Shown: positions 1-64,000 of the stretch, one piece after another
Layout: every line of letters begins with the position of its first letter
Numbering within the stretch: the stretch's first letter is position 1
Program-made: the position numbers and the translations under genes
Notes under the pieces: model-generated
The model's database searches: none
What the model was told of the DNA's origin: nothing
Seen by the model: only the letters and a program-made list of their open reading frames with translations
DNA from: an uncultured Carboxylicivirga sp.
GTDB lineage: Bacteria; Bacteroidota; Bacteroidia; Bacteroidales; Marinilabiliaceae
Assembly (NCBI RefSeq): GCF_963668385.1
Contig: NZ_OY764327.1
Location: 1,240,001 to 1,304,000, forward strand
Reading direction: 5' to 3'
Length of the DNA: 64,000 nt

Positions 1-496
1 TTATTGGCCTAATACGCCTGTACTCAGGACGAAAATCATGCCCCCACTCAGAGATACAGTGGGCTTCATCTACAGCATAAAAAGAAATATCAACCTGCTT
101 TAAAAACTCTATATTTTCTTCTTTAGTTAAAGATTCGGGAGCTACATAAAGCAACTTGGTTTTACCCGCCAAAATATCTTCTTTAACCTGATTAATGGCC
201 GTTTTTGTAAGCGAAGAATTTAAAAAATGAGCGATACCATTATCCTCGCTAAAATTTCGCATTGCATCTACCTGATTTTTCATCAAAGCGATCAATGGAG
301 AAATTACAATAGCGGTTCCCGGTAATATCAGAGCTGGAAGTTGGTAACACAATGACTTTCCTCCTCCAGTAGGCATTAAAACAAATGTATCATTTCCGTT
401 TAACACATTGTTAATCACATCTTCTTGATTACCTTTAAAGGTATCAAACCCAAAATGCCTTTTTAAATGGGCATTTAGATCAACCTGCTTTGCCAT
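1..496 (-). CDS. recQ: ATP-dependent DNA helicase RecQ, N-terminal part (cut by window edge)
   Basis: Reading the minus strand from the ATG at 496 gives about 165 codons that run off the window start. The protein opens [17 protein letters not shown] and contains the RecQ motif I Walker A ([16 protein letters not shown]), then [13 protein letters not shown] and the motif II box [18 protein letters not shown]. These are superfamily 2 RecQ signatures, so it is a 3'-5' DNA helicase for recombination and repair. Only the first RecA-like lobe is visible; the zinc, winged-helix and HRDC regions lie outside the window. A possible minus-strand -7 box (TATTTTTG) lies at 566-573. Confidence 0.95.
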
Positions 497-947
497 AACA
501 ATTTAAAATTTCTTTCCGGCCGTAGCTTTCCAACCGAAATGTTTTCCTCAATTCAAGACTTCAAGCAAAAATAACTTTTAATGCGGTAAAAACACTGCCT
601 TGATAAAAACCAAACAATTATCCTATATCAAAAAATGGTCATTTTTGTAGCGTTTTCATAAACACATTCCCTTACAATTTCCCTTGAAGTCTTATTTACA
701 ACATACAATGTAAGAATTGGCTTTTCAAGCTAAAATCATCTCAATATTAGATTTATCCAATTCCAATAGATTGAAGTTATGTATAATCTTTCTCAATTAC
801 AAGAAGTTTGTAAAACAGATTCGGTGTATTATCTTCGCAAAGCGCATGATAATAGTATTTCTGACTATATTGTTTAAACTTTTTTAACAATTGTAATCAG
901 TAATTTTGTCAGCGATCAATCAAATTCAAACAAGAAAGCGAGAAACA
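497..947. other. Divergent intergenic region between recQ and tatC
   Basis: About 450 bases without a convincing gene. It holds a candidate minus-strand -7 box for recQ (566-573) and a good plus-strand promoter (807-837). A second plus-strand -7-like box, TAATTTTG, sits at 901-908. No RNA gene or long repeat was recognised. An in-frame TTG at 906 would extend tatC upstream by 14 codons, but it overlaps the second promoter-like box and the ATG at 948 fits better. Confidence 0.5.
807..837 (+). promoter_or_regulatory. Predicted Bacteroidota-type promoter for tatC-lptB
   Basis: TTTG at 807-810, then exactly 19 bases, then TATCTTCG at 830-837. This is one mismatch from the Bacteroidota primary sigma consensus TTTG-N19-TAnnTTTG. 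Transcription would start near 845, about 100 bases before the tatC ATG. Confidence 0.5.
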
Positions 948-1766
948 ATGAGTAATAATTCTTCTGGTGACATGTCTTTTCTAGATCATCTGGAGGTACT
1001 ACGCTGGCATTTAGTACGATCCTTTGCCGCAGTTTTCATCTTTGCGATACTTGCCTTTATCTTCAAAGGCTTTGTGTTCGATACAGTTATATTAGCACCA
1101 GCTGACCCAGGATTTTTTACTAATCGACTTCTTTGTATCCTTGCTTCAAAGTTAGATATACCGACCCTTTGTATTAACCAACAACCTTTGAGCTTTCAGA
1201 ATATTAAAATGTCAGGACAATTTACCACACACGTCTGGGTATCATTTGTTGCTGGCATAATAGTGGCATTTCCATACGTATTCTGGGAATTTTGGCGATT
1301 TATTAAACCAGCATTATACGCTAAAGAAGTTCAGAATTCAAGAGGAGCCATATTTTTTACTTCAATACTATTTACAGTAGGCATTTTATTCGCTTATTAT
1401 ATTATCTGTCCTTTATCGGTTCACTTTCTAGGAACATACCAGGTAAGCGCCAAAGTTGAAAATATAGTGAATTTAAGCTCCTATATAGGAACGATTACAT
1501 CTATTGTATTAGCTGGAGGTATTATATTTGAATTACCTATATTTATATACTTCCTTGCAAAGGTAGGATTAGTAAGTTCAGAATTTTTAAGAAAATACCG
1601 CAAACATTCTATTGTTTTGGCATTATTATTAGCGGCAGTAATAACTCCACCTGATGTCATCAGTCAATTATTAGTTTGTTTCCCATTAATTATATTATAT
1701 GAGTCGGGTATTATTATTGCTCGAAAAATAGAAGCTAAACGGAAAAAAGAATTAGCAAAAATTTAA
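948..1766 (+). CDS. tatC: Sec-independent (twin-arginine) protein translocase subunit TatC
   Basis: A 272-residue polytopic membrane protein, normal length for TatC. The N-terminus [17 protein letters not shown] is the conserved cytoplasmic start of TatC, with the glutamate of the HLEELR-like motif. Several hydrophobic segments follow, including [16 protein letters not shown], which matches the F-P-x-x-x-x-x-W-x-F-x-x-P-A-L motif. It would recognise twin-arginine signal peptides with TatB/TatA in the inner membrane. I chose the ATG at 948 because the protein then starts at the conserved region. lptB follows after 5 bases, so the two are probably co-transcribed. tatA/B are not in the window. 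Confidence 0.95.
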
Positions 1767-1771
1767 CGCAC

Positions 1772-2524
1772 ATGGAAGGTAAATTAAAACTACATACAAG
1801 CGACCTAATTAAGAAATACAAAAACCGTACGGTAGTAAAAGGAGTATCGGTAAATGTAGAACAAGGTGAAATTGTCGGTTTATTAGGTCCCAATGGAGCT
1901 GGAAAAACAACTACTTTCTATATGACGGTAGGTTTGATTAAACCCAATAGTGGTAAAATCTTTTTAAATGACGAAGAAATTACCCACGACGCAGTTTATC
2001 AAAGAGCACAAAAAGGTATTGGGTATCTGGCGCAGGAAGCAAGTGTTTTTCGTCAGTTAAGCGTTGAAGACAATATTAAGTCGGTTTTAGAGATGACTAA
2101 ATTCAGTAAAGAATACCAAAAGCAGCGAATGGAAGAATTACTGGAAGAATTTAGTTTAACTCACATCCGAAAAAGTTTAGGTATTCAGTTATCCGGAGGA
2201 GAGCGACGAAGGACAGAAATTGCGCGAGCATTAGCCATCAATCCTAAATTTATTTTGCTTGATGAACCTTTTGCAGGTGTTGATCCGATAGCGGTACGCG
2301 ACATTCAGGAGATTGTTGCAAAGCTCAAATATAAAAATATTGGAATTTTAATTACCGATCACAACGTGCACGAAACACTTGCAATTTGCGATAGAGCCTA
2401 TCTTTTATTCGAGGGGAAAATACTAAAAGCAGGTACTGCTGAGGAACTTGCATTAGACGAAGATGTAAAACGATTATACCTAGGAGACGACTTCGAATTG
2501 AAGCGTCGTGATTTTGCCCAGTAA
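1772..2524 (+). CDS. lptB: LPS export ABC transporter ATP-binding protein LptB
   Basis: A 250-residue ABC ATPase. Visible motifs are Walker [12 protein letters not shown], the signature [15 protein letters not shown], Walker [17 protein letters not shown], and the switch histidine in [16 protein letters not shown] and DHNVHETL are characteristic of LptB rather than of other ABC ATPases. It powers LptFG to pull lipopolysaccharide out of the inner membrane towards the LptA bridge. The gene lies 5 bases after tatC and is probably in the same transcript; the tRNA gene behind it has its own promoter. Confidence 0.96.
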
Positions 2525-2541
2525 AATTTTTTCAAAAAATA

Positions 2542-2572
2542 TTTGGCGGTAATAAAAAAGCATTTATCTTTG
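2542..2572 (+). promoter_or_regulatory. Consensus promoter of the tRNA-Leu gene
   Basis: TTTG at 2542-2545, 19 bases of spacer, and TATCTTTG at 2565-2572: a perfect match to the Bacteroidota sigma consensus TTTG-N19-TAnnTTTG. The tRNA begins 20 bases downstream. This site anchors the assignment of the genome to Bacteroidota. Confidence 0.85.
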
Positions 2573-2591
2573 CACCGCGAAACACGGAAAT

Positions 2592-2673
2592 GCGGATGTG
2601 GCGTAATTGGTAGCCGCGCTAGACTTAGGATCTAGTGCCGAGAGGCGTGGGGGTTCGAGTCCCTTCATCCGCA
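2592..2673 (+). tRNA. tRNA-Leu (anticodon UAG)
   Basis: An 82-base cloverleaf. The acceptor arms GCGGATG and CATCCGC pair, with discriminator A at 2673. The anticodon stem CTAGA/TCTAG encloses the loop CTTAGGA, giving anticodon TAG. A long variable arm (tgccgagaggcgtg) is typical of leucine tRNA, and the T-loop GGTTCGAGTCC is intact. The 3' CCA is not encoded (CAG follows), so it would be added by a nucleotidyltransferase. Confidence 0.97.
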
Positions 2674-2680
2674 CAGAATA

Positions 2681-2724
2681 CCGCCTCATAAATCGAGTTA
2701 AATCGATGATGAGGCGGTTTTTTT
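2681..2724 (+). terminator. Rho-independent terminator after tRNA-Leu
   Basis: A perfect 9-bp stem CCGCCTCAT (2681-2689) / ATGAGGCGG (2709-2717) is followed by a seven-T run. It separates the tRNA transcript from tig. Confidence 0.9.
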
Positions 2725-2816
2725 AATTTATAACAAATTGTAATTTTTAATATTTCTTTCCCTCGGATACAAATTCGCTTTTATAGAAGAGGTGAGTTCA
2801 CTTTAAATCAAAGCAG

Positions 2817-4175
2817 ATGAACATTTCAAAGGAAAACATTGATGCATTAAACGCGGTTATTAAACTAACTGTTGAGAAAGACGATTATGCAAAAAAGGTG
2901 GACGATGTCTTGAAAGATTATCGTAAGCGCGTGAATATGCCTGGTTTCCGTCCGGGTAAAGTACCTGCCGGTGTAGTTAAAAAAATGTATGGTAAAGCAG
3001 TAATAGCAGATGAAGTTAATAAGTTAGTTTCAGAAAGTATTCACTCATACATTGTTGAAAACAATCTTGATTTATTAGGTGAGCCTCTTCCATCTGAATC
3101 ACAAGAATTAATTGACTTTGATACAACTGAAAAATTTGAGTTCGCTTTTGACATTGCACTTGCACCTGAAGTAGATGTTAAACTAACTAAGCGCGAGAAA
3201 TTACCATTATACACTATTGAAATCACTGACGAAATGCTTGCTTCACAAGTAGATTCAGTGGCTGGTCGCTTCGGAACAACTGACAAAGTTGAAGAAGTTA
3301 CTGAAAAATCAATGGTAAAAGGAGACTTTGCCGAGCTAAACGACAAAGGTGACGTAGTTGAAGAAGGTATTACTAAAGAAGCAGCAGTTATTTCTTTAAG
3401 CATTATCAAAGACGATGCTGAGAAAGCTAAATTAGTTGGTGCTAAAGCTGGTGATGTAATTACTTTCAATCCTAAAAAAGCATTCCCTAACGATACCGAA
3501 ATCACTTACATGTTAGGTGTTGAAAAAGAAGTTGCTGAATCATTAAACAGCGATTTCCAATTTACAATCACTGAAGTTACCGAATTTAAACAACCTGAAA
3601 TGAATCAGGATTTATTCGACAAAGCATTTGGTGAAGGTGTTGTTAAATCAGAAGAAGAATTCAAAGAAAAAGTAAAAAGCGACTTTGCTAATATGTTGGC
3701 AATGGAAACAGAATACCGTTTCACTGTTGATGCCAAAGAAAAATTAATGGGTAAAGTTGAAGTTGAATTTCCTGAAGCATTCTTGAAAAGATGGTTAATG
3801 GCAACCAATCGTGAGAATGAACAATTGAACGAAGAAACTTTAGAGAATGAAATGCCTCATTTCTTAGAAGATCTAAAATGGCAGTTAATTCGTAATTCAT
3901 TAGTAAAAGCTAACGAACTTAAAGTTGAAGAAGCTGATGTTGTAGAATATGCTAAAAAATCAGCACGTATTCAGTTCATGCAATATGGTTTGAACAATGT
4001 GCCTGATGAGCACCTTGAAAACTATGCAAAAGAAATGATTCAGAAGGAAGAACAGCGTCGTCAGATGGCAGAAGGAGCTATCAACGATAAGGTAATGGAC
4101 TTCATTAAAGAGTCAGTTAAACTCGAAGAAAAAGAAATCTCAAGAGAAGATTTTAATAAATTATTCGAAAAATAA
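2817..4175 (+). CDS. tig: Trigger factor, ribosome-associated chaperone
   Basis: A 452-residue protein of normal length. The N-terminal ribosome-binding domain carries NMPGFRPGKVPAGVVKKMYG, the trigger-factor signature that docks on ribosomal protein L23. A central region (about residues 150-250) occupies the place of the FKBP-like domain. The helical, lysine/glutamate-rich C-terminal part forms the chaperone cradle. It binds nascent chains co-translationally. The order tig-clpP-clpX is the classic conserved cluster. The Lys/Glu-rich composition produces long antisense open frames that are not genes. Confidence 0.97.
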   Translation: MNISKENIDALNAVIKLTVEKDDYAKKVDDVLKDYRKRVNMPGFRPGKVPAGVVKKMYGKAVIADEVNKLVSESIHSYIVENNLDLLGEPLPSESQELIDFDTTEKFEFAFDIALAPEVDVKLTKREKLPLYTIEITDEMLASQVDSVAGRFGTTDKVEEVTEKSMVKGDFAELNDKGDVVEEGITKEAAVISLSIIKDDAEKAKLVGAKAGDVITFNPKKAFPNDTEITYMLGVEKEVAESLNSDFQFTITEVTEFKQPEMNQDLFDKAFGEGVVKSEEEFKEKVKSDFANMLAMETEYRFTVDAKEKLMGKVEVEFPEAFLKRWLMATNRENEQLNEETLENEMPHFLEDLKWQLIRNSLVKANELKVEEADVVEYAKKSARIQFMQYGLNNVPDEHLENYAKEMIQKEEQRRQMAEGAINDKVMDFIKESVKLEEKEISREDFNKLFEK

Positions 4176-4241
4176 TAGAACAGAGTTAACATTCGGGCTG
4201 TTTAATTACTAATTTAGCATAGCAAATAAAAATTTTTGAAG

Positions 4242-4918
4242 ATGATTGATCCAAAAGATTTAAAAAATACGCCACTAAACATTTAGGTATTAACAGCCTG
4301 GTTCTTGACCAATATACTTCAGTAACTAATAGTTACATTTCACCAACTATTATTGAAGAGCGTCAATTAAATGTGGCCAGCATGGATGTGTTTTCGCGTT
4401 TGATGATGGACCGCATTATTTTTCTTGGTTTACCAATTGATGATTATGTGGCTAACGTTATTCAGGCACAATTACTTTATCTAGAGTCTGCTGATCCTTC
4501 AAAGGACATCTCTATTTATTTTAATACACCTGGAGGCTCAGTACATGCCGGATTAGGTATTTACGATACCATGCAGTACATTTCGTCGGATGTTGCAACT
4601 ATCTGTACTGGTATGGCAGCATCTATGGGAGCTGTATTATTAACTGCCGGAACCAAGGGTAAGCGTTCTGCACTGAAACACTCACGTGTAATGATTCACC
4701 AACCAATGGGTGGTGCACAAGGACAAGCTTCGGATATTGAAATTACCGCAAGGGAAATTTTAAAACTGAAAAAAGAATTGTACACCATTATCGCCGATCA
4801 TTCGGGAAATACCTATAAAAAGGTTGAAAAAGATTCTGATCGTGATTATTGGATGACAGCTGAGGAGGCGAAAGAATACGGAATGATTGATGAAGTATTG
4901 GTTCGAAATCCTAAGTAA
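4242..4918 (+). CDS. clpP: ATP-dependent Clp protease proteolytic subunit ClpP, with an apparent frameshift near the 5' end
   Basis: The uninterrupted ClpP frame continues from 4373 (GTG) with DVFSRLMMDRIIFLG. It carries the catalytic serine in GMAASMGAVLL, the histidine in MIHQPMGGAQGQ and the aspartate region DSDRDYWM. Homology continues upstream in the same frame (YATKHLGINS...IIEERQLNVAS), but that frame meets a TGA at 4247-4249 before any ATG. The only plausible start, ATG 4242 (MIDPKDLK), is in another frame and hits TAG at 4284-4286. A -1 shift at the T_TTA_AAA heptamer (4259-4265) joins them into a 225-residue protein with a normal ClpP N-terminus. Starting at 4373 or 4382 would delete the axial-loop region. 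Either programmed frameshifting or a one-base A-run error explains this. Confidence 0.9.
4259..4267 (+). other. Slippery heptamer T_TTA_AAA within an A6 run at the clpP frame break
   Basis: In the frame of ATG 4242 the codons are GAT TTA AAA AAT. The X_XXY_YYZ pattern T_TTA_AAA is therefore in the correct register for a -1 slip, after which reading continues AAA TAC GCC into clpP. No strong stem-loop is visible within 10 bases downstream; a 6-bp hairpin GTAACT/AGTTAC lies at 4322-4336, rather far away. A missing A in the homopolymer is the competing explanation. Confidence 0.5.
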
Positions 4919-4940
4919 ATATTGACTTAAAAATATTGCG

Positions 4941-4972
4941 ATGCAGAATCAGCCTTAAGGTTGACTCTGCAT
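4941..4972 (+). other. Intercistronic stem-loop between clpP and clpX
   Basis: ATGCAGAATCA (4941-4951) pairs with TGACTCTGCAT (4962-4972) with one mismatch, around an inner CCTTAAGG palindrome. No T-run follows, so it looks like an RNA processing or stability hairpin rather than a terminator. clpX starts 20 bases later. Confidence 0.5.
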
Positions 4973-4991
4973 TCGTGTTTAAAATAACTGT

Positions 4992-6206
4992 ATGGATAAG
5001 TGTTCGTTTTGTGGTAGAGAAAGAAAGGATACAAACCTGTTAATAGCTGGAGTTTCAGGTCATATCTGCGATAACTGTATCGAACAAGCTCATTCTATTT
5101 TGGATGAAGAGTTCAAGAAGAAAAATTCATTTAATGTGGATGAAATTACTCTTCTCAAACCGCTTGAAATCAAAAAATTTCTCGATCAATATGTCATCGG
5201 ACAAGATGAAGCAAAAAAATACCTTTCTGTAGCGGTATACAATCACTACAAACGTTTAATGCAGAAAAACTCTAACGATGAAGTAGAGATTGAAAAATCG
5301 AACATCATCTTAGTTGGCGAGACCGGTACAGGAAAAACACTTTTGGCCCGTACTATTGCACGCATGTTGCATGTACCTTTCACAATTGTTGATGCTACTG
5401 TTCTTACCGAAGCAGGTTATGTAGGTGAGGATATTGAAAGTATTTTAACACGTTTGCTTCAGGCTGCCGATTATAATGTTGAAGCCGCTGAAAAAGGAAT
5501 TGTGTTTATTGATGAGATTGACAAAATTGCACGTAAAAGCGATAATCCATCCATTACACGAGATGTTTCCGGAGAAGGTGTTCAGCAAGGTTTATTAAAG
5601 CTGTTAGAAGGATCGATTGTTAATGTTCCACCTCAAGGCGGCCGTAAACACCCAGAGCAGAAAATGATTCCGGTTAATACCAAAAACATTCTTTTTGTGT
5701 GTGGTGGTGCTTTCGATGGTATTACACGCAAAATTGGTCAACGATTAAACACAAAAGTAGTGGGTTATGCAGCAAGTAAAGCAAGTGAAAAATTCGATAA
5801 GGATAACTTATTGCAATACATTGCTCCTCAGGATTTAAAATCGTTTGGTTTAATTCCTGAAATCATTGGTCGTTTGCCAGTATTAACCTACTTACAACCA
5901 TTAAATCGCGATATCTTACGCCGAATTCTTACTGAACCCAAGAACTCAATTATTAAACAATACGAAAAACTGTTTGAGATTGATAAAATGAAATTGGTTT
6001 TTACCGACGAAGTATTAGACTACATTGTTGATAAAGCAGTCGAATTTAAATTAGGCGCGCGAGGTTTACGCTCGATCTGCGAAACGATAATGACCGATGT
6101 AATGTTTAATGCTCCTTCTGGAGAAGAAAAAGAATTGGTTATTAGTATCGATTACGCTAAAAATAAAATTGAACATGCTAACATTGCTCGATTAAAAGCA
6201 AGTTAA
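4992..6206 (+). CDS. clpX: ATP-dependent Clp protease ATP-binding subunit ClpX
   Basis: A 404-residue AAA+ unfoldase. The N-terminal C4 zinc-binding domain (CSFCGR...HICDNC, residues 4-30) recruits adaptors. The AAA+ core has Walker [14 protein letters not shown], Walker [15 protein letters not shown], the pore-loop region [10 protein letters not shown], the RKHPEQ motif and the sensor-2 GARGLRSI. The IGF-type ClpP-docking loop falls around [11 protein letters not shown]. It unfolds tagged substrates and feeds them to ClpP. It lies 73 bases behind clpP and is followed by a strong terminator. Confidence 0.98.
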
Positions 6207-6229
6207 TTTAATTGGTATAAAAATATAGA

Positions 6230-6253
6230 AGCGGCTCATAGGCCGCTTTTTTT
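6230..6253 (+). terminator. Rho-independent terminator after clpX
   Basis: AGCGGC (6230-6235), a six-base loop, GCCGCT (6242-6247), then a run of seven Ts. It closes the tig-clpP-clpX cluster. Confidence 0.9.
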
Positions 6254-6345
6254 ATACCTATATTTCTGATAAATATAACACAAGTGTATCATTCAGATTA
6301 AAATAGTCGTATATTATTACTCCTTCTAACGACCAATTTTTGTGA

Positions 6346-9300
6346 ATGAAACGTTCGATTACCATATTAATATTATTGCAATCACTATGCTTCATGGTGT
6401 ATCCTCAATATTTTGGTCAGAACAAACCCAATTACAAACAAATTAACTATCAACTATACAAAACACCTCATTTTGAAGTTTATCATTCCTTTAAAAATCA
6501 GGATATCGTTCAACAAATGGGGCAAATGGCTGAGAAATGGTATTACTATCATCAGCAGGTTTTGATCGATACATTTCAGACACGGAGCCCGATCATCATT
6601 TACTCCAACCATGCCGATTTTCAACAAACCACAGCTGTTGGTAGTCGCATCGACGTAGGTACCGGTGGTGTTACCGAAGGCATGAAACGAAGAGTTGTTT
6701 TACCTGTTACCTATAGCCAACATCAAACCGACCACGTACTAGGGCACGAACTGGTACATGCTTTTCAATATCATATTCTTGAAACCGATCCTCAAATCAG
6801 CCTTATGGCTATTGGCAATATTCCGCTATGGATGGTTGAAGGAATGGCTGAATACCTATCTATAGGCAGCATAAATAGTCAAACCAATTTATGGATGCGT
6901 GATGCTTTAATCAACGACCATTTTCCAACTCTGAAAGAAATGACTTATGATTACAGGTACTCGCCCTATCGTTTCGGACACGCATTTTGGGCATTTATTG
7001 CCTACAAATACGGAGAACAATACGTTCCTCGTCTTTTTAAAGCTACAGCCCACGATGGATTTGAAAAAGCAATAGGCGATATTTTTATGATGTCTCCTGA
7101 TTCGCTATCTCTGCTTTGGAAACAAACTTTAAGCAATCATTTGCTAAACACACAAGTTGACTCAACTTTTTCTGTTGTTGGAGAAAGACTTCTATCCAAA
7201 AGAAATAGTGGCAGATATAATCTGAATCCTTCTGTTAGTCCCAACGGGAAGCACATTGTATTTCTATCGGAGCGCGATATGTATGACATTGATTTATTTA
7301 TGGCAGATGCCCAAACAGGAAAAATTCAAACGCGTTTATACACTGCGACTAGTCATGACGAAATCGATGCCCTTAATTACCTTGAGACCTCTGGAACATG
7401 GTCGCCCGATAGTAGATATTTTGCTTTTATAGCCTTTATGAAAGGTCATTCAACTTGTCTTATTTACGATATCAGAAAAAAACAGATCATTAATGAAATT
7501 CAGTTCAATGATATTGATGAAATCAGTTGGCCGGCCTGGTCACCAAACGGAGAAAAAATCGCATTTGCAGGCCTAAATGAAGGACAATCTGATATTTATA
7601 TCTACCATTTAAAAGGAAAGGACTTAACAAACATTACACAAAATCGCTATGCGTGTATGCAGCCATCATGGTCTCGTGATGGGAATATTATATACTACAC
7701 AACCGACCAGCCTACAATCAGACATCTGGCCAATTCCAGAGGATATTACAACATTGCATCAATTGATAAAACAGGAATACAAAAAGTATATTCAACATTT
7801 GAAGGTGCTAAAAATCTCAATCCAATAGAACTTAATAATGGAAAAGAAGTTCTATTTCTTTCGAATTTTGATGGACGTCGGAATCTTTACTTATTAAATA
7901 CTAAAACGAATGGCATTAATCGCATTACCAATTATCCCACGGGAGTAACCGGTATGACAGATTATTCACCGGCATTAACCAAAACCAATAAAACACTCTA
8001 TTATACTATACTTTGGAAAGGTGAATTTTCGGTTATTAAAGCCAATATTGACTTTATCAATCATAATAAAGAAGCAGTTAATGAACGACAAATCAACACA
8101 GCAGCATTACGCCTGGTACCTTATTCGGCCATACCTTCACAAGTCGAAACTAACCTGTATTTTAACCGCCAACCAACAGCATTATCTGTAGATAGCTTTT
8201 TTAATGATGAGATACAACGCAAGTTTAAGCTCGATTATTTAGGAAATATACAAGGAGGTGTAATGGCTGGCAGATTCGGAGCTGGAATGGCAGGAAGTAT
8301 CGAAGCTTTATTCAGCGATATGCTCGGCCAGAACATGATGTACACAGCTTTAAGCATCAATGGTGAGATTTACGATTTTGGTGGACAGGTAGCCTACATC
8401 AATCAACAAAAACGTGTAAAAGTAGGTGTAAGCTTATCGCATATACCGTATCGATATGGTACTTATATGTACGATTATATAGAAAACGAAGATGGCACAA
8501 CCGATAAAAGCCTCAGTTACCTATTTCGTCGTACTTTCGAAGATAAAATTTCAGTATTTACATTTATACCAATTACCAAAACCAAGCGATTTGAATTAGG
8601 CACCTCATATGCCTATTACAATTATCGAATAGAAAAGTACAAAGATATCAGCTCGTACAACCAGTACTATTCATCGGAAAAGGAAAAAGTGCAAGCTCCT
8701 GATGGGTTTGGCACTGCCATTTTGGATGTTGCATATGTTATTGATAACGCTAAAATGGGTTTGGCCTCACCAGTTGAAGGAAAACGCTTACGCATACAAG
8801 CCGAGCATTATCTTCATCACATGCGCATGCAAACTCTATTAGTCGATTTCAGAAAATACTTCTTCATCAAACCTTATAGTTTAGCCTTTAGAATTTATCA
8901 TTATGGTCGATATGGAATAGATTCCGATAGCGATAGAATGACTGAACTTTTCTTAGGTTCACCATGGTTTGTAAGAGGCTACGATACAGGTGGTTTTTAC
9001 GGAAGTGAATCAGAAGACGGAACTACTATAAGCTATAATCAATTAATTGGAACCCGGCTCGTTGTCACCAATTTTGAATGGCGTATACCTTTTACCGGAC
9101 CAAAAGAATTGGCTGTAATACCTTCTGGGTTTTTATTTAGCGAACTAACACTTTTTATAGATGGGGGTGTTAGTTGGAACAAAACCAGTCATCCTGTATT
9201 TAGCCTCACAACAAAATCGGTAAACAATAGAATTCCCATATTCAGTAGTGGAATAGCCTACCGGGTTAATCTTTTCGGAGCTATGGTTATCGAACCATAT

Positions 9301-9372
9301 TATTCATTCCCTTTTCATCAAGCTCAATTTAAAAGGGGGCAGTTTGGAGTTAATCTACTTGCAGGATGGTAA
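6346..9372 (+). CDS. Secreted peptidase-MA-like metallopeptidase fused to a TolB-type propeller and an Omp85-like beta-barrel
   Basis: A 1008-residue exported protein with an N-terminal signal peptide (about residues 1-21). Residues 40-190 resemble the peptidase MA-like gluzincin fold, with HELVH at 134-138 and the downstream glutamate motif WMVEGMAEY (163-170). From about 220 to 580, repeated blades of the PD40/TolB type are visible (NPSVSPNGKHIVFLS, WSPDSRYFAF, WSPNGEKIAFAG, WSRDGNIIYYT). Residues of about 640-1008 are rich in alternating aromatic strands and include SPWFVRGYDTGG near 870, matching the VRGF/Y motif of Omp85/BamA barrels. So a zinc peptidase and propeller appear tethered to an outer-membrane barrel in one chain. 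Substrate unknown. It is flanked by terminators and is probably monocistronic. Confidence 0.75.
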   Translation: MKRSITILILLQSLCFMVYPQYFGQNKPNYKQINYQLYKTPHFEVYHSFKNQDIVQQMGQMAEKWYYYHQQVLIDTFQTRSPIIIYSNHADFQQTTAVGSRIDVGTGGVTEGMKRRVVLPVTYSQHQTDHVLGHELVHAFQYHILETDPQISLMAIGNIPLWMVEGMAEYLSIGSINSQTNLWMRDALINDHFPTLKEMTYDYRYSPYRFGHAFWAFIAYKYGEQYVPRLFKATAHDGFEKAIGDIFMMSPDSLSLLWKQTLSNHLLNTQVDSTFSVVGERLLSKRNSGRYNLNPSVSPNGKHIVFLSERDMYDIDLFMADAQTGKIQTRLYTATSHDEIDALNYLETSGTWSPDSRYFAFIAFMKGHSTCLIYDIRKKQIINEIQFNDIDEISWPAWSPNGEKIAFAGLNEGQSDIYIYHLKGKDLTNITQNRYACMQPSWSRDGNIIYYTTDQPTIRHLANSRGYYNIASIDKTGIQKVYSTFEGAKNLNPIELNNGKEVLFLSNFDGRRNLYLLNTKTNGINRITNYPTGVTGMTDYSPALTKTNKTLYYTILWKGEFSVIKANIDFINHNKEAVNERQINTAALRLVPYSAIPSQVETNLYFNRQPTALSVDSFFNDEIQRKFKLDYLGNIQGGVMAGRFGAGMAGSIEALFSDMLGQNMMYTALSINGEIYDFGGQVAYINQQKRVKVGVSLSHIPYRYGTYMYDYIENEDGTTDKSLSYLFRRTFEDKISVFTFIPITKTKRFELGTSYAYYNYRIEKYKDISSYNQYYSSEKEKVQAPDGFGTAILDVAYVIDNAKMGLASPVEGKRLRIQAEHYLHHMRMQTLLVDFRKYFFIKPYSLAFRIYHYGRYGIDSDSDRMTELFLGSPWFVRGYDTGGFYGSESEDGTTISYNQLIGTRLVVTNFEWRIPFTGPKELAVIPSGFLFSELTLFIDGGVSWNKTSHPVFSLTTKSVNNRIPIFSSGIAYRVNLFGAMVIEPYYSFPFHQAQFKRGQFGVNLLAGW

Positions 9373-9628
9373 ATTCTTCTTTAAGAAATAATGTTACATA
9401 TTCGCTTTTTTTAACATTTTTACTAACTTGGTAGTGTGGGACAGAAGATTAAGGGCAGGAGAATGAATCACTAAACGATCCTTATGAAACTTCAAAACTG
9501 TTCAGTTTCTATATCAGATTTGTATTTTATTGCCAGTATTCATGAATTGATACAGCCAATTAACAGGTTTTCTATCATCGTTTAGCAATCACATTGAAAT
9601 CATTTACTAACTATAATACCATTTAATT

Positions 9629-11863
9629 ATGAGTTCAATTTTTTGGATAATCCCCATCTCTTCGCTGATAGCCTTGAGTTTTGCCTGGATTTTCTTCAAA
9701 TCGATGATGAAGGAATCTGAAGGGACAGATAAAATGAAAGAAATAGCACAATACGTCAGAGACGGTGCAATGGCTTACTTATCGAGTCAATATAAAGTTG
9801 TAGGAAAAGTATTTATTGTATTAGTAATTCTTTTGGGCATTTTAGCCTACATGGGGGTACAAAACCCTTTTGTTCCCATTGCCTTTTTAACGGGTGGTTT
9901 CTTCTCAGGACTTTGTGGATATCTTGGAATGAAAACAGCCACATTTGCATCCGGAAGAGCGGCTCATGGTGCTTCAAAATCACTCAACCGTGGATTAAAA
10001 GTGGCATTTCGAAGTGGTGCTGTAATGGGCATGGTGGTAGTTGGCTTTGGCTTACTTGATATCGCACTATGGTTTTATTTTTTGAATGAAGTTGTTTTTA
10101 CACCGGATCATCTTGCAAATGGATTCAGCTTTTTAGGTCTTGATTTTGTGCATGCAGGAACCACCGAACATCATAAAATGATTGAGATCACAGCAACTAT
10201 GCTAACATTTGGAATGGGAGCATCAACTCAGGCATTATTTGCACGTGTGGGAGGTGGAATCTATACAAAAGCCGCAGATGTAGGTGCCGATTTAGTTGGC
10301 AAAGTTGAAGCTGGAATTCCGGAAGATGATCCACGGAACCCTGCAACTATTGCTGACAATGTAGGCGATAATGTGGGTGATGTAGCTGGTATGGGCGCCG
10401 ACTTATACGAATCGTATTGTGGATCGATACTAGCAACAGCAGCATTAGGAGCTGCATTACCTGGAATAACAGGCGATATGCAAATGAAAGCTGTAATGGC
10501 TCCTATGATAGTTGCTGCCATTGGAATATTACTTTCAATTGCAGGGGTTTTTATGGTTCGTACCAAAGAAAGTGCTACTCAAAAAAGCTTATTAAATGCT
10601 TTATTAATTGGAACAGGTGGAAGCTCTGTGTTAATATTAGTTGCCTTAGCTATACTAGCATATTACGATTGGATTACCTGGGGCATTTTCGGATCGGTAA
10701 TAGCCGGATTAGCTGCAGGTGTTATTATTGGTCAGGGTACCGAATATTATACATCTGATGAGTACAAACCCACCCAAGGAATTGCAGGTCAAGCAGTACA
10801 AGGGCATGCAACCACTATTATTGATGGTATTGCTGTAGGTATGTTTAGTACATGGATACCTGTACTGACAATTGTAGCTGGTATTATTGCTGCCTTTGGT
10901 TTTGCAGGTGGTTTCACTAGCTTTTCTCAAGGAGTTTATGGCATTGGGTTTGCAGCAGTTGGGATGCTGTCTACTCTGGGTATCACACTAGCTACCGATG
11001 CGTTTGGCCCCATTGCCGATAATGCTGGTGGTAATGCTGAAATGGCTCACTTACCTAAAGAGGTTCGCGAACGCACCGATGCACTTGATATGTTAGGAAA
11101 CACAACTGCAGCAACTGGAAAAGGCTTTGCCATTGGTTCGGCAGCCTTAACAGCCATGGCATTATTAGCCGCATATATGGAAGAGATTAGGCTTTGGCTC
11201 GGAAAGGTTCCAGAAAAAGGTCAGGCTTTTCTCGAAGCTACAGGCTTAACTACTTATGCCGACGCTAATATTAAAGACTTTGTATCATTTTACGACCTAT
11301 CATTGTTTAACCCAATGCTTTTAGGTGGTTTATTTATTGGTGCAATGATGGCATTTGTATTTTGTGCAATGACAATGAAAGCAGTAGGACGTGCTGCCGG
11401 AGCTATGGTTGAAGAAGTTCGTCGTCAGTTTAGAGAAATTGCAGGAATACTAGATGGAACAGGAACACCAGAATATGCTAAATGCGTTGCCATATCAACC
11501 AAAGGAGCACAGCGCGAAATGATAATACCTTCATTATTGGCAATTATAGTACCTATTTTAGTTGGATTATTACTAGGTGTAGCAGGTGTTATTGGACTAT
11601 TAGCAGGTGGCTTAACAGCTGGTTTTACTCTAGCTGTAATGCTTAATAATGCCGGTGGTGCCTGGGATAATGCTAAAAAATACATCGAAAAAGGTCACTA
11701 TGGAGGAAAAGGTAGTGATGCTCACAAAGCAGGTGTTACTGGTGATACTGTGGGAGATCCATTTAAAGATACATCCGGACCATCACTAAATATCTTAATT
11801 AAATTAATGACAATGGTTTCGGTTGTGATGGCTGGATTAACTGTTGCTTTCTCTTTATTCTAA
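9629..11863 (+). CDS. hppA: Membrane-bound K+-stimulated pyrophosphatase (ion-pumping)
   Basis: A 744-residue, roughly 16-segment integral membrane protein. Substrate motifs are [42 protein letters not shown] and, near the C-terminus, [19 protein letters not shown]. All carry the Asp/Lys clusters that bind Mg-pyrophosphate. [20 protein letters not shown] has Ala where K+-independent enzymes have Lys, so this is the K+-dependent class. It couples PPi hydrolysis to Na+ and/or H+ export across the inner membrane; which ion cannot be decided by eye. A 256-base region upstream (9373-9628) contains no recognisable gene. A strong terminator follows. Confidence 0.96.
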
Positions 11864-11887
11864 GAAAGCATAATTGTATAAAAAGAA

Positions 11888-11912
11888 AGGAGGCTCAAGG
11901 CCTCCTTTTTTA
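11888..11912. terminator. Bidirectional terminator between hppA and the C1 peptidase gene
   Basis: AGGAGGC (11888-11894), loop TCAAG, GCCTCCT (11900-11906), with a T-run on the plus strand and an A-rich flank (T-rich on the minus strand) at 11879-11887. It serves the convergent genes on both sides. Confidence 0.88.
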
Positions 11913-13154
11913 TTTCTTAAATTTCTTCAGTACATCTTTTACTGCATCTTTATGAATGGTAAAACCCATCATTTTAAGCTTCACATAATCTTGAGTAAAG
12001 AAATAATAACCAAATTCTGGAGCATTTGGATCATTGTTTCTCGATCCCGAACTTGAATCTTTAATCAGGTACCAATCTTTACCATCTTTTTCCATGTAAC
12101 CAACCAAATGCATTCCATGATCATCAGTGGTAGTTTCATTGGCAAAACGGAAAGCACGAGCATCTTCATTAATATAAGCCGAAGGAATATCAAAATCAGG
12201 AATCATAGCACATTGTGTTGATCTTAAGAAACCAGCTTCAGATACATCACCACCAATACTCATGGTATAACCTTTACGAATTGCCTTCTTCACAATATCC
12301 ATATACACATCTAATGGAACATTATAATATTCTTCATTATGCCACCAGTTATCAGGTACAGTATATTCAACCTGTTGCCAATATGGTTTTTGCTTATATG
12401 ATAAAATCTCAACAAAATCGTTTGGATCCAATTTCAAATACTCTTTCATATAAGTCATTGGCGAATATTCTTTGCCATCTACCTTAAAAGAAGTGGGAGG
12501 TACCCCAATGTAATGATCCATAATAGAAGCAATTGTTTCCAATGCAGCTTCTTTATTCCATGCATTAGACACGGTAAGAGATTTTAAGTAACTACTCATC
12601 TCTTCCATCATCTGACCATGATCGTGATATTTTCTACCGCCAATCAATCCTGTATATTCATCCGCAGGAACCAAGCCATGTGCCAATGCAATTCTGGCAA
12701 CTGCATTTCCTTCTGATCCTTCAGAGAATAATGACTCACCTCTTTTTTCAATAAAACGTTCGGCTTTAGCAAGATATTCGTAATAAGCCACGTACATTTC
12801 TGACAATTTTACTTTTTTGCCAGTCATACGAAAGATCTCTGATTCGTAAAACGAAAGGGTTGAAAAATCCCAGCATGTTCCGGTATTACCTTGAGATAAA
12901 ACAGGGTTGGCCCATTGACGTTTATATAAATCAACCTTGTTAGGTAAATCATATTCCGACTGATCCATAGTTAGACGCATTGAAGCAGGTTCAGCTTCAA
13001 CTGAGTCTTTTACATGACTGATATCTTTCAAGATCGTTTCGTAATAAAATCCCTTTCCTTGTGGATACTCTTCAATTTTTGCTTTATCGCTGTTTTGAGC
13101 CGACACACTAATGGTAAGCAGAACAGCAGGTAGCAATCCTGTTAATTTCTTCAT
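11910..13154 (-). CDS. Secreted C1 (papain-fold, bleomycin hydrolase/PepC-like) cysteine peptidase
   Basis: 414 residues with a signal peptide (MKKLTGLLPAVLLTISVSAQ). The active-site block VLSQGNTGTCWDFSTLSF gives the oxyanion Gln and nucleophile C94. The histidine block DHGMHLVGYMEKDGKDWYLI gives H346. At the position where papain-like enzymes have the orienting Asn (KNSWG) this protein reads IKDSSSG, so Asp366 replaces Asn. The overall spacing fits the C1B aminopeptidase C/bleomycin hydrolase group, but export to the periplasm or surface is unlike the cytoplasmic PepC enzymes. It is probably a single-gene unit ending at the shared terminator. Confidence 0.85.
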   Translation of the reverse strand: MKKLTGLLPAVLLTISVSAQNSDKAKIEEYPQGKGFYYETILKDISHVKDSVEAEPASMRLTMDQSEYDLPNKVDLYKRQWANPVLSQGNTGTCWDFSTLSFYESEIFRMTGKKVKLSEMYVAYYEYLAKAERFIEKRGESLFSEGSEGNAVARIALAHGLVPADEYTGLIGGRKYHDHGQMMEEMSSYLKSLTVSNAWNKEAALETIASIMDHYIGVPPTSFKVDGKEYSPMTYMKEYLKLDPNDFVEILSYKQKPYWQQVEYTVPDNWWHNEEYYNVPLDVYMDIVKKAIRKGYTMSIGGDVSEAGFLRSTQCAMIPDFDIPSAYINEDARAFRFANETTTDDHGMHLVGYMEKDGKDWYLIKDSSSGSRNNDPNAPEFGYYFFTQDYVKLKMMGFTIHKDAVKDVLKKFKK

Positions 13155-13258
13155 ATAATAAAGGTTTAATTTTTAATTCCCATTAAAGAACGGTAAATGT
13201 AATAGAAATAAACACATTAAAATATGACTAACCCCCATAAAAAACACCCTCATCTAAA

Positions 13259-13288
13259 TAAAAAAGACTTAAGAATAAGATCTTCTTA
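13259..13288 (-). terminator. Weak terminator of the araC-type gene
   Basis: On the minus strand TAAGAA (13288-13283) pairs with TTCTTA (13275-13270), followed shortly by a T-run (13264-13259). The stem is only 6 bp and overlaps the stop codon. Confidence 0.3.
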
Positions 13289-14086
13289 CATTAAACTTTC
13301 TTTCCTAAACTCAAGAGGCGATTTTTTAACTACCTGCTGAAAAGTATAGCTAAAGGCCGACAAGCTATTGTAACCACAATTATAGGCTATTTCGCTAACC
13401 GATTGATCGGTTTGCAAAAGCATCTCCATACTTTTTATGATACGGGTAAGTTTAACGTATTGTAAAAATGAAGTATCCATATTATTTTGGAAAAGACGCG
13501 ATAATGACCGGGTGCTGTAACCAAATTCGTTAGCAACATCAGTAAGTAACAGTGGATGGTCGATATGATGATGAATGTGCTTAAGTATAACTCTTAATTT
13601 TTCGTTTGATGTGGTAGGAAGAGCAATTGGTAGCGGCACATCCGAAACATCGAGAACAATATTTTTTAAGGCAATCAAGAATTCATATCTCATTGAATCG
13701 TCGGGTGACACTTCCCCCTGCCAGTCTTCGGTGTAATAAATCATCTCCATTAACAAGTTGGTAACCGGGTAAATTCCTTCTTGCTGCTTCACTTTATGAT
13801 CTTCGGGAAACAAAAAAATGGGAAAAAAAATGTTGTGCACCCTTTTTATGGAAGTACGGGAATCAACCAGATGTGGAATGCCCGCAGGAATCCATAGAAA
13901 ATGACGAGCGGGTAAAAAGTACGAAGCCGTTTCGGTATTTAAAAAGGCTACTCCACCTTCGATATAGCAAAGCTGGTGTTTATTATGACTATGCATCGAC
14001 AATTGCCCTTCTATTTTAGTATTATGCACATAAAACACTTTATCGTGTTTATCTACCTTATTTATAAACGATTCGATATTGGACAT
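13286..14086 (-). CDS. AraC-family transcriptional regulator
   Basis: 266 residues. The N-terminal half (about 20-110) is a cupin-like sensing domain (LSMHSHNKHQLCYIEGGVAFL, FLWIPAGIPHLV). The C-terminal third has two helix-turn-helix units: LTDVANEFGYSTRSLSRLFQ and VSEIAYNCGYNSLSAFSYTFQ, with the family tail KKSPLEFRK. It is divergent from tolC, 86 bases apart, so it probably controls that efflux operon and itself. A minus-strand -7-like box TAATTTTG lies at 14107-14114. The inducer is unknown; the substrates of the adjacent pump are candidates. Confidence 0.92.
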   Translation of the reverse strand: MSNIESFINKVDKHDKVFYVHNTKIEGQLSMHSHNKHQLCYIEGGVAFLNTETASYFLPARHFLWIPAGIPHLVDSRTSIKRVHNIFFPIFLFPEDHKVKQQEGIYPVTNLLMEMIYYTEDWQGEVSPDDSMRYEFLIALKNIVLDVSDVPLPIALPTTSNEKLRVILKHIHHHIDHPLLLTDVANEFGYSTRSLSRLFQNNMDTSFLQYVKLTRIIKSMEMLLQTDQSVSEIAYNCGYNSLSAFSYTFQQVVKKSPLEFRKESLM

Positions 14087-14101
14087 AGCTTAATTAAATA
14101 G

Positions 14102-14135
14102 TTGGCCAAAATTATAAAATAATTGTCCAATTATT
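14102..14135. promoter_or_regulatory. Candidate operator palindromes between araC-type regulator and efflux operon
   Basis: Two perfect dyads lie in the divergent gap: TTGGCCAA (14102-14109) and AATAATTG-TC-CAATTATT (14118-14135). The second sits just upstream of the regulator's predicted -7 box and ahead of the efflux operon, where an operator would be expected. A TGATCTTTGCAC stretch at 14160-14171 resembles a -7 box for the plus strand. Confidence 0.4.
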
Positions 14136-14172
14136 GAAAATACGACTTATGAATAAGTGTGATCTTTGCACA

Positions 14173-15522
14173 ATGAAATTTTGTAGGGTGAAAATGATAT
14201 TGAGAAGCGCAATATTCCTTCTCTTTATCCTTTCAGGCACAAGATCGGAGGGACAGAATACTGCTGAAGATACCGTTCATTTAACATTAAACGGCGCCTG
14301 GGAAAGAGCTAATACATTTAGCAAGGAGATACAGTTAAAAAACATTGACAACCAGATTGGTCTGGAAGACTTGAAACAGGCCAAATCTCAATGGCTACCG
14401 CATGTGGGAGCGAGTGCTCATTACGGAAAACTTTCGAACATTCCGGTTTTTGAAGACGGAATACTCGAATCGCCAACCTTCATACCCATTCACGACCATA
14501 GTACGTACGAAGCTGGTGTGGAAGCGGAGTTTAATTTGTACAACGGACACAAGAATCACTTGGCCATAAAAAAGGCTGAGACCAAAACCGAGTTGTTACA
14601 ATATATACAAAGCGAATCGGTTGCCGACATTCATTATAAAGTAGCTGAATTGTACCTTTCCATACAACGCTCAACAGCCTTTGTAAAGTTGATTAAACAG
14701 GATGTGAACCGTAACAAAAAACGTCTGGAACAAATTCAACAGCTTTATGATAATGGCGTTATTTTAAAAAGCGATTTATTACGAGCTCAGTTACAATTAT
14801 CTCAGCAAGAAACCAATCTTCTGAAGATGACTAATAATCTGAATATCGCCATTCAGCAATTAAATATTATTATGGGTTACGATGATAATCATCCATTAAA
14901 ACCTACTGATGATATTGCAATGAATCTTCAGGAATTGAAACAAGCCTATCAGAACTATATCGATATTGCTTTATCCACTTCTCATTACGAAAAAATGGCT
15001 GAAGCCCACATAAAGCTTTCGGAATTGGATGAAAAGAATATTAAAGCAGACAAGCTTCCACGCATTAGTTTGTTTGGAGAATACTCCTATTCATTTCCAC
15101 AAATTATGCTGTACCCTTATGCAGATGCGCCTTACGCAATGGGTGTTGGAGGAATTAGAATATCGTACAATATTTCTTCGTTATATCACGACAGGCACAA
15201 AGAGAATGCAGCCAGCTTAACGGTTGACAGACAAAAGTTGGCAAAAGCTCAAACAGAAGAGAAACTTCGTACTCAAATCAACACTGCTTATAAACGATTG
15301 AACGAAGACTTAACCGAAATTGAAGTGGCGGCCTTAAACATCGAACAGGCAAAAGAAAACGACCGCATCATAAACGAAACCTATTTTAATCAGCTGGCTT
15401 TAATAACCGATTTATTAGAAGCCGATACTCAATTGCTGAAAGCTCAGTTTGACTTAATCAACAGCCAGATTTCAGCCAGATTACATTATTATCAATTACT
15501 AAGATTAACAGGTCAATTATAA
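14173..15522 (+). CDS. TolC-family outer-membrane efflux channel
   Basis: About 449 residues. A hydrophobic signal peptide (MILRSAIFLLFILSGTRSEGQ region) precedes two TolC/OEP repeats with long coiled-coil helices. Visible family features are LTLNGAWERANTFSKEIQLKN and, in the second half, YNISSLYHDRHKENAASLTVDRQK. The frame stays open up to 14134, and ATGs occur at 14149, 14173 and 14194. I prefer 14173 or 14194 because a -7-like box covers the upstream part. It forms the outer-membrane exit duct for the HlyD and MFS proteins encoded next. The stop codon overlaps the next ATG by one base. Confidence 0.9.
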   Translation: MKFCRVKMILRSAIFLLFILSGTRSEGQNTAEDTVHLTLNGAWERANTFSKEIQLKNIDNQIGLEDLKQAKSQWLPHVGASAHYGKLSNIPVFEDGILESPTFIPIHDHSTYEAGVEAEFNLYNGHKNHLAIKKAETKTELLQYIQSESVADIHYKVAELYLSIQRSTAFVKLIKQDVNRNKKRLEQIQQLYDNGVILKSDLLRAQLQLSQQETNLLKMTNNLNIAIQQLNIIMGYDDNHPLKPTDDIAMNLQELKQAYQNYIDIALSTSHYEKMAEAHIKLSELDEKNIKADKLPRISLFGEYSYSFPQIMLYPYADAPYAMGVGGIRISYNISSLYHDRHKENAASLTVDRQKLAKAQTEEKLRTQINTAYKRLNEDLTEIEVAALNIEQAKENDRIINETYFNQLALITDLLEADTQLLKAQFDLINSQISARLHYYQLLRLTGQL

Positions 15523-16586
15523 TGAGTGAGAATAATATTAATAAGTACCACAGATTAGATAATATTGCGGTAAGAATAACCTATTTTGTTGCACTAAGCA
15601 TATTAGCAGCACTTATTATTTGGGGAGTTTTTCGATTGATTGATTTCATGAGATTTGAATCGACCAACGATGCCCAGGTAAAAGAATACATCAACCCAAT
15701 TTTAAGCCGTGCTACAGGTTACGTTCAAGAGATTCGTTTTAAAGATCACCAAAAAGTTCAAAAAGGCGATACTTTAATGATACTTGACAAACAAGAAACA
15801 AGTGTGCGTTTGGCCGAAGCACAAGCTGCACTAGTATCAGCACATGCTCAATTGAAAGTGCTAGAAAACAACTTCAACTCAGCTACTGGTAATGTTAGCA
15901 TAAACAAAGCCAGAATAAGTGCAGAAGAAGCCGAACTTTGGAAGCAACAACAAGAGTACGATCGTTACGAAAAACTTTACAAGGCTGAGGCAGTAACTCA
16001 ACAGCAATTCGAAAACATTAAAACCAAACTGGATGTAGCTAAATCGAATTACGAAGCAGTAAAAAAATCGTTTGAGGTTTCGAATAGTAAAAAAGAAGAA
16101 GTAAAAACACAAATTGATGTTGCCAAAGCAACTATCAAACAACGTGAAGCAGTACTTCAAAAAGTTCAACTCGATTTAGTATATGCTGTAATAACAGCCC
16201 CATCGGATGGATATTTAGGCAAGAAAACCATTCAGAAAGGACAATACATTCAAAAGGGTCAAACCATTGGATTTATTGTGGATATGGAGCAAGGCAAATG
16301 GATTGAAGCCAACTTTGAAGAAACACAAATTGCCGATATGAAAGAAGGGCAGGAAGCTGAAATTAGTATTGATGCTTATCCTGGTGAAGTTTTTCATGGT
16401 AAGATTGAATCATTATCGCCAGCTACCGGATCGCAGTTTTCGTTATTGCCTCCAGATAATGCTACCGGTAACTTTGTTAAGATTACACAACGCTTTACTG
16501 TACGTATCGCATTTACCGATGATTTAAATAACCTTAAGAAACTAAAGGCTGGGATGAATGCCGAAGTTTCAGTTCCCAAATTATAG
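15522..16586 (+). CDS. HlyD/EmrA-family membrane fusion protein
   Basis: 354 residues with one N-terminal transmembrane helix (about 20-40). A biotinyl-lipoyl-like half (YVQEIRFKDHQKVQKGDTLMILD) follows. A long alpha-helical hairpin (about 85-205) is rich in Lys/Glu/Gln. The second lipoyl half is AVITAPSDGYLGKKTIQKGQYIQKGQ, ending in a beta-barrel domain. This is the EmrA-like periplasmic adaptor that bridges an inner-membrane transporter to TolC. It is translationally coupled to tolC (TAATG overlap) and 3 bases before the MFS gene. Confidence 0.93.
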   Translation: MSENNINKYHRLDNIAVRITYFVALSILAALIIWGVFRLIDFMRFESTNDAQVKEYINPILSRATGYVQEIRFKDHQKVQKGDTLMILDKQETSVRLAEAQAALVSAHAQLKVLENNFNSATGNVSINKARISAEEAELWKQQQEYDRYEKLYKAEAVTQQQFENIKTKLDVAKSNYEAVKKSFEVSNSKKEEVKTQIDVAKATIKQREAVLQKVQLDLVYAVITAPSDGYLGKKTIQKGQYIQKGQTIGFIVDMEQGKWIEANFEETQIADMKEGQEAEISIDAYPGEVFHGKIESLSPATGSQFSLLPPDNATGNFVKITQRFTVRIAFTDDLNNLKKLKAGMNAEVSVPKL

Positions 16587-16589
16587 TAC

Positions 16590-18197
16590 ATGCCAGCTGA
16601 AAATAATCAACAGATTTTTAAAAAGTGGGTACCCACTTGGCTAATCTATGTATCGCTGTTTGTATTCTTAATTCCGGTAGCAATAGTCTTGGGTATTTAT
16701 ATGAGCAGTATAGGTATTACTGCGGCAACAACTTATTACGGAGTTGATGCTATAGATATACGTTATTCAATCGTGATTTATTACTTAGCTATTGCTACGT
16801 TCTTTCCTTTGGAGGCACGGTTTTTTAACTTTTTCTCGTCAAAGCCATACCTTACACTATGTATTACCTTATACATGTTGATTAACCTGTTACTATACAA
16901 TACGCATAGCTATGCTGTTTTAGTAACTTTCCGCTTTATTGGTGGAGCTGTTTCGCATGGTATTATTGGTATCATGTTTACGCTTGTATTTAAGCAATTT
17001 CATGAGCAACGTAGCCGTGTATTGGGTTATGCAACTCTATACTCTGTTTTGTTTGGTACTGCACCATTGGCTAACCTTATTAATGCTTATCTGTTTCAAC
17101 ACTTTAGTTTCAATAGCATTTTTCTATTTAAAATGTTTAGTGTTGTACCCGGAACCATTCTGATGCTTATTATCATTAGAAATAATACAGATTTACGTCG
17201 CCAGGGTAAAATGCCATTGAAATCGGCAGATTGGCCTAGCTTTGTATTGTATGCAACATCCTTTTTATTGTTGGGATACATTTACCTTTATGGGCAGTAT
17301 TATCATTGGTTTAACAGCGTGCGTATTACTTGTTGCGCAATAGCTTTCCTACTCATTTTTTCAACGTTTGTATTACGTCAGATAAAACTACCAACACCAT
17401 ATATCAACTTACGAATATTTAAAACCCGTAACTTCAGAATTGGAATGTTACTGCTTATACTGTTTTATTTTAGTAAAGGAGATATGGGGCTATTAAATGG
17501 ATTTATAGCTCATTCGGTCAACCTCGATAGCTATCATTATGGGTATTTAATGCTGATAAATGGATTTGGTGTAATGTTTGGTTGTTTAATAACAGCCCGA
17601 TTCATATTAGCGAACCGACGAATACGATTAATTTGGATGACGGGTTTTGGAGCATTATGGATCTTCCATTTTTATTCTTTTCTGATAATCAACCATCAGG
17701 CCGAAGCTTCCGATCTTTTGATTCCGTTATTCTTCCAAGGATTTGGTAACGGCATTCTTATATTATCTATTGTTATATTTTATGCAACATCGGTACCTGC
17801 CGAGTTGGGTCCTTCAGCTTCAGTTACCGGTGTTGCTTTTCGTTCCACCACATTTACTTTTACTATGGGATTCACAGGTGTTGCAGCCTATTATTTGCAA
17901 AAGATTCACCATAGTAGTATGACAAAAGAGCTAACATCAGCAAATCCTGATTTAACACATCGAATTGGAGCTTACGCACAAAACCTGATGCAAAAAGGCT
18001 TAACACCAGAGCAAAGTCATGCAGGTGCCTTAAAACTATTTGGCCAGTCGGTTGCAGCACAAAACAACCTGCTGTTTGTAAGAGATTATTATTTGTATGT
18101 TAGTATTTTTATCGCATTGGTAATTATGGGTATTGCCTTAATACCTCACTTTAGCTACCATATTAAAAAGATTGGGAACAAACTTATTCCAATATAG
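16590..18197 (+). CDS. MFS drug exporter, EmrB/DHA2-like
   Basis: 535 residues with about 14 hydrophobic segments, the DHA2 topology used by EmrB-type exporters. The position directly after an EmrA-type adaptor and TolC completes a tripartite pump. Family motifs are weak by eye, so the exact substrate is unknown; hydrophobic drugs, bile acids or fatty acids are typical for EmrB relatives. The operon order tolC-emrA-emrB with a divergent AraC regulator is a common Bacteroidota arrangement. A long hairpin terminator follows. Confidence 0.87.
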   Translation: MPAENNQQIFKKWVPTWLIYVSLFVFLIPVAIVLGIYMSSIGITAATTYYGVDAIDIRYSIVIYYLAIATFFPLEARFFNFFSSKPYLTLCITLYMLINLLLYNTHSYAVLVTFRFIGGAVSHGIIGIMFTLVFKQFHEQRSRVLGYATLYSVLFGTAPLANLINAYLFQHFSFNSIFLFKMFSVVPGTILMLIIIRNNTDLRRQGKMPLKSADWPSFVLYATSFLLLGYIYLYGQYYHWFNSVRITCCAIAFLLIFSTFVLRQIKLPTPYINLRIFKTRNFRIGMLLLILFYFSKGDMGLLNGFIAHSVNLDSYHYGYLMLINGFGVMFGCLITARFILANRRIRLIWMTGFGALWIFHFYSFLIINHQAEASDLLIPLFFQGFGNGILILSIVIFYATSVPAELGPSASVTGVAFRSTTFTFTMGFTGVAAYYLQKIHHSSMTKELTSANPDLTHRIGAYAQNLMQKGLTPEQSHAGALKLFGQSVAAQNNLLFVRDYYLYVSIFIALVIMGIALIPHFSYHIKKIGNKLIPI

Positions 18198-18213
18198 CAT
18201 CTGTTAAAAAAGT

Positions 18214-18254
18214 TAGTCAGTACGGATTTAATTCCGTGCTAGCTATTCTTTTTT
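18214..18254 (+). terminator. Terminator of the efflux operon
   Basis: TTAGTCAGTACGGA and TCCGTGCTAGCTA pair as a stem of about 12 pairs with one mismatch and G-T wobbles (18214-18245). The run TTCTTTTTT follows. Confidence 0.75.
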
Positions 18255-18323
18255 GATAATGAAATTATAGCAAGTATCCATTGGTTTAGGTAGTTTTACT
18301 TATAAACTTACAAACTACCAACA

Positions 18324-18917
18324 ATGGCCATATATTTATTTATCTACTACTGCGTTTTCCTGATTACTGTTTTTGTTATTCCCAGCTACCTGACATACAA
18401 AAAAACAGGTATTAAACCATTTCGGTTTGATAAGAAGGAAACGGCTATTAACTATGTGGGGAAAGCTTATAAAATGATTTCGGCATTAGCATTTTTAACC
18501 ATTATCATCAATGCATTTATACCGCAATGGATGGAGTATTTCGTAGCTATCGATTATATACAAAACGATATTTTGCAATGGATAGGTTTTGCCTTACTTC
18601 ATTTGTCTTTTATTTTAATTGTTATAGCACAACGCAATATGGCCAGCGAATGGCGCATTGGAATTGATAATGAAAACGAAGTAAAACTAGTAACACGTGG
18701 ACTGTTTTCTATCTCACGAAATCCCATCTTTTTGGCTGTCATCCTACTATTTGCAGCTTTATTTTTAATCATACCTAACATAATTACAACACTTATACTA
18801 ATAACTGGCACATTAGTTATTCAAATACAGGTACGTTTGGAAGAGGAGTTTCTCTCTGACAAATTGGGTGAAGAATACAAACTTTATAAAAAGATGGTAA
18901 AAAGATGGTTGCTATAA
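18324..18917 (+). CDS. Isoprenylcysteine carboxyl methyltransferase-like integral membrane protein
   Basis: 197 residues and about five transmembrane segments. The C-terminal half has the ICMT/PEMT-type pattern LVTRGLFSISRNPIFLAVIL followed by VRLEEEFLSDKLGEEYKLYKK, which matches the SAM-binding RHPxY...E.E region (here SRNP). Bacterial members are usually annotated as membrane methyltransferases of unknown acceptor. It appears monocistronic and converges with the giant gene behind it. Confidence 0.8.
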   Translation: MAIYLFIYYCVFLITVFVIPSYLTYKKTGIKPFRFDKKETAINYVGKAYKMISALAFLTIIINAFIPQWMEYFVAIDYIQNDILQWIGFALLHLSFILIVIAQRNMASEWRIGIDNENEVKLVTRGLFSISRNPIFLAVILLFAALFLIIPNIITTLILITGTLVIQIQVRLEEEFLSDKLGEEYKLYKKMVKRWLL

Positions 18918-18949
18918 AAGAGGATTATAGCTAACCATCTGTAAGATAT

Positions 18950-21900
18950 TTACACTTTAACATCAAATAATTTTTGGGCAATTATTTTACCTTCCATATC
19001 AATGGCAGATATATGATATTCTCCGGGTATAAGCTCATCTGTATTTTCAAAATACCATCCTAAAAACACATTGGAGTTGCTATATCCGTTCTGATTCCAT
19101 TTTAAAGTGTTGTAGTTTACATTACCAGAATCATCTATTACAGGATGTTTCACTTCAACTGTATGTACAATTACCTTGGGCAGAGTATCTGGATTGATTG
19201 CTGTAAATCGAAAGCCTACAAACATTCCAATTTCGGCTTTAATGTTTGTGGTTTGTTGTGTGCAAACAGGTTCCTGCGCCACTTTATTGGTTGACCCGGC
19301 TTCTGGTTCTGTTGAGCCTTTCATCACATAAACACCGTAATCGACAATGTGAAACTGTTCTGCATCAAACTGATTGATCTTGAATTTCTCCTTTAGCGCT
19401 TGAATATGCTTTTGCATTTTAGCCGATTTGTGATTTTCGAACTTACAAATAAGCGGATGGTATTCTGGAATAGGAGCTACACACGATAAAATAACTATTT
19501 GATCCGCAAGTTTCTCATCTTCAATAATGGTTGAATAATCAATTTTACGCGATAAGTGCTGTATTTGAATCAAAAGCTTGTGTTTAAGCAGATACCTTAA
19601 AATATCTTGTTTATCAACATCGCACGCTAAAAGCAACTCATAATATTCTTTTGGTTTCAGGTGCATTTCCAAATTCAAACAATCTGACGATACTAGCCCC
19701 AGAAGCTTTAATGTTTTGGCTTTAAGCACCCAATTCACATTGGTGATAATATCTTCCACATCGAAATCGAAGAAACCGCTACGGCCCATAAAATCGTAAG
19801 CGTACATGCCATAACGGAAGAATCGCTCCACTTTAATGTTGCTATTGAATTCCGGATCTTTCAGATACGCCTCTGTTTCATCCATCACTATTTTGCGATA
19901 ATCCATCCTGTTGTATCGCATCAATTCCAACAGATTTTCGCCCGGACAAGTTTCGTCAATTACAATTAAGCGTGTATGGCAATGATTTAGGTCTTCAAGA
20001 CCAGAGAATATCTGCTGAATTAACCAAAGCTCTTTTTCTCCCAATATAGGAATTAGTTTATCATCTTTTTTCTGTACAATGATGTACTTCCAAGCTCTTG
20101 ATTTGTGAAGTTCTTTTTCGTAATTATTTGTTTCTAAACCTTCTGGTTTCTCCACTTTGATGTTAAACAATTGCTTAACTACTTCTGGATGCTCTTCCCA
20201 TTTATCCCATTCTATATATTGACAAAAATGCCCTTCGTGTTGTAGTCGATTTTTAAAATAGAAGGGCGCATCCGAGATGGTAAATGTCTCCTTGGTTAAC
20301 CCTCGAATTACTCGTTTGATTAAAAACTCATCATACTTATTCTTTAGTGATAAGATATGCATTTGCTCCGTTGCATAATTAAGCACATCCAACTGGGTGC
20401 GTCGTGAAATAAGCTCAAAGCCCTTTACCAAAGCTAAGCGTTCCTGCTGTTCTATGGAATAGATAAAGCTTACGTCATCTACAATAACATAATTGTCGCT
20501 TGGTGAAGTATGAACACCTTTCTCCCATTCTTTTATAACCGATTTGAAGTACTTGTTTTTATTGGCATCTCTATCTTCAACAAATTCTTCCAAAATATAG
20601 GCCCAGTATCCTTCATTGGATAATCCCTGCTGTTTAAAGGTATGCAGCATTTGAAGCATATAGTCGGTATTGTCTACTTTGTATTTATCAATTTTATATG
20701 TTTTGGCCAACAATTGTGCGGTTCGAACAGGTGCAAAATGAAAAGCCAGGCGTAAGTAACGAGCTGATGCATCTGCGCAATTTAAGCCCTTTAATTTGGA
20801 TGCTACATGTGCAATGGTTAATAGCTTTTGAGTTGATTCATTTGAAGAAGTAAACCAATCGTATTGTTTTTGATAATCTGATATTTCATCTCTATCGCAT
20901 TTGAGTTGTGTATTTAAAATGGCTATGGTCTTTTGTTCGCTTTCCCAACTCGAAATAGCGAATTCGCCATCCTTAATAAAACCATTGTACACATATTGTT
21001 CTAGTTGATCGAGCGGCTTAGCTATCTGCTTGTATTCGTCCAACAGATGGGGGGCCATATGTTCTGTGTTTCCATTTCGGATGTCTTGTATCCAATCGGG
21101 ACGTGGATAAGAGGTGGCTTCTAATAAATTATAAAATAGTAATCCGGTAGTATATTTATTTAAATATTGCCGTGCTGCATCCACCAAAGCATCATTTACC
21201 TTTAAAGGCTGCTGATATTGTAGCAAGTAAACGGCCAATACAGCAATCTCTATTTTATTGTATTTCCTACTTAAGCGCTCTTCGAGATCTTCACTTTCCA
21301 TTTCTGTATTGAAAAGCTTTTCGGGAAGTACTTCAACAGCATCTTTGTAATTGTCGAGAACGATTTTTATAAACTCGTTTATATTCTCGCGGTAAACATA
21401 TTCATGATACGATGAGAAATCGTTTAAGGACTGCTCGAGTTTAGTAAACCAAGGAGAGGCATATCGTTTATCGTATTCTTCTTCGGTAAGATATTCTACA
21501 TAATCGCACGCAAATTCTTTAAAATCTTCGGTAAGGGGTATTTTGGCATTTAGTGCAAATAATACATCAATTAAACGATGAAGTATTTCGTTATTGGTAG
21601 TATCCGAAATCTTGTTTTTAATGCTCCACAGAACCCTCTTTTTGTACAATGGCTTCAGAATATCATGCAAATTGTTCCATAGGCTATCCATGCTATAACA
21701 TTCATCTTCTAACTCGCGATTCAGGGCATAATGTCCGTTATCAGCCAAATAAAAAACATTTGCTGGCTCAATTTTTTCCAGAACTTCAGGATGCGTACCT
21801 TCTTCAATATATTCCCAAATATGTTCGCCATTGGGTAAGGCTTGCGTAATAAATGTTTGCCAGTTTGCCAGCGGATCTTGATCAGGCGAAGTAGCTGTAT

Positions 21901-22930
21901 CGTTGTTCTGATTTTGATCAGGATCGTATTTTAATAAGGCTTTGTTTTGTTTGAATACACCAAAATTAAGAATAGGATGTTGTAATTCATCTTCAATGCT
22001 TTCCTTTATTTCAGCAATTTCATTCTCGGCCGATTCATAAATAAATGTTTGCGTAAAGTACTCATCAATATCAAAGTCATCATCCCATGTGTTGTAAGGA
22101 TAATTTAAATACATCATGTTTAAAACAATATCGGCAATTGGATTAATGCAGCTATCCTTATCACTTTCGGAGTAGGGCAAATAAGGCATTGCTTGGTATC
22201 GTTGAGTTAATGTATTAACAAAGCCTTCATAATTGTTTTTTGACTGACGTAAATACGAAATTAAATCAAACTGATTCTTTTCGATGGGCAATTTTGTATC
22301 ATTATACGAATCGTAGCCCAGCATAATTTCGCGTACCCTCGCATTATCGCAATAGCAAAAGGCTTTTATGGTGTCAGGAGTCAAGCCAAATGTATTTATC
22401 CATGGCTCTATTGAATAAAGCGATTCTGGCATATGTTCGTCATCCCAATAAGGTACATAAAACGAAGCAAGCAAATAGCCATACTCGGGATATGCATATG
22501 CTAAAAGTAATAGTGGATTAATGGCAAATGGCTCTTCGCAAGTAATCCACATTTCGGATGAATCATTAATGGCGCGAGCAAAGCTTACAAAAGCCTTGCA
22601 GGTATTTACTACTTCATCTTTTAATTCGGGATGACATAAGGCATATGCAAACAACAGTGTTTCGGTTAGCAGGTTGTCTTTGATATTTTCATCCGGTTCG
22701 CAGGAGTTGAGTTGACCTTTTAAAAAAGAATGAATTGTAGGATAAGATTCAAACTCGCTGATAAGAACATGTTTCTTTTCAGGGTTGAATTGCACTGCAC
22801 AATAATTATTGTGAAATGCTTCTCCGGTTAAAACCCATTCGGCATAAACTTGTAATGCCTGACGGATGGACTCAATATCAAATTCGTTATAATGGAAGGT
22901 ATATTTGGGGTCTATTTCTTCAAATGCCAT
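18950..22930 (-). CDS. Giant cytoplasmic protein of unknown function (1326 aa), paralogue of the upstream gene; DUF3859-like C-terminus
   Basis: No signal peptide or membrane segment is visible; the protein is acidic and mostly helical. Its first third aligns by eye with the 1076-aa product at 23006-26236. Shared blocks include PEYGYLLASFYVPYWDDEH against PEYTYLLGQFFIPYWDLEH, TIKAFCYCDNAR against LIKAFIWCDNGY, and LPNGEHIWEYIEEG against LPNGAIIWKYIETG. The last 110 residues (GMFVGFRFTAIN...LGWYFENTDELIPGEYHISA...KLFDV) resemble DUF3859, a beta-sandwich domain of unknown role. I do not recognise a catalytic motif. It is probably co-transcribed with its paralogue, which lies 75 bases upstream. 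Confidence 0.75.
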   Translation of the reverse strand: MAFEEIDPKYTFHYNEFDIESIRQALQVYAEWVLTGEAFHNNYCAVQFNPEKKHVLISEFESYPTIHSFLKGQLNSCEPDENIKDNLLTETLLFAYALCHPELKDEVVNTCKAFVSFARAINDSSEMWITCEEPFAINPLLLLAYAYPEYGYLLASFYVPYWDDEHMPESLYSIEPWINTFGLTPDTIKAFCYCDNARVREIMLGYDSYNDTKLPIEKNQFDLISYLRQSKNNYEGFVNTLTQRYQAMPYLPYSESDKDSCINPIADIVLNMMYLNYPYNTWDDDFDIDEYFTQTFIYESAENEIAEIKESIEDELQHPILNFGVFKQNKALLKYDPDQNQNNDTATSPDQDPLANWQTFITQALPNGEHIWEYIEEGTHPEVLEKIEPANVFYLADNGHYALNRELEDECYSMDSLWNNLHDILKPLYKKRVLWSIKNKISDTTNNEILHRLIDVLFALNAKIPLTEDFKEFACDYVEYLTEEEYDKRYASPWFTKLEQSLNDFSSYHEYVYRENINEFIKIVLDNYKDAVEVLPEKLFNTEMESEDLEERLSRKYNKIEIAVLAVYLLQYQQPLKVNDALVDAARQYLNKYTTGLLFYNLLEATSYPRPDWIQDIRNGNTEHMAPHLLDEYKQIAKPLDQLEQYVYNGFIKDGEFAISSWESEQKTIAILNTQLKCDRDEISDYQKQYDWFTSSNESTQKLLTIAHVASKLKGLNCADASARYLRLAFHFAPVRTAQLLAKTYKIDKYKVDNTDYMLQMLHTFKQQGLSNEGYWAYILEEFVEDRDANKNKYFKSVIKEWEKGVHTSPSDNYVIVDDVSFIYSIEQQERLALVKGFELISRRTQLDVLNYATEQMHILSLKNKYDEFLIKRVIRGLTKETFTISDAPFYFKNRLQHEGHFCQYIEWDKWEEHPEVVKQLFNIKVEKPEGLETNNYEKELHKSRAWKYIIVQKKDDKLIPILGEKELWLIQQIFSGLEDLNHCHTRLIVIDETCPGENLLELMRYNRMDYRKIVMDETEAYLKDPEFNSNIKVERFFRYGMYAYDFMGRSGFFDFDVEDIITNVNWVLKAKTLKLLGLVSSDCLNLEMHLKPKEYYELLLACDVDKQDILRYLLKHKLLIQIQHLSRKIDYSTIIEDEKLADQIVILSCVAPIPEYHPLICKFENHKSAKMQKHIQALKEKFKINQFDAEQFHIVDYGVYVMKGSTEPEAGSTNKVAQEPVCTQQTTNIKAEIGMFVGFRFTAINPDTLPKVIVHTVEVKHPVIDDSGNVNYNTLKWNQNGYSNSNVFLGWYFENTDELIPGEYHISAIDMEGKIIAQKLFDVKV

Positions 22931-22956
22931 GGAGGTATTGTTGATGGAGTTTGTAA

Positions 22957-22986
22957 TAAGTGCCTCACTGTATAATGAAGCACTTA
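22957..22986 (-). other. Intercistronic stem-loop between the two giant paralogues
   Basis: TAAGTGC-C-TCA (22957-22967) pairs with TGA-A-GCACTTA (22976-22986) around an 8-base loop. There is no T-run on the minus strand, so it fits a processing or stability hairpin in a common transcript. Confidence 0.45.
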
Positions 22987-23005
22987 CTATTAACCTGAAT
23001 AATGT

Positions 23006-26000
23006 TTATTTCAAAAAGCTTTTAGCTACCGCTTTAACCTTGCGTGATGAATCATTTACAAAAGGAATTATCAAATCCTGAGCATCGGGCTCTTCTTTTA
23101 GTATCTGCAATAACTCAATTCGGTTCGATGGTGTTGAGTTTTTCATAAAGGCCTTAATGTTATTATCTCTAACCCGATCGATTAAATATTCTTTAAGATT
23201 ATCTGATTTGCTATGTAATAAAAAGCTTATGAAATAATCCTGGCGGATGTCATCTTCTAGCTCTTCCAACCAATTGTATAGTTGATCAAAGGCATCTTCC
23301 ATATATTCATCGCTTTCTTCGGAATGCAACTCAGCAGTTAAACCTAAGTATTCTTCCATACTCATTTCTTCGTCTTTTACCAATTGGCGCAAATGAGCAT
23401 AAAATAAATCTTCGGTAAGTACGCTGTAACCACGATAACTGTGATTCAATAATAAAATAGCCAATCGTTTTTGTTGCTCTTGTGGTAATTGCCAAAAGAA
23501 CTGGCCCAACGAATAGGTACTGATACGGTTAAGTTCTGTATCCAAATCCTTATGTATATTTTTCTCAAATGCTTCTTTGATTTGATCGTAAGATACATCA
23601 CCGTTGATATAAGCCAATACCTGACTGGTTAATGCAGTAGCATCTGCATCGTCTTCATTTCGGGTATTTAATTGAATAAAGTGTAGCAAACACCGTTCAA
23701 ATTCTTTGGGTTGATCAAATGGAAAACGTTCATTCAAAGTCGCCAAATCGATGTAATATTTAAGTCGGTCTCGCTCACTGATAGAATGCATTCCTTGCTC
23801 TAAGGCTAATGCTTTATTGCGACGGGCAGCCGAAAACATTCCTCCATCCTCGTCATCAATATCATCATACAGACTTAACCAAATCATGTATTCATCCACA
23901 TTACATGGATTGGCAATAGAGTGCAAATTCTGTGCATTTACCATCTGGAAAGCATATAACTGCTCTTTGGGAACTTTGGCTCTTTCCAACTCTTTGTAAA
24001 AGTTTTCTTCTCTGTTTACATCATCAAATTGAATGGCCGAGTAATCATCGGAATAAAACTTAGCAATTTGTTTGAGTACTTTTTGTGGTGCTAGTTTTAG
24101 GAACAAATTGAACAATCGGCTGGCCATAAAGACTATTGGAGGGTTTAAATGCCTCATCCAATAGCAACACAACAGCACATGCTGAAAACCATCATCGAAA
24201 AAGAATAACGAATAACTGGGTTGTTGCGCATTAAACTTATTGAAGGTTAAATCGCCCCGATATATTTCTTCTCTGTGAAGATGCTTATTTAAAATAGCTA
24301 GTATTTGAGCTTCGCTGGCTTCGGGTTTACCATTAACAAAAGTGAGGTACTCCTTCAGAAGAGCTTGATCTGTTTCCGAAATTTCATCAGTGTTTAGATG
24401 TTGGCATATTTGATGATATACATCTTGCCAAGGGCCCTCTCCAATGTATTTGAGAAGCTTTTGCGTGCGCTCATCAAACATCATCATGGTACGATCAGTA
24501 TAAGCCAAATAAGCGGCCATGGTAATGGTTCCGAGTTTTGGTTGACCCCAGTTGGAACAGTCAAAAGCCTCGCGATCATTTTGTCTTATCACTTTATCAA
24601 TGTACAACCTCACATCGTAATCAATCTCGTTATGGCTCGATCCAAAAGTACTATTGTTTAAGCTTAGTTTCTTCTTTTTGAGTGCCTGTTTCGATTTACT
24701 GTATCGTTGATAAAACGCTTCGGTGCTAAGGATCCGATCCTCTTCATCGGTAAGAATTTCTTCTAATTCTGAGTCCAGCTTTTCAACATCCAACAGTCGG
24801 AAAAGAACATCAAGAATACGGAGAAACTGCTGTATATTTTGTTCGGTTTGATTAGCAAATGAACTCCCATCTTGTGATCGTACACTAATGCGGCTAATTA
24901 AACCATTACCCAAATTAGTTGCATCATCGTCTTCTTCATCAGTATCGAGTAAATCGTACATTACATCACTCAAAATATTGGTAAGATGATTATTAATATC
25001 AGCCTGGTAATTAAGCGGACTGGTCGAATAAGTAAGCTTTGTGTAAAATTTACGAGCATGTTGTTTTGCAATGGGTACTAACTCAGTTTGGGTAATTTGG
25101 TCTAAATCATGGGCATCATCGCCTGTTTCAATGTATTTCCAGATTATTGCACCATTGGGTAGTGCTACAATAAATTCTTTTAAATCGCGAATGCCATCAC
25201 CTTTGTAAATGTATTCATCATCCGAATCTGTTTCATCTCGCTCCTCTTGGTTACGTTGGCTATAAGCTACCAATGAACCGCTAACCGAAGCTGCTACTTT
25301 TTCTTGAAGATCATAGGCTTCGTTTTCGATGGTATCGGTAATAAATTCATCGTGTAAAAATTGATCGCTCTCATTATCCCCAAAATAATCGGAGCTCATA
25401 TGAAAGAAAGTAGTATAAAGCTCTACGACAGGCTCTTTTTCTGTTGCATCATCTTCGGCAGAGTATAATAACATTGGCGCCTGCTCAAAGCGATCGATAA
25501 CAGCTTGCTGAAACCAATCGTATTCGTCTGGGTTTTGTTTTAGATAATCGCCCAAAGGCAGGTTTTCGTCCGTGTTAACTAAGTAATGATGGCCCTCGCC
25601 GTACATACAATAACGAAAATAACCATTATCGCACCAGATAAAGGCTTTGATTAAATCGCGTGTCCATCCATGTTGCTTAACCAATGAAAATAAATACGAC
25701 TCGTACCCCACAGCATGTTCCAAATCCCAATAAGGGATAAAAAATTGTCCCAACAAATAAGTGTATTCAGGATAGGTACATGCCAACAGATACAAAGCTT
25801 CAATACCAAAAATGCGCATATCATGAATCCAAACGCTATCGGTATCGTTGTATCTGCGCATGGCTGCCACCATAGCTTGTGCTGTGCTGGCAATATCATC
25901 TTTTAATCCTTGATGCTCAAGTGCTATGGCAAAAAAGATGGGTTCGGAAATATAAATTTCATCGTTATCGGTAATTAATTCAGTAGTATAACAAGACTCG

Positions 26001-26236
26001 GGCCCCATTGAAAGAGCTTGTTTTAAAAGGAGGGTGTTTTGAGTGTCGCTGGTTTGCAAACGTCGAATTCCCGAGCTGGTTTCTATTTTAAATTCGATAT
26101 TGAACATACCCATAAACTCTTTGGTAAAAGCTTTATCAGCATTTAAGTAATCTTGATATTGGGTTAATGCACTTTTTATAGACTCAGTACCACCTTGCTT
26201 AAATGTAATGAAGGTTGTTTTGTCGAATTGGCTCAT
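23006..26236 (-). CDS. Giant cytoplasmic protein of unknown function (1076 aa), paralogue of the downstream gene
   Basis: No signal peptide or membrane segment. Clearly related to the 1326-aa neighbour over about the first 380 residues (PYWDLEH, IKAFIWCDN, LPNGAIIWKYIETG blocks), after which they diverge. The middle region is Asp/Glu-rich. The C-terminus ends in HEAT/ARM-like helices (SNRIELLQILKEEPDAQDLI followed by DSSRKVKAVAKSFLK) and lacks the DUF3859-like tail of its partner. No enzyme motif is recognised. A large helical scaffold or interaction protein is the best structural description; no function is claimed. Confidence 0.72.
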   Translation of the reverse strand: MSQFDKTTFITFKQGGTESIKSALTQYQDYLNADKAFTKEFMGMFNIEFKIETSSGIRRLQTSDTQNTLLLKQALSMGPESCYTTELITDNDEIYISEPIFFAIALEHQGLKDDIASTAQAMVAAMRRYNDTDSVWIHDMRIFGIEALYLLACTYPEYTYLLGQFFIPYWDLEHAVGYESYLFSLVKQHGWTRDLIKAFIWCDNGYFRYCMYGEGHHYLVNTDENLPLGDYLKQNPDEYDWFQQAVIDRFEQAPMLLYSAEDDATEKEPVVELYTTFFHMSSDYFGDNESDQFLHDEFITDTIENEAYDLQEKVAASVSGSLVAYSQRNQEERDETDSDDEYIYKGDGIRDLKEFIVALPNGAIIWKYIETGDDAHDLDQITQTELVPIAKQHARKFYTKLTYSTSPLNYQADINNHLTNILSDVMYDLLDTDEEDDDATNLGNGLISRISVRSQDGSSFANQTEQNIQQFLRILDVLFRLLDVEKLDSELEEILTDEEDRILSTEAFYQRYSKSKQALKKKKLSLNNSTFGSSHNEIDYDVRLYIDKVIRQNDREAFDCSNWGQPKLGTITMAAYLAYTDRTMMMFDERTQKLLKYIGEGPWQDVYHQICQHLNTDEISETDQALLKEYLTFVNGKPEASEAQILAILNKHLHREEIYRGDLTFNKFNAQQPSYSLFFFDDGFQHVLLCCYWMRHLNPPIVFMASRLFNLFLKLAPQKVLKQIAKFYSDDYSAIQFDDVNREENFYKELERAKVPKEQLYAFQMVNAQNLHSIANPCNVDEYMIWLSLYDDIDDEDGGMFSAARRNKALALEQGMHSISERDRLKYYIDLATLNERFPFDQPKEFERCLLHFIQLNTRNEDDADATALTSQVLAYINGDVSYDQIKEAFEKNIHKDLDTELNRISTYSLGQFFWQLPQEQQKRLAILLLNHSYRGYSVLTEDLFYAHLRQLVKDEEMSMEEYLGLTAELHSEESDEYMEDAFDQLYNWLEELEDDIRQDYFISFLLHSKSDNLKEYLIDRVRDNNIKAFMKNSTPSNRIELLQILKEEPDAQDLIIPFVNDSSRKVKAVAKSFLK

Positions 26237-26612
26237 GTAGTGTTGCGTTTTTCTTATTGTTGATGTTGTTTGATACTAATTAAAAGGAAAGGATTGGATA
26301 AAAGTGCAGGTTTATTTGGAGCGACAAAAGAAGATAAATTTTACCGAAAACTAAATTGAATTTGATATTCGTATAGTTTGACTTTATAAGTGCAAAATGT
26401 GTATAAAAGTGCAAATGTTTAAAGTAATTGATTCGTTTTGCAGAAGTCTTATACAGCAAGGGATTTAGGATGGTTGTCAGTTTGCGCAAATGCACAAACA
26501 ATAACAACGCAATATTTAGCAACAAAGCTAAAAGAGATAAAAATAACATTGATTACTAATCATAATATATTCTTCATGCTATATTTGTAGATATTAAACT
26601 TAACCTAGTAAA
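26237..26612. other. Divergent intergenic region with repeated GTGCA elements
   Basis: 376 bases between the giant-protein operon and the outer-membrane barrel gene. It contains three similar elements: ATAAAAGTGCAGG (26299), ATAAGTGCAAAATG (26386) and ATAAAAGTGCAAATG (26403). A perfect palindrome TTTGCGCAAA lies at 26481-26490. A plus-strand -7-like box TATATTTG lies at 26580-26587. I see no gene; an 89-codon minus-strand open frame (26280-26549) is hydrophobic and low in complexity and looks spurious. Confidence 0.4.
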
Positions 26613-27317
26613 ATGAAGAAAATACGCACTCTAATTACGACTTTATTAATAGCTTTTAATTTATTTTCTCAAATAGAAAAAGGAAAGCTTCTTATTTCTA
26701 TTGATGGAGATTATACTAAAACAGGTAAAAGCACCGGAACCTATAGTAATATACATTATACACAAGGTAAGTATTTAGAGCTAGGGGCATCGGCTAGTTA
26801 TTTTTTAACGGATAGATGGATTGCCGGATTCGGGTTTGATTATCTTAGGGAAAAAGAGGAACGATCCAGTAGTTTGTTTATAAATAGCAGTGTTCTTCGT
26901 GAGACTACCACATTGAAAGATTATGTTCTATTGCCAAATGCTTTTATTGGTTACTATTACCCTATTACTAGTAAATTGTATTTTAATGTAAATTCAAGAA
27001 TTAGCTACGGAAAGCTTAAAACAAAATATAATGGACAGAGCGTAAATGTATCTGATTTTATAGGGGATACATTCAATAATGAGCGTGTTCAAATACCCGT
27101 AAATGGTAATCGTTCTTACAATCAATCAGATAAACAAGATTATTTTGGAATAGATATTATTTCTGAGCTAACCTATTTTATAACACCAAAGTTTGGTCTT
27201 TATCTCGGATTAGGCGGAATATCATATTCTTTACTTGATTGGGAAACGGATAATTCCAGTTGCATGGTTAGTTTTAAACCTTCTAATTGGAACTTTGGTG
27301 TTAGATATCGTATTTAA
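26613..27317 (+). CDS. Outer-membrane beta-barrel protein (porin-family, small)
   Basis: 234 residues. The signal peptide (MKKIRTLITTLLIAFNLFSQ) is followed by alternating-strand sequence rich in Tyr, Gly and aromatic residues (LELGASASYFLTDRWIAGFGF, FGLYLGLGGISYSLL). It ends in an aromatic-rich last strand (NWNFGVRYRI), as expected for an eight-strand barrel of the OmpA/OmpW-like 'outer membrane beta-barrel' group. No enzymatic motif. A -7-like box lies about 26 bases upstream of the start. Confidence 0.75.
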   Translation: MKKIRTLITTLLIAFNLFSQIEKGKLLISIDGDYTKTGKSTGTYSNIHYTQGKYLELGASASYFLTDRWIAGFGFDYLREKEERSSSLFINSSVLRETTTLKDYVLLPNAFIGYYYPITSKLYFNVNSRISYGKLKTKYNGQSVNVSDFIGDTFNNERVQIPVNGNRSYNQSDKQDYFGIDIISELTYFITPKFGLYLGLGGISYSLLDWETDNSSCMVSFKPSNWNFGVRYRI

Positions 27318-27689
27318 CCAAGCATACACATCCTTTATCAATAATGAGAAAAAATATCATTTCTCTTATTAGTTGTGTAGCCTTCTGCACTTGCGCAAAT
27401 ACCTAATTAACTCACAAATGCGATTTTGGCCTTGGAGGAGGAATATTATATGGCTCGTGGAGAATGCATATTGCTCTTAAATATTAATGTAACACAATTG
27501 ATAATTTAAAATCCATTCATACACTTGTACCTGATTTAGAAAAGAAGAAGAAGCTCAACCACGTTGTAAGCTTAATATTTGTAGTTAGATAATTTAGTGT
27601 TAACCCAACCTTAAATTCTTAAAATATAATATATTCATCTAACACTAGTTTGTATATTAGTACTTGCTAAAATTCAATCGAAAAAACAA
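27318..27689 (+). other. 372-base gap with a possible degenerate short reading frame
   Basis: From 27344 an ATG frame reads MRKNIISLISCVAFCTCANT, signal-peptide-like, and stops at 27404-27406. The same frame then continues open as LTHKCDFGLGGGILYGSWRM to a second stop near 27484. The Gly/aromatic pattern could be a decayed end of an outer-membrane protein. No intact gene, RNA or terminator is recognised. Confidence 0.25.
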
Positions 27690-28097
27690 ATGATGAATGA
27701 TTATGAGATATTAAAGTTTTTAGGACTTGAGATAAAAGAACAACATCTAATATTTTATGATGATGACTCTAATGAAAACATCATTGAATTTAATGATATT
27801 GATGAAATATGGATTGAAGAAGCAAGTGAGCCGATAGAAAATAAAGTGAGATTCTGGCTGGAAAAGATTTTTGTTATTAGAAGCATTGGTAGTATTATCG
27901 ACACAAAGACTAACACTCCAGATTACAGAAATATTTACGAGTTAGAGATACAACTCACTGATAAAAGAGTTCTTTCGAGAAAAATACAGGATGCTAATAT
28001 TTTCGAATGTCAGGAACTGATCAAAGAGTTAAATAAAGCTATTAGGCCCATTATTTCATCAGATTACATACAAGCAAACAATGATAATTTAAAGTAG
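27690..28097 (+). CDS. Hypothetical protein, 135 aa
   Basis: A small acidic soluble protein without signal peptide. It alternates beta-strand-like segments (HLIFYDDDSNENIIEF, YELEIQLTDKRVLSRK) with a C-terminal helix (CQELIKELNKAIRPI). This layout is reminiscent of PH-like or DUF bacterial proteins, but I do not recognise the family. An alternative ATG lies one codon downstream. It sits 19 bases ahead of the CrtO-like gene and could be in one unit with it. Confidence 0.6.
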   Translation: MMNDYEILKFLGLEIKEQHLIFYDDDSNENIIEFNDIDEIWIEEASEPIENKVRFWLEKIFVIRSIGSIIDTKTNTPDYRNIYELEIQLTDKRVLSRKIQDANIFECQELIKELNKAIRPIISSDYIQANNDNLK

Positions 28098-28116
28098 TAT
28101 CCAAATAATTAAATCT

Positions 28117-28590
28117 ATGATAACCCATTATATTTCATATAGCATTGCCATCACCTTCATCTCGTGGATAGTTGGAATGATGATAGGAAGCCTGTTAAAG
28201 AAAACGGATTACTTTAATAAACTATCTAATATGAATTTTATACCCAACGAAACCATAAACAACAGAATAGGCCTTGGAGTAATGAAATGGATAGTGACTC
28301 ATACGTTTTTTAAGTTTTTCAACCCCATGAAAATGAAGAAAAAAATTGAGATTATCGATTTGTATCACTTACAAAAAGAAATGACAACAGCTGAGCTCAA
28401 CCACCTGATTGCATTTGTGTTTGTACTTATCTTCGCTTTAATAAAATTGATAAATGGAGAGGTGTTGTTTTCCTTTATCTTTATAATCGTTAACATCATA
28501 ATGAATTTATATCCGTCATTACTACAACAGCAAAACAAAAGACGGATTCATCGCTTGATAACAGTTTTTTCCAGAAAATCATTGAAATAA
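28117..28590 (+). CDS. CrtO-like membrane acyltransferase (glycosyl-diaponeurosporenoate acyltransferase family)
   Basis: 157 residues with an N-terminal transmembrane helix and two further hydrophobic segments. The C-terminal half, MTTAELNHLIAF then NIIMNLYPSLLQQQNKRRIHRL, fits the family pattern (T-x-A-E-x-x-H ... N-x-Y-P-x-x-x-Q-x-x-N-R-x-R). Staphylococcal CrtO esterifies a glycosylated carotenoid. No carotenoid genes are nearby, so the acceptor here is unknown, and many short homologues are annotated only by family. Confidence 0.6.
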   Translation: MITHYISYSIAITFISWIVGMMIGSLLKKTDYFNKLSNMNFIPNETINNRIGLGVMKWIVTHTFFKFFNPMKMKKKIEIIDLYHLQKEMTTAELNHLIAFVFVLIFALIKLINGEVLFSFIFIIVNIIMNLYPSLLQQQNKRRIHRLITVFSRKSLK

Positions 28591-28649
28591 ATCCATTCAA
28601 CATTACCTCGAACAATGAATCAATTGCACTTGTAGTTAAATAAACCCAT

Positions 28650-29930
28650 ATGAAAAAGTTATTAGCATCCATCAGTGTACTTCTTGTTCCTGTTATAATA
28701 CTTGCTCAAGACTTAGATTATGCCAAAAGCATTATCAAAAAGCTGGCATCTTCAGAATTTAAAGGTCGTGGGTATGTTGAAAATGGCAATGGGATTGCTG
28801 CTAAATTCATCAGCTCAGAATATGCTACGATAGGATTGGAAGCCTTCCAAAAAAATTACTTCCAGCCTTTTAAGATTGATGTTAATACCTTCCCAAATAA
28901 TTTATTCTTCAAAGTGGATAAAGACTTGATGGAGCCAGGTAAAGACTATCTGATTGATCCCATGTCGCCTTCGGTTAAAGGCACATTTGATACCTATCTT
29001 ATCAAAAAACAAGATTTACTGACTGAACAAAAGGTTAAAGAGGCTATACAGAATTCAAGAAACAAGTTGCTTGTCATCGACGAACGAGGTTACTCCTCAG
29101 ACAATAAGGAAGAGATAAAAAAGATAAATGAGTTAATTAATTTCCTGAAATACAATCCACAGTTACCCACAGCAGGCACCATACTACTGACATCGGAAAA
29201 GTTAACCTGGAGTGTTTCTTCCATGCAGGCAAGCAAACCGATTCTGACACTTAAAAAAGATCAGGATTTTCAAATGGGTAACAAAGTGGAATTAAAAGTG
29301 GATGCTAAATTTATTAAGAACTATAAAACGCAAAATATTATTGGATACATAAGAGGACAGGAGGTACCGGACTCATTTTTAGTTGTAACCGCACACTACG
29401 ATCATTTAGGAAAAATGGGCAAAAGTGTCTACATCCCTGGTGCCAATGATAATGCCAGTGGAGTGGCTATGCTGTTAAACCTAGCAAAGTATTTTAAAGA
29501 AAATCCTCCCAAATATTCAATGGCATTTATTTGCCTTGGGGCAGAAGAACTGGGCATACTGGGAGCCAAGTACTATACTGAGCATCCTCTGTTTGATTTA
29601 AGTGCAATAAAGTTTTTGGTGAATTTCGATTTAGCAGGTACCGGAGATGAAGGAATAAAAGTAGTAAATGCAACAGTTCATAAAGAAGCATTTGCTATGC
29701 TCAATGACCTGAACGACGCTAACAATTATCTGGCTTCAGTGCAATCCCGAGGCCCTGCCTGCAACAGCGATCACTGTATGTTTCACGAAAAACAGGTTCC
29801 TTGCTTTTATATCTATACCCTAGGTGGCATTCAGGCTTATCATGATATATATGACAGATACGAAACCTTACCTTTAACGGAATTTGAAGACTATTCAACG
29901 CTTATGATTGATTTCTTTAAAAGCTTTTGA
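28650..29930 (+). CDS. Secreted M28-family zinc aminopeptidase
   Basis: 426 residues with a signal peptide (MKKLLASISVLLVPVIILAQ). Residues 230-420 form the M28 catalytic domain. AHYDHLG supplies the first zinc histidine (H249), GANDNASG the bridging aspartate, and LGAEELGILGAKYY the catalytic Glu and a zinc-binding Glu. The later NFDLAGTGDEG Asp and the final His of QAYHDIYDRYE complete the di-zinc site. An inserted PA-like segment lies between residues 60 and 220. It releases N-terminal amino acids in the periplasm. It appears to be a separate unit. Confidence 0.9.
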   Translation: MKKLLASISVLLVPVIILAQDLDYAKSIIKKLASSEFKGRGYVENGNGIAAKFISSEYATIGLEAFQKNYFQPFKIDVNTFPNNLFFKVDKDLMEPGKDYLIDPMSPSVKGTFDTYLIKKQDLLTEQKVKEAIQNSRNKLLVIDERGYSSDNKEEIKKINELINFLKYNPQLPTAGTILLTSEKLTWSVSSMQASKPILTLKKDQDFQMGNKVELKVDAKFIKNYKTQNIIGYIRGQEVPDSFLVVTAHYDHLGKMGKSVYIPGANDNASGVAMLLNLAKYFKENPPKYSMAFICLGAEELGILGAKYYTEHPLFDLSAIKFLVNFDLAGTGDEGIKVVNATVHKEAFAMLNDLNDANNYLASVQSRGPACNSDHCMFHEKQVPCFYIYTLGGIQAYHDIYDRYETLPLTEFEDYSTLMIDFFKSF

Positions 29931-30044
29931 TTGCTATTTGATCGTACCTCTTGTAGAATGTGATAATCCAAACAACTATTAGATCTTTACTCATTTTGAT
30001 TAATTATTTCTAATTTCACCACTTACCTACTTATTAGTTAACCT

Positions 30045-30710
30045 ATGAAAAAAGCATATCTATTACTTATTGTTGGTTTATTATTACCCATTATTAGCAA
30101 CGCACAGTCAGCCACCAAACTCTTTAACGGTAAAAATCTGGCTGGTTGGTACGCCTTTATTGAAAAGTCAGGGAGACATGATAACGCCGATGAGATCTTT
30201 CAGGTCAATCATAAAATGATTCGTTTATATGGTGATAAAGCTGGTTATCTGATGTCGGAGCCGTCCTTCAAAAACTTTCAACTCACACTTGAATTCAAAT
30301 GGAATACCGACTCAACATTTACAAGAAAGAACAACAGTAAAAATAGTGGAATCATGTACCTTGTTCCAACTGATACACCAGATATGTTATGGCCAAAAGG
30401 CATACAGTTTCAGGTGAAGGAAGGTGCTACCGGTGATTTCATATTGCTCCATAATGTCACACTTCAAATAAATGGTAAAACTGAAGGTCCGGGTGCAAGC
30501 GTGGTAACCAAACGCTTTACCGATGCTACCAAGGCAATTGGCAAATGGAATAAAGTTGTAATATCAGTTGAGGATGGTAAAGTAACTCAGCATCTCAATG
30601 GTCAAATAGTAAATGAAGGTGTTGAGGCTTCTGTAAATGAAGGTAGAGTACTATTACAATATGAAGGCTATCCCATTGATTTTCGAAAAATAGTGATTAA
30701 AGAATTATAA
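30045..30710 (+). CDS. Secreted DUF1080 (3-keto-disaccharide hydrolase / LamG-like) protein
   Basis: 221 residues with a signal peptide ending at NAQS. The body matches DUF1080: KLFNGKNLAGWYAFI, GYLMSEPSFKNFQLTLEFKW, NSGIMYLVPTD, WPKGIQFQVKEGATGDF, and the final FRKIVIKEL. The fold is a concanavalin-type beta-sandwich. Some members hydrolyse 3-keto-glycosides, while others may only bind sugars. No oxidoreductase partner of the 3-keto pathway adjoins it, although a short-chain dehydrogenase lies about 230 bases downstream. Confidence 0.85.
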   Translation: MKKAYLLLIVGLLLPIISNAQSATKLFNGKNLAGWYAFIEKSGRHDNADEIFQVNHKMIRLYGDKAGYLMSEPSFKNFQLTLEFKWNTDSTFTRKNNSKNSGIMYLVPTDTPDMLWPKGIQFQVKEGATGDFILLHNVTLQINGKTEGPGASVVTKRFTDATKAIGKWNKVVISVEDGKVTQHLNGQIVNEGVEASVNEGRVLLQYEGYPIDFRKIVIKEL

Positions 30711-30941
30711 AAGAACTAAACAAAATCAATCGATTAATCCCATCTAAAAAATATAATTACACATAATATTATAGTTCATATAGGGAATTTCCCACTTTTA
30801 AGATTAAAATATCTTAATTTCTAAACTTTTTAGTTTGAGAGAGGTTTCCCTTACAAACAAACGAACACAATGATTCAAATATTCTGATTTGGTTGATCAA
30901 TCGAATCAAAACCTACTTCTATCATTGCTAAATTAAATATT

Positions 30942-31724
30942 ATGAAAGATAATGTTATTATAATTACAGGTGCAGCCAGTGGATTAGGCTATGCAACTGC
31001 CTTAGAACTTGCAGAGAGAGAAGCCAAAGTTACCTTAGTAGATTACAACAAAGAAGCTTTAGAAAAAGCTAAAGACGAAATTCAGAAAGCATTTCCTGAT
31101 GCGCAATTATTGACAGTTGTAGCCGATGTTTCAAATGAAATGCAGGTAGAGAACTATGTGAACGAAACCTTTAAACAATTTGGTAGGATTGATGGCTTAT
31201 ACAACAATGCCGGTATTGAAGGAAAACAAGCTCCCATGGTTGATTACGACATCGATGTATTTAAAAAAGTAATTGACATTAACATTTTGGGGGTTTATTA
31301 TGGAATGCGTTATGTTATTCCAATTATGAAAAAACAAGGGTACGGTCGTATTGTAAATGTTTCATCAGTAGGTGGTATCAGGGCCGTGATAAATCAAACC
31401 GCTTATGTAGCCAGCAAACATGCTGTTAGTGGTATGACAAAAAATGCAGCCATCGAATATGGTAAAGATGGCATTTTAACCAATGCTATTGCCCCAGGTG
31501 CTATTTTAACTCCAATGGTAGCCAATGCTTTTAAAGAAGTAAATGCAACAGATCCTAAATCTGCTGAGAAAGAATATGCTCAACGTAATCCAACCAGAAC
31601 TTTGGGAAGACCCGTTGATGTTGCTAAAGCAGTTGCTTTCTTAATTAGTTCTGACAACGGTTACATTAGTGGTCAAACCATTGCTATTGATGGAGGTGAA
31701 TCAAGACTATACGGAAACGCATAA
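30942..31724 (+). CDS. Short-chain dehydrogenase/reductase (classical SDR)
   Basis: 260 residues. NAD(P)-binding TGAASGLGYATALELA (residues about 8-23), an acidic residue after the second strand (LVDYN) suggesting NAD(H), NNAGIEG, catalytic serine in NVSSVGG, and YVASKHAVSG with the Tyr-x-x-x-Lys pair. The C-terminal GQTIAIDGG is typical of glucose 1-dehydrogenase-like and 3-oxoacyl-ACP reductase-like enzymes. The substrate cannot be read from sequence. Cytoplasmic, followed by a terminator. Confidence 0.92.
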   Translation: MKDNVIIITGAASGLGYATALELAEREAKVTLVDYNKEALEKAKDEIQKAFPDAQLLTVVADVSNEMQVENYVNETFKQFGRIDGLYNNAGIEGKQAPMVDYDIDVFKKVIDINILGVYYGMRYVIPIMKKQGYGRIVNVSSVGGIRAVINQTAYVASKHAVSGMTKNAAIEYGKDGILTNAIAPGAILTPMVANAFKEVNATDPKSAEKEYAQRNPTRTLGRPVDVAKAVAFLISSDNGYISGQTIAIDGGESRLYGNA

Positions 31725-31751
31725 TTCTTTTTTATTCTTTATAATAACCAT

Positions 31752-31783
31752 AAAGGCTGTCTTATATGAGATGGCCTTTTTTA
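31752..31783 (+). terminator. Terminator of the SDR gene
   Basis: AAGGC / GCCTT with an inner TCT/AGA pairing (31753-31777), then six Ts. Confidence 0.65.
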
Positions 31784-31881
31784 TAATGCACTGCTTCATT
31801 GACACTTATATTCACTACTTTCTACTGTCTTGAAAATAATAACTACATTTACGTCATTAATAATTTAATAAACAATATTCT

Positions 31882-32031
31882 ATGATTTTAGGAGTATGCC
31901 AATGGCTAAGTAGTAAATTAGGTTGGGACGTAAAATTAATTAGAATTGCCTTTGTTATTGCAGCATTATTTTTTGCAACAGGAGTTGGTCTTTATTTAAT
32001 TTTATGGTTGGTTAAAATGTTTTCAAAATAA
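31882..32031 (+). CDS. PspC-domain mini-protein, 49 aa
   Basis: A short frame: MILGVCQWLSSKLGWDVKLI, then a single hydrophobic segment IAFVIAALFFATGVGLYLIL and WLVKMFSK. The GVCxxLaxxxgwdxxlvRiafv pattern is the PspC (phage-shock protein C) domain, here standing alone as is common in Bacteroidota. It would be a small inner-membrane protein linked to envelope stress or to regulation of partners. It is separated from neighbours by terminators on both sides. Confidence 0.82.
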   Translation: MILGVCQWLSSKLGWDVKLIRIAFVIAALFFATGVGLYLILWLVKMFSK

Positions 32032-32040
32032 AAAAACGAA

Positions 32041-32063
32041 AGCCGGATAGCTAACATCCGGCT
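32041..32063 (-). terminator. Terminator hairpin between pspC and the NTF2-like gene
   Basis: A perfect 8-bp stem AGCCGGAT (32041-32048) / ATCCGGCT (32056-32063). The T-run lies on the minus strand (A-run 32030-32036 on plus), so it chiefly terminates the minus-strand gene; it may also halt pspC. Confidence 0.7.
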
Positions 32064-32158
32064 AATTATACCATATTTCAAATAACTTCCGTCATATTTT
32101 CTTCGATGAGACAACTGATAATGTAACGAATAGAAAATCTAAAAGAACTATCTTATCA

Positions 32159-32611
32159 TTACGAACGTTGCATCCTTCTGTCAATTTTTTCAATCAACTC
32201 ATTGGAAGGAATACATCCCCAATTCACAAAATCCATTTTCCATTCGTTGTGAATAGTTACCCAATTAATGGTAACCCTATAAGCCATTGTTTTTGAAAAC
32301 AAAGGTTCGTAAAACTCCTCAATACTGGTTGCTGTATTTGCATCATGATTCACTCTAACAATTCTCTTATCAATCATGTAATTCAAATCTTGATTTAAAG
32401 CACTGGCATATTCTGCTGTTTCTTTAATAAAGCCATATTTATCTACAATCTCAGCTTGATCAGTTCCCATATAAAGCATTTCTTCGCTCATCATATCACT
32501 TATCGTATCCATATCCCATGATTTAAATGCCCGATGAAATTTATCCAGTAAAGTACTTATCTCACGCTGAATAACATTTAAATCAATCCTTTCGTTATGC
32601 GTCGCTTTCAT
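32159..32611 (-). CDS. NTF2-like (SnoaL/DUF4440-type) small protein
   Basis: 150 residues, soluble. The N-terminal helix ISTLLDKFHRAFKSWDMDTISDMMSEE followed by strands (MAYRVTINWVTIHNEWKMDFVNWG) is the cone-shaped NTF2-like layout found in SnoaL and DUF4440 proteins. No catalytic residues can be assigned; such proteins bind small hydrophobic ligands or act as isomerases and hydrolases. Its role is unknown. Confidence 0.65.
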   Translation of the reverse strand: MKATHNERIDLNVIQREISTLLDKFHRAFKSWDMDTISDMMSEEMLYMGTDQAEIVDKYGFIKETAEYASALNQDLNYMIDKRIVRVNHDANTATSIEEFYEPLFSKTMAYRVTINWVTIHNEWKMDFVNWGCIPSNELIEKIDRRMQRS

Positions 32612-32697
32612 ATCGTCTAATTTTAGTAACCAATAAAATCCATTTTTAAATAAGTTACTATCATTAGTAATGTGTTGTCAATAGCTAATCATCTGAA

Positions 32698-32728
32698 TCA
32701 AAAAAGAGGCCTTGATAATCAAGACCTC
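32698..32728 (-). terminator. Terminator of aqpZ
   Basis: On the minus strand GAGGTCTTGAT-T-ATCAAGGCCTC (32728-32706) forms a long stem with one G-T pair, followed by a T-run (32705-32698). Confidence 0.85.
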
Positions 32729-32751
32729 CCTTTGTATAACGTTTTTCTCTA

Positions 32752-33426
32752 CTATGATTTCATTGCTTTATAAATAAGTGCTCCAACAGCAGCTCCGGCA
32801 ATTGGTATTACAATAAACAACCAAAGCTGAGCCAAAGCCCAATCGCCAACAAACAAAGCCTGACTTAAACTACGTGCAGGGTTAACTGAGGTATTGGTTA
32901 CAGGAATGCTAATCAGGTGAATTAACGTTAGTGTTAAACCAATTGCAATTCCACCAAACCCTTTAGGTGCAGCATCGTCTGTTGCTCCCATAATTACAAT
33001 CAAAAAAATCATGGTCATTACAAATTCCGAAACTATGGCAGCTATCATACTGTAGCCTCCCGGCGAATGTTCACCATACCCATTGGCAGCAAATCCACCA
33101 ATTTCACTTCCGTTACCTGTTGCAATAACATATAACACACCGGCTGCAATAATCGCTCCCACACACTGTGAGATTATGTATGGAACAACATCTTTTTTGT
33201 CCATACGTCCTCCCACCCATAATCCAACAGTAACTGCCGGATTAAGATGAGCACCCGATATGTGCCCAATGCCATATGCCATTGTTAATACTGACAGACC
33301 AAAGGCTAAAGATACGCCCAACAGTCCAATTCCTACATCAGGGAAGGCAGCTGCTAAAACAGCACTTCCACAACCTCCTAAAACAAGCCAGAAAGTGCCA
33401 AAGAACTCAGCTAAATACTTTTTCAT
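32752..33426 (-). CDS. aqpZ: Aquaporin Z-type water channel
   Basis: 224 residues, six transmembrane helices. The two pore motifs [12 protein letters not shown] and [13 protein letters not shown] supply the paired NPA boxes, and [20 protein letters not shown] is the typical AqpZ start. The arginine directly after the second NPA is the selectivity-filter residue. It passes water, and possibly small solutes, across the inner membrane. Upstream, 33427-33587 holds no gene. The neighbour is a solute symporter on the same strand but at some distance, so co-transcription is uncertain. Confidence 0.96.
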
Positions 33427-33587
33427 TATTCATAATTTGGGTTACCCTACTCATAAGGCTTTTCGGTTCGGCCCCGTTTTTAATGTGGTTTCGGTTTCCA
33501 CAGGCTTATAAATTTCAAATAATTATCTGTAATTGGCAACCCACAAATTAAACTTTACAAAAATTATACAGTATTATATGATAATTT

Positions 33588-34799
33588 CTATTTATTAAAT
33601 TTATCTACAATAACGGCACACGCTGCATCTCCGGTAATATTAAACATGGTACGAAGCATATCAAACACACGATCCAATGCATATAATAAAGGTAAGCCGG
33701 CAATTGGAATATCGGCAGCAACCAATACAGCAATTACCAGTAATGATGGCCCCGGAACACCAGCCTGTCCAATGGAACCAACTGTTGATGTCATAATAAT
33801 AGCCAAATACTGTGTCATTGTTAAATCATGACCAAACAACTGAGCAAAAAAGACAGCCACTAAAGCATAATACATAGCACTTCCGGTCATGTTAATGGTT
33901 GCACCAAGAGGCAATACAAAACCAGTTGTAGCTTTGGTAACTTCTAACTCTTCTTCGCAAATCTCCATGTTAATTGGTAATGTGGCCATCGATGAGCTGG
34001 TTGATAAAGCCACAATTTGCGCCTTTGTCATTTTTCCTAAGAATTTCCTTATCGAAGTTTTAGAAAATAGTTTCAAAGTTAGAGGATACATTACCAATAA
34101 AATAATTGCCCCTCCTAACAAATTTACCCAAAGTAAATCAAGTACCATAGTAAGTAAATCAAAACCAAATGCGCCAATTGACGATGCCATCAAGCCAAAT
34201 ACACCAACAGGAGCAGTCCACATCACTATTTTAATCATCCAGATTAAGGCTTCAATCAGGTAATTCATACCATTCATTAAAGGAGCTTTTTTGTCTTTTG
34301 GCAAGGTTGAAATACCAATTCCCAAAAACAACCCAAAGAAAATAATTTGCAAAATATTACCACTTACCAATGATTCGATTGGATTTTCAGGTATAATACT
34401 TATTATTATGTCCCAAAATCCGGTATCAGTATGTTCTGGAGCGACCTCTTGCGGAAACATAGCCAATACTTTTTCGAGCTCTAAGCCACGACCTGGACCA
34501 AATATTTCACCCAATAATAAACCTAACGATACCGAAATAATAGTTGTTCCTAAAAAATAGGCAATGGTGCTAATTCCAATTTTTCCTGCCGATTTGGTAG
34601 CTCCTAACGAGGCTGCTCCTGCAATAATTGATATTGCAACCAATGGTACTACCAGCATTTTAATTAACTGTATAAATACGTCACCTAAGGGAGAGAATAT
34701 GGCCGCATCAGGTCCCATAAAAACACCCACTGCCACCCCAATAACCATGGCCACTAAAATCTGAAATCCTAAATTCTTGATAAGCTTTTTAAAAGTCAT
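33588..34799 (-). CDS. Dicarboxylate/amino acid:cation symporter (DAACS, GltP/DctA-like)
   Basis: 403 residues with about eight transmembrane helices and two re-entrant loops. Family markers are the serine-rich loop ALSTSSSMATLPINME, VLPLGATINMTGSAMYY (usual NMDG, here NMTG), and VGSIGQAGVPGPSLLVIAVL in the second hairpin. Length and motifs fit a Na+- or H+-coupled carrier of glutamate, aspartate or C4-dicarboxylates. The NMTG change affects the conserved Asn-Met-Asp segment near the cation site and might alter coupling. Confidence 0.92.
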   Translation of the reverse strand: MTFKKLIKNLGFQILVAMVIGVAVGVFMGPDAAIFSPLGDVFIQLIKMLVVPLVAISIIAGAASLGATKSAGKIGISTIAYFLGTTIISVSLGLLLGEIFGPGRGLELEKVLAMFPQEVAPEHTDTGFWDIIISIIPENPIESLVSGNILQIIFFGLFLGIGISTLPKDKKAPLMNGMNYLIEALIWMIKIVMWTAPVGVFGLMASSIGAFGFDLLTMVLDLLWVNLLGGAIILLVMYPLTLKLFSKTSIRKFLGKMTKAQIVALSTSSSMATLPINMEICEEELEVTKATTGFVLPLGATINMTGSAMYYALVAVFFAQLFGHDLTMTQYLAIIMTSTVGSIGQAGVPGPSLLVIAVLVAADIPIAGLPLLYALDRVFDMLRTMFNITGDAACAVIVDKFNK

Positions 34800-34921
34800 T
34801 CTATTGTAATATGATTTGTTTTTTGTTGTCGCATAATTAAGTAGGAATACTTATTATCAAAACGCAATAAATTTAATGCTATTGCATCGTATTTCCATTC
34901 CTAAAAAACGCGTTTTATTCC

Positions 34922-34929
34922 TATCTTTG
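34922..34929 (+). promoter_or_regulatory. Predicted -7 box of dnaG
   Basis: TATCTTTG matches TAnnTTTG 44 bases ahead of the dnaG ATG. No good -33 TTTG is visible 19 bases upstream. Confidence 0.4.
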
Positions 34930-34973
34930 TCAGCTGCATCTGCACTTATTCAAAAATAATACCATAAAATTAA

Positions 34974-36920
34974 ATGATTGATCAGGTAACCATAGATAAA
35001 GTATTGGAAACCGCCAACAGCCAGATTGTTGAAGTGGTATCTGACTATGTTACCTTGCGTCGTAGAGGAATCAATTATTTAGGTAATTGTCCGTTTCATA
35101 ACGAAAAAACACCTTCGTTTACCGTTTCACCGCATAAAGGTATTTTTAAATGTTTTGGTTGTGGTGAGGGAGGAAATGCCCTTAACTTTATTATGAAACA
35201 CGACCAACTTTCGTTTGTTGAAGCAATAAAAGCATTGGGTAAAAAGTTCAACATTGAAGTTGAAGAAGAAGAATATTCGCCAGAACAACAGAAGCAACGC
35301 AACGAACGAGAGAGTATGATGCTAGTAAGTGAGTTTGCGGGTAAGTATTTTACCAAAATACTGAACGAAACAGATGAAGGTAAGTCAGTTGGATTAGGTT
35401 ATTTCCGTGGTCGTGGATTCCGCGACGACATCATAAATAAGTTTGACCTTGGTTATTCGCCCGAAAAAAAGGATGCACTTACAAGCGAGGCAACTAAAAA
35501 AGGATACAGAATTGAATATCTCGAGAAAACAGGTTTAACCATTGTTCGAGACGATTATCAGGCCGACCGTTTTAGAGGGCGTGTTATGTTTCCCATTCAC
35601 AGTTTGGCGGGTAAAGTAATTGCTTTTGGAGGGAGAATTCTTAAAACGGATAAAAAAACAGCCAAATACCTGAATTCACCCGAATCGGAAATTTATCACA
35701 AGAGCCGTGTTTTATATGGTATTTATCAAGCAAAACAAGAAATAACCCGTCAGGATAATTGTTATTTGGTTGAAGGTTATACCGATGTTTTATCTTTTCA
35801 TCAGGCCGGTATAACCAATGTAGTAGCTTCGTCGGGTACGGCTTTAACACCCGATCAAATAAGATTGATTGCCCGTTTTACCAAAAATATCACCATTATT
35901 TACGATGGTGACCCTGCAGGTCTTAAGGCTTCGCTTCGAGGAATTGATTTGGTTTTAGCCGAAGGGATGAATGTTAAAGTTCTGCTATTACCCGATGGTG
36001 AGGATCCGGATACATTTGCCAAAGAGCGTAGCGAAGAAGTATTAACTCAGTATATTCAAGATAATCAACAGGATTTTATCAAGTTTAAAACATCGCTTCT
36101 TTTAGAAGATGCTCAAAACGATCCAATAAAAAGAGCACAACTCATTCAGGACATTGTAAGAAGTATTTCAACAATTCCAGATTCGATCATTCGCTCGGTA
36201 TATATGAAAGAATGTAGTAATCTGTTGAAAGTTGACGAACGAGTACTTGTACAAGAAATAGGTAAGCTTCAGCGTAAAAAAGTGGAAGAAAACTTCCGCA
36301 GAAACACCACGTCAAACGAGCGTCCAGTTAATTATCAGCCAACCAATACAGCTCAACAAACTCCATCAAATGCAAATCCATTTGAGTTAGAAGAAAGAGA
36401 AGTTTTGCGTTTTATGGTGAAGCATGGCGAAAAACTACTATCTGATTTAACGGAAGATGGACAACAAGTTACGGTTGGCCAATATATCATACATGAATTA
36501 AAGCAAGACGATTTATTAAGCATTAATCCTCTTTATAATAAGATGATGGAATCGTATAAATCAGTTTGCCACGATCCTAATGTTATTGCACAAAAGTTCT
36601 TTGTTAATAATTCCGATACCGATTTAAGTCGTTTGGCTTCTGATCTAATTGGAAAAGAATATCAATTGAGTCGTATTCACGAGAAATTTGGTAAAGTCAC
36701 TCACGAAGAAGAAATTTATCAGGAATTGGTAATGAAAATAGTGGCTGAGCTAAAATGGAAAAAAGTAAAAATTGTTTTAAAAGAAAAACGAGCTCAATTA
36801 CAACAAATTGGCATAAGTGGAACCGAAGAACAATTAATGGAATTAATGCAAGAAATTAATACCTGGCAAAAGGTATTAGCACATATATCAAAAGAATTAG
36901 GCGGTAGAACCATAGTTTAA
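34974..36920 (+). CDS. dnaG: DNA primase DnaG
   Basis: 648 residues. CHC2-type zinc finger at about 38-65 (CPFHNEKTPSF...FKCFGCGEGG), then the catalytic core with LGYFRGRGF and RFRGRVMFPI. The TOPRIM domain has NCYLVEGYTDVLSFHQAG and IIYDGDPAGLKAS carrying the metal-binding Glu/Asp residues. The C-terminal 180 residues form the helicase-interacting domain. It makes RNA primers at the replication fork with DnaB. The length is typical of Bacteroidota. The NimA-like gene follows after 11 bases. Confidence 0.97.
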   Translation: MIDQVTIDKVLETANSQIVEVVSDYVTLRRRGINYLGNCPFHNEKTPSFTVSPHKGIFKCFGCGEGGNALNFIMKHDQLSFVEAIKALGKKFNIEVEEEEYSPEQQKQRNERESMMLVSEFAGKYFTKILNETDEGKSVGLGYFRGRGFRDDIINKFDLGYSPEKKDALTSEATKKGYRIEYLEKTGLTIVRDDYQADRFRGRVMFPIHSLAGKVIAFGGRILKTDKKTAKYLNSPESEIYHKSRVLYGIYQAKQEITRQDNCYLVEGYTDVLSFHQAGITNVVASSGTALTPDQIRLIARFTKNITIIYDGDPAGLKASLRGIDLVLAEGMNVKVLLLPDGEDPDTFAKERSEEVLTQYIQDNQQDFIKFKTSLLLEDAQNDPIKRAQLIQDIVRSISTIPDSIIRSVYMKECSNLLKVDERVLVQEIGKLQRKKVEENFRRNTTSNERPVNYQPTNTAQQTPSNANPFELEEREVLRFMVKHGEKLLSDLTEDGQQVTVGQYIIHELKQDDLLSINPLYNKMMESYKSVCHDPNVIAQKFFVNNSDTDLSRLASDLIGKEYQLSRIHEKFGKVTHEEEIYQELVMKIVAELKWKKVKIVLKEKRAQLQQIGISGTEEQLMELMQEINTWQKVLAHISKELGGRTIV

Positions 36921-36931
36921 AATCATATCAC

Positions 36932-37459
36932 ATGCAAACTCTTAACCATAAAGACATTGAAGTTATTGAAGCTATTATCCGAAAGTGCGACATCTGTTTT
37001 GTTGGAGTAGTAGATCCGGAAAACAAACCTTACGTTCTTCCAATGAACTACGGGTATAAAGATCAGGTAATTTATCTTCACTCAGCTCCCGAAGGACGCA
37101 TTATTGATATATTAAATAATAACAATAATATATGTGTGACCTTCTCAACCGATAACGAACTGGTATTTCAGCATCCAGAAGTAGCTTGTAGTTACCGTAT
37201 GAAATCCAAAAGTGTGGTTGCAATGGGTAAAGTTGAGTTTGTAGAAGATATGGACGAAAAGCGCGAAGCTCTTAATATATTAATGAAAACCTACAGTGAA
37301 AAAGAGTTTAAATACAGCGATCCTGCAGTTAAAAATGTGAAGATATGGAAAGTAGCCATGGATGAAGTAAGCTGTAAAGAATTTGGAGCGCCGCACGACG
37401 AATATAAACTTAAACGTAATCTGGAAGAATTAAAAAATCATCCAAAGAACAAAGCATAA
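36932..37459 (+). CDS. Pyridoxamine 5'-phosphate oxidase-like flavoprotein (NimA family)
   Basis: 175 residues. The split-barrel FMN-binding fold is suggested by CDICFVGVVDPENKPYVLPMNYGY, VIYLHSAPEGRIIDIL and YRMKSKSVVAMGKVEFV. This arrangement matches the Pyridox_ox_2/NimA group, whose members include nitroimidazole-reducing resistance proteins and many uncharacterised flavin or heme enzymes. It lies 11 bases behind dnaG. The physiological substrate is unknown. Confidence 0.85.
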   Translation: MQTLNHKDIEVIEAIIRKCDICFVGVVDPENKPYVLPMNYGYKDQVIYLHSAPEGRIIDILNNNNNICVTFSTDNELVFQHPEVACSYRMKSKSVVAMGKVEFVEDMDEKREALNILMKTYSEKEFKYSDPAVKNVKIWKVAMDEVSCKEFGAPHDEYKLKRNLEELKNHPKNKA

Positions 37460-37520
37460 ATTTGGATTAACCTATTCCCTAATTTATATTTGAATCACTA
37501 AACCTCAGTAATTTAACTTT

Positions 37521-38213
37521 ATGAAGAAGGCATTTTTATTAATAATTGCCTCATTTTTATTTTTTGTAAGTAATGCGCAATTAAAAAAAGAGGATAAATA
37601 CAAAGTAATTTACAATCAAGGATTTAACAACGACAAATCCACTGTAGATTTTGAATATTCTAATGCTGATAAATGGTTAATCAGTAAACAAGGGAAGCCA
37701 GGCAAATCGCTTAAGTGTTTAGGAAAAGGAGAATACACTACCGAAAACGGATCACCCGAAATTCTTGCAATCCTAAAAGATTATGAAGTTTCGGACTTTA
37801 TTTTAGAAATGACCATTCAGCAAAACGGTAAAAATTTTGGTTTACTTGATTTTTGCGTTTTTTATGGAGTTAAAGATAAAGAACATTATCAATATGCTCA
37901 GATTGCAGGACATGCAGATAAAAAAACCTACAAAATATTTGAAGTAAACGGTGATAAACCACACACCATTGGACAAAACAAAAACGATGGTGTATTATGG
38001 GGAATTAATCAATGGCACCAATTAAAGGTTGTTCGTAATACTCAGGATAAATCGCTTAAAGTTTATTTTAACAATGAGTTAATCTTAGAAACTGATAACG
38101 ATGTTGTTAATTCGGGTTTAATTGGTTTTGGTTCAACCAACAGTGCTATAAAAGTTGATAACATTAAATTAATGGCACCTAATTACACCGAAAACAACAT
38201 CCAAATTTTCTAA
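37521..38213 (+). CDS. Secreted concanavalin-fold (DUF1080/LamG-like) protein
   Basis: 230 residues with a signal peptide (MKKAFLLIIASFLFFVSNAQ). The strand-rich body includes DFILEMTIQQNGKNFGLLDFCV, QWHQLKVVRNTQDKSLKVYFN and GLIGFGSTNSAIKVDNIKLMAP, the typical ending of a concanavalin-type lectin/glucanase sandwich. No catalytic pair is recognised. Probably a periplasmic or surface sugar-binding protein. The next gene begins 9 bases downstream, so the two may be co-transcribed although their roles look unrelated. Confidence 0.65.
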   Translation: MKKAFLLIIASFLFFVSNAQLKKEDKYKVIYNQGFNNDKSTVDFEYSNADKWLISKQGKPGKSLKCLGKGEYTTENGSPEILAILKDYEVSDFILEMTIQQNGKNFGLLDFCVFYGVKDKEHYQYAQIAGHADKKTYKIFEVNGDKPHTIGQNKNDGVLWGINQWHQLKVVRNTQDKSLKVYFNNELILETDNDVVNSGLIGFGSTNSAIKVDNIKLMAPNYTENNIQIF

Positions 38214-38222
38214 CAGCAAACT

Positions 38223-39455
38223 ATGGCACTTAACTATTTGTGGATTGCATTTTTTTTAATCGCTTTTATTGTTGGATTAGTTCGTTTGATCTTTTTCGGC
38301 GATGTTGATGTGTTCCCAAATATGATTAATGCCACATTTGACAGTGCCAAAACAGGATTTGATATTTCATTGGGTTTAACTGGGGCATTAACTCTTTGGA
38401 TGGGCTTAATGAAAGTAGGTGAGAAAGGAGGGATGGTACAAATTATGTCAAAAGCCATCGGTCCATTTTTTAGCCGATTGTTTCCCGAATTACCTAAAAA
38501 TCATCCTGCCTATGGTAGCATGATGATGAATATTGCAGCAAACATGCTAGGGCTCGATAACGCAGCCACTCCTGTTGGCCTAAAAGCCATGAAAGAGCTT
38601 CAGGAGTCAAATCCACAAAAAGATACAGCTTCTAATGCACAGATTATGTTTTTGGTACTAAACACCAGTGGTTTAACAATTATTCCCATTAGTGTTATGG
38701 CCATCCGCGCTACTAAAGGAGCAGTTAATCCATCTGATATTTTTCTGCCTATTTTACTGGCCACTTTTTTCAGTACACTAGTTGGAATTATATCAGTATC
38801 AATAGTACAACGAATCAACTTATTTGATAAAATCATATTGGCCTATCTGGGTGGTTTTACAACTATTATTGGAGGACTTATTTGGTACTTATCATCACTA
38901 CCACGAGATATGGTTAATACCATTTCGTTATTGGGATCCAACCTATTACTATTCTCCATTATTGTTGCTTTTATTTTGATGGCGATACGCAAAAAAGAGA
39001 ATGTATATGATTGTTTTATCGAAGGTGCTAAAGAAGGCTTTGGAATTGCCATTAAAATCATTCCTTTCCTGGTGGCTATATTGGTAGCTATTGGTGTTTT
39101 TCGTGAATCGGGAGCAATGAATTTTTTGGTTGATGGCATAGGCCATTTTTTTGCTTTCATTGGTATGGATACACGCTTTGTTGATGCTTTACCAACTGCC
39201 TTTATGAAACCTTTAAGTGGAGGAGCAGCCCGAGGAATGATGGTAGATGCACTTAGTACTTTTGGAGTCGATTCTTTTGTTGGAAAAGTAGCCAGTACCA
39301 TTCAAGGATCCACCGACACGACTTTTTATGTACTAGCTGTTTACTTTGGATCGGTAGGAGTAAAGCGAACCCGACATGCAGTTGGTTGTGGTTTAATCGC
39401 CGATTTATCTGGAATTATTGCTTCAATCTGGCTAGCTTACTTATTTTTTGGATAA
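38223..39455 (+). CDS. SpmA-SpmB fused nucleoside-recognition (GATE) membrane protein
   Basis: 410 residues with about ten hydrophobic segments. Two GATE domains are visible: the SpmA-like half (ISLGLTGALTLWMGLMKVGEKGG, MMMNIAANMLGLDNAATPVGLKAM) and the SpmB-like half (FLVAILVAIGVFRESGAMNFL, PTAFMKPLSGGAARGMM, IQGSTDTTFYVLAVYFGSVG). In spore-formers SpmA and SpmB are separate. Non-sporulating Bacteroidota carry the fusion, with unknown, presumably transport-related, function. The stop codon directly abuts that of the convergent kinase with no gap. Confidence 0.9.
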   Translation: MALNYLWIAFFLIAFIVGLVRLIFFGDVDVFPNMINATFDSAKTGFDISLGLTGALTLWMGLMKVGEKGGMVQIMSKAIGPFFSRLFPELPKNHPAYGSMMMNIAANMLGLDNAATPVGLKAMKELQESNPQKDTASNAQIMFLVLNTSGLTIIPISVMAIRATKGAVNPSDIFLPILLATFFSTLVGIISVSIVQRINLFDKIILAYLGGFTTIIGGLIWYLSSLPRDMVNTISLLGSNLLLFSIIVAFILMAIRKKENVYDCFIEGAKEGFGIAIKIIPFLVAILVAIGVFRESGAMNFLVDGIGHFFAFIGMDTRFVDALPTAFMKPLSGGAARGMMVDALSTFGVDSFVGKVASTIQGSTDTTFYVLAVYFGSVGVKRTRHAVGCGLIADLSGIIASIWLAYLFFG

Positions 39456-41129
39456 TTACACTATATGATTTTCAACAACCGTACCTGATAATTTAAACTG
39501 GTTACACGGTAATTTAATATAAAAGGTTGAGCCTTTACCTAACTCTGAATCGAGCCAAATTACGCCACCCAACATTTTTACATACTCTTTTGTGATCGAA
39601 AGCCCTAATCCCGATCCTTCAAATTCACTTGAGTAAGATATATCAGCCCTTACAAACTGATTAAAAACTACATCTTGCTTATCTTTACTTATACCTATTC
39701 CTGTATCAGATATCGAAAATTTAGCAAACGAATCAGTTATAGCATACTTAATAATAACCTTACCTGAATACGTAAACTTGATGGCATTTTTTATTAGGTT
39801 AGTAAGAATTGAATGTAACTTGTATTCATCGGTTTTTAACAAACAATTATTACAATGGTGTTTACTCTGTTCGGTAATTAATTCAATTCCTTTTTCTTTA
39901 GCTTCAATACTAAAAAATTCCTGAATCTCATCCATCATATTATTCAAATTCAATTCTTTTAGGATAAGTTTCTCGGCCCCAGACTCAATTTTAGAAATAT
40001 CAATAATATTATTGATAGTTGACAACATTCGTGCACCACTTTTTTGTATTAAACTGATATAATAACTCTGTTCTTCCGATCCATAATCTGCGGATTTTAA
40101 CAAATCAGAAAAACCTAATATACCATTCATAGGAGTACGAATTTCATGACTCATATTAGCTAAAAAGGCTGACTTCATCTGATCACTAACTTCAGCTCTA
40201 ACTTTAGCTAATTCTAATTCCTGACGAATAATATTATTCAGTTCCAATTGATGTTGCAGATGCTTTGTTTTTAACCGAACCTGCTTTTTTAATATCCGAT
40301 TAAAAAACAACAATAAACCTATAATCAACATTATAACACTGGACCACACTACGATATCCTTAATATAATAGCGCCAATTATTAACGGGTTTATCATATTG
40401 CTTGATCCATTTATCGTATATATCTTTGTAGGTACCATTAGCCATAATAATCTCCAGACCATTATTAAGTATCTCGGCTAATTCGGGGTATTTAGCACTT
40501 ACTTTGAATCCCATGTTCCGTTCTAGAAACACTTCGTTAGCAGCTGTTACATAGCTATAGTTATTCAGCTTAGCATAATAACTCCCAGCAATCTTCTGCG
40601 CCATTGCACAAATAACATCTTTCTGTCGAAGAGCTTCAAAGAGTTGATCATAATCATCAACAAAAACAAACGTTGCATTTGGATTTAATGAAAGAACATA
40701 ATGCTCCAATACATCATTTTTCCAGATAGCAACTTTGGGTTTAGTCTCTGTTCGCAAATCTTTAAATGAAAAGGAAGAGCGATAATTACTATTAAAGAAA
40801 AAGCAATGACTCGTATTAATAACTGAACGAGTATAAAGGTATTTATTATCGGGGGTTCCTGGATAATGAATTCCAGCAACACCATGTATTTCTCCGGCTA
40901 CTAACGACTTATTAATATCCTCCCAATCGCCAACAAGTATGTTTATCTGACCATTATAAATTTGATTAATCGCTTTTATAATATCGATATTAAAACCTAC
41001 AATCTGCCCCTCAGTATTATAGTAATGATATGGAGGATAATTATTGCTCACCATAACATTATACTCCCCCATTGCACTAAGCCGAGGCAATAACGTAACT
41101 AATATTGTAATAACGAATATGGTACGCAT
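39456..41129 (-). CDS. Sensor histidine kinase with periplasmic SBP_3 domain
   Basis: 557 residues. After a signal-like N-terminus, residues 22-245 match an extracellular solute-binding family 3 domain ([44 protein letters not shown]). One transmembrane helix spans 257-276, then a coiled coil. HisKA has H328 in [12 protein letters not shown]. HATPase_c shows [21 protein letters not shown] and GSGLGLSI. There is no receiver or DNA-binding domain, so this is not an HTCS, and no response regulator lies nearby. It is divergent from susC, but the SBP_3 type usually senses amino acids or similar small molecules. A link to the sugar locus is possible but unproven. Confidence 0.93.
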
Positions 41130-41432
41130 TCTAACAATTAATAAAACCTTGATTTATCTTCCCACTAAATCTTTACAGCTAACAAATCTAATCATTAAGA
41201 CTTAAATTCAACACGAATGCAAATTTAATAATTGTAAACAGTTATTGTCAATCTATATTTTTAAACATTCATACACACAATTAAAACCTCAGGAAACAAG
41301 ACTTATAAACGATAAACATTTTTTAACCTTTAAACATTTGTACGAATATCATAACCATTTGTGTAGGTATAAATGCCTACTTTCAACATAAATTTGAAGA
41401 AGAAAAATAGTACACGAAAAATCTACAAATTT
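41130..41432. other. Divergent intergenic region between the sensor kinase and susC
   Basis: 303 bases, AT-rich. Contains the first copy of the locus-wide element, AACATTTGTAC, at 41333-41343. A second CATTTGT lies exactly 21 bases downstream (41335 and 41356), on the same helix face. A -7-like box TAAATTTG lies at 41389-41396. The frame is open up to an ATG at 41373, but the promoter elements make 41433 the better susC start. Confidence 0.55.
41333..41362 (+). promoter_or_regulatory. Candidate activator site upstream of susC (copy 1 of 3)
   Basis: AACATTTGTAC begins exactly 100 bases before the preferred susC start (41433). The same string recurs 99 and 100 bases before the GH127 and second GH146 genes. 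A CATTTGT repeat 21 bases apart suggests a direct-repeat site for a dimeric activator. No good -33 box precedes the -7 box, as expected for an activated promoter. Confidence 0.55.
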
Positions 41433-44390
41433 ATGAATGACAAAATCAAACGATCTGGAAGATCCAGTTGCAACCCTCTATCAGTTCTACTGATACTTGG
41501 GTTCTTGTTTACTTCTTCAGCTATTTTTGCCCAAAATAAAGTTGAAGGTGTAATTTACGACGAGACCCACTCTCCACTGCCGGGCGCCGCCATAATGATT
41601 AAAGGAACGTCGGAAGGTACCATCACCGACATTGATGGTCATTTTAGCATTAGTGCTGAAGCAACTGATGTATTGGTGGTTTCTTTTATTGGTTACAAAA
41701 ACTTCGAAATTTTGGTTGCCAATCAGGCATCTTTAACCATCAACTTAGAACCTGAGTCGGTTGGATTAAATGAAGTGGTTGCCATTGGTTACGGAACCCA
41801 AAAGAAGGGAGATATTACCAGTGCTATTTCAAGTGTTAAATCAGAAGATTTCTTAGCTGGTAATGTCCAAAATGCTGCAGACCTAATCAAAGGTCAGGTT
41901 GCAGGTTTGGTAATCACCAAAGCGTCGGGTAATCCCAATGCAAATTCAAGCATTAACATTAGAGGTATGGTTTCTCTAAAAGGAGGTACATCACCATTAG
42001 TTTTAGTTGATGGAATACCTGGTGATTTAAATACAGTAGCTCCTGAAAACATTGCCTCAATTGATGTATTAAAAGATGCATCTGCAGCTGCAATTTATGG
42101 AACTAGAGGGGCTGCAGGTGTAATTATTATTACAACAAAAGGGGGGAAACGGCAGGGTAAACCAGTTGTTTCATATGATGGTTACTATACTGGTTCTGAA
42201 TTCTATAAAAAAGCAGATTTTATGGGTCCAGAGGATATTCGAAATGGATTAACTAGCTTAACTGATGCCGGTTATAATACCGATTGGTTAAAAGCAATTT
42301 CTCAAAGAGCATATACCCAAAATCATAGCGTGAGTGTGAGTGGTGGAACAGAAAACGCTACTTATGCAGCTAACGTAACTTATCGTGACGAAAGAGGAAT
42401 AATAAAGTCAACAGAAAGAAATCAATTAAAAGTAAATTTCGACTTAAATCAATATTTCTTAGATGATAAATTAAAGGTAAACCTTAATATTGTAAAAGGC
42501 TTAATAAAACATGACATTTCTGATCCTGACTATGCCTATCGTCAGGCTTTAATTCGTAACCCAACTCTTCCTGTATATAACAATGATGGTACATATCGAG
42601 AAGTTGATGTATTTCAGTGCTATAATCCTGTAGCAATATTAAATGAAAAAGATGGTGAAAACCGAAGTGAATATACAAGAATTACAGGTAATTTAACTGT
42701 TGAACCAATTATGGGTTGGAAAACAAACCTAATGGTAGCAACACATCGAAGTTTTTCAAACGATAAAACCTATACCACTTCCAATTTCTACACTGCCAAA
42801 ACTGATAATAAAGTTGGAGAAGCTTATCAAAAATCTTATAACGACCAAAATGATTATTTAGAAATAACTTCTAATTACGATAAAACAATAAATAGCCACC
42901 GAATCTCTGCACTAGCAGGATATAGTTATCAAGATCATATGGAAGAAAATTTCTGGGCTTCTAACTATGGATTCCCAAGTGATTATAATTCATATAACCG
43001 AATGACAATTGGTACTGCACTTGCAGAAGGTCATGCTAGTATGGATAGTGAGAAGAAAGAAGACAAACTAATAGGATTTTTTGGTAGAGTTAGCTACGGC
43101 TATCAAAATAAGTATAATTTACTAGCTAGTATAAGACACGAAGGTTCTTCTAAATTTGGTGATAATTATAAATGGGGAAATTTCCCATCTGTTTCTTTAG
43201 GATGGACTATTAGTAATGAATCTTTTATGCAATCATTACTCTGGCTTAACAATTTAAAACTAAGAGCCGGATATGGAGTTACAGGTGTTATTCCAAAAGA
43301 TCCTTATAAATCAATTGTAAGGTATGGTTATGATGGAAGTAGTTACTATGATGGTAACAATTTTGTAAAAAGCTTAGTTATAAAATCAAATCCTAATCCC
43401 GACTTAAAATGGGAGGTTTCTAAAGAATACAATGTTGGTTTTGATTTATCTGTTTTAAACGACCGACTTGGCGTTTCAGCTAACTACTATTGGAAAACTA
43501 CAACCGATATGTTATATGATTATAGCGTTACTATTCCTCCTAACCGTTATACTGAAACCTTAGCCAATGTTGGAGAGATGCAAAACACAGGATTTGATTT
43601 TTCAATAAATGCCACTCCTGTAAAATTAAGCAAATTTGTTTGGCAAACAGTAATAACAGCAACTCACAATAAAAACAAATTAGTGAGTTTATCAAACGAC
43701 CTTTATGAAAGTAAAAACTTTTTATATACCAATTATGCAACTGATCCTATCTCTTTACCAACTCATAGAGTAGAAATTGGTCAATCTATGGGACAGTTTT
43801 ATGGTATGAAATCAGTAGGACTTACTGAAGATGGATATTGGTTAATTGAGAACCCAGAAACTGGAGAAGCAGTGAAATTTGATGAAGATGTGAAGGCCGA
43901 TCCTAAATATCGCCAATATTTAGGATCAGGACTTCCAAAAGTTACAATTGGATGGAACAATACTTTTACATACAAACAATTTGATCTAGTTACACAAATG
44001 AGTGGTCAATTTGGGCATAAAATATTAAATGCTCAACGTATGTTTTATCAAAATAATTACATTCAATACAATCGCCTTAAATCAGCAGCTGATGTAGTTT
44101 ATGGAGTAGCTCCTTTATCACAAAACTTATCACAAACTTTTGTTAGTTACTTCTTAGAAGATGGTGATTATATGAAAATGGATAATATCACTTTAGGGTA
44201 TACAATAAGGCCAAATGAATACGTTTCAAAAGTACGGTTGTATGTTTCTGTCGACAATGCTTTTGTTATAACTAATTATTCTGGTCTGGATCCTGAATTA
44301 CCAACTGACTTTAATAAAGCTGGTTTAGATGATAGGGATAAATATCCTTCAATTCGATCATTTACTGTCGGCCTAAATGTTACTTTTTAA
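41433..44390 (+). CDS. SusC/RagA-family TonB-linked outer-membrane transporter
   Basis: About 985 residues from the ATG at 41433 (alternative 41373). Signal peptide ends at AIFAQ. A carboxypeptidase-D regulatory-like domain follows (VEGVIYDETHSPLPGAAIMI...FSI). The plug comes next with the SusC signatures AIGYGTQKKGD, IRGM, LVDGIPGDL, IDVLKDASAAAIYGTRGAAG. The barrel ends in IRSFTVGLNVTF with a terminal aromatic. There is no STN domain, so no sigma/anti-sigma coupling is expected. It imports oligosaccharides or glycopeptides captured by the SusD partner, energised by TonB. It is the first gene of the locus, followed 44 bases later by susD. The distal part is visibly more AT-rich than the first 230 codons. 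Confidence 0.95.
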   Translation: MNDKIKRSGRSSCNPLSVLLILGFLFTSSAIFAQNKVEGVIYDETHSPLPGAAIMIKGTSEGTITDIDGHFSISAEATDVLVVSFIGYKNFEILVANQASLTINLEPESVGLNEVVAIGYGTQKKGDITSAISSVKSEDFLAGNVQNAADLIKGQVAGLVITKASGNPNANSSINIRGMVSLKGGTSPLVLVDGIPGDLNTVAPENIASIDVLKDASAAAIYGTRGAAGVIIITTKGGKRQGKPVVSYDGYYTGSEFYKKADFMGPEDIRNGLTSLTDAGYNTDWLKAISQRAYTQNHSVSVSGGTENATYAANVTYRDERGIIKSTERNQLKVNFDLNQYFLDDKLKVNLNIVKGLIKHDISDPDYAYRQALIRNPTLPVYNNDGTYREVDVFQCYNPVAILNEKDGENRSEYTRITGNLTVEPIMGWKTNLMVATHRSFSNDKTYTTSNFYTAKTDNKVGEAYQKSYNDQNDYLEITSNYDKTINSHRISALAGYSYQDHMEENFWASNYGFPSDYNSYNRMTIGTALAEGHASMDSEKKEDKLIGFFGRVSYGYQNKYNLLASIRHEGSSKFGDNYKWGNFPSVSLGWTISNESFMQSLLWLNNLKLRAGYGVTGVIPKDPYKSIVRYGYDGSSYYDGNNFVKSLVIKSNPNPDLKWEVSKEYNVGFDLSVLNDRLGVSANYYWKTTTDMLYDYSVTIPPNRYTETLANVGEMQNTGFDFSINATPVKLSKFVWQTVITATHNKNKLVSLSNDLYESKNFLYTNYATDPISLPTHRVEIGQSMGQFYGMKSVGLTEDGYWLIENPETGEAVKFDEDVKADPKYRQYLGSGLPKVTIGWNNTFTYKQFDLVTQMSGQFGHKILNAQRMFYQNNYIQYNRLKSAADVVYGVAPLSQNLSQTFVSYFLEDGDYMKMDNITLGYTIRPNEYVSKVRLYVSVDNAFVITNYSGLDPELPTDFNKAGLDDRDKYPSIRSFTVGLNVTF

Positions 44391-44434
44391 TTAGGCATAA
44401 CTCAATGGTTATCAAACTTGAAAATAGAAAAGAA

Positions 44435-46093
44435 ATGAAAATACATAATAGGATTAATAAGTTTCTAGCTGGTCTAATTATTTTAGTCATAAGTGTTACT
44501 TCTTGTACAGATTTAGACGAAAAACTATATAGCGAAATACCCGAAGATGGATACGAATTTACAAACGAAGACATTAATGCAATGTTTGGATCTGTATATT
44601 TAAAATTAAGGGAAACATATTGGGGATGGAATACAACTTTTGATTTATACGAGGAATCTTCTGATCTGATTATGACTCCATTAAGAATTGGTATTGGTTG
44701 GGGAGACTTATATGTTAACATGCATAAACATACATATAGTGCCACAACTGAACATTTCAATAATTTTTGGATTGCAGCATACGGAGCAGTTAGTAACTGT
44801 AACTCATTACTAGAGTACGATTTAGTAAAAAACTCCCCCTCCGCTAAAGCCGAGCTTAGAGGTGTCAGAGGTCTATGTTACTATCTTCTATTTGATAATT
44901 TTAGAAATATTCCTTTAGATACTGTATTTACACACGAAGATGGTTTTATTCCAGCCCAGGAAGATCCTCAAGTAGTCTTTGATTTTATTGAAAAAGAAAT
45001 GACATACGTAAAAAATACATTAAAAGATGAACCAATTAAATATGGTCAATTTAACTACTATGCTGCATGCATGGTTTTAGCTAAAATGTATTTAAACTAT
45101 AATGTATGGTTTGGAGCAAATGATAACACATACTATCAGAAAGCTTATGAACAAGTCAACGACATTATAAATAATGGCCCTTTTTCGTTAGCCGGATCTT
45201 ACAACGAACCTTTTTTAGCAGATGGATCGACTTGCCAAGAAGTAATCTATGGAATAGTCTTTAATTCACTATTCACTGATCCAAACAATTATCTTGCTAA
45301 CAAATGCTTATACAATGGAAGCCAGGCAACATTTGGTATTAAAGCTGAATTATGGAACGGCAGCTGCGCTGTACCACAGTTTATAGATACATATGATCCT
45401 GATGATTCAAGACTTAAAGACACATGGTTAGTAGGACCACAAGTAGATCAATCTGGTTCTCCTATAATCATAGAAGGTACTCCTCTTGTATATACGCAAA
45501 GTGTGCATAGTATTGATCTTCCGGGAGCATATTTAACTGAAGGAGCCAGATTTCATAAATATGAAATAAAAAGTGGTAATATTGGAACAAGGGATGATGA
45601 TGTTCCATTTTTTAGACTTACAGATGCGTATATGATAAAGGCCGAGTGTTTACTGCGATTAGGAGAATACAAAGGTGAAACTGAGCAAACTGCTGCTGAT
45701 ATTGTAACCATGATTCGTCAACGCGCATTTAGAAGTAATCCTTCTAAAGCAGTAAGAACAGTTGCGGAATTAAAAGGCCCTAGTGTATATAATTACGGAC
45801 ATCAGGAGAACAGAGCCGCTCAAGGAGATCCAGACAATTGGATTATTACCGAAGAAGGTGGCGATGACATTGAATTAGGTGGCTTTCTTGATGATTTAGC
45901 ATGGGAATTTGTTGGAGAACACCATCGTCGTCAAGATCTCATTAGATTTAAATTAACCAATGGAAACAGTGTATACATAGGTAAATCGAGGTTCTGTATG
46001 GATAAACATAGTGATTCCTACAAAGAAATATTTCCAATCCCTGAATTACGTATGAATGCCAACTCTAAACTTGTTCAAAACCCAGGTTATTAA
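44435..46093 (+). CDS. SusD/RagB-family surface nutrient-binding lipoprotein
   Basis: About 552 residues from the ATG at 44435; the lipobox SVTSC places the lipidated Cys at 24. An upstream ATG at 44405 would add ten residues without function. SusD features are the N-terminal tetratricopeptide-like helices (AELRGVRGLCYYLLFDNF), FRLTDAYMIKAECLLRLGEY, LDDLAWEFVGEHHRRQDLIRF and the C-terminal KEIFPIPELRMNANSKLVQNPGY. It caps the SusC barrel at the cell surface. Very low GC compared with the hydrolase genes further on. Confidence 0.95.
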   Translation: MKIHNRINKFLAGLIILVISVTSCTDLDEKLYSEIPEDGYEFTNEDINAMFGSVYLKLRETYWGWNTTFDLYEESSDLIMTPLRIGIGWGDLYVNMHKHTYSATTEHFNNFWIAAYGAVSNCNSLLEYDLVKNSPSAKAELRGVRGLCYYLLFDNFRNIPLDTVFTHEDGFIPAQEDPQVVFDFIEKEMTYVKNTLKDEPIKYGQFNYYAACMVLAKMYLNYNVWFGANDNTYYQKAYEQVNDIINNGPFSLAGSYNEPFLADGSTCQEVIYGIVFNSLFTDPNNYLANKCLYNGSQATFGIKAELWNGSCAVPQFIDTYDPDDSRLKDTWLVGPQVDQSGSPIIIEGTPLVYTQSVHSIDLPGAYLTEGARFHKYEIKSGNIGTRDDDVPFFRLTDAYMIKAECLLRLGEYKGETEQTAADIVTMIRQRAFRSNPSKAVRTVAELKGPSVYNYGHQENRAAQGDPDNWIITEEGGDDIELGGFLDDLAWEFVGEHHRRQDLIRFKLTNGNSVYIGKSRFCMDKHSDSYKEIFPIPELRMNANSKLVQNPGY

Positions 46094-46113
46094 TTCTTAT
46101 TTAAAAGTGTAAT

Positions 46114-47121
46114 ATGAAAAAGATAAATATATATTTTCTGGCAACCTGCTTTTTAATAGGCCTGTATAGCTGTGAAGACTATGATGATTATTCCAGCAAA
46201 CGAGTATATGCCGAAAATGAAAACCCTTACTTAAGGATTGATGCAGATGCTACGATTATAAATGAAACTGAATTTGAAGTGGGGCGATTTGCGCCTCACA
46301 CCATTCCGTTGGAAGACTACTCAGAGGTATTCGAAGCCGAAATGGGAATGACTGTCGACCAGGTAATAAGTGGCCTTAAAAACGGAACTGTTCTATTTTA
46401 TAATATTAATTTAAGTAAAAACATCTGGAATAAAGCTCCTAAAACAAAAGGTTCTACAGGATGGTATTATAATACTTCTGGTGTTATTTCATCTGAAGGA
46501 GACGAGAATTTAACTGCTACCGTTGAAATTGACGAAAACAGTAAATCAATAGTTGTAGATGTTTTAGACGAAGCGATTGCTGGAACAAACTATGCTATTA
46601 ATGTTGGATTTGCTGTAGATGGACCCGATTACGATAAATATGTTCGTTTTGTGTTTAATCTTTCAATAACAGATCCTTCTCTAATCATCACAAATTTAAA
46701 TATCCCAACAGGCGATTATGCTGCAGCAAGTATTGATTTAACACAATATGCTGATGTTATTGAATACAATATCGGAATGCCATTGGATGAGTTTGTAAAA
46801 AGTTTCGATCACAATGAAGAAGGACCAATTCATATGTATATGGTTGATGTTACTGATCCTGCAAACCCTGTATGGGATTTAGAAAGTGGATATACTGCAA
46901 ACGCACCTGGATATTGGTTAGATGCTTCAATGAAAGTATGTAGCTGGGGCGATACTGGTTTTTCTCTATTTACAGAAACAGACCTTGGCGGCAAACTTCT
47001 CAACATTGGTAGAGCACCAGGAATTTCAGCAGGAACAAAATATAAACTTTGTATTGGTTTTAAAAATACAACTGATGATACTAAATTCTTTAGATTTATT
47101 ATAACAGCAACCCTCGAATAG
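46114..47121 (+). CDS. Surface lipoprotein with two DUF4859 repeats (putative glycan-binding protein)
   Basis: 335 residues. Lipobox LYSC gives lipidation at Cys20. Two tandem units are seen: about 55-190 (ETEFEVGRFAPHTIPLEDYSE, then GTNYAINVGFAVDG) and about 195-335 (NIPTGDYAAASIDLTQYADV, then GTKYKLCIGFKNTT). Both match the DUF4859 pattern and also resemble the C-terminal domain of the next protein. The position after SusD is where surface glycan-binding proteins are encoded. No catalytic residues. It may bind glycan or protein backbone outside the cell. Confidence 0.75.
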   Translation: MKKINIYFLATCFLIGLYSCEDYDDYSSKRVYAENENPYLRIDADATIINETEFEVGRFAPHTIPLEDYSEVFEAEMGMTVDQVISGLKNGTVLFYNINLSKNIWNKAPKTKGSTGWYYNTSGVISSEGDENLTATVEIDENSKSIVVDVLDEAIAGTNYAINVGFAVDGPDYDKYVRFVFNLSITDPSLIITNLNIPTGDYAAASIDLTQYADVIEYNIGMPLDEFVKSFDHNEEGPIHMYMVDVTDPANPVWDLESGYTANAPGYWLDASMKVCSWGDTGFSLFTETDLGGKLLNIGRAPGISAGTKYKLCIGFKNTTDDTKFFRFIITATLE

Positions 47122-47127
47122 AATTAA

Positions 47128-49161
47128 ATGAATGTCATAAAACTTAATAAGCAAAAGCCGGTATATACCGGCTTTTGTATCTTACCTGCTATCGTGTTAT
47201 TATTACTTATAATTTCATGTGGAAAGAACAATACCGTTATAGCTCAAAATCCTGATCCTATACAGGATACAACAAAAGTAGAGTCTGATGTTGTTATTTT
47301 AAAAGAGGATGATGTTGAGAATTACAACAAATACTACAAGCCAGCCGAGATGGCAGATATGGATATACTTCGAAGCGATAGTAAATGGTCGTTTGTGCGA
47401 AGTAAGCAATCTGAACACTTTTTCGTTTTTTGGGAAGCCGGTTTTGGTGATAATCCCAACTCAAGCGATTTAGATGAATCAATGAGAGTTGATATAGATG
47501 ACCTACTTGAAAAGGCTGAAGGTTTCTTTAAAAGCAATATCAACAACTTAAAATTTGCTGATTTAGGTACATCGAAGACCAACCTGGATACTTACAAAAT
47601 GCAAATTTATTTGCATTACACCACCGAATGGATGGCTTATGGAGCCGGTTACGACGATGTCATCGGAGCATTATGGGTTAATCCGGCAACATGCAAGCCT
47701 GTTGGTTCTGTTATTGCCCACGAAATTGGTCATAGCTTTCAATACCAGGTATATGCCGATTTAATACACCATGGAGGAGCAAGCAACGACTTTACGCGTG
47801 GTTTCCGATACGGTTTTGGAGGAAACGGAGGAAACACTTTTTGGGAACAAACGGCACAATGGCAAGCTTTTCAAAGCTATCCAATGGAAGCCTTTACAGC
47901 TTATTATTTCCCAAATTACTGTGCTAATTATCATCGTCATATTTGTCACGAAAATCAACGCTATGCTAGTTACTGGATTCATTATTACTGGACTGATAAA
48001 CATGGAATTGATGCCGTAGCTAAAGTTTGGAAAGAATCGGTAAGTCCCGAGGATCCAATTGAAACATATATGCGCATTTATAATTTAAGTGTTGATGATT
48101 TGAATGCTGAGTTATACGATGCTGCCACTAAGTTTGTAACATGGGATTTGGATGCCATACGTACAAACGGTGCCGATTTTATTGGATTGTTTCAATATAA
48201 ACTTTTCCGTTTAAGCGATGATAGTTATCAGGTGGCTTACAGTAATTGTCCGGGCACAACGGGTTACAATGTTATTCCACTAAATATTCCTGATGCCGGC
48301 ACAACCATAACCACAACCTTTACAGGTTTACCAACAGGATCAGCATTGGCACCAAATGATCCCGGAACATATACAGATGGCGAAGAATCATCAACAACAT
48401 CTAATTATAATCAAAGCGTAGCAGACAGAGCAGGATGGCGTTATGGATACGTAGCCTTATTACAGGATGGTACCCGCAAATACAGTGAGATGTATAGTCA
48501 AGCATCAGCCAATGTAGATTTTACAGTTCCCGAAAATTGCGAACGCTTATGGTTTGTGGTGTTAGGTGCACCTAATACATATAAGGCTCACCCTTGGGAT
48601 GAAAAAGAAAGTAATGATGACCAATGGCCATACAAAGTTAAATTTACCAATACCGATCTATTGGGTAACATTTATATTGATCCGAACCAAAAACCGGAAA
48701 GCATCAACCTTTCATATAAGGTAGCTGTTCCTTTGGATAATAACGAATATACCCGTACAACTTTAAATTTAAACAGTACTGGTGATATTTCTAAATTGGC
48801 CAAAGCATTATCAATGCAGGCATCAGAAATAAGCACTCATATGCTGGCTGCAAAAGAAAGTCCAACAGAAGGTAAAATAGCCTTTGCTGCCATTGAACCA
48901 GATGAATCACTAACATATGAAACCACAAGTAATGGTTATGGATTTTGGTTCGACAGCAATAGTAAAACCACAAAATGGGGTGAGGATAATGACAGTAAAA
49001 TATTCTGTGAATTTGATCCATCGGGTATGCAATTTGCAATGGGACAGTTCCCGGGCAAATGTACCAAAGGTGACTCATATCAGATAAAAGAAGCATTGAT
49101 TTACACCAAAGATGGCACCCAATACCAAATCACTTTTGTGTTTAATATTACCATCGAATAA
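47128..49161 (+). CDS. Putative zinc-metallopeptidase lipoprotein (DUF6055-like, HEIGH) with C-terminal DUF4859
   Basis: 677 residues; lipobox IISC puts the lipidated Cys near 31. The catalytic-like domain (about 80-370) contains WSFVRSKQSEHFFVFWEAGFG and VIAHEIGHSFQYQV with H198-E199-x-x-H202. The candidate third ligand is E240 in FWEQTAQW. A middle beta-rich part (370-520) is followed by a DUF4859 domain (530-677) shared with the preceding lipoprotein. This suggests a surface zinc peptidase or glycopeptidase of the locus, but activity is not proven for the DUF6055-like group. Its first codons lie inside a perfect terminator-like palindrome. Confidence 0.72.
   Translation: MNVIKLNKQKPVYTGFCILPAIVLLLLIISCGKNNTVIAQNPDPIQDTTKVESDVVILKEDDVENYNKYYKPAEMADMDILRSDSKWSFVRSKQSEHFFVFWEAGFGDNPNSSDLDESMRVDIDDLLEKAEGFFKSNINNLKFADLGTSKTNLDTYKMQIYLHYTTEWMAYGAGYDDVIGALWVNPATCKPVGSVIAHEIGHSFQYQVYADLIHHGGASNDFTRGFRYGFGGNGGNTFWEQTAQWQAFQSYPMEAFTAYYFPNYCANYHRHICHENQRYASYWIHYYWTDKHGIDAVAKVWKESVSPEDPIETYMRIYNLSVDDLNAELYDAATKFVTWDLDAIRTNGADFIGLFQYKLFRLSDDSYQVAYSNCPGTTGYNVIPLNIPDAGTTITTTFTGLPTGSALAPNDPGTYTDGEESSTTSNYNQSVADRAGWRYGYVALLQDGTRKYSEMYSQASANVDFTVPENCERLWFVVLGAPNTYKAHPWDEKESNDDQWPYKVKFTNTDLLGNIYIDPNQKPESINLSYKVAVPLDNNEYTRTTLNLNSTGDISKLAKALSMQASEISTHMLAAKESPTEGKIAFAAIEPDESLTYETTSNGYGFWFDSNSKTTKWGEDNDSKIFCEFDPSGMQFAMGQFPGKCTKGDSYQIKEALIYTKDGTQYQITFVFNITIE
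47152..47177 (+). promoter_or_regulatory. Perfect 26-bp palindrome (terminator/attenuator-like) inside the start of the HEIGH gene
   Basis: CAAAAGCCGGTA-TA-TACCGGCTTTTG: 12-bp perfect arms, with a GC core and an A/T-tract on each side, as in an intrinsic terminator. It starts 31 bases after the stop of the DUF4859 lipoprotein gene and encodes residues QKPVYTGF of the HEIGH protein. Ribosomes translating the start region would melt it, so it may act as an attenuator or stabilise the susCD-SGBP message. Confidence 0.6.
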
Positions 49162-49166
49162 TATTT

Positions 49167-49208
49167 AGGAGGAAGCGGCATTATTACAATACAACTTCCT
49201 CCTTTTTT
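49167..49208 (+). terminator. Terminator of the susC operon
   Basis: A perfect 9-bp stem AGGAGGAAG (49167-49175) / CTTCCTCCT (49195-49203) with a six-T tail. It ends the susC-susD-DUF4859-HEIGH unit. Confidence 0.88.
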
Positions 49209-49241
49209 ACTTGATAACCCTCACTGATAATCACTTTAATA

Positions 49242-49256
49242 AACATTTGTACTAGT
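49242..49256 (+). promoter_or_regulatory. Candidate activator site upstream of the first GH127 gene (copy 2 of 3)
   Basis: AACATTTGTACTAGT begins 99 bases before the ATG at 49341 and is identical over 15 bases to the copy at 59432. A -7-like box TATATTTA sits 55 bases downstream of the site start, almost the same offset (56) as in the susC promoter. Confidence 0.65.
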
Positions 49257-49340
49257 GATTAATGAAAACGTGACATTAAAAATACCATACCGCCCATATA
49301 TTTACCTTCATAAACTTTGAATCATCAAAAAATAAATACA

Positions 49341-51737
49341 ATGAAGAAAATTGCCTTACTACTTCTCTCCTGCTTTGCTATCTCAAGCTTTGCACAAGAT
49401 AAAAACAGCGGATATCCAATAACACCGGTTCCTTTTACTTCAGTTAAAGTAAACGATGCATTTTGGGGACAACGTCTGAAAGCGAGCCGTGAGGTAACCA
49501 TCCCTTTGGCATTTAGCAAATGTGAAGAAACAGGTCGTTATCAGAATTTTATTAATGCTGCTCACCCAAGCGACACCATTAAAGTTGGCGGATTATCATT
49601 TGATGATACTGATGTATATAAAACCATTGAAGGCGCCAGCTATTCGATGCAAACATTCCCCGATGCTAAGTTAGATCACTACATCGATAGTATTCTGGTA
49701 ATTGTGAAAGGAGCACAGGAACCTGATGGTTACTTATACACCGCCAGAACTATGAATCCTAAGCATCCTCATGAATGGGCCGGTTCTAAAAGATGGGAAA
49801 AAGAAGAAGATTTAAGTCATGAGTTATATGACTTGGGCCATATGGTTGAAGGAGCTATTGCCCATTACCAGGCTACCGGTAAAACTAACTTCCTGGACAT
49901 TGCAAAGGCATATGCCGATTGTGCCGTTCGCGAAGTGGGTGATGGTCCGGGTCAGTCATGCGTAGTTCCGGGACACCAGATTGCAGAAATGGCCTTAGCA
50001 AAATTATATGTTGTTACAGGCGAAAAAAAATACCTTGATTTAGCTAAATTTTTATTAGATAAAAGAGGTTATACAACCATTAAAACAGAATACAGTCAAT
50101 CGCACAAACCGGTTTTGGAACAAGATGAAGCTGTTGGGCATGCTGTGCGCGCAGCCTATATGTATTCAGGAATGGCAGATGTAGCTGCTTTAACTGGAGA
50201 CACTTCATACATTCATGCTATCGATCGTATTTGGGATAACATTGTTGGAAAGAAATTATACGTTACAGGTGGTATCGGAGCAACCAACCATGGCGAAGCA
50301 TTTGGTAAGAATTACGAATTACCAAACATGTCAGCATATTGCGAAACATGTGCTGCCATTGGTAATGTTTACATGAATTATCGTTTATTCCTTCTTCACG
50401 GAGAATCAAAATACTACGATGTATTAGAACGAACTCTTTATAACGGATTAATCAGTGGCGTTTCGTTAGATGGTGACGGATTCTTCTATCCTAACCCTTT
50501 GGAATCAATTGGTCAGCACCAACGTCAGGCTTGGTTCGGATGTGCTTGTTGCCCTTCTAATATTTGTCGTTTTATCCCGTCTGTTCCAGGATATATTTAT
50601 GCGGTTCATAACAGCGATGTATATGTGAATCTGTTCATGTCTAACACATCAACCTTGGATGTAAATAGTAAAAAAGTAAATCTAACTCAAAAAACATCCT
50701 ACCCTTGGAATGGAGATATCAACATTGAAGTTAATCCTGAAAAGAAACAAAATTTCAACCTTAAAATCCGTGTGCCGGGATGGGTACAAGGACAAGTTGT
50801 GCCTAGCGATTTGTATTCATTCGCCGACAAAAAACGATTGTCATATACTGTAATGGTTAATGGCAAACTGGTTGAAAGCGAATTAACCAATGGTTATTTC
50901 ACCGTAAAACGCAAATGGTCAAAAGGCGATAAAGTATCGGTTCATTTCGATATGGAAACACGTGTGGTTAAAGCTCATCCATTGGTTGAAGCCGATCAGG
51001 GTAAAGTATCATTTGAACGCGGACCAATTGTTTATTGTGCTGAATGGCCTGACAATGATTTTAGTGTGTTAAGTGCTTTCATTCCCCAAAACCCTGAATT
51101 TAAAGTGACAGAAAAGCCGGATATGCTTTATGGATTAAATATGATTGAAACAGACGCACAGCTTTTGGCTTACAACAAACAAGGTAAATTAGAAGTACAG
51201 GATGTTCAATTAAACCTTATTCCTTACTATGCATGGGCACATCGTGGAAGTGGCGAAATGGCAGTTTGGTTCTCTAATGAATTACGTTCGACACGTCCGG
51301 TACAACAACCTACATTGGCATCCGAAAGTAAAGTTGAAGCATCACACATGGTAAAAGCTATTAGTGCTGTTAACGATCGCTTGTTACCCAAAGATGAAAA
51401 TGATCGCTCAGTACCTTACTATCACTGGTGGCCAAAACAAGGAACTACCGAATGGATTTCATACACATTCCCAGAAGAGAATACAGTATCCAGCTCTTCT
51501 GTTATTTGGTACGATGATGCTCCATGGGGTGGTTGTAGAATACCTAAAGCATGGAAAATTTACTACAAAGACAGCGAAGGTAAATGGACTCCTGTAGAAA
51601 ATGATACGGAATATCCGATTAAAAAAGGAACTCTTAATACCATTTCATTTAAGCCCGTTAAAACAACTGCAGTTAAGTTGGAAGTTAAACTTCCTGATGA
51701 TAATGCGGCCGGACTTTTCGAATGGGAAATAGAATAA
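49341..51737 (+). CDS. GH127 beta-L-arabinofuranosidase (secreted)
   Basis: About 798 residues; signal peptide MKKIALLLLSCFAISSFAQ. The frame opens at a TTG (49317), but the ATG at 49341 starts the signal peptide. The GH127 (DUF1680) domain covers about 30-640. AYCETCAAIGN gives zinc ligands E335 and C337, WFGCACCPSN gives C403/C404 (cysteine nucleophile plus ligand), and the candidate acid/base is E319 (GEAFG) at the 16-residue spacing known from bifidobacterial HypBA1. A C-terminal discoidin-like sandwich (about 660-798) may bind carbohydrate. It removes terminal beta-L-Araf, for instance from Hyp-linked arabinosides. It heads the second unit of the locus. Confidence 0.92.
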   Translation: MKKIALLLLSCFAISSFAQDKNSGYPITPVPFTSVKVNDAFWGQRLKASREVTIPLAFSKCEETGRYQNFINAAHPSDTIKVGGLSFDDTDVYKTIEGASYSMQTFPDAKLDHYIDSILVIVKGAQEPDGYLYTARTMNPKHPHEWAGSKRWEKEEDLSHELYDLGHMVEGAIAHYQATGKTNFLDIAKAYADCAVREVGDGPGQSCVVPGHQIAEMALAKLYVVTGEKKYLDLAKFLLDKRGYTTIKTEYSQSHKPVLEQDEAVGHAVRAAYMYSGMADVAALTGDTSYIHAIDRIWDNIVGKKLYVTGGIGATNHGEAFGKNYELPNMSAYCETCAAIGNVYMNYRLFLLHGESKYYDVLERTLYNGLISGVSLDGDGFFYPNPLESIGQHQRQAWFGCACCPSNICRFIPSVPGYIYAVHNSDVYVNLFMSNTSTLDVNSKKVNLTQKTSYPWNGDINIEVNPEKKQNFNLKIRVPGWVQGQVVPSDLYSFADKKRLSYTVMVNGKLVESELTNGYFTVKRKWSKGDKVSVHFDMETRVVKAHPLVEADQGKVSFERGPIVYCAEWPDNDFSVLSAFIPQNPEFKVTEKPDMLYGLNMIETDAQLLAYNKQGKLEVQDVQLNLIPYYAWAHRGSGEMAVWFSNELRSTRPVQQPTLASESKVEASHMVKAISAVNDRLLPKDENDRSVPYYHWWPKQGTTEWISYTFPEENTVSSSSVIWYDDAPWGGCRIPKAWKIYYKDSEGKWTPVENDTEYPIKKGTLNTISFKPVKTTAVKLEVKLPDDNAAGLFEWEIE

Positions 51738-51748
51738 AACAGATTGAT

Positions 51749-51804
51749 CTCGTTAACAAAATAGAATGAAACGAGCCATTTCAAATTCTCTCATTAAGAG
51801 AATT
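51749..51804 (+). other. Two intercistronic stem-loops between the GH127 genes
   Basis: CTCGTT (51749-51754) pairs with AACGAG (51770-51775), and AATTCTCT (51784-51791) pairs perfectly with AGAGAATT (51797-51804). No T-run follows. They probably shape stability or processing of the common mRNA in the 114-base gap. Confidence 0.45.
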
Positions 51805-51851
51805 AACCAGTATGGCGAGTTCCATGTAACCACTGATAGAAAAATATTTAC

Positions 51852-54254
51852 ATGAAAATAAAACATTTAATATATTCCTCAGTTCTAACCCTTTTGGCCT
51901 TCTCTTGCACCAGCAAGGAAGGTCAAAAATCTCCCTTAACACCTGTGCCTTTTACTGATGTTAAGCTGACCGATGAATTTTGGGCTCCCAAAATTGAGAC
52001 AAATCGTACCGTTTCTATTCCATCGGCCTTTGGTAAATGTGAAGAAACTGGTCGATTTGACAATTTTGCACTAGCTGGTGGATTAATCGAAGGTGAACAT
52101 CAAGGCGATTTTCCTTTTGACGATACAGACGTATACAAAGTACTGGAAGGGGCTTCATATACCTTAGCTGCTCAGTACGATGCCGAATTAGATAACTATC
52201 TGGATAGCGTTATCACATTGATTGCAGCCGGACAGGAAGACGATGGTTATCTTACCACCTGTGTTACCAATAAATGCGAAAGATTAACCGGATGGTATGG
52301 TAAAGGTCGTTGGGACCGTTTAAACAGTCACGAACTATATAACAGTGGCCACCTGTACGAAGCTGCTGTAGCTCACTACCAGGCAACCGGAAAAAGAAGC
52401 TTGTTGGATATTGCTATCAAAAATGCCAACCTGGTAAATGAAGTTTTCGGACCTAAAGAAGGTCAGAAACATGTTCCATCCGGTCACCCGATTATTGAAA
52501 TGGCTTTGGTGAAACTATACAGAGTTACCAATGATAAGAAATACCTTGATTTAGCTCGTTACTTTGTTGACGAAACAGGTAGAGGAACCGATGGCCATAA
52601 ATTAAATGCTTACAGTCAGGATCACATGCCTATTGTTGAGCAGGAAGAAGCAGTAGGTCATGCTGTTCGTTTAGGATATTTATACTCAGGCGTAACTGAT
52701 GTTGCTTCATTGTTGCACGATCAGCAATTGATGGAAGCCACCAAACGCGTTTGGGATAATGTAGTTTCTAAAAAACTTTACATCACCGGTGGTATCGGAT
52801 CTCGTGCTCAAGGCGAAGGCTTTGGCCCTAATTACGAGTTAAACAACATGACTGCCTATTGCGAAACATGTGCTTCTATCTCTAATGTATATTGGAACTA
52901 TCGTTTGTTTTTGAATGAACACGAAGCAAAATATTACGACGTACTGGAACGTACACTTTACAATGGAGTGATTTCAGGTGTATCGTTAAGTGGCGATAAG
53001 TTTTTCTACGATAATCCAATGGAATCAATCCATAATCATGACAGAGCTCCCTGGTTTGGATGCGCTTGTTGTCCGGGTAACATCACCCGCTTTATGGCAT
53101 CCGTTCCGGGATATATGTATGCTACAGATGAACATTCCATCTATGTAAACTTATTTGCTCAAAGCACTGCTAAAATTTCTTTTGGAGAAGAAACAGTAGC
53201 TATCAGTCAGCAAACAAAATATCCATGGGAAGGTAAGGTTAACATCACCATTGATGAACCATCATCGACCAAAATGGAGCTTAAAATCAGAATACCTGGA
53301 TGGGCACACAATCAACCGGTTCCATCTAACTTATATCATTTTGCCAACGAAATTAAAGACACTTATACGGTTAGTGTAAATGGTAAAAAGCAATCGGTTA
53401 AAACAGATGAAGGTTATGTTGTTCTGAATACGAAATGGAATGCTGGAGATCAAATCACTATTGATTTCCCAATGCCGGTGCGTAAAGTTATTGCCAACGA
53501 AAAAGCTACTTTCGATCAAGGGAAAATTGCTTATCAAAGAGGTCCGGTTGTATACTGTTTCGAAGACAAGGATAACAACAATGGTTTTATGTTTGATAAT
53601 TATGCTCCAGCCAATGCCGAAGTAACAGACGAATTTGATGCTTCATTATTGGGTGGAGTGGTGAAATTGAATATGCCAGCAGAGAAAATCAAAACAAATA
53701 ATGGCGCTACAAAAGTTGAACCAGTTGAATTAACAGCAATTCCTTACTACGCTTGGAATAACCGCGGAACTTCTAACATGTTGGTTTGGTTACCTGCTAA
53801 TAAAGAAACGGCCGTTGCAAAACCTGCTCCTTCATTGGCTTCAGAAGCAACACCTGAAGCTTCAAGCGGATGGGCTCCTGGATTAAATGATGGTTTCGAC
53901 CCTAAGAATTCAGGTGACGTTGACAAATCATATTTCTACTGGTGGTTGAAAGAAGGAAGCGAAGAAACGGTTGATTACGAATTCGAATCTCCTGTTACCA
54001 TAGCTCAATCTTCGGTTTACTGGTTAAATATGGATCATTACGATGGTAATTACAAGGTACCTGAACATTGGTCGCTACTATATAAAAATAAAGCCGGAGA
54101 ATGGACTGAAGTTGAAACAAACGACGAATATGGCGTGGCTTTAGATCAATACAATACAGTCAATTTTACACCTGTTAAAACAACAGCTATTCGTATTAAA
54201 GCCAAATTACAAGAAGGCGAATCAGGAGGAATTTTAGAGTGGAAAATAAAATAG
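51852..54254 (+). CDS. GH127 beta-L-arabinofuranosidase (lipoprotein), paralogue of the preceding gene
   Basis: 800 residues; lipobox LAFSC lipidates Cys19, so this copy is membrane-anchored while its neighbour is soluble. AYCETCASISN gives E338/C340 and WFGCACCPGN gives C406/C407. The candidate acid/base is E322 (GEGFG). A discoidin-like C-terminal domain follows (about 660-800). It is colinear with the preceding product throughout, so a tandem duplication followed by divergence is likely. Different anchoring and loops (NNMTAYC versus NMSAYC) may give different chain-length or aglycone preference. Confidence 0.92.
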   Translation: MKIKHLIYSSVLTLLAFSCTSKEGQKSPLTPVPFTDVKLTDEFWAPKIETNRTVSIPSAFGKCEETGRFDNFALAGGLIEGEHQGDFPFDDTDVYKVLEGASYTLAAQYDAELDNYLDSVITLIAAGQEDDGYLTTCVTNKCERLTGWYGKGRWDRLNSHELYNSGHLYEAAVAHYQATGKRSLLDIAIKNANLVNEVFGPKEGQKHVPSGHPIIEMALVKLYRVTNDKKYLDLARYFVDETGRGTDGHKLNAYSQDHMPIVEQEEAVGHAVRLGYLYSGVTDVASLLHDQQLMEATKRVWDNVVSKKLYITGGIGSRAQGEGFGPNYELNNMTAYCETCASISNVYWNYRLFLNEHEAKYYDVLERTLYNGVISGVSLSGDKFFYDNPMESIHNHDRAPWFGCACCPGNITRFMASVPGYMYATDEHSIYVNLFAQSTAKISFGEETVAISQQTKYPWEGKVNITIDEPSSTKMELKIRIPGWAHNQPVPSNLYHFANEIKDTYTVSVNGKKQSVKTDEGYVVLNTKWNAGDQITIDFPMPVRKVIANEKATFDQGKIAYQRGPVVYCFEDKDNNNGFMFDNYAPANAEVTDEFDASLLGGVVKLNMPAEKIKTNNGATKVEPVELTAIPYYAWNNRGTSNMLVWLPANKETAVAKPAPSLASEATPEASSGWAPGLNDGFDPKNSGDVDKSYFYWWLKEGSEETVDYEFESPVTIAQSSVYWLNMDHYDGNYKVPEHWSLLYKNKAGEWTEVETNDEYGVALDQYNTVNFTPVKTTAIRIKAKLQEGESGGILEWKIK

Positions 54255-54297
54255 TTAGACAACGCAACACAACTAACCATTTTTAATGTAGAGAAGA

Positions 54298-55131
54298 ATG
54301 AATATAAAATTGATTTTACTTTTAGGTGTGATGATGAGTGTTTTAGTTTCATCATCATACGCCAAAAACAAAAAGAAATGTAACTGCGCTTCGGATAAGT
54401 ATACCATAACAGCGCCACCCGCATCACTAAATCTCGATCCTTTTTATAAAAAATATGCCAATGTAAATGGGATTCAAATAATGAGTTCGTGGAGGGTGCC
54501 CGATTCGGCTTTTGTAAAGGCATGTGAAATCATCGATTTTATGACAGGTGACTTACCTGATGATGTATTGAATCAAATGGTAAAAGTAGGGGCGCGTTTA
54601 GGCATTATGGCTCGTTACGAAGGCACAACTGATATACCAGAACATGCCGATTTGGCTAACGACACAACCATAAACTGGGATGTTCGTGCCCGAGGCTTAG
54701 GTGGTGATATGGATTTGCCATTAACTACTTGCGCTGAAGAAAATCTACTTTGCTACCAGATTGATAAGTACCATGCAGAGGATATTACCATTCACGAATT
54801 TGCTCATGCAATTCACCTGATTGGTATTGCTCCCATTGATGATACTTTTAACGATACGCTTCAAAAACTATTGGATAAAGCTATTGCTGATGGTAAGTAC
54901 AAAAACACATATGCTGCCTCTAATCTTTACGAATACTGGGCCGAAGGCGTTCAAAACTGGTTTAATGTGAATGCCGAGGTAGCTGAGCCGGATGGAAAGC
55001 ACAATTGGGTAAATACTCGTGATGATATGAAGAAATACGATCCTGATCTATATAAACTGGTCAGCAAGTATTTTTCCGATTTCAAACAAAGTCCGTCTTG
55101 CCATAGTGCACAAAATCTTTATACAGAGTAA
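54298..55131 (+). CDS. Secreted zinc metallopeptidase-like protein (HEFAH)
   Basis: 277 residues; signal peptide ends at SYA. A small domain has TIHEFAHAIHLIG with H166-E167-x-x-H170 and, 46 residues on, YEYWAEGVQNWF supplying E216 as a gluzincin-like third ligand. I do not recognise a named family, although the pattern is of a compact secreted metallopeptidase. Many Cys residues (CNCAS, TTCAEENLLCYQ, SPSCHS) suggest disulfides. It is embedded between arabinofuranosidase genes, 43 bases after GH127 and 15 bases before GH146, so it is part of the same transcript. A peptide-backbone substrate is likely. Confidence 0.75.
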   Translation: MNIKLILLLGVMMSVLVSSSYAKNKKKCNCASDKYTITAPPASLNLDPFYKKYANVNGIQIMSSWRVPDSAFVKACEIIDFMTGDLPDDVLNQMVKVGARLGIMARYEGTTDIPEHADLANDTTINWDVRARGLGGDMDLPLTTCAEENLLCYQIDKYHAEDITIHEFAHAIHLIGIAPIDDTFNDTLQKLLDKAIADGKYKNTYAASNLYEYWAEGVQNWFNVNAEVAEPDGKHNWVNTRDDMKKYDPDLYKLVSKYFSDFKQSPSCHSAQNLYTE

Positions 55132-55146
55132 TCAAATAAGATATTT

Positions 55147-57510
55147 ATGCAATTAAAATCCCTTATACAAAGCGCAATTCTAGCCGGACTTACATGTTCG
55201 GTAATGTCTTGTCATTCGCCTACCGAATCAAGAATAGAAACAGATGGTCGCGAGGTGGTTGATTTCAAAGTGCTCACTTTTCCACTGGAAGATGTGAAAC
55301 TGTTGAATGGACCTTTTAAGCATGCAACAGATTTAAATGTACAATCGCTCTTAAATTACGAGCCGGATCGTTTACTGGCTAAATTCCGTTCTGAGGCTGG
55401 ATTAGAACCCAAAGCGGAGCATTACCACGGCTGGGAAGATAACACCATTGCCGGTCATAGTTTGGGCCATTATCTTTCAGCTATTTGTATGATGTATAAA
55501 ACCACCGGAAATGAAGAATTTCTGAATCGGGCTAATTACATTGTGGATCAGTTGGAAGAATGTCAGAATGCCGATGGCGAAGGATACATAGGCGCATTCC
55601 CGGATGGAAAGAGAATTCTGGAAGAGGAAGTTGCCAAAGGTGATATTCGATCGCAAGGTTTTGATCTAAACGGCATTTGGGTTCCTTATTATACTCAGCA
55701 TAAAGTAATGATGGGATTGATGGATGCCTATGAATTGTGTGGAAATCAAAAGGCTTTAGAGATCAATAAAAAGTTTGCCGATTGGTTACTTACAGTAGTT
55801 AAAGATTTGAATGACGAGCAAATTCAAAAGATGCTCAATTGCGAGTATGGAGGTATCAACGAGGCTTTAGCTGAATTATATGCTGTTACAGGCGATACTA
55901 CTTACATGAAAATGACGGATGCGTTCTATCAAAAATCAATACTGGATCCTTTGGCCAACCATCAAGATGTTTTACCTGGAAAGCATGCTAATACGCAGGT
56001 CCCTAAATTGGTTGGATTAGCTCGTATCTATGAATTAACGGGAAATCAAAAAGACCGCGATGCGGCTGAATATTTCTGGGACAGAGTAGTAAATCATCAC
56101 TCATATGTTACCGGAGGACATTGTAATCACGAGTATTTTGGAGCACCGGATTCATTACGCGATCAGTTAAGCGACGGAACCACCGAAACATGTAATGTTT
56201 ACAACATGCTAAAGCTTTCGAGCCACATGTTTAGCTGGGATGCCAAGCCTGAAGTAGCCGACTTTTACGAGCGTGCTCTCTTCAACCACATTCTTTCATC
56301 GCAACATCCCGAAGACGGAAGAGTCATTTACAACCTTTCGTTGGAGATGGGCGGACAGAAAGTGTACCAGGATCCTCAATGGTTTACTTGCTGTGTGGGA
56401 ACGGGTATGGAGAATCACTCAAAATACGGTCGTAATATCTACTATCACAACAACGATGAATTATATGTAAGTCAGTATATCGCATCGGAATTAAACTGGA
56501 AAGATAAAGGTGTGAAGATCATTCAGGAAACCAAATACCCTGATGAGCAAGGCACTCAATTAACCATCAAAACAGATCAAGCCAAGAAGTTTAGCCTCTT
56601 ATTGCGCTATCCTTATTGGGCTGAGAATGGCATTGAAATTACGGTTAATGATAAAGCTATTGCAGTAAATCAAAAACCGGGAAGCTTTGTAAGCATCAAT
56701 CGCGACTGGAAAGATGGTGATGTAGTTAAGCTGAAAATGCCATTTGACCTTCGCTTAGAAACCATGCCTGATGATTCAAACAGAGTAGCTATTATGTATG
56801 GTCCTTTGGTGTTGGCAGGTGATTTAGGTCCTGAAAACGATCCTAAAGTAAGTGAGTTGATGTATGTACCTGTTTTAATGAGTGAATCGCGCAATCCATC
56901 GGATTGGATGGAGCCTGTTGCTGGTAAGCCAAATACCTTTAAAACGCATGATGTGGGTCGTCCTCGCGATGTGGTGTTCAAACCATTTTATCAAACTCAC
57001 GAAAGAAGATATTCTGTTTATTTCGACTTATTTGATCAGACCGATTGGGATCAGCAACAAGCCGAATATCGTGCAAAACAAGAGCAAAAGAAGAAGATTG
57101 ATAATATGACTATTGACTTTTTCCAGTTGGGCGAAATGCAACCGGAAAGAGATCATAATTATGAAGGCGAAAAGGTGTTTGTTGATCAGTTTAAACAACG
57201 AAGATATCGCCAGGCCGATCGTGGCGGATGGTTCTCGTTTGATATGACTGTTTATTCGGGCCAGCCAATGGCATTGGTATTTGAATACTGGGGCGGATTC
57301 CCTTGGTCATTAACCTTTGATATTTTTGTAAATGACCACAAACTGGTTACTGAAAATCTGAAGAATAAACGTCCGGGAGAGTTCTTCTATCAGATATATG
57401 AATTACCCGATAACCTGACTATCAATGGTGGCAAAGTAAAAGTTAAATTGGTTCCACATGAAGGACACAGAGCTGGACCTGTGTTTAGTGTAAGAACCAT
57501 AAAAAGATAA
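55147..57510 (+). CDS. GH146-like beta-L-arabinofuranosidase (lipoprotein)
   Basis: 787 residues; lipobox VMSC. The DUF1680 (alpha/alpha)6 domain has TTETCNVYNMLKLSSHMF with E347/C349, and WFTCCVGTGMENHSKYG with C415/C416. These give the Glu-Cys-Cys-Cys zinc/nucleophile set shared by GH127 and GH146. The YNMLKL and CCxGTGMENH forms distinguish it from the GH127 pair and match GH146 (BT_0349-like) enzymes. A C-terminal beta-domain (about 655-787; PERDHNYEG...HEGHRAGPVFSVRTI) is of the DUF6805 kind. It cleaves beta-L-Araf linkages. Last gene of its unit, followed by a terminator. Confidence 0.9.
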   Translation: MQLKSLIQSAILAGLTCSVMSCHSPTESRIETDGREVVDFKVLTFPLEDVKLLNGPFKHATDLNVQSLLNYEPDRLLAKFRSEAGLEPKAEHYHGWEDNTIAGHSLGHYLSAICMMYKTTGNEEFLNRANYIVDQLEECQNADGEGYIGAFPDGKRILEEEVAKGDIRSQGFDLNGIWVPYYTQHKVMMGLMDAYELCGNQKALEINKKFADWLLTVVKDLNDEQIQKMLNCEYGGINEALAELYAVTGDTTYMKMTDAFYQKSILDPLANHQDVLPGKHANTQVPKLVGLARIYELTGNQKDRDAAEYFWDRVVNHHSYVTGGHCNHEYFGAPDSLRDQLSDGTTETCNVYNMLKLSSHMFSWDAKPEVADFYERALFNHILSSQHPEDGRVIYNLSLEMGGQKVYQDPQWFTCCVGTGMENHSKYGRNIYYHNNDELYVSQYIASELNWKDKGVKIIQETKYPDEQGTQLTIKTDQAKKFSLLLRYPYWAENGIEITVNDKAIAVNQKPGSFVSINRDWKDGDVVKLKMPFDLRLETMPDDSNRVAIMYGPLVLAGDLGPENDPKVSELMYVPVLMSESRNPSDWMEPVAGKPNTFKTHDVGRPRDVVFKPFYQTHERRYSVYFDLFDQTDWDQQQAEYRAKQEQKKKIDNMTIDFFQLGEMQPERDHNYEGEKVFVDQFKQRRYRQADRGGWFSFDMTVYSGQPMALVFEYWGGFPWSLTFDIFVNDHKLVTENLKNKRPGEFFYQIYELPDNLTINGGKVKVKLVPHEGHRAGPVFSVRTIKR

Positions 57511-57552
57511 TTGGTTTATAATTAATATTTAGTGTTAAATTAGATTTCGAAT

Positions 57553-57589
57553 AAAAGTCAAAGTTAGCCCTTTGGCTTTTATTTTTTTT
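57553..57589 (+). terminator. Terminator of the GH127-GH146 unit
   Basis: AAAAGTCAAAG (57553-57563) pairs with CTTTGGCTTTT (57570-57580), with one T-G wobble, followed by a T-run. Confidence 0.75.
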
Positions 57590-57610
57590 AAACGAATAAG
57601 TATTTGATCC

Positions 57611-59389
57611 ATGGGAAATATTATAAAGAATCGTCTGCAACAGCTTAGAAAAGAGATGAAAAACAAAGGAATCGCAGCCTGGTATATGTCTGGTTCCGAT
57701 CCTCATCAAAGCGAATACATGCCTAACCATTGGCAAATACGCGAATTTATAAGTGGTTTTAATGGTTCGATGGGTTTTATGGTAGTTACCTTAAATGAAG
57801 CCGCTTTATGGACCGATTCGAGATATTTTCTGCAAGCAGCCAACCAACTGGAAGGAACCGGTATTCAATTAATGAAATTCAGGATTGAAGGTACTCCCAG
57901 CCCTGCTCAATGGATCAGCAGTCAAATAACATCCGATCAATTGGCTGGAACCGATGCTACATGTATTTCCTTTGCGGCTTTTGAAGCCTTACAGGCAGAA
58001 TTATCAGAATATGATATTAAGCTTACTGATTGTGGCGACTTACTTACTTCTTTCTGGACAGATCGACCAGAATTACCGATGAATCCAATAATTGAGCACG
58101 AGGTTAATTATGCTGGCTATTCACGCGCTGAAAAGATGGATCAGATTAGAAATCATCTGACTGAAAAGAAAGCAGACTCTATTCTCTTAAGTGCCCTGGA
58201 TGATCTTGCCTGGACTTTCAACCTTCGTGGAAACGATGTTGATTTTAACCCTGTTTTTATAGCATTTGCGCTCGTCAGTAAAACATCGTGCACCTTGTAT
58301 GTCAATCAGGCTAAATTATCTGATTCATTAAAGAATAAATTGAAAAACGAAGGCATCAACCTATTACCATATGGGAATATTTATAATGACATTAGTAGTA
58401 TTAAAGGTAAAATTCTAATTGATCCCGACCGGATTAATTACGCTTTAAAAAATGCATTAAGCATAGACGCCAAAGTTGAAAATACCTTATCAATTGCAGC
58501 TATTTTAAAAGCCATCAAATCAGAACATGAAATCAGAATGTTTGAAATTGCCATGCAAAAAGATGGCGTTGCCATGGTGAAGTTTCTGTACTGGCTCAAT
58601 CAAACAGCAGGTGTTGAAAATATCACTGAATATGATGTTCTTTTGAAGTTAAAAGAATTCAGAGCTCAGCAAGAGAATTTTATGGGAGCCAGTTTTCATT
58701 CCATTGTTGGTTATAACGGAAATGGAGCAGTAGTGCATCGTTCAGTAACACCCGAAACAGCAGCTTCTATCACCAATGATGGTATCCTGTTATTTGATTC
58801 GGGAGGTCAGTATTTAGAAGGAACCACAGACATAACTCGCACTGTTTGTTTGGGTAATCCTACTGAATTAGCCAAGGAAGATTTTACCATCACTTTAAAA
58901 GGCACCATTGGTCTGGCAGAGTTGAAATTTCCGGCCAATACTTTGGGTTGTAATCTCGATTTAGCAGCTCGACATGCAATGTGGCAAACGGCACGGAATT
59001 ATGGTCATGGAACGGCTCACGGAATTGGATTCTTTCTGAATGTACATGAAGGTCCAATGAGCATCCGCCAAGAATTTAACGATCGAGTTATTGAACCCGG
59101 TATGGTAATGTCAGATGAGCCAGCATTTTATCGTGAAGGTTTATATGGCATCAGAACAGAGAATGTGATGGTTTGTAAAGAGTGGGTAACCAATGAATAC
59201 GGTCGATTCTTGCAATTTGAAACTCTAACGCTTTGCCCCATCGACACCAAACTAATTGAGAAAAGCTTGTTAAGCAATGCCGAAATTGAATGGATTAATC
59301 AATATCATGAGCAATGCTACCAAAAGCTTTCTTCTGAATTAAATGAAGAGGAAAAAACATATTTAAAAGAAATAACACAAGCGATCTAA
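57611..59389 (+). CDS. pepP: Xaa-Pro aminopeptidase (aminopeptidase P, M24B)
   Basis: 592 residues without signal peptide, so cytoplasmic. Two creatinase-N-like domains (about 5-300) precede the pita-bread M24 domain. Metal ligands are D396 (LLFDSGGQYL), D407 (GTTDITRT), H470 (GTAHGIGFFLNVHEGP), E503 (MSDEPAFYREG) and E517 (IRTENVMV). A short C-terminal extension follows. The length matches the long XPNPEP1-like form. It releases the N-terminal residue of X-Pro (and often X-Hyp) peptides. Its site between the two GH146 genes, in a hydrolase locus, suggests it finishes proline- or hydroxyproline-rich peptides imported by SusCD. Confidence 0.93.
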   Translation: MGNIIKNRLQQLRKEMKNKGIAAWYMSGSDPHQSEYMPNHWQIREFISGFNGSMGFMVVTLNEAALWTDSRYFLQAANQLEGTGIQLMKFRIEGTPSPAQWISSQITSDQLAGTDATCISFAAFEALQAELSEYDIKLTDCGDLLTSFWTDRPELPMNPIIEHEVNYAGYSRAEKMDQIRNHLTEKKADSILLSALDDLAWTFNLRGNDVDFNPVFIAFALVSKTSCTLYVNQAKLSDSLKNKLKNEGINLLPYGNIYNDISSIKGKILIDPDRINYALKNALSIDAKVENTLSIAAILKAIKSEHEIRMFEIAMQKDGVAMVKFLYWLNQTAGVENITEYDVLLKLKEFRAQQENFMGASFHSIVGYNGNGAVVHRSVTPETAASITNDGILLFDSGGQYLEGTTDITRTVCLGNPTELAKEDFTITLKGTIGLAELKFPANTLGCNLDLAARHAMWQTARNYGHGTAHGIGFFLNVHEGPMSIRQEFNDRVIEPGMVMSDEPAFYREGLYGIRTENVMVCKEWVTNEYGRFLQFETLTLCPIDTKLIEKSLLSNAEIEWINQYHEQCYQKLSSELNEEEKTYLKEITQAI

Positions 59390-59431
59390 TCTCTTTATTT
59401 ATTCATTTTCAGTAACGATTGAATTGACCTG

Positions 59432-59446
59432 AACATTTGTACTAGT
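59432..59446 (+). promoter_or_regulatory. Candidate activator site upstream of the second GH146 gene (copy 3 of 3)
   Basis: AACATTTGTACTAGT, identical to 49242-49256, begins exactly 100 bases before the ATG at 59532. A weaker -7-like TAATTTTT lies at 59479-59486. Confidence 0.65.
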
Positions 59447-59531
59447 TATTTAAACGCCAATGACAGTGGTTGCCGTAATAATTTTTCTTCTTCACATTGA
59501 GAAAAATCAGTAATCCAGGAAACAATAACAT

Positions 59532-61904
59532 ATGTACAAATTTTCACCAACCCATATACTTAGGAAGTCATCATTTATTGCGGCTACTTTTTTAGTATTC
59601 GTTACAGTCTCTTGTAATAATGAGAAAAACAAAGTGATAGATTCAATGAAACCGCAAGCTGAGTTGTTTTCAATTAAAGATGTAAAACTTCTGGATGGTC
59701 CTTTCTATAAAGCCACAGAGTTAGGAGAGAAGACACTGCTGGCTTATGAACCCGATCGTTTTTTGGCCCGATTCCGAACCAATGCAGGGTTGGAACCAAA
59801 GGCTGAGCACTACGAAGGCTGGGAAGGTGAATCACTGGCTGGTCACAGTATTGGCCATTACATGACGGCTCTGAGTCAGATGTATCAAACCACCGGCGAC
59901 GAAGAGCTTTTGAATCGTGCCAATTACATTGTGGATGAACTGGCTTTATGCCAAGCTCAAAGCTCAACCGGCTTTATCGGAGCTTTTAAAGATACCGAAA
60001 GGGTATTAACAGAAGAAGTGGCCAAAGGACAAATTAAAGCCCAAGGCTTTAACCTTAACGGATTATGGTCTCCATTTTACACCATTCATAAAATAATGGA
60101 TGGATTGTTTCATGTTTATAAGCTATGTGATAATAAGAAAGCTCTTGAAGTTGATAAGAATTTAGCCCTTTGGGTTGGTCAAATCGTAAAAGATTTAAAC
60201 GATGAGCAATTACAGGAGATGCTTCACTGCGAGTTTGGTGGAATACCTGAAACATTTCTTGATTTATATGGCGAAACAGGTGATCGTGTTTATCTTGATT
60301 ATTCTAACAAATTCAGACATAAAGCCATTGTTGATCCAATTATTGATAATAACGATATACTGGCCGGTAAGCATGCAAATACACAAATCCCTAAGTTTTT
60401 AGCTTTAGCACGCAGCTACGAGTTAACCGGCGATGTTAAAGACTACAACGGAGCTGTTAACTTCTGGAATATGATGGTACATCATCATGCATATGTGGCC
60501 GGAGACTTTGATAATTACGAATATTTGTACGAGCCAGATCAGTTAAACGATCAGTTAAGCAACAGTACAGCAGAAACTTGTTGTGTATACAATATGCTTA
60601 AGTTAACAAGACATCTTTTCCAATGGAATCCATCAGCTGAGGTACTTGATTACTACGAAAGAGCCTTAATTAACCACATCCTATCATCACAAAATCCCGA
60701 GGATGGTCGAGTTATTTACCATTTATCCCTCGACATGGGAGGTTATAAGGTTTACGAAGATCCACATGGTTTTACTTGTTGTGTAGGTTCAGGAATGGAG
60801 AATCATGCCAAGTATGCCCAAAATATTTATTATCATTCTCAAGATGAATTATTTGTTGGACAATTCATCGCATCGGAAGTTAATTGGAAGGAAAAAGGTT
60901 TTCGTTTAAAACAAACCACCTTATTTCCCGAAGAGGAAGGTACGACATTAGAGATACTGACTGATAAAAATGAAATTAAAAACACCTCAATAAAAGTTCG
61001 TTACCCTGCATGGGCAACTGAAGGATTTAACATCAGCATTAATGGCAAAGCATTGGCAATTGACACACAACCAGGATCATTTATCAATTTAGGTGACACT
61101 TGGAAAAATGGTGACCTGATTAAAATTGATATGCCGTTTAACTTACATACCGAGTCGATGCCGGACAACAAAAACAGAATAGCCATCTTCAATGGCCCTG
61201 TTTTATTAGCTGGAGTTCTTGGACCTGAGAATGATCCGAAAATTGCTGATCCTTTATATGTTCCGGTTTTAATGACGAAAGATGCCGACCCTGCGAGCTG
61301 GCTAGTTGAATCAGATAAAGATTTTAATACGTTCAAATTAACCGATATTGCTCAACCCAGATCGGTTGAACTGCAACCTTTCTATCGTACAAATAACTGT
61401 ACATACACAGTATATTGGGATTCATATACTCCAAACGAATGGAAGCATCAGCAAAAGAAATACAAAGAAGAACAGGCTAAAAAGAAAGAACTGGATCTAA
61501 AAACCATTGATCTGTTTCGATTGGGAGAGATGCAGCCCGAGCGCGACCATAACTTTAAAGAAGAAGCATCGTGGGTAGGCGAATATAAATCGAGAAAATA
61601 CCGCGAAATACCAAAGGAAGGTTTTGCCTCGTTTGAAATGGCTATTGATCCATCGCAAACCAATTCGTTGGTTTTTGAATATTGGGGTGGGTTTGCCGGA
61701 AGTCACACCTTTGATATTGCAGTTGAAGGCACTGTTATTGCCACCGAAAATATTACCAATATGGCTCCTGGGAAATTTATCAATGTAACCTATGATCTTC
61801 CGGAGAACCTGATTGATAATAAAAGCAAAATCAAAGTAGAGTTGTTGCCTCACGATGGGCATCGAGCAGGACCGGTTTTTGCTGTTAGAACCATTAAATC
61901 ATAA
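59532..61904 (+). CDS. GH146-like beta-L-arabinofuranosidase (lipoprotein), second copy
   Basis: 790 residues; lipobox TVSC. Colinear with the product at 55147-57510 (shared LLAYEPDRFLARFR, GLEPKAEHY, GHSIGHYMTALSQMY, GDEELLNRANYIVDEL, GKHANTQIPKF). Active-site blocks are STAETCCVYNMLKLTRHLF (E348/C350) and GFTCCVGSGMENHAKY (C416/C417), with the same DUF6805-like C-terminal region (HDGHRAGPVFAVRTI). The extra Cys after ETC (ETCC) is a difference from its paralogue. It heads its own unit with the third copy of the locus element, followed 41 bases later by GH43. Confidence 0.9.
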   Translation: MYKFSPTHILRKSSFIAATFLVFVTVSCNNEKNKVIDSMKPQAELFSIKDVKLLDGPFYKATELGEKTLLAYEPDRFLARFRTNAGLEPKAEHYEGWEGESLAGHSIGHYMTALSQMYQTTGDEELLNRANYIVDELALCQAQSSTGFIGAFKDTERVLTEEVAKGQIKAQGFNLNGLWSPFYTIHKIMDGLFHVYKLCDNKKALEVDKNLALWVGQIVKDLNDEQLQEMLHCEFGGIPETFLDLYGETGDRVYLDYSNKFRHKAIVDPIIDNNDILAGKHANTQIPKFLALARSYELTGDVKDYNGAVNFWNMMVHHHAYVAGDFDNYEYLYEPDQLNDQLSNSTAETCCVYNMLKLTRHLFQWNPSAEVLDYYERALINHILSSQNPEDGRVIYHLSLDMGGYKVYEDPHGFTCCVGSGMENHAKYAQNIYYHSQDELFVGQFIASEVNWKEKGFRLKQTTLFPEEEGTTLEILTDKNEIKNTSIKVRYPAWATEGFNISINGKALAIDTQPGSFINLGDTWKNGDLIKIDMPFNLHTESMPDNKNRIAIFNGPVLLAGVLGPENDPKIADPLYVPVLMTKDADPASWLVESDKDFNTFKLTDIAQPRSVELQPFYRTNNCTYTVYWDSYTPNEWKHQQKKYKEEQAKKKELDLKTIDLFRLGEMQPERDHNFKEEASWVGEYKSRKYREIPKEGFASFEMAIDPSQTNSLVFEYWGGFAGSHTFDIAVEGTVIATENITNMAPGKFINVTYDLPENLIDNKSKIKVELLPHDGHRAGPVFAVRTIKS

Positions 61905-61945
61905 TCGCCAATTAACCAATAAAAATCATCAATCATCCAAAGCAT

Positions 61946-64000
61946 ATGAATAAGCACTTCATCCAACTTATTGTATTTGTAATTATTTCGGCTGTTGCTC
62001 AGGCGCAATCGCCCCATATGAACTCCGAAAATGGCAACCCTCTCATACCCGGATATTTTGCCGATCCAACCATCAAAAAGTTTGATGACACCTATTACAT
62101 TTATGCAACCAGCGATGGAGTAAAATTGGCTTCGGGCGAGCCATCGGTTTGGATAAGTAAGGATTTAGTTAATTGGTACAACCAGGAGATGACTCTGGAT
62201 TTACCCGAAGGATTAACCAACTGTTGGGCTCCGGATGTTGTTAAAGGCGATGACGGAAAATATTACTACTACATGGGTAATTGCCAGTTTGGGTGTAACA
62301 TTTATGGCTATGTTTCGGATTCACCAACCGGACCATGGAAGCCGGTTAACGACGGAAAGGCTGTTATTCCTGTTGGAACCAGTAAAGAGTATTTACCAGC
62401 TTTGGATGCACAGTTTTTTAAAGATGATGATGGATCGTTGTACAGCTATTTTGGTACCTGGTGTACATCGTTTAAAGGCATGGGCTGGGTTAAACTCAAT
62501 CAGGATGATATGTTTACCATCGAAGAGGATGGATTTATTCCTATTGAGCAGATTCCGCAGGCTTTCGAAGCCGCTTATCCACTTAAAAAAGATAGCATTT
62601 ACTTTTTGATGTATTCGGCCGGCGATTGTCGTCTAAGCACCTATTCGGTGCATTATGCATGGTCTCGCTCACCTGAAGGCCCCTGGAATTATGGTAAGAA
62701 CAATCCTATTCTGGAAACATCTGAAGATGGCCTGATCCATTCTCCCGGACATCATTCTGTGTTAGAAGAAGATGGCGAGTACTATATTTTCTATCACCGA
62801 CATGATAATCCGCACAGTTCAGGCGGTGAATTCCGTCAGGTTTGTATGGATCGCATGGTATTTTCCGATCCTTATACCATCGAAAAAGTAGATGCAAGTC
62901 ACGAAGGCGTTTGTATCAATACAGATAAAAAACAACCTAAGAATCTGGCTTTCGGGGCAAAGGCATCAGCAACTTCGTATTACCACTTACAAGCTCAAGT
63001 CAACCGATATACCGAAAAAGAAACCGACTACATGTATCTTCCTCAGCTGGCAACAGATGATAATAACGGAACTATCTGGAAGGCCTCAAGCAGCTCTTTA
63101 CCTCAATCATTGGTAATCGATTTAGCCAAGAAACAGTCCATCAAAAGAGTAATGACTGAGTTTGAATACTCAACCTATTTCTATCAATATAAAATAGAAA
63201 CTTCTTTGGATAGTATTAACTGGAATGTATTCGCGGATCGCACACAAAACAAACAAAGTGGATGTCCAATAATCGATGATAATAATACCGATGCCAGATA
63301 TGTTAAGATTACAGTAACTGGAACCGAGAAAGCAGGATTATATGCAGCCATCTGGAATGTAAAAGTTTATGATGAGTTGTTTGAAACTCCGGAACTTAAT
63401 CATCATATTCAAACTGTTGAAGCCGGAAGTACCAATCAAAAGGGACTATTGGTTGATTTTAATGTTCAAAAGCTAAAAACCAAGAAGATCAAGCTGTTTA
63501 AAAATAAAGGTTTGATGGAGGGTGATTTTGTTTTACATGGTGATGCCTCATTAACCACTATTGATGGTGTTAAAGCCGTTCAATTGGAGGGAAAAGGATA
63601 TTATGAACTTACTGCACAACCAGCCAAAAGTCTGAACTGGAATTCTCCATTTACGGCATCAGCATGGGTGAACGTACCTGAGTTACAAAATGGTGATTGT
63701 ATTATTAAATGGAACTCACGCGATAACATGCTACAATCTTCGTACGCAGCAATGATGTTTGGTAACGGCCCGTTTGGTACCATTGCTCATGGCGACGGAT
63801 CAGTTGATATGGGTTTTAAACAACCACCATCTGCTAATCAATGGCATCATGTTGTTGTTACTTTCGATGGTATGAAAGAAAGCATTTATGTTGATGGCAA
63901 ACTGGACAGAGAATTACCACTAATGCTTTTTGTTGAAAGCGACACTGTACTTATTGGTGGATCAGGTTTTGATATGGAGAACTTTAAAGGATTCATTGCC
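61946..64000 (+). CDS. GH43 glycosidase with discoidin and LamG-like domains (runs off the window end)
   Basis: The frame is open from the ATG at 61946 to the window edge (685 codons). Signal peptide ends at AQAQ. The GH43 five-bladed propeller (about 30-340) has the base D40 (GYFADPTIKKF), pKa modulator D154 (PALDAQFFKDDDG) and acid E208 (AFEAAYPLKKD). About 350-500 looks like a discoidin/CBM32 module (LATDDNNGTIWKA, SLPQSLVIDLAKKQSIKRV, ARYVKITVTG). From about 530 a LamG/concanavalin module begins (PFTASAWVNVPELQNGDCII, WHHVVVTFDGMKESIYVDGK). Likely an arabinosidase or galactosidase/xylosidase; the linkage cannot be fixed by eye. It is probably co-transcribed with the second GH146. Confidence 0.88.
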   Translation, partial: MNKHFIQLIVFVIISAVAQAQSPHMNSENGNPLIPGYFADPTIKKFDDTYYIYATSDGVKLASGEPSVWISKDLVNWYNQEMTLDLPEGLTNCWAPDVVKGDDGKYYYYMGNCQFGCNIYGYVSDSPTGPWKPVNDGKAVIPVGTSKEYLPALDAQFFKDDDGSLYSYFGTWCTSFKGMGWVKLNQDDMFTIEEDGFIPIEQIPQAFEAAYPLKKDSIYFLMYSAGDCRLSTYSVHYAWSRSPEGPWNYGKNNPILETSEDGLIHSPGHHSVLEEDGEYYIFYHRHDNPHSSGGEFRQVCMDRMVFSDPYTIEKVDASHEGVCINTDKKQPKNLAFGAKASATSYYHLQAQVNRYTEKETDYMYLPQLATDDNNGTIWKASSSSLPQSLVIDLAKKQSIKRVMTEFEYSTYFYQYKIETSLDSINWNVFADRTQNKQSGCPIIDDNNTDARYVKITVTGTEKAGLYAAIWNVKVYDELFETPELNHHIQTVEAGSTNQKGLLVDFNVQKLKTKKIKLFKNKGLMEGDFVLHGDASLTTIDGVKAVQLEGKGYYELTAQPAKSLNWNSPFTASAWVNVPELQNGDCIIKWNSRDNMLQSSYAAMMFGNGPFGTIAHGDGSVDMGFKQPPSANQWHHVVVTFDGMKESIYVDGKLDRELPLMLFVESDTVLIGGSGFDMENFKGFIA

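What the first reader, a model, noticed from the sequence alone, without database searches (positions are those of the whole stretch)
41333..64000. A beta-L-arabinofuranose locus with its own peptidases: candidate hydroxyproline-rich glycoprotein (extensin/AGP) utilisation system
Seen: one SusCD pair, two GH127, two GH146, a GH43, a surface HEIGH lipoprotein, a secreted HEFAH protein and a long Xaa-Pro aminopeptidase, all on one strand. Known: GH127 HypBA1-type enzymes release beta-L-arabinofuranose from Hyp-linked arabino-oligosaccharides, and aminopeptidase P cleaves X-Pro bonds. Inference: the set would strip arabinosides from Hyp residues, cut the backbone outside, import glycopeptides and finish X-Pro/X-Hyp peptides inside. 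A simple arabinan locus would not need two peptidases and a proline-specific aminopeptidase.
Basis: partly seen in the sequence, partly recalled or inferred. Interest (0 to 1): 0.82.

Follow-up and report, generated by a model that had tools for sequence, protein, structure and literature searches.

The report
Gene cluster for eating plant extensins
A Bacteroidota genome carries a long operon that looks built to strip sugars from, cut up and import the hydroxyproline-rich structural glycoproteins of plant and green-algal cell walls, and some relatives carry such genes next to the pathway that burns hydroxyproline.

Summary
From 41373 to 7.6 kb past the window, 14 plus-strand genes run together (gaps 6-155 bp): SusCD, DUF4859 protein, DUF6055-DUF4859 metallopeptidase (HEIGH), two GH127, HEFAH metallopeptidase, GH146, aminopeptidase P, GH146, GH43, HTCS regulator, second DUF6055 peptidase, GH97 alpha-galactosidase relative. 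No pectin lyase, GH51 or recognised endo-arabinanase follows. The reading is supported. DUF6055 is related to Svx, a peptidase reported to cleave extensin. Extensin bears short beta-arabinosides on hydroxyproline (Hyp) and alpha-galactose on serine; the run has candidate enzymes for both. DUF6055 is rare (8 of 395 class genomes). Of the 80 closest DUF6055 loci, 43 have GH127/146 within 10 kb (control stretches 1 of 40). In Mangrovibacterium marinum, Marinilabiliales UBA12394 and Proteiniphilum UBA1403 similar clusters include Hyp degradation genes. Natural fusions join the HEFAH peptidase to GH27, GH97 or DPP-IV. Against: no activity data, no structure prediction; 24 of 69 long loci lack every marker scored; 10 of 48 DUF6055 genomes searched showed neither Hyp route over cut-off. 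My searches listed no paper describing a SusCD locus for extensin.

The parts
41373..44390 (+). SusC-type TonB-dependent transporter
   Evidence: TIGR04056 728.5 bits, cut-off 368
44405..46093 (+). SusD-type glycan-binding lipoprotein
   Evidence: PF07980 5e-19, PF14322; lipobox VTSC
46114..47121 (+). DUF4859 protein after SusD; lipoprotein-like by eye (the script's lipobox pattern did not match); candidate binder of the glycoprotein (inference)
   Evidence: PF16151 7e-19; N-terminus
47128..49161 (+). DUF6055 + DUF4859, Svx-related metallopeptidase, HEIGH 198-202, invariant E240, lipobox IISC; candidate extensin glycopeptidase
   Evidence: PF19527 2e-161; NF040510 Svx 1.3e-19, below its cut-off; invariant H198 E199 H202 E240 in 51 rows; lipobox
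49317..51737 (+). GH127 beta-L-arabinofuranosidase, very close to solved chain 6ex6 (taken to be BT3674 from recall)
   Evidence: PF07944 1e-122; 1091 bits to 6ex6; motif
51852..54254 (+). GH127 beta-L-arabinofuranosidase, lipoprotein-like N-terminus by eye
   Evidence: PF07944 2e-116; motif and N-terminus
54298..55131 (+). HEFAH metallopeptidase with a signal-like N-terminus, family weakly M34/ATLF-like at the zinc site; candidate Pro/Hyp-region endopeptidase (inference)
   Evidence: 12-row alignment with invariant HExxH and EYxAE; ATLF in 4 of 12 members, not the window's own; natural fusions to GH27, GH97 and DPP-IV in relatives
55147..57510 (+). GH146-type beta-L-arabinofuranosidase
   Evidence: PF07944 5e-122; best solved match 5opj, 511 bits; that 5opj is the GH146 BT0349 is recalled
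57611..59389 (+). aminopeptidase P (M24), no signal sequence seen, one of two copies in the genome
   Evidence: PF16189/PF00557/PF16188; second copy
59532..61904 (+). GH146-type beta-L-arabinofuranosidase, lipoprotein-like N-terminus by eye
   Evidence: PF07944 4e-110 with the same C-terminal domains as the protein at 55147; motif
61946..64000 (+). GH43 + F5/8-type + LamG-type protein, cut by the window end (gene ends at 64084)
   Evidence: PF04616 2e-48. Past the window, in window coordinates: HTCS 64181-68245, second DUF6055 peptidase (HELGH) 68352-69695, GH97 69711-71654

Best explanation
A SusCD-type utilisation locus for hydroxyproline-rich glycoproteins of the extensin kind. Proposed working: the outer-membrane SusCD and DUF4859 proteins hold the glycoprotein; the GH43 removes the alpha-1,3-arabinofuranose cap and the two GH127 and two GH146 enzymes take beta-arabinofuranoses off Hyp; the GH97 removes alpha-galactose from serine; the two DUF6055 (Svx-related) peptidases and the HEFAH peptidase cut the backbone; SusCD imports glycopeptides; aminopeptidase P finishes X-Pro/X-Hyp peptides in the cytoplasm. 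Arabinose and Hyp are used as carbon (in this genome Hyp perhaps by the dehydratase HypD, encoded elsewhere). Shown here by sequence: gene set, motifs, operon layout, recurrence of the set, linkage to Hyp catabolism in relatives. Inferred: substrate, order of steps, cell location, bonds cut.
For: Gene families and motifs. 51 of 51 aligned DUF6055 proteins match the Svx model; Svx is reported to cleave extensin and to need a domain thought to recognise arabinosides (PMC13164431, Results and first part of Discussion read). Same 14-gene order in Marinilabiliaceae A049 and, with a CotH gene inserted, Carboxylicivirga linearis. The 80 closest DUF6055 loci against 40 control stretches of 20 kb from 19 of the same genomes: GH127/146 43/80 v 1/40, DUF4859 39/80 v 0/40, DPP-IV 15/80 v 0/40, GH27 or GH97 13/80 v 0/40. 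4-hydroxyproline epimerase over cut-off in 30 of 48 DUF6055 genomes (from 49 of the 80 loci) v 11 of 198 of a class draw, within 25 kb of DUF6055 in 7 of 30 (0.42 expected). HypD within 25 kb in 3 of 10 (0.23 expected). Clusters joining these peptidases, arabinofuranosidase-family genes and Hyp genes in Mangrovibacterium marinum, Marinilabiliales UBA12394, Proteiniphilum UBA1403 and G065. Own genome has HypD, 1194.5 bits, cut-off 1100.
Against: No biochemical or expression data. 24 of 69 loci of 17 kb or more show none of GH127/146, alpha-galactosidase family, DPP-IV, HEFAH or Hyp epimerase within 10 kb, and at that scale the epimerase itself is not enriched (2/80 v 0/40). 10 of 48 DUF6055 genomes have neither epimerase nor HypD over cut-off, among them the Bacteroides and Prevotella types searched. 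The window's DUF6055 scores 70 bits against a 625-bit Svx cut-off, and Pfam finds no acyltransferase-like domain in it; by hand count the W-G...N sugar-site residues reported for Svx are not at the same offsets from the zinc motif. The window locus itself has no Hyp genes; HypD is about 1.8 Mb away. BT3674, recalled as the close GH127 relative, is reported to act in larch arabinogalactan breakdown (PMC10850190 passage). No GH121. The tests are not corrected for relatedness, controls are not matched for order, and the neighbourhood label is clustered on the DUF6055 tree.
Confidence: 0.8

Rival explanations
1. An arabinogalactan-protein (AGP) locus: the GH127/GH43 enzymes trim arabinose decorations of type II arabinogalactan and the peptidases open the AGP core.
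For: GH127 at 49317 is very close to 6ex6 (taken to be BT3674 from recall), and BT3674 is reported to act with exo-galactanases on larch arabinogalactan (PMC10850190 passage). Hyp catabolism would fit AGP too. GH42 genes lie beside the cluster in C. linearis and inside it in G065.
Against: No galactanase, glucuronidase or rhamnosidase family was recognised in the 14-gene run, unless the GH43, whose subfamily is not assigned, is one. An alpha-galactosidase relative plus beta-arabinosidases matches extensin better.
Confidence: 0.11
2. A pectic arabinan or RG-II side-chain locus that happens to carry peptidases.
For: GH146 BT0349 comes from an RG-I locus (PMC10850190 passage). All four GH127/146 proteins match the aceric acid hydrolase model NF049879, below its cut-off. 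A GH51 and arabinose-isomerase-like genes stand near DUF6055 in Sinomicrobium.
Against: No GH51, pectin lyase or recognised endo-arabinanase in the run. It does not explain two Svx-related peptidases, the extra aminopeptidase P, the alpha-galactosidase relative, or Hyp catabolic genes in relatives.
Confidence: 0.05
3. A general glycoprotein or mucin-like scavenging locus in which DUF6055 is an M60-like O-glycopeptidase with no preference for Hyp.
For: HExGH zinc motif; the Svx papers liken the active site to an M60 mucin peptidase (PMC9266454 passages); 24 of 69 long loci lack the markers scored.
Against: No family for GalNAc, fucose or sialic acid was recognised in the run. Svx did not degrade porcine mucin (PMC13164431). 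Hyp genes are linked in relatives.
Confidence: 0.04

Closest known systems
Bifidobacterium longum HypBA1/HypBA2/HypAA (GH127/GH121/GH43) and Bll4HypBA1 (GH146), and the Xanthomonas XeHyp enzymes (PMC10850190 passages, PMC6085000 abstract, PMC7263609 start of abstract in a listing)
   Same: Removes beta-arabino-oligosaccharides from hydroxyproline with GH127/146 and GH43.
   Different: In what I saw, those systems take only the sugar: no SusCD, no Svx-like or HEFAH peptidases, no alpha-galactosidase, no Hyp catabolism. GH121 is absent here.
Svx peptidase of soft-rot bacteria (PMC9266454 passages and section 2.1; PMC13164431 Results and part of Discussion)
   Same: Related peptidase with HExxH and a downstream Glu; extensin cleavage reported for Svx.
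   Different: Svx is a lone secreted virulence enzyme with an acyltransferase-like domain. Here the peptidase has a lipobox, carries DUF4859 and sits in a SusCD locus. The Svx survey lists only proteobacterial relatives, at 40.81% identity or more, so it could not have shown Bacteroidota.
Bacteroides arabinogalactan and pectin loci with BT3674, BT0349 (context partly recalled; passages in PMC10850190)
   Same: SusCD loci with GH127, GH146 and GH43 (recalled).
   Different: No glycopeptidases, aminopeptidase P or Hyp link known to me; the galactanases or arabinanases of those loci were not recognised here.
Bacterial hydroxyproline catabolism (4-Hyp epimerase route; HypD dehydratase route; pathways recalled)
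   Same: The same gene families are linked to DUF6055 in some relatives.
   Different: Use of free Hyp is known; its physical link to a glycoprotein-degrading SusCD locus was in none of the papers my searches listed.

Membership tests
SusCD polysaccharide utilisation locus | adjacent SusC and SusD with co-directional degrading enzymes | tested here: met
   14 genes, 13 gaps of 6-155 bp
SusCD polysaccharide utilisation locus | linked sensor-regulator | tested here: met
   HTCS just past the window, L008:4181-8245
HRGP arabino-oligosaccharide degradation (Hyp system) | GH127/GH146 with Zn-cysteine catalytic motif | tested here: met
   four of four proteins
HRGP arabino-oligosaccharide degradation (Hyp system) | GH121 arabinobiosidase HypBA2 | tested here: not met
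   only a weak match of a C-terminal region of the first GH127 to the HypBA2 model, 23 bits
HRGP arabino-oligosaccharide degradation (Hyp system) | GH43 of the HypAA type | tested here: inconclusive
   GH43 present, subfamily not assigned; nearest solved 5msx and 3qz4
HRGP arabino-oligosaccharide degradation (Hyp system) | activity on Araf-beta-Hyp | not testable with these tools
   needs enzyme assays
Svx family (NF040510) | curated score cut-off 625 bits | tested here: not met
   70.3 bits; related, not a member
Svx family (NF040510) | HExxH zinc motif with downstream glutamate | tested here: met
   H198 E199 H202 E240 invariant in 51 rows; the spacing to E240 (37) is longer than in Svx (22)
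Svx family (NF040510) | acyltransferase-like (left-handed beta-helix) domain | tested here: inconclusive
   Pfam finds DUF4859 at the C-terminus and no such domain; structure prediction not obtained
M34/ATLF-type metallopeptidases (HEFAH protein) | Pfam PF07737 curated cut-off | tested here: not met
   no match of the window protein at E 1; 4 of 12 members match at E 1; the two whose scores I saw have 22.5 and 24.4 bits, cut-off 27.4
Retaining GH97 alpha-galactosidase | close to 3a24 with nucleophile Asp kept | tested here: met
   540 bits, KIDFIDRDDQ aligned with KVDFMDRDDQ; role of the Asp recalled
Pectic arabinan locus | GH51 or endo-arabinanase in the operon | tested here: not met
   no GH51 and no recognised endo-arabinanase in the 14 genes; GH43 subfamily not assigned
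AGP locus | exo/endo-beta-galactanases | tested here: inconclusive
   no galactanase family recognised, but the GH43 subfamily is not assigned

The most novel reading that the evidence does not exclude
DUF6055 peptidases mark a widespread class of loci in Bacteroidota (by record titles and recall: marine, soil, termite, rumen and human-associated species) that use plant and algal hydroxyproline-rich glycoproteins from sugar coat to backbone amino acid. In these loci DUF4859 is an arabinosyl-Hyp-binding module that plays the part of the Svx acyltransferase-like domain, and the HEFAH family is a new peptidase for alpha-galactosylated, Pro/Hyp-rich peptides.
Probability: 0.42. Interest if true: 0.85.

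Novelty: new variant of a known kind. Interest (0 to 1): 0.73.

Why it matters
Extensins are major structural proteins of plant cell walls (recalled), and how microbes recycle them is little known. A locus that couples deglycosylation, glycopeptidases, import and, in relatives, Hyp catabolism makes the question testable in named, cultured species, gives probable functions to three poorly known families (DUF6055, DUF4859, the HEFAH family) and would provide enzymes for wall-protein analysis and for feed or fibre processing.

Tried and rejected
Arabinan/RG-II and AGP readings were weighed and set lower because the genes that mark them were not recognised in the run and because Hyp genes are linked in relatives. 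The aminopeptidase P as a mere housekeeping gene was weighed: the genome has a second copy and the gene keeps its place in two relatives, so it is probably part of the operon; over the 80 loci M24 genes are not enriched (5/80 v 1/40). Solved-structure searches with DUF6055 gave nothing; with HEFAH only weak hits. A literature search for extensin with SusC was useless because 'susc' matched 'susceptible'; one for Pro-Pro endopeptidase with lethal factor and M34 gave no paper. The HEFAH family is not confined to DUF6055 genomes: in the class draw 2 of its 5 holders also have DUF6055.
Full report
Observation. The window is bases 1240001-1304000 of a 6.27 Mb single-contig genome. Its DUF6055 peptidase is nearest to those of Carboxylicivirga linearis and Marinilabiliaceae A049. 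From 41373 the + strand carries SusC, SusD, a DUF4859 protein, a DUF6055-DUF4859 protein with HEIGH, two GH127, a HEFAH protein, a GH146, an aminopeptidase P, a second GH146 and a GH43 that the window cuts. Past the window the same strand goes on with a hybrid two-component regulator, a second DUF6055 protein (HELGH) and a GH97; then come opposite-strand genes, among them ones that look like recJ, lipB and lipA (named by eye). The 13 gaps between the 14 genes are 6-155 bp.

Enzymes. All four GH127/146 proteins keep E-x-C and a CC pair about 65 residues on, the zinc and cysteine ligands given for this clan (PMC10850190 passages). The first GH127 scores 1091 bits against solved chain 6ex6, and the first GH146 is closest to 5opj; that these chains are BT3674 and BT0349 is recalled. 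The GH97 is closest to 3a24, named alpha-galactosidase, and keeps the Asp of KxDFxDRDDQ. The GH43 is closest to 5msx and 3qz4. The aminopeptidase P shows no signal sequence by eye and is one of two copies in the genome.

Peptidases. The HEIGH protein belongs to PF19527 (DUF6055), a name found in one paper of the library, on a fungal degradome (listing only). It matches the Svx model NF040510 at E 1.3e-19, far below the family cut-off, and 51 of 51 aligned proteins, own included, match that model. They are relatives, not members. Svx was reported in 2026 to degrade carrot extensin but not porcine mucin or concanavalin A, and to lose this when its second domain is removed (PMC13164431, Results and first part of Discussion read). 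The same paper gives the extensin side chains: alpha-L-Araf(1-3)-beta-L-Araf(1-2)-beta-L-Araf(1-2)-beta-L-Araf on Hyp, and alpha-galactose on Ser. The operon has a candidate enzyme for each of these bonds. By hand count the residues W136, G137 and N171 described for the Svx sugar site are not at the same offsets from the zinc motif in DUF6055, and the zinc-motif-to-Glu spacing differs, which speaks against an identical site. The HEFAH protein has no Pfam match of its own at E 1; among 12 aligned members 4 match ATLF (best 2.6e-5) and 8 match M90 (best 0.00098) at E 1, and a profile search touches the zinc site of M34 enzymes only (E 0.0024). In relatives it is naturally fused to GH27 (Paludibacter STB_36, L182:2428-4383), to GH97 (G073, L029:673-3393) and to DPP-IV (Bacteroidales AS09scLD_223, L046:707-3673). 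That ties it to alpha-galactose removal and prolyl peptide processing. It is not confined to such genomes: of 5 holders in 395 class genomes, 2 also have DUF6055.

Recurrence. DUF6055 is rare: 8 of 395 genomes drawn from the class, own included (E 1e-20 or better). Of the 7 others, 5 have a GH127/146-family gene within 20 kb. Within flanks of up to 10 kb, by phmmer at 60 bits to reference proteins from the window and its relatives, against 40 control stretches of 20 kb placed at round coordinates in 19 of the same genomes, away from DUF6055: GH127/146 43/80 v 1/40, SusD 53/80 v 1/40, SusC 65/80 v 12/40, DUF4859 39/80 v 0/40, GH43 21/80 v 2/40, CotH 20/80 v 0/40, DPP-IV 15/80 v 0/40, GH27 or GH97 13/80 v 0/40, HEFAH 11/80 v 0/40, DUF5695 11/80 v 0/40. 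Of the 13, 8 are GH97, and only two of those score over 500 bits to the window's, so some may be other GH97 types; GH97 alone has P 0.051. Some loci are cut by contig ends (69 of 80 are 17 kb or longer). Against the reading: 24 of those 69 have none of five marker groups, many of them in Sphingobacteriaceae and Flavobacteriaceae. The Hyp epimerase (2/80 v 0/40), M24 (5/80 v 1/40), GH51 (4/80 v 0/40) and arabinose isomerase (2/80 v 0/40) are not enriched at this scale. The tests ignore relatedness, the controls come mostly from isolates with large contigs and are not matched for order, and the GH127/146 label is clustered on the DUF6055 tree (51 rows, 7 changes v 16 in shuffles). In Marinilabiliaceae A049 the 14 genes keep their order and the same downstream flank (by eye); in C. 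linearis they keep it with a CotH gene inserted, SusC being seen in L049.

Hydroxyproline link. In Salegentibacter salinarum (L082) and Galbibacter (L059) SusCD and DUF6055, without GH127/146 within 10 kb, stand next to a 4-hydroxyproline epimerase (597.9 bits in L082, cut-off 376), with genes like D-amino-acid dehydrogenase, a DapA-type enzyme and 2,5-dioxovalerate dehydrogenase; in L082 these last three are below their models' cut-offs and are named by context. I searched the genomes of 49 of the 80 loci (48 genomes) and the own genome: the epimerase is over cut-off in 30 of 48, and absent from the own genome, against 11 of 198 of a class draw; Fisher P 2.8e-17, not corrected for relatedness. 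It lies within 25 kb of a DUF6055 gene in 7 of 30, 0.42 expected (P 1.5e-7), and within 15 kb in 3 of 30, 0.25 expected; the 25 kb limit was chosen after seeing the places, and genome sizes are rounded. The dehydratase HypD is over cut-off in 10 of 20 genomes searched: 8 of the 18 that lack an epimerase over cut-off, plus the 2 close relatives A049 and C. linearis. In 3 of the 10 it is within 25 kb of a DUF6055 match, 0.23 expected, one of the three being a DUF6055 fragment. So 10 of 48 genomes showed neither route over cut-off, including the Bacteroides, Prevotella and Segatella types searched; there only the sugar may be used, or another route. Clusters that join peptidases, glycosidases and Hyp genes: Mangrovibacterium marinum (SusC, SusD, DUF4859, DUF6055, CotH, two GH127, GH27, DPP-IV, HEFAH, GH146, an aldehyde dehydrogenase, an AMP_N-type M24 peptidase, AraC, then the four Hyp genes); Marinilabiliales UBA12394 (SusCD, DUF4859, DUF6055, GH43, two GH127, DPP-IV, GH97, HEFAH, second DUF6055, HypD with activase, M24); Proteiniphilum UBA1403 (DUF6055, GH43, HEFAH, SusCD, DPP-IV, a weak GH146 relative, HypD with activase, M24, no alpha-galactosidase seen); and unnamed G065 (DUF6055, GH36, M24, GH43, GH42, a weak GH146 relative, DPP-IV, Hyp genes, SusCD). 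The own genome has HypD with an activase-like neighbour (by eye), far from the window.

Mechanism. Most likely the cell binds extensin-type glycoprotein at the surface, removes arabinose and galactose, cuts the backbone with Svx-related and HEFAH peptidases, imports peptides and uses arabinose and Hyp. The gene facts are shown; substrate, order, location and bonds are inferred. AGP is the main rival.

Literature. Searches for extensin, hydroxyproline, Bacteroides, GH127 and GH146 in threes (20 of 30 papers listed), for extensin with polysaccharide utilisation loci and hydroxyproline (3 papers), for HRGP with Bacteroidetes and arabinofuranosidase, for extensin with Bacteroidota and peptidase and with SusD listed no paper that, by title and start of abstract, describes such a locus. 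PMC4454575 (passages) infers HRGP use in Latescibacteria from GH127 and other glycosidases. Only open-licence PMC papers are in the library, so this is no proof of novelty. The Svx survey names only proteobacterial relatives, at 40.81% identity or more (section 2.1 read).

Verdict. It is a new variant of a known kind, a SusCD locus, with a protein-glycan target not found described. Structure prediction was not obtained (and others), so no fold claim is made.

Noticed in passing
L042:13482-16184, L174:114-2816, L033:8550-11240: DUF5695 (PF18951, about 900 aa, no known function) recurs in 11 of 80 DUF6055 neighbourhoods and 0 of 40 controls; a candidate new enzyme of glycoprotein breakdown.
   Followed up: partly
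L048:11973-13349, L119:14085-15401: A CotH kinase-like gene occurs in 20 of 80 DUF6055 loci, in Carboxylicivirga linearis directly after DUF6055, but is missing from the window locus.
   Followed up: partly
L094, L071: DUF6055 loci also occur in Segatella buccae and Bacteroides mediterraneensis, so use of wall glycoproteins may reach the mouth or gut (ecology recalled).
   Followed up: no
window 39456-41129 (-): A histidine kinase with a solute-binding-type sensor domain lies divergently upstream of SusC; relation to the locus unknown.
   Followed up: no
L118:154-6253: In Carboxylicivirga linearis a 1339-aa GH127-containing protein and a GH42 lie just beyond the cluster, possibly a second arabinogalactan-type locus.
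   Followed up: no
L065, L067: In Sinomicrobium, DUF6055 stands beside an arabinose-isomerase-like gene, and in L067 a GH51, with no GH127/146 match within 10 kb.
   Followed up: no
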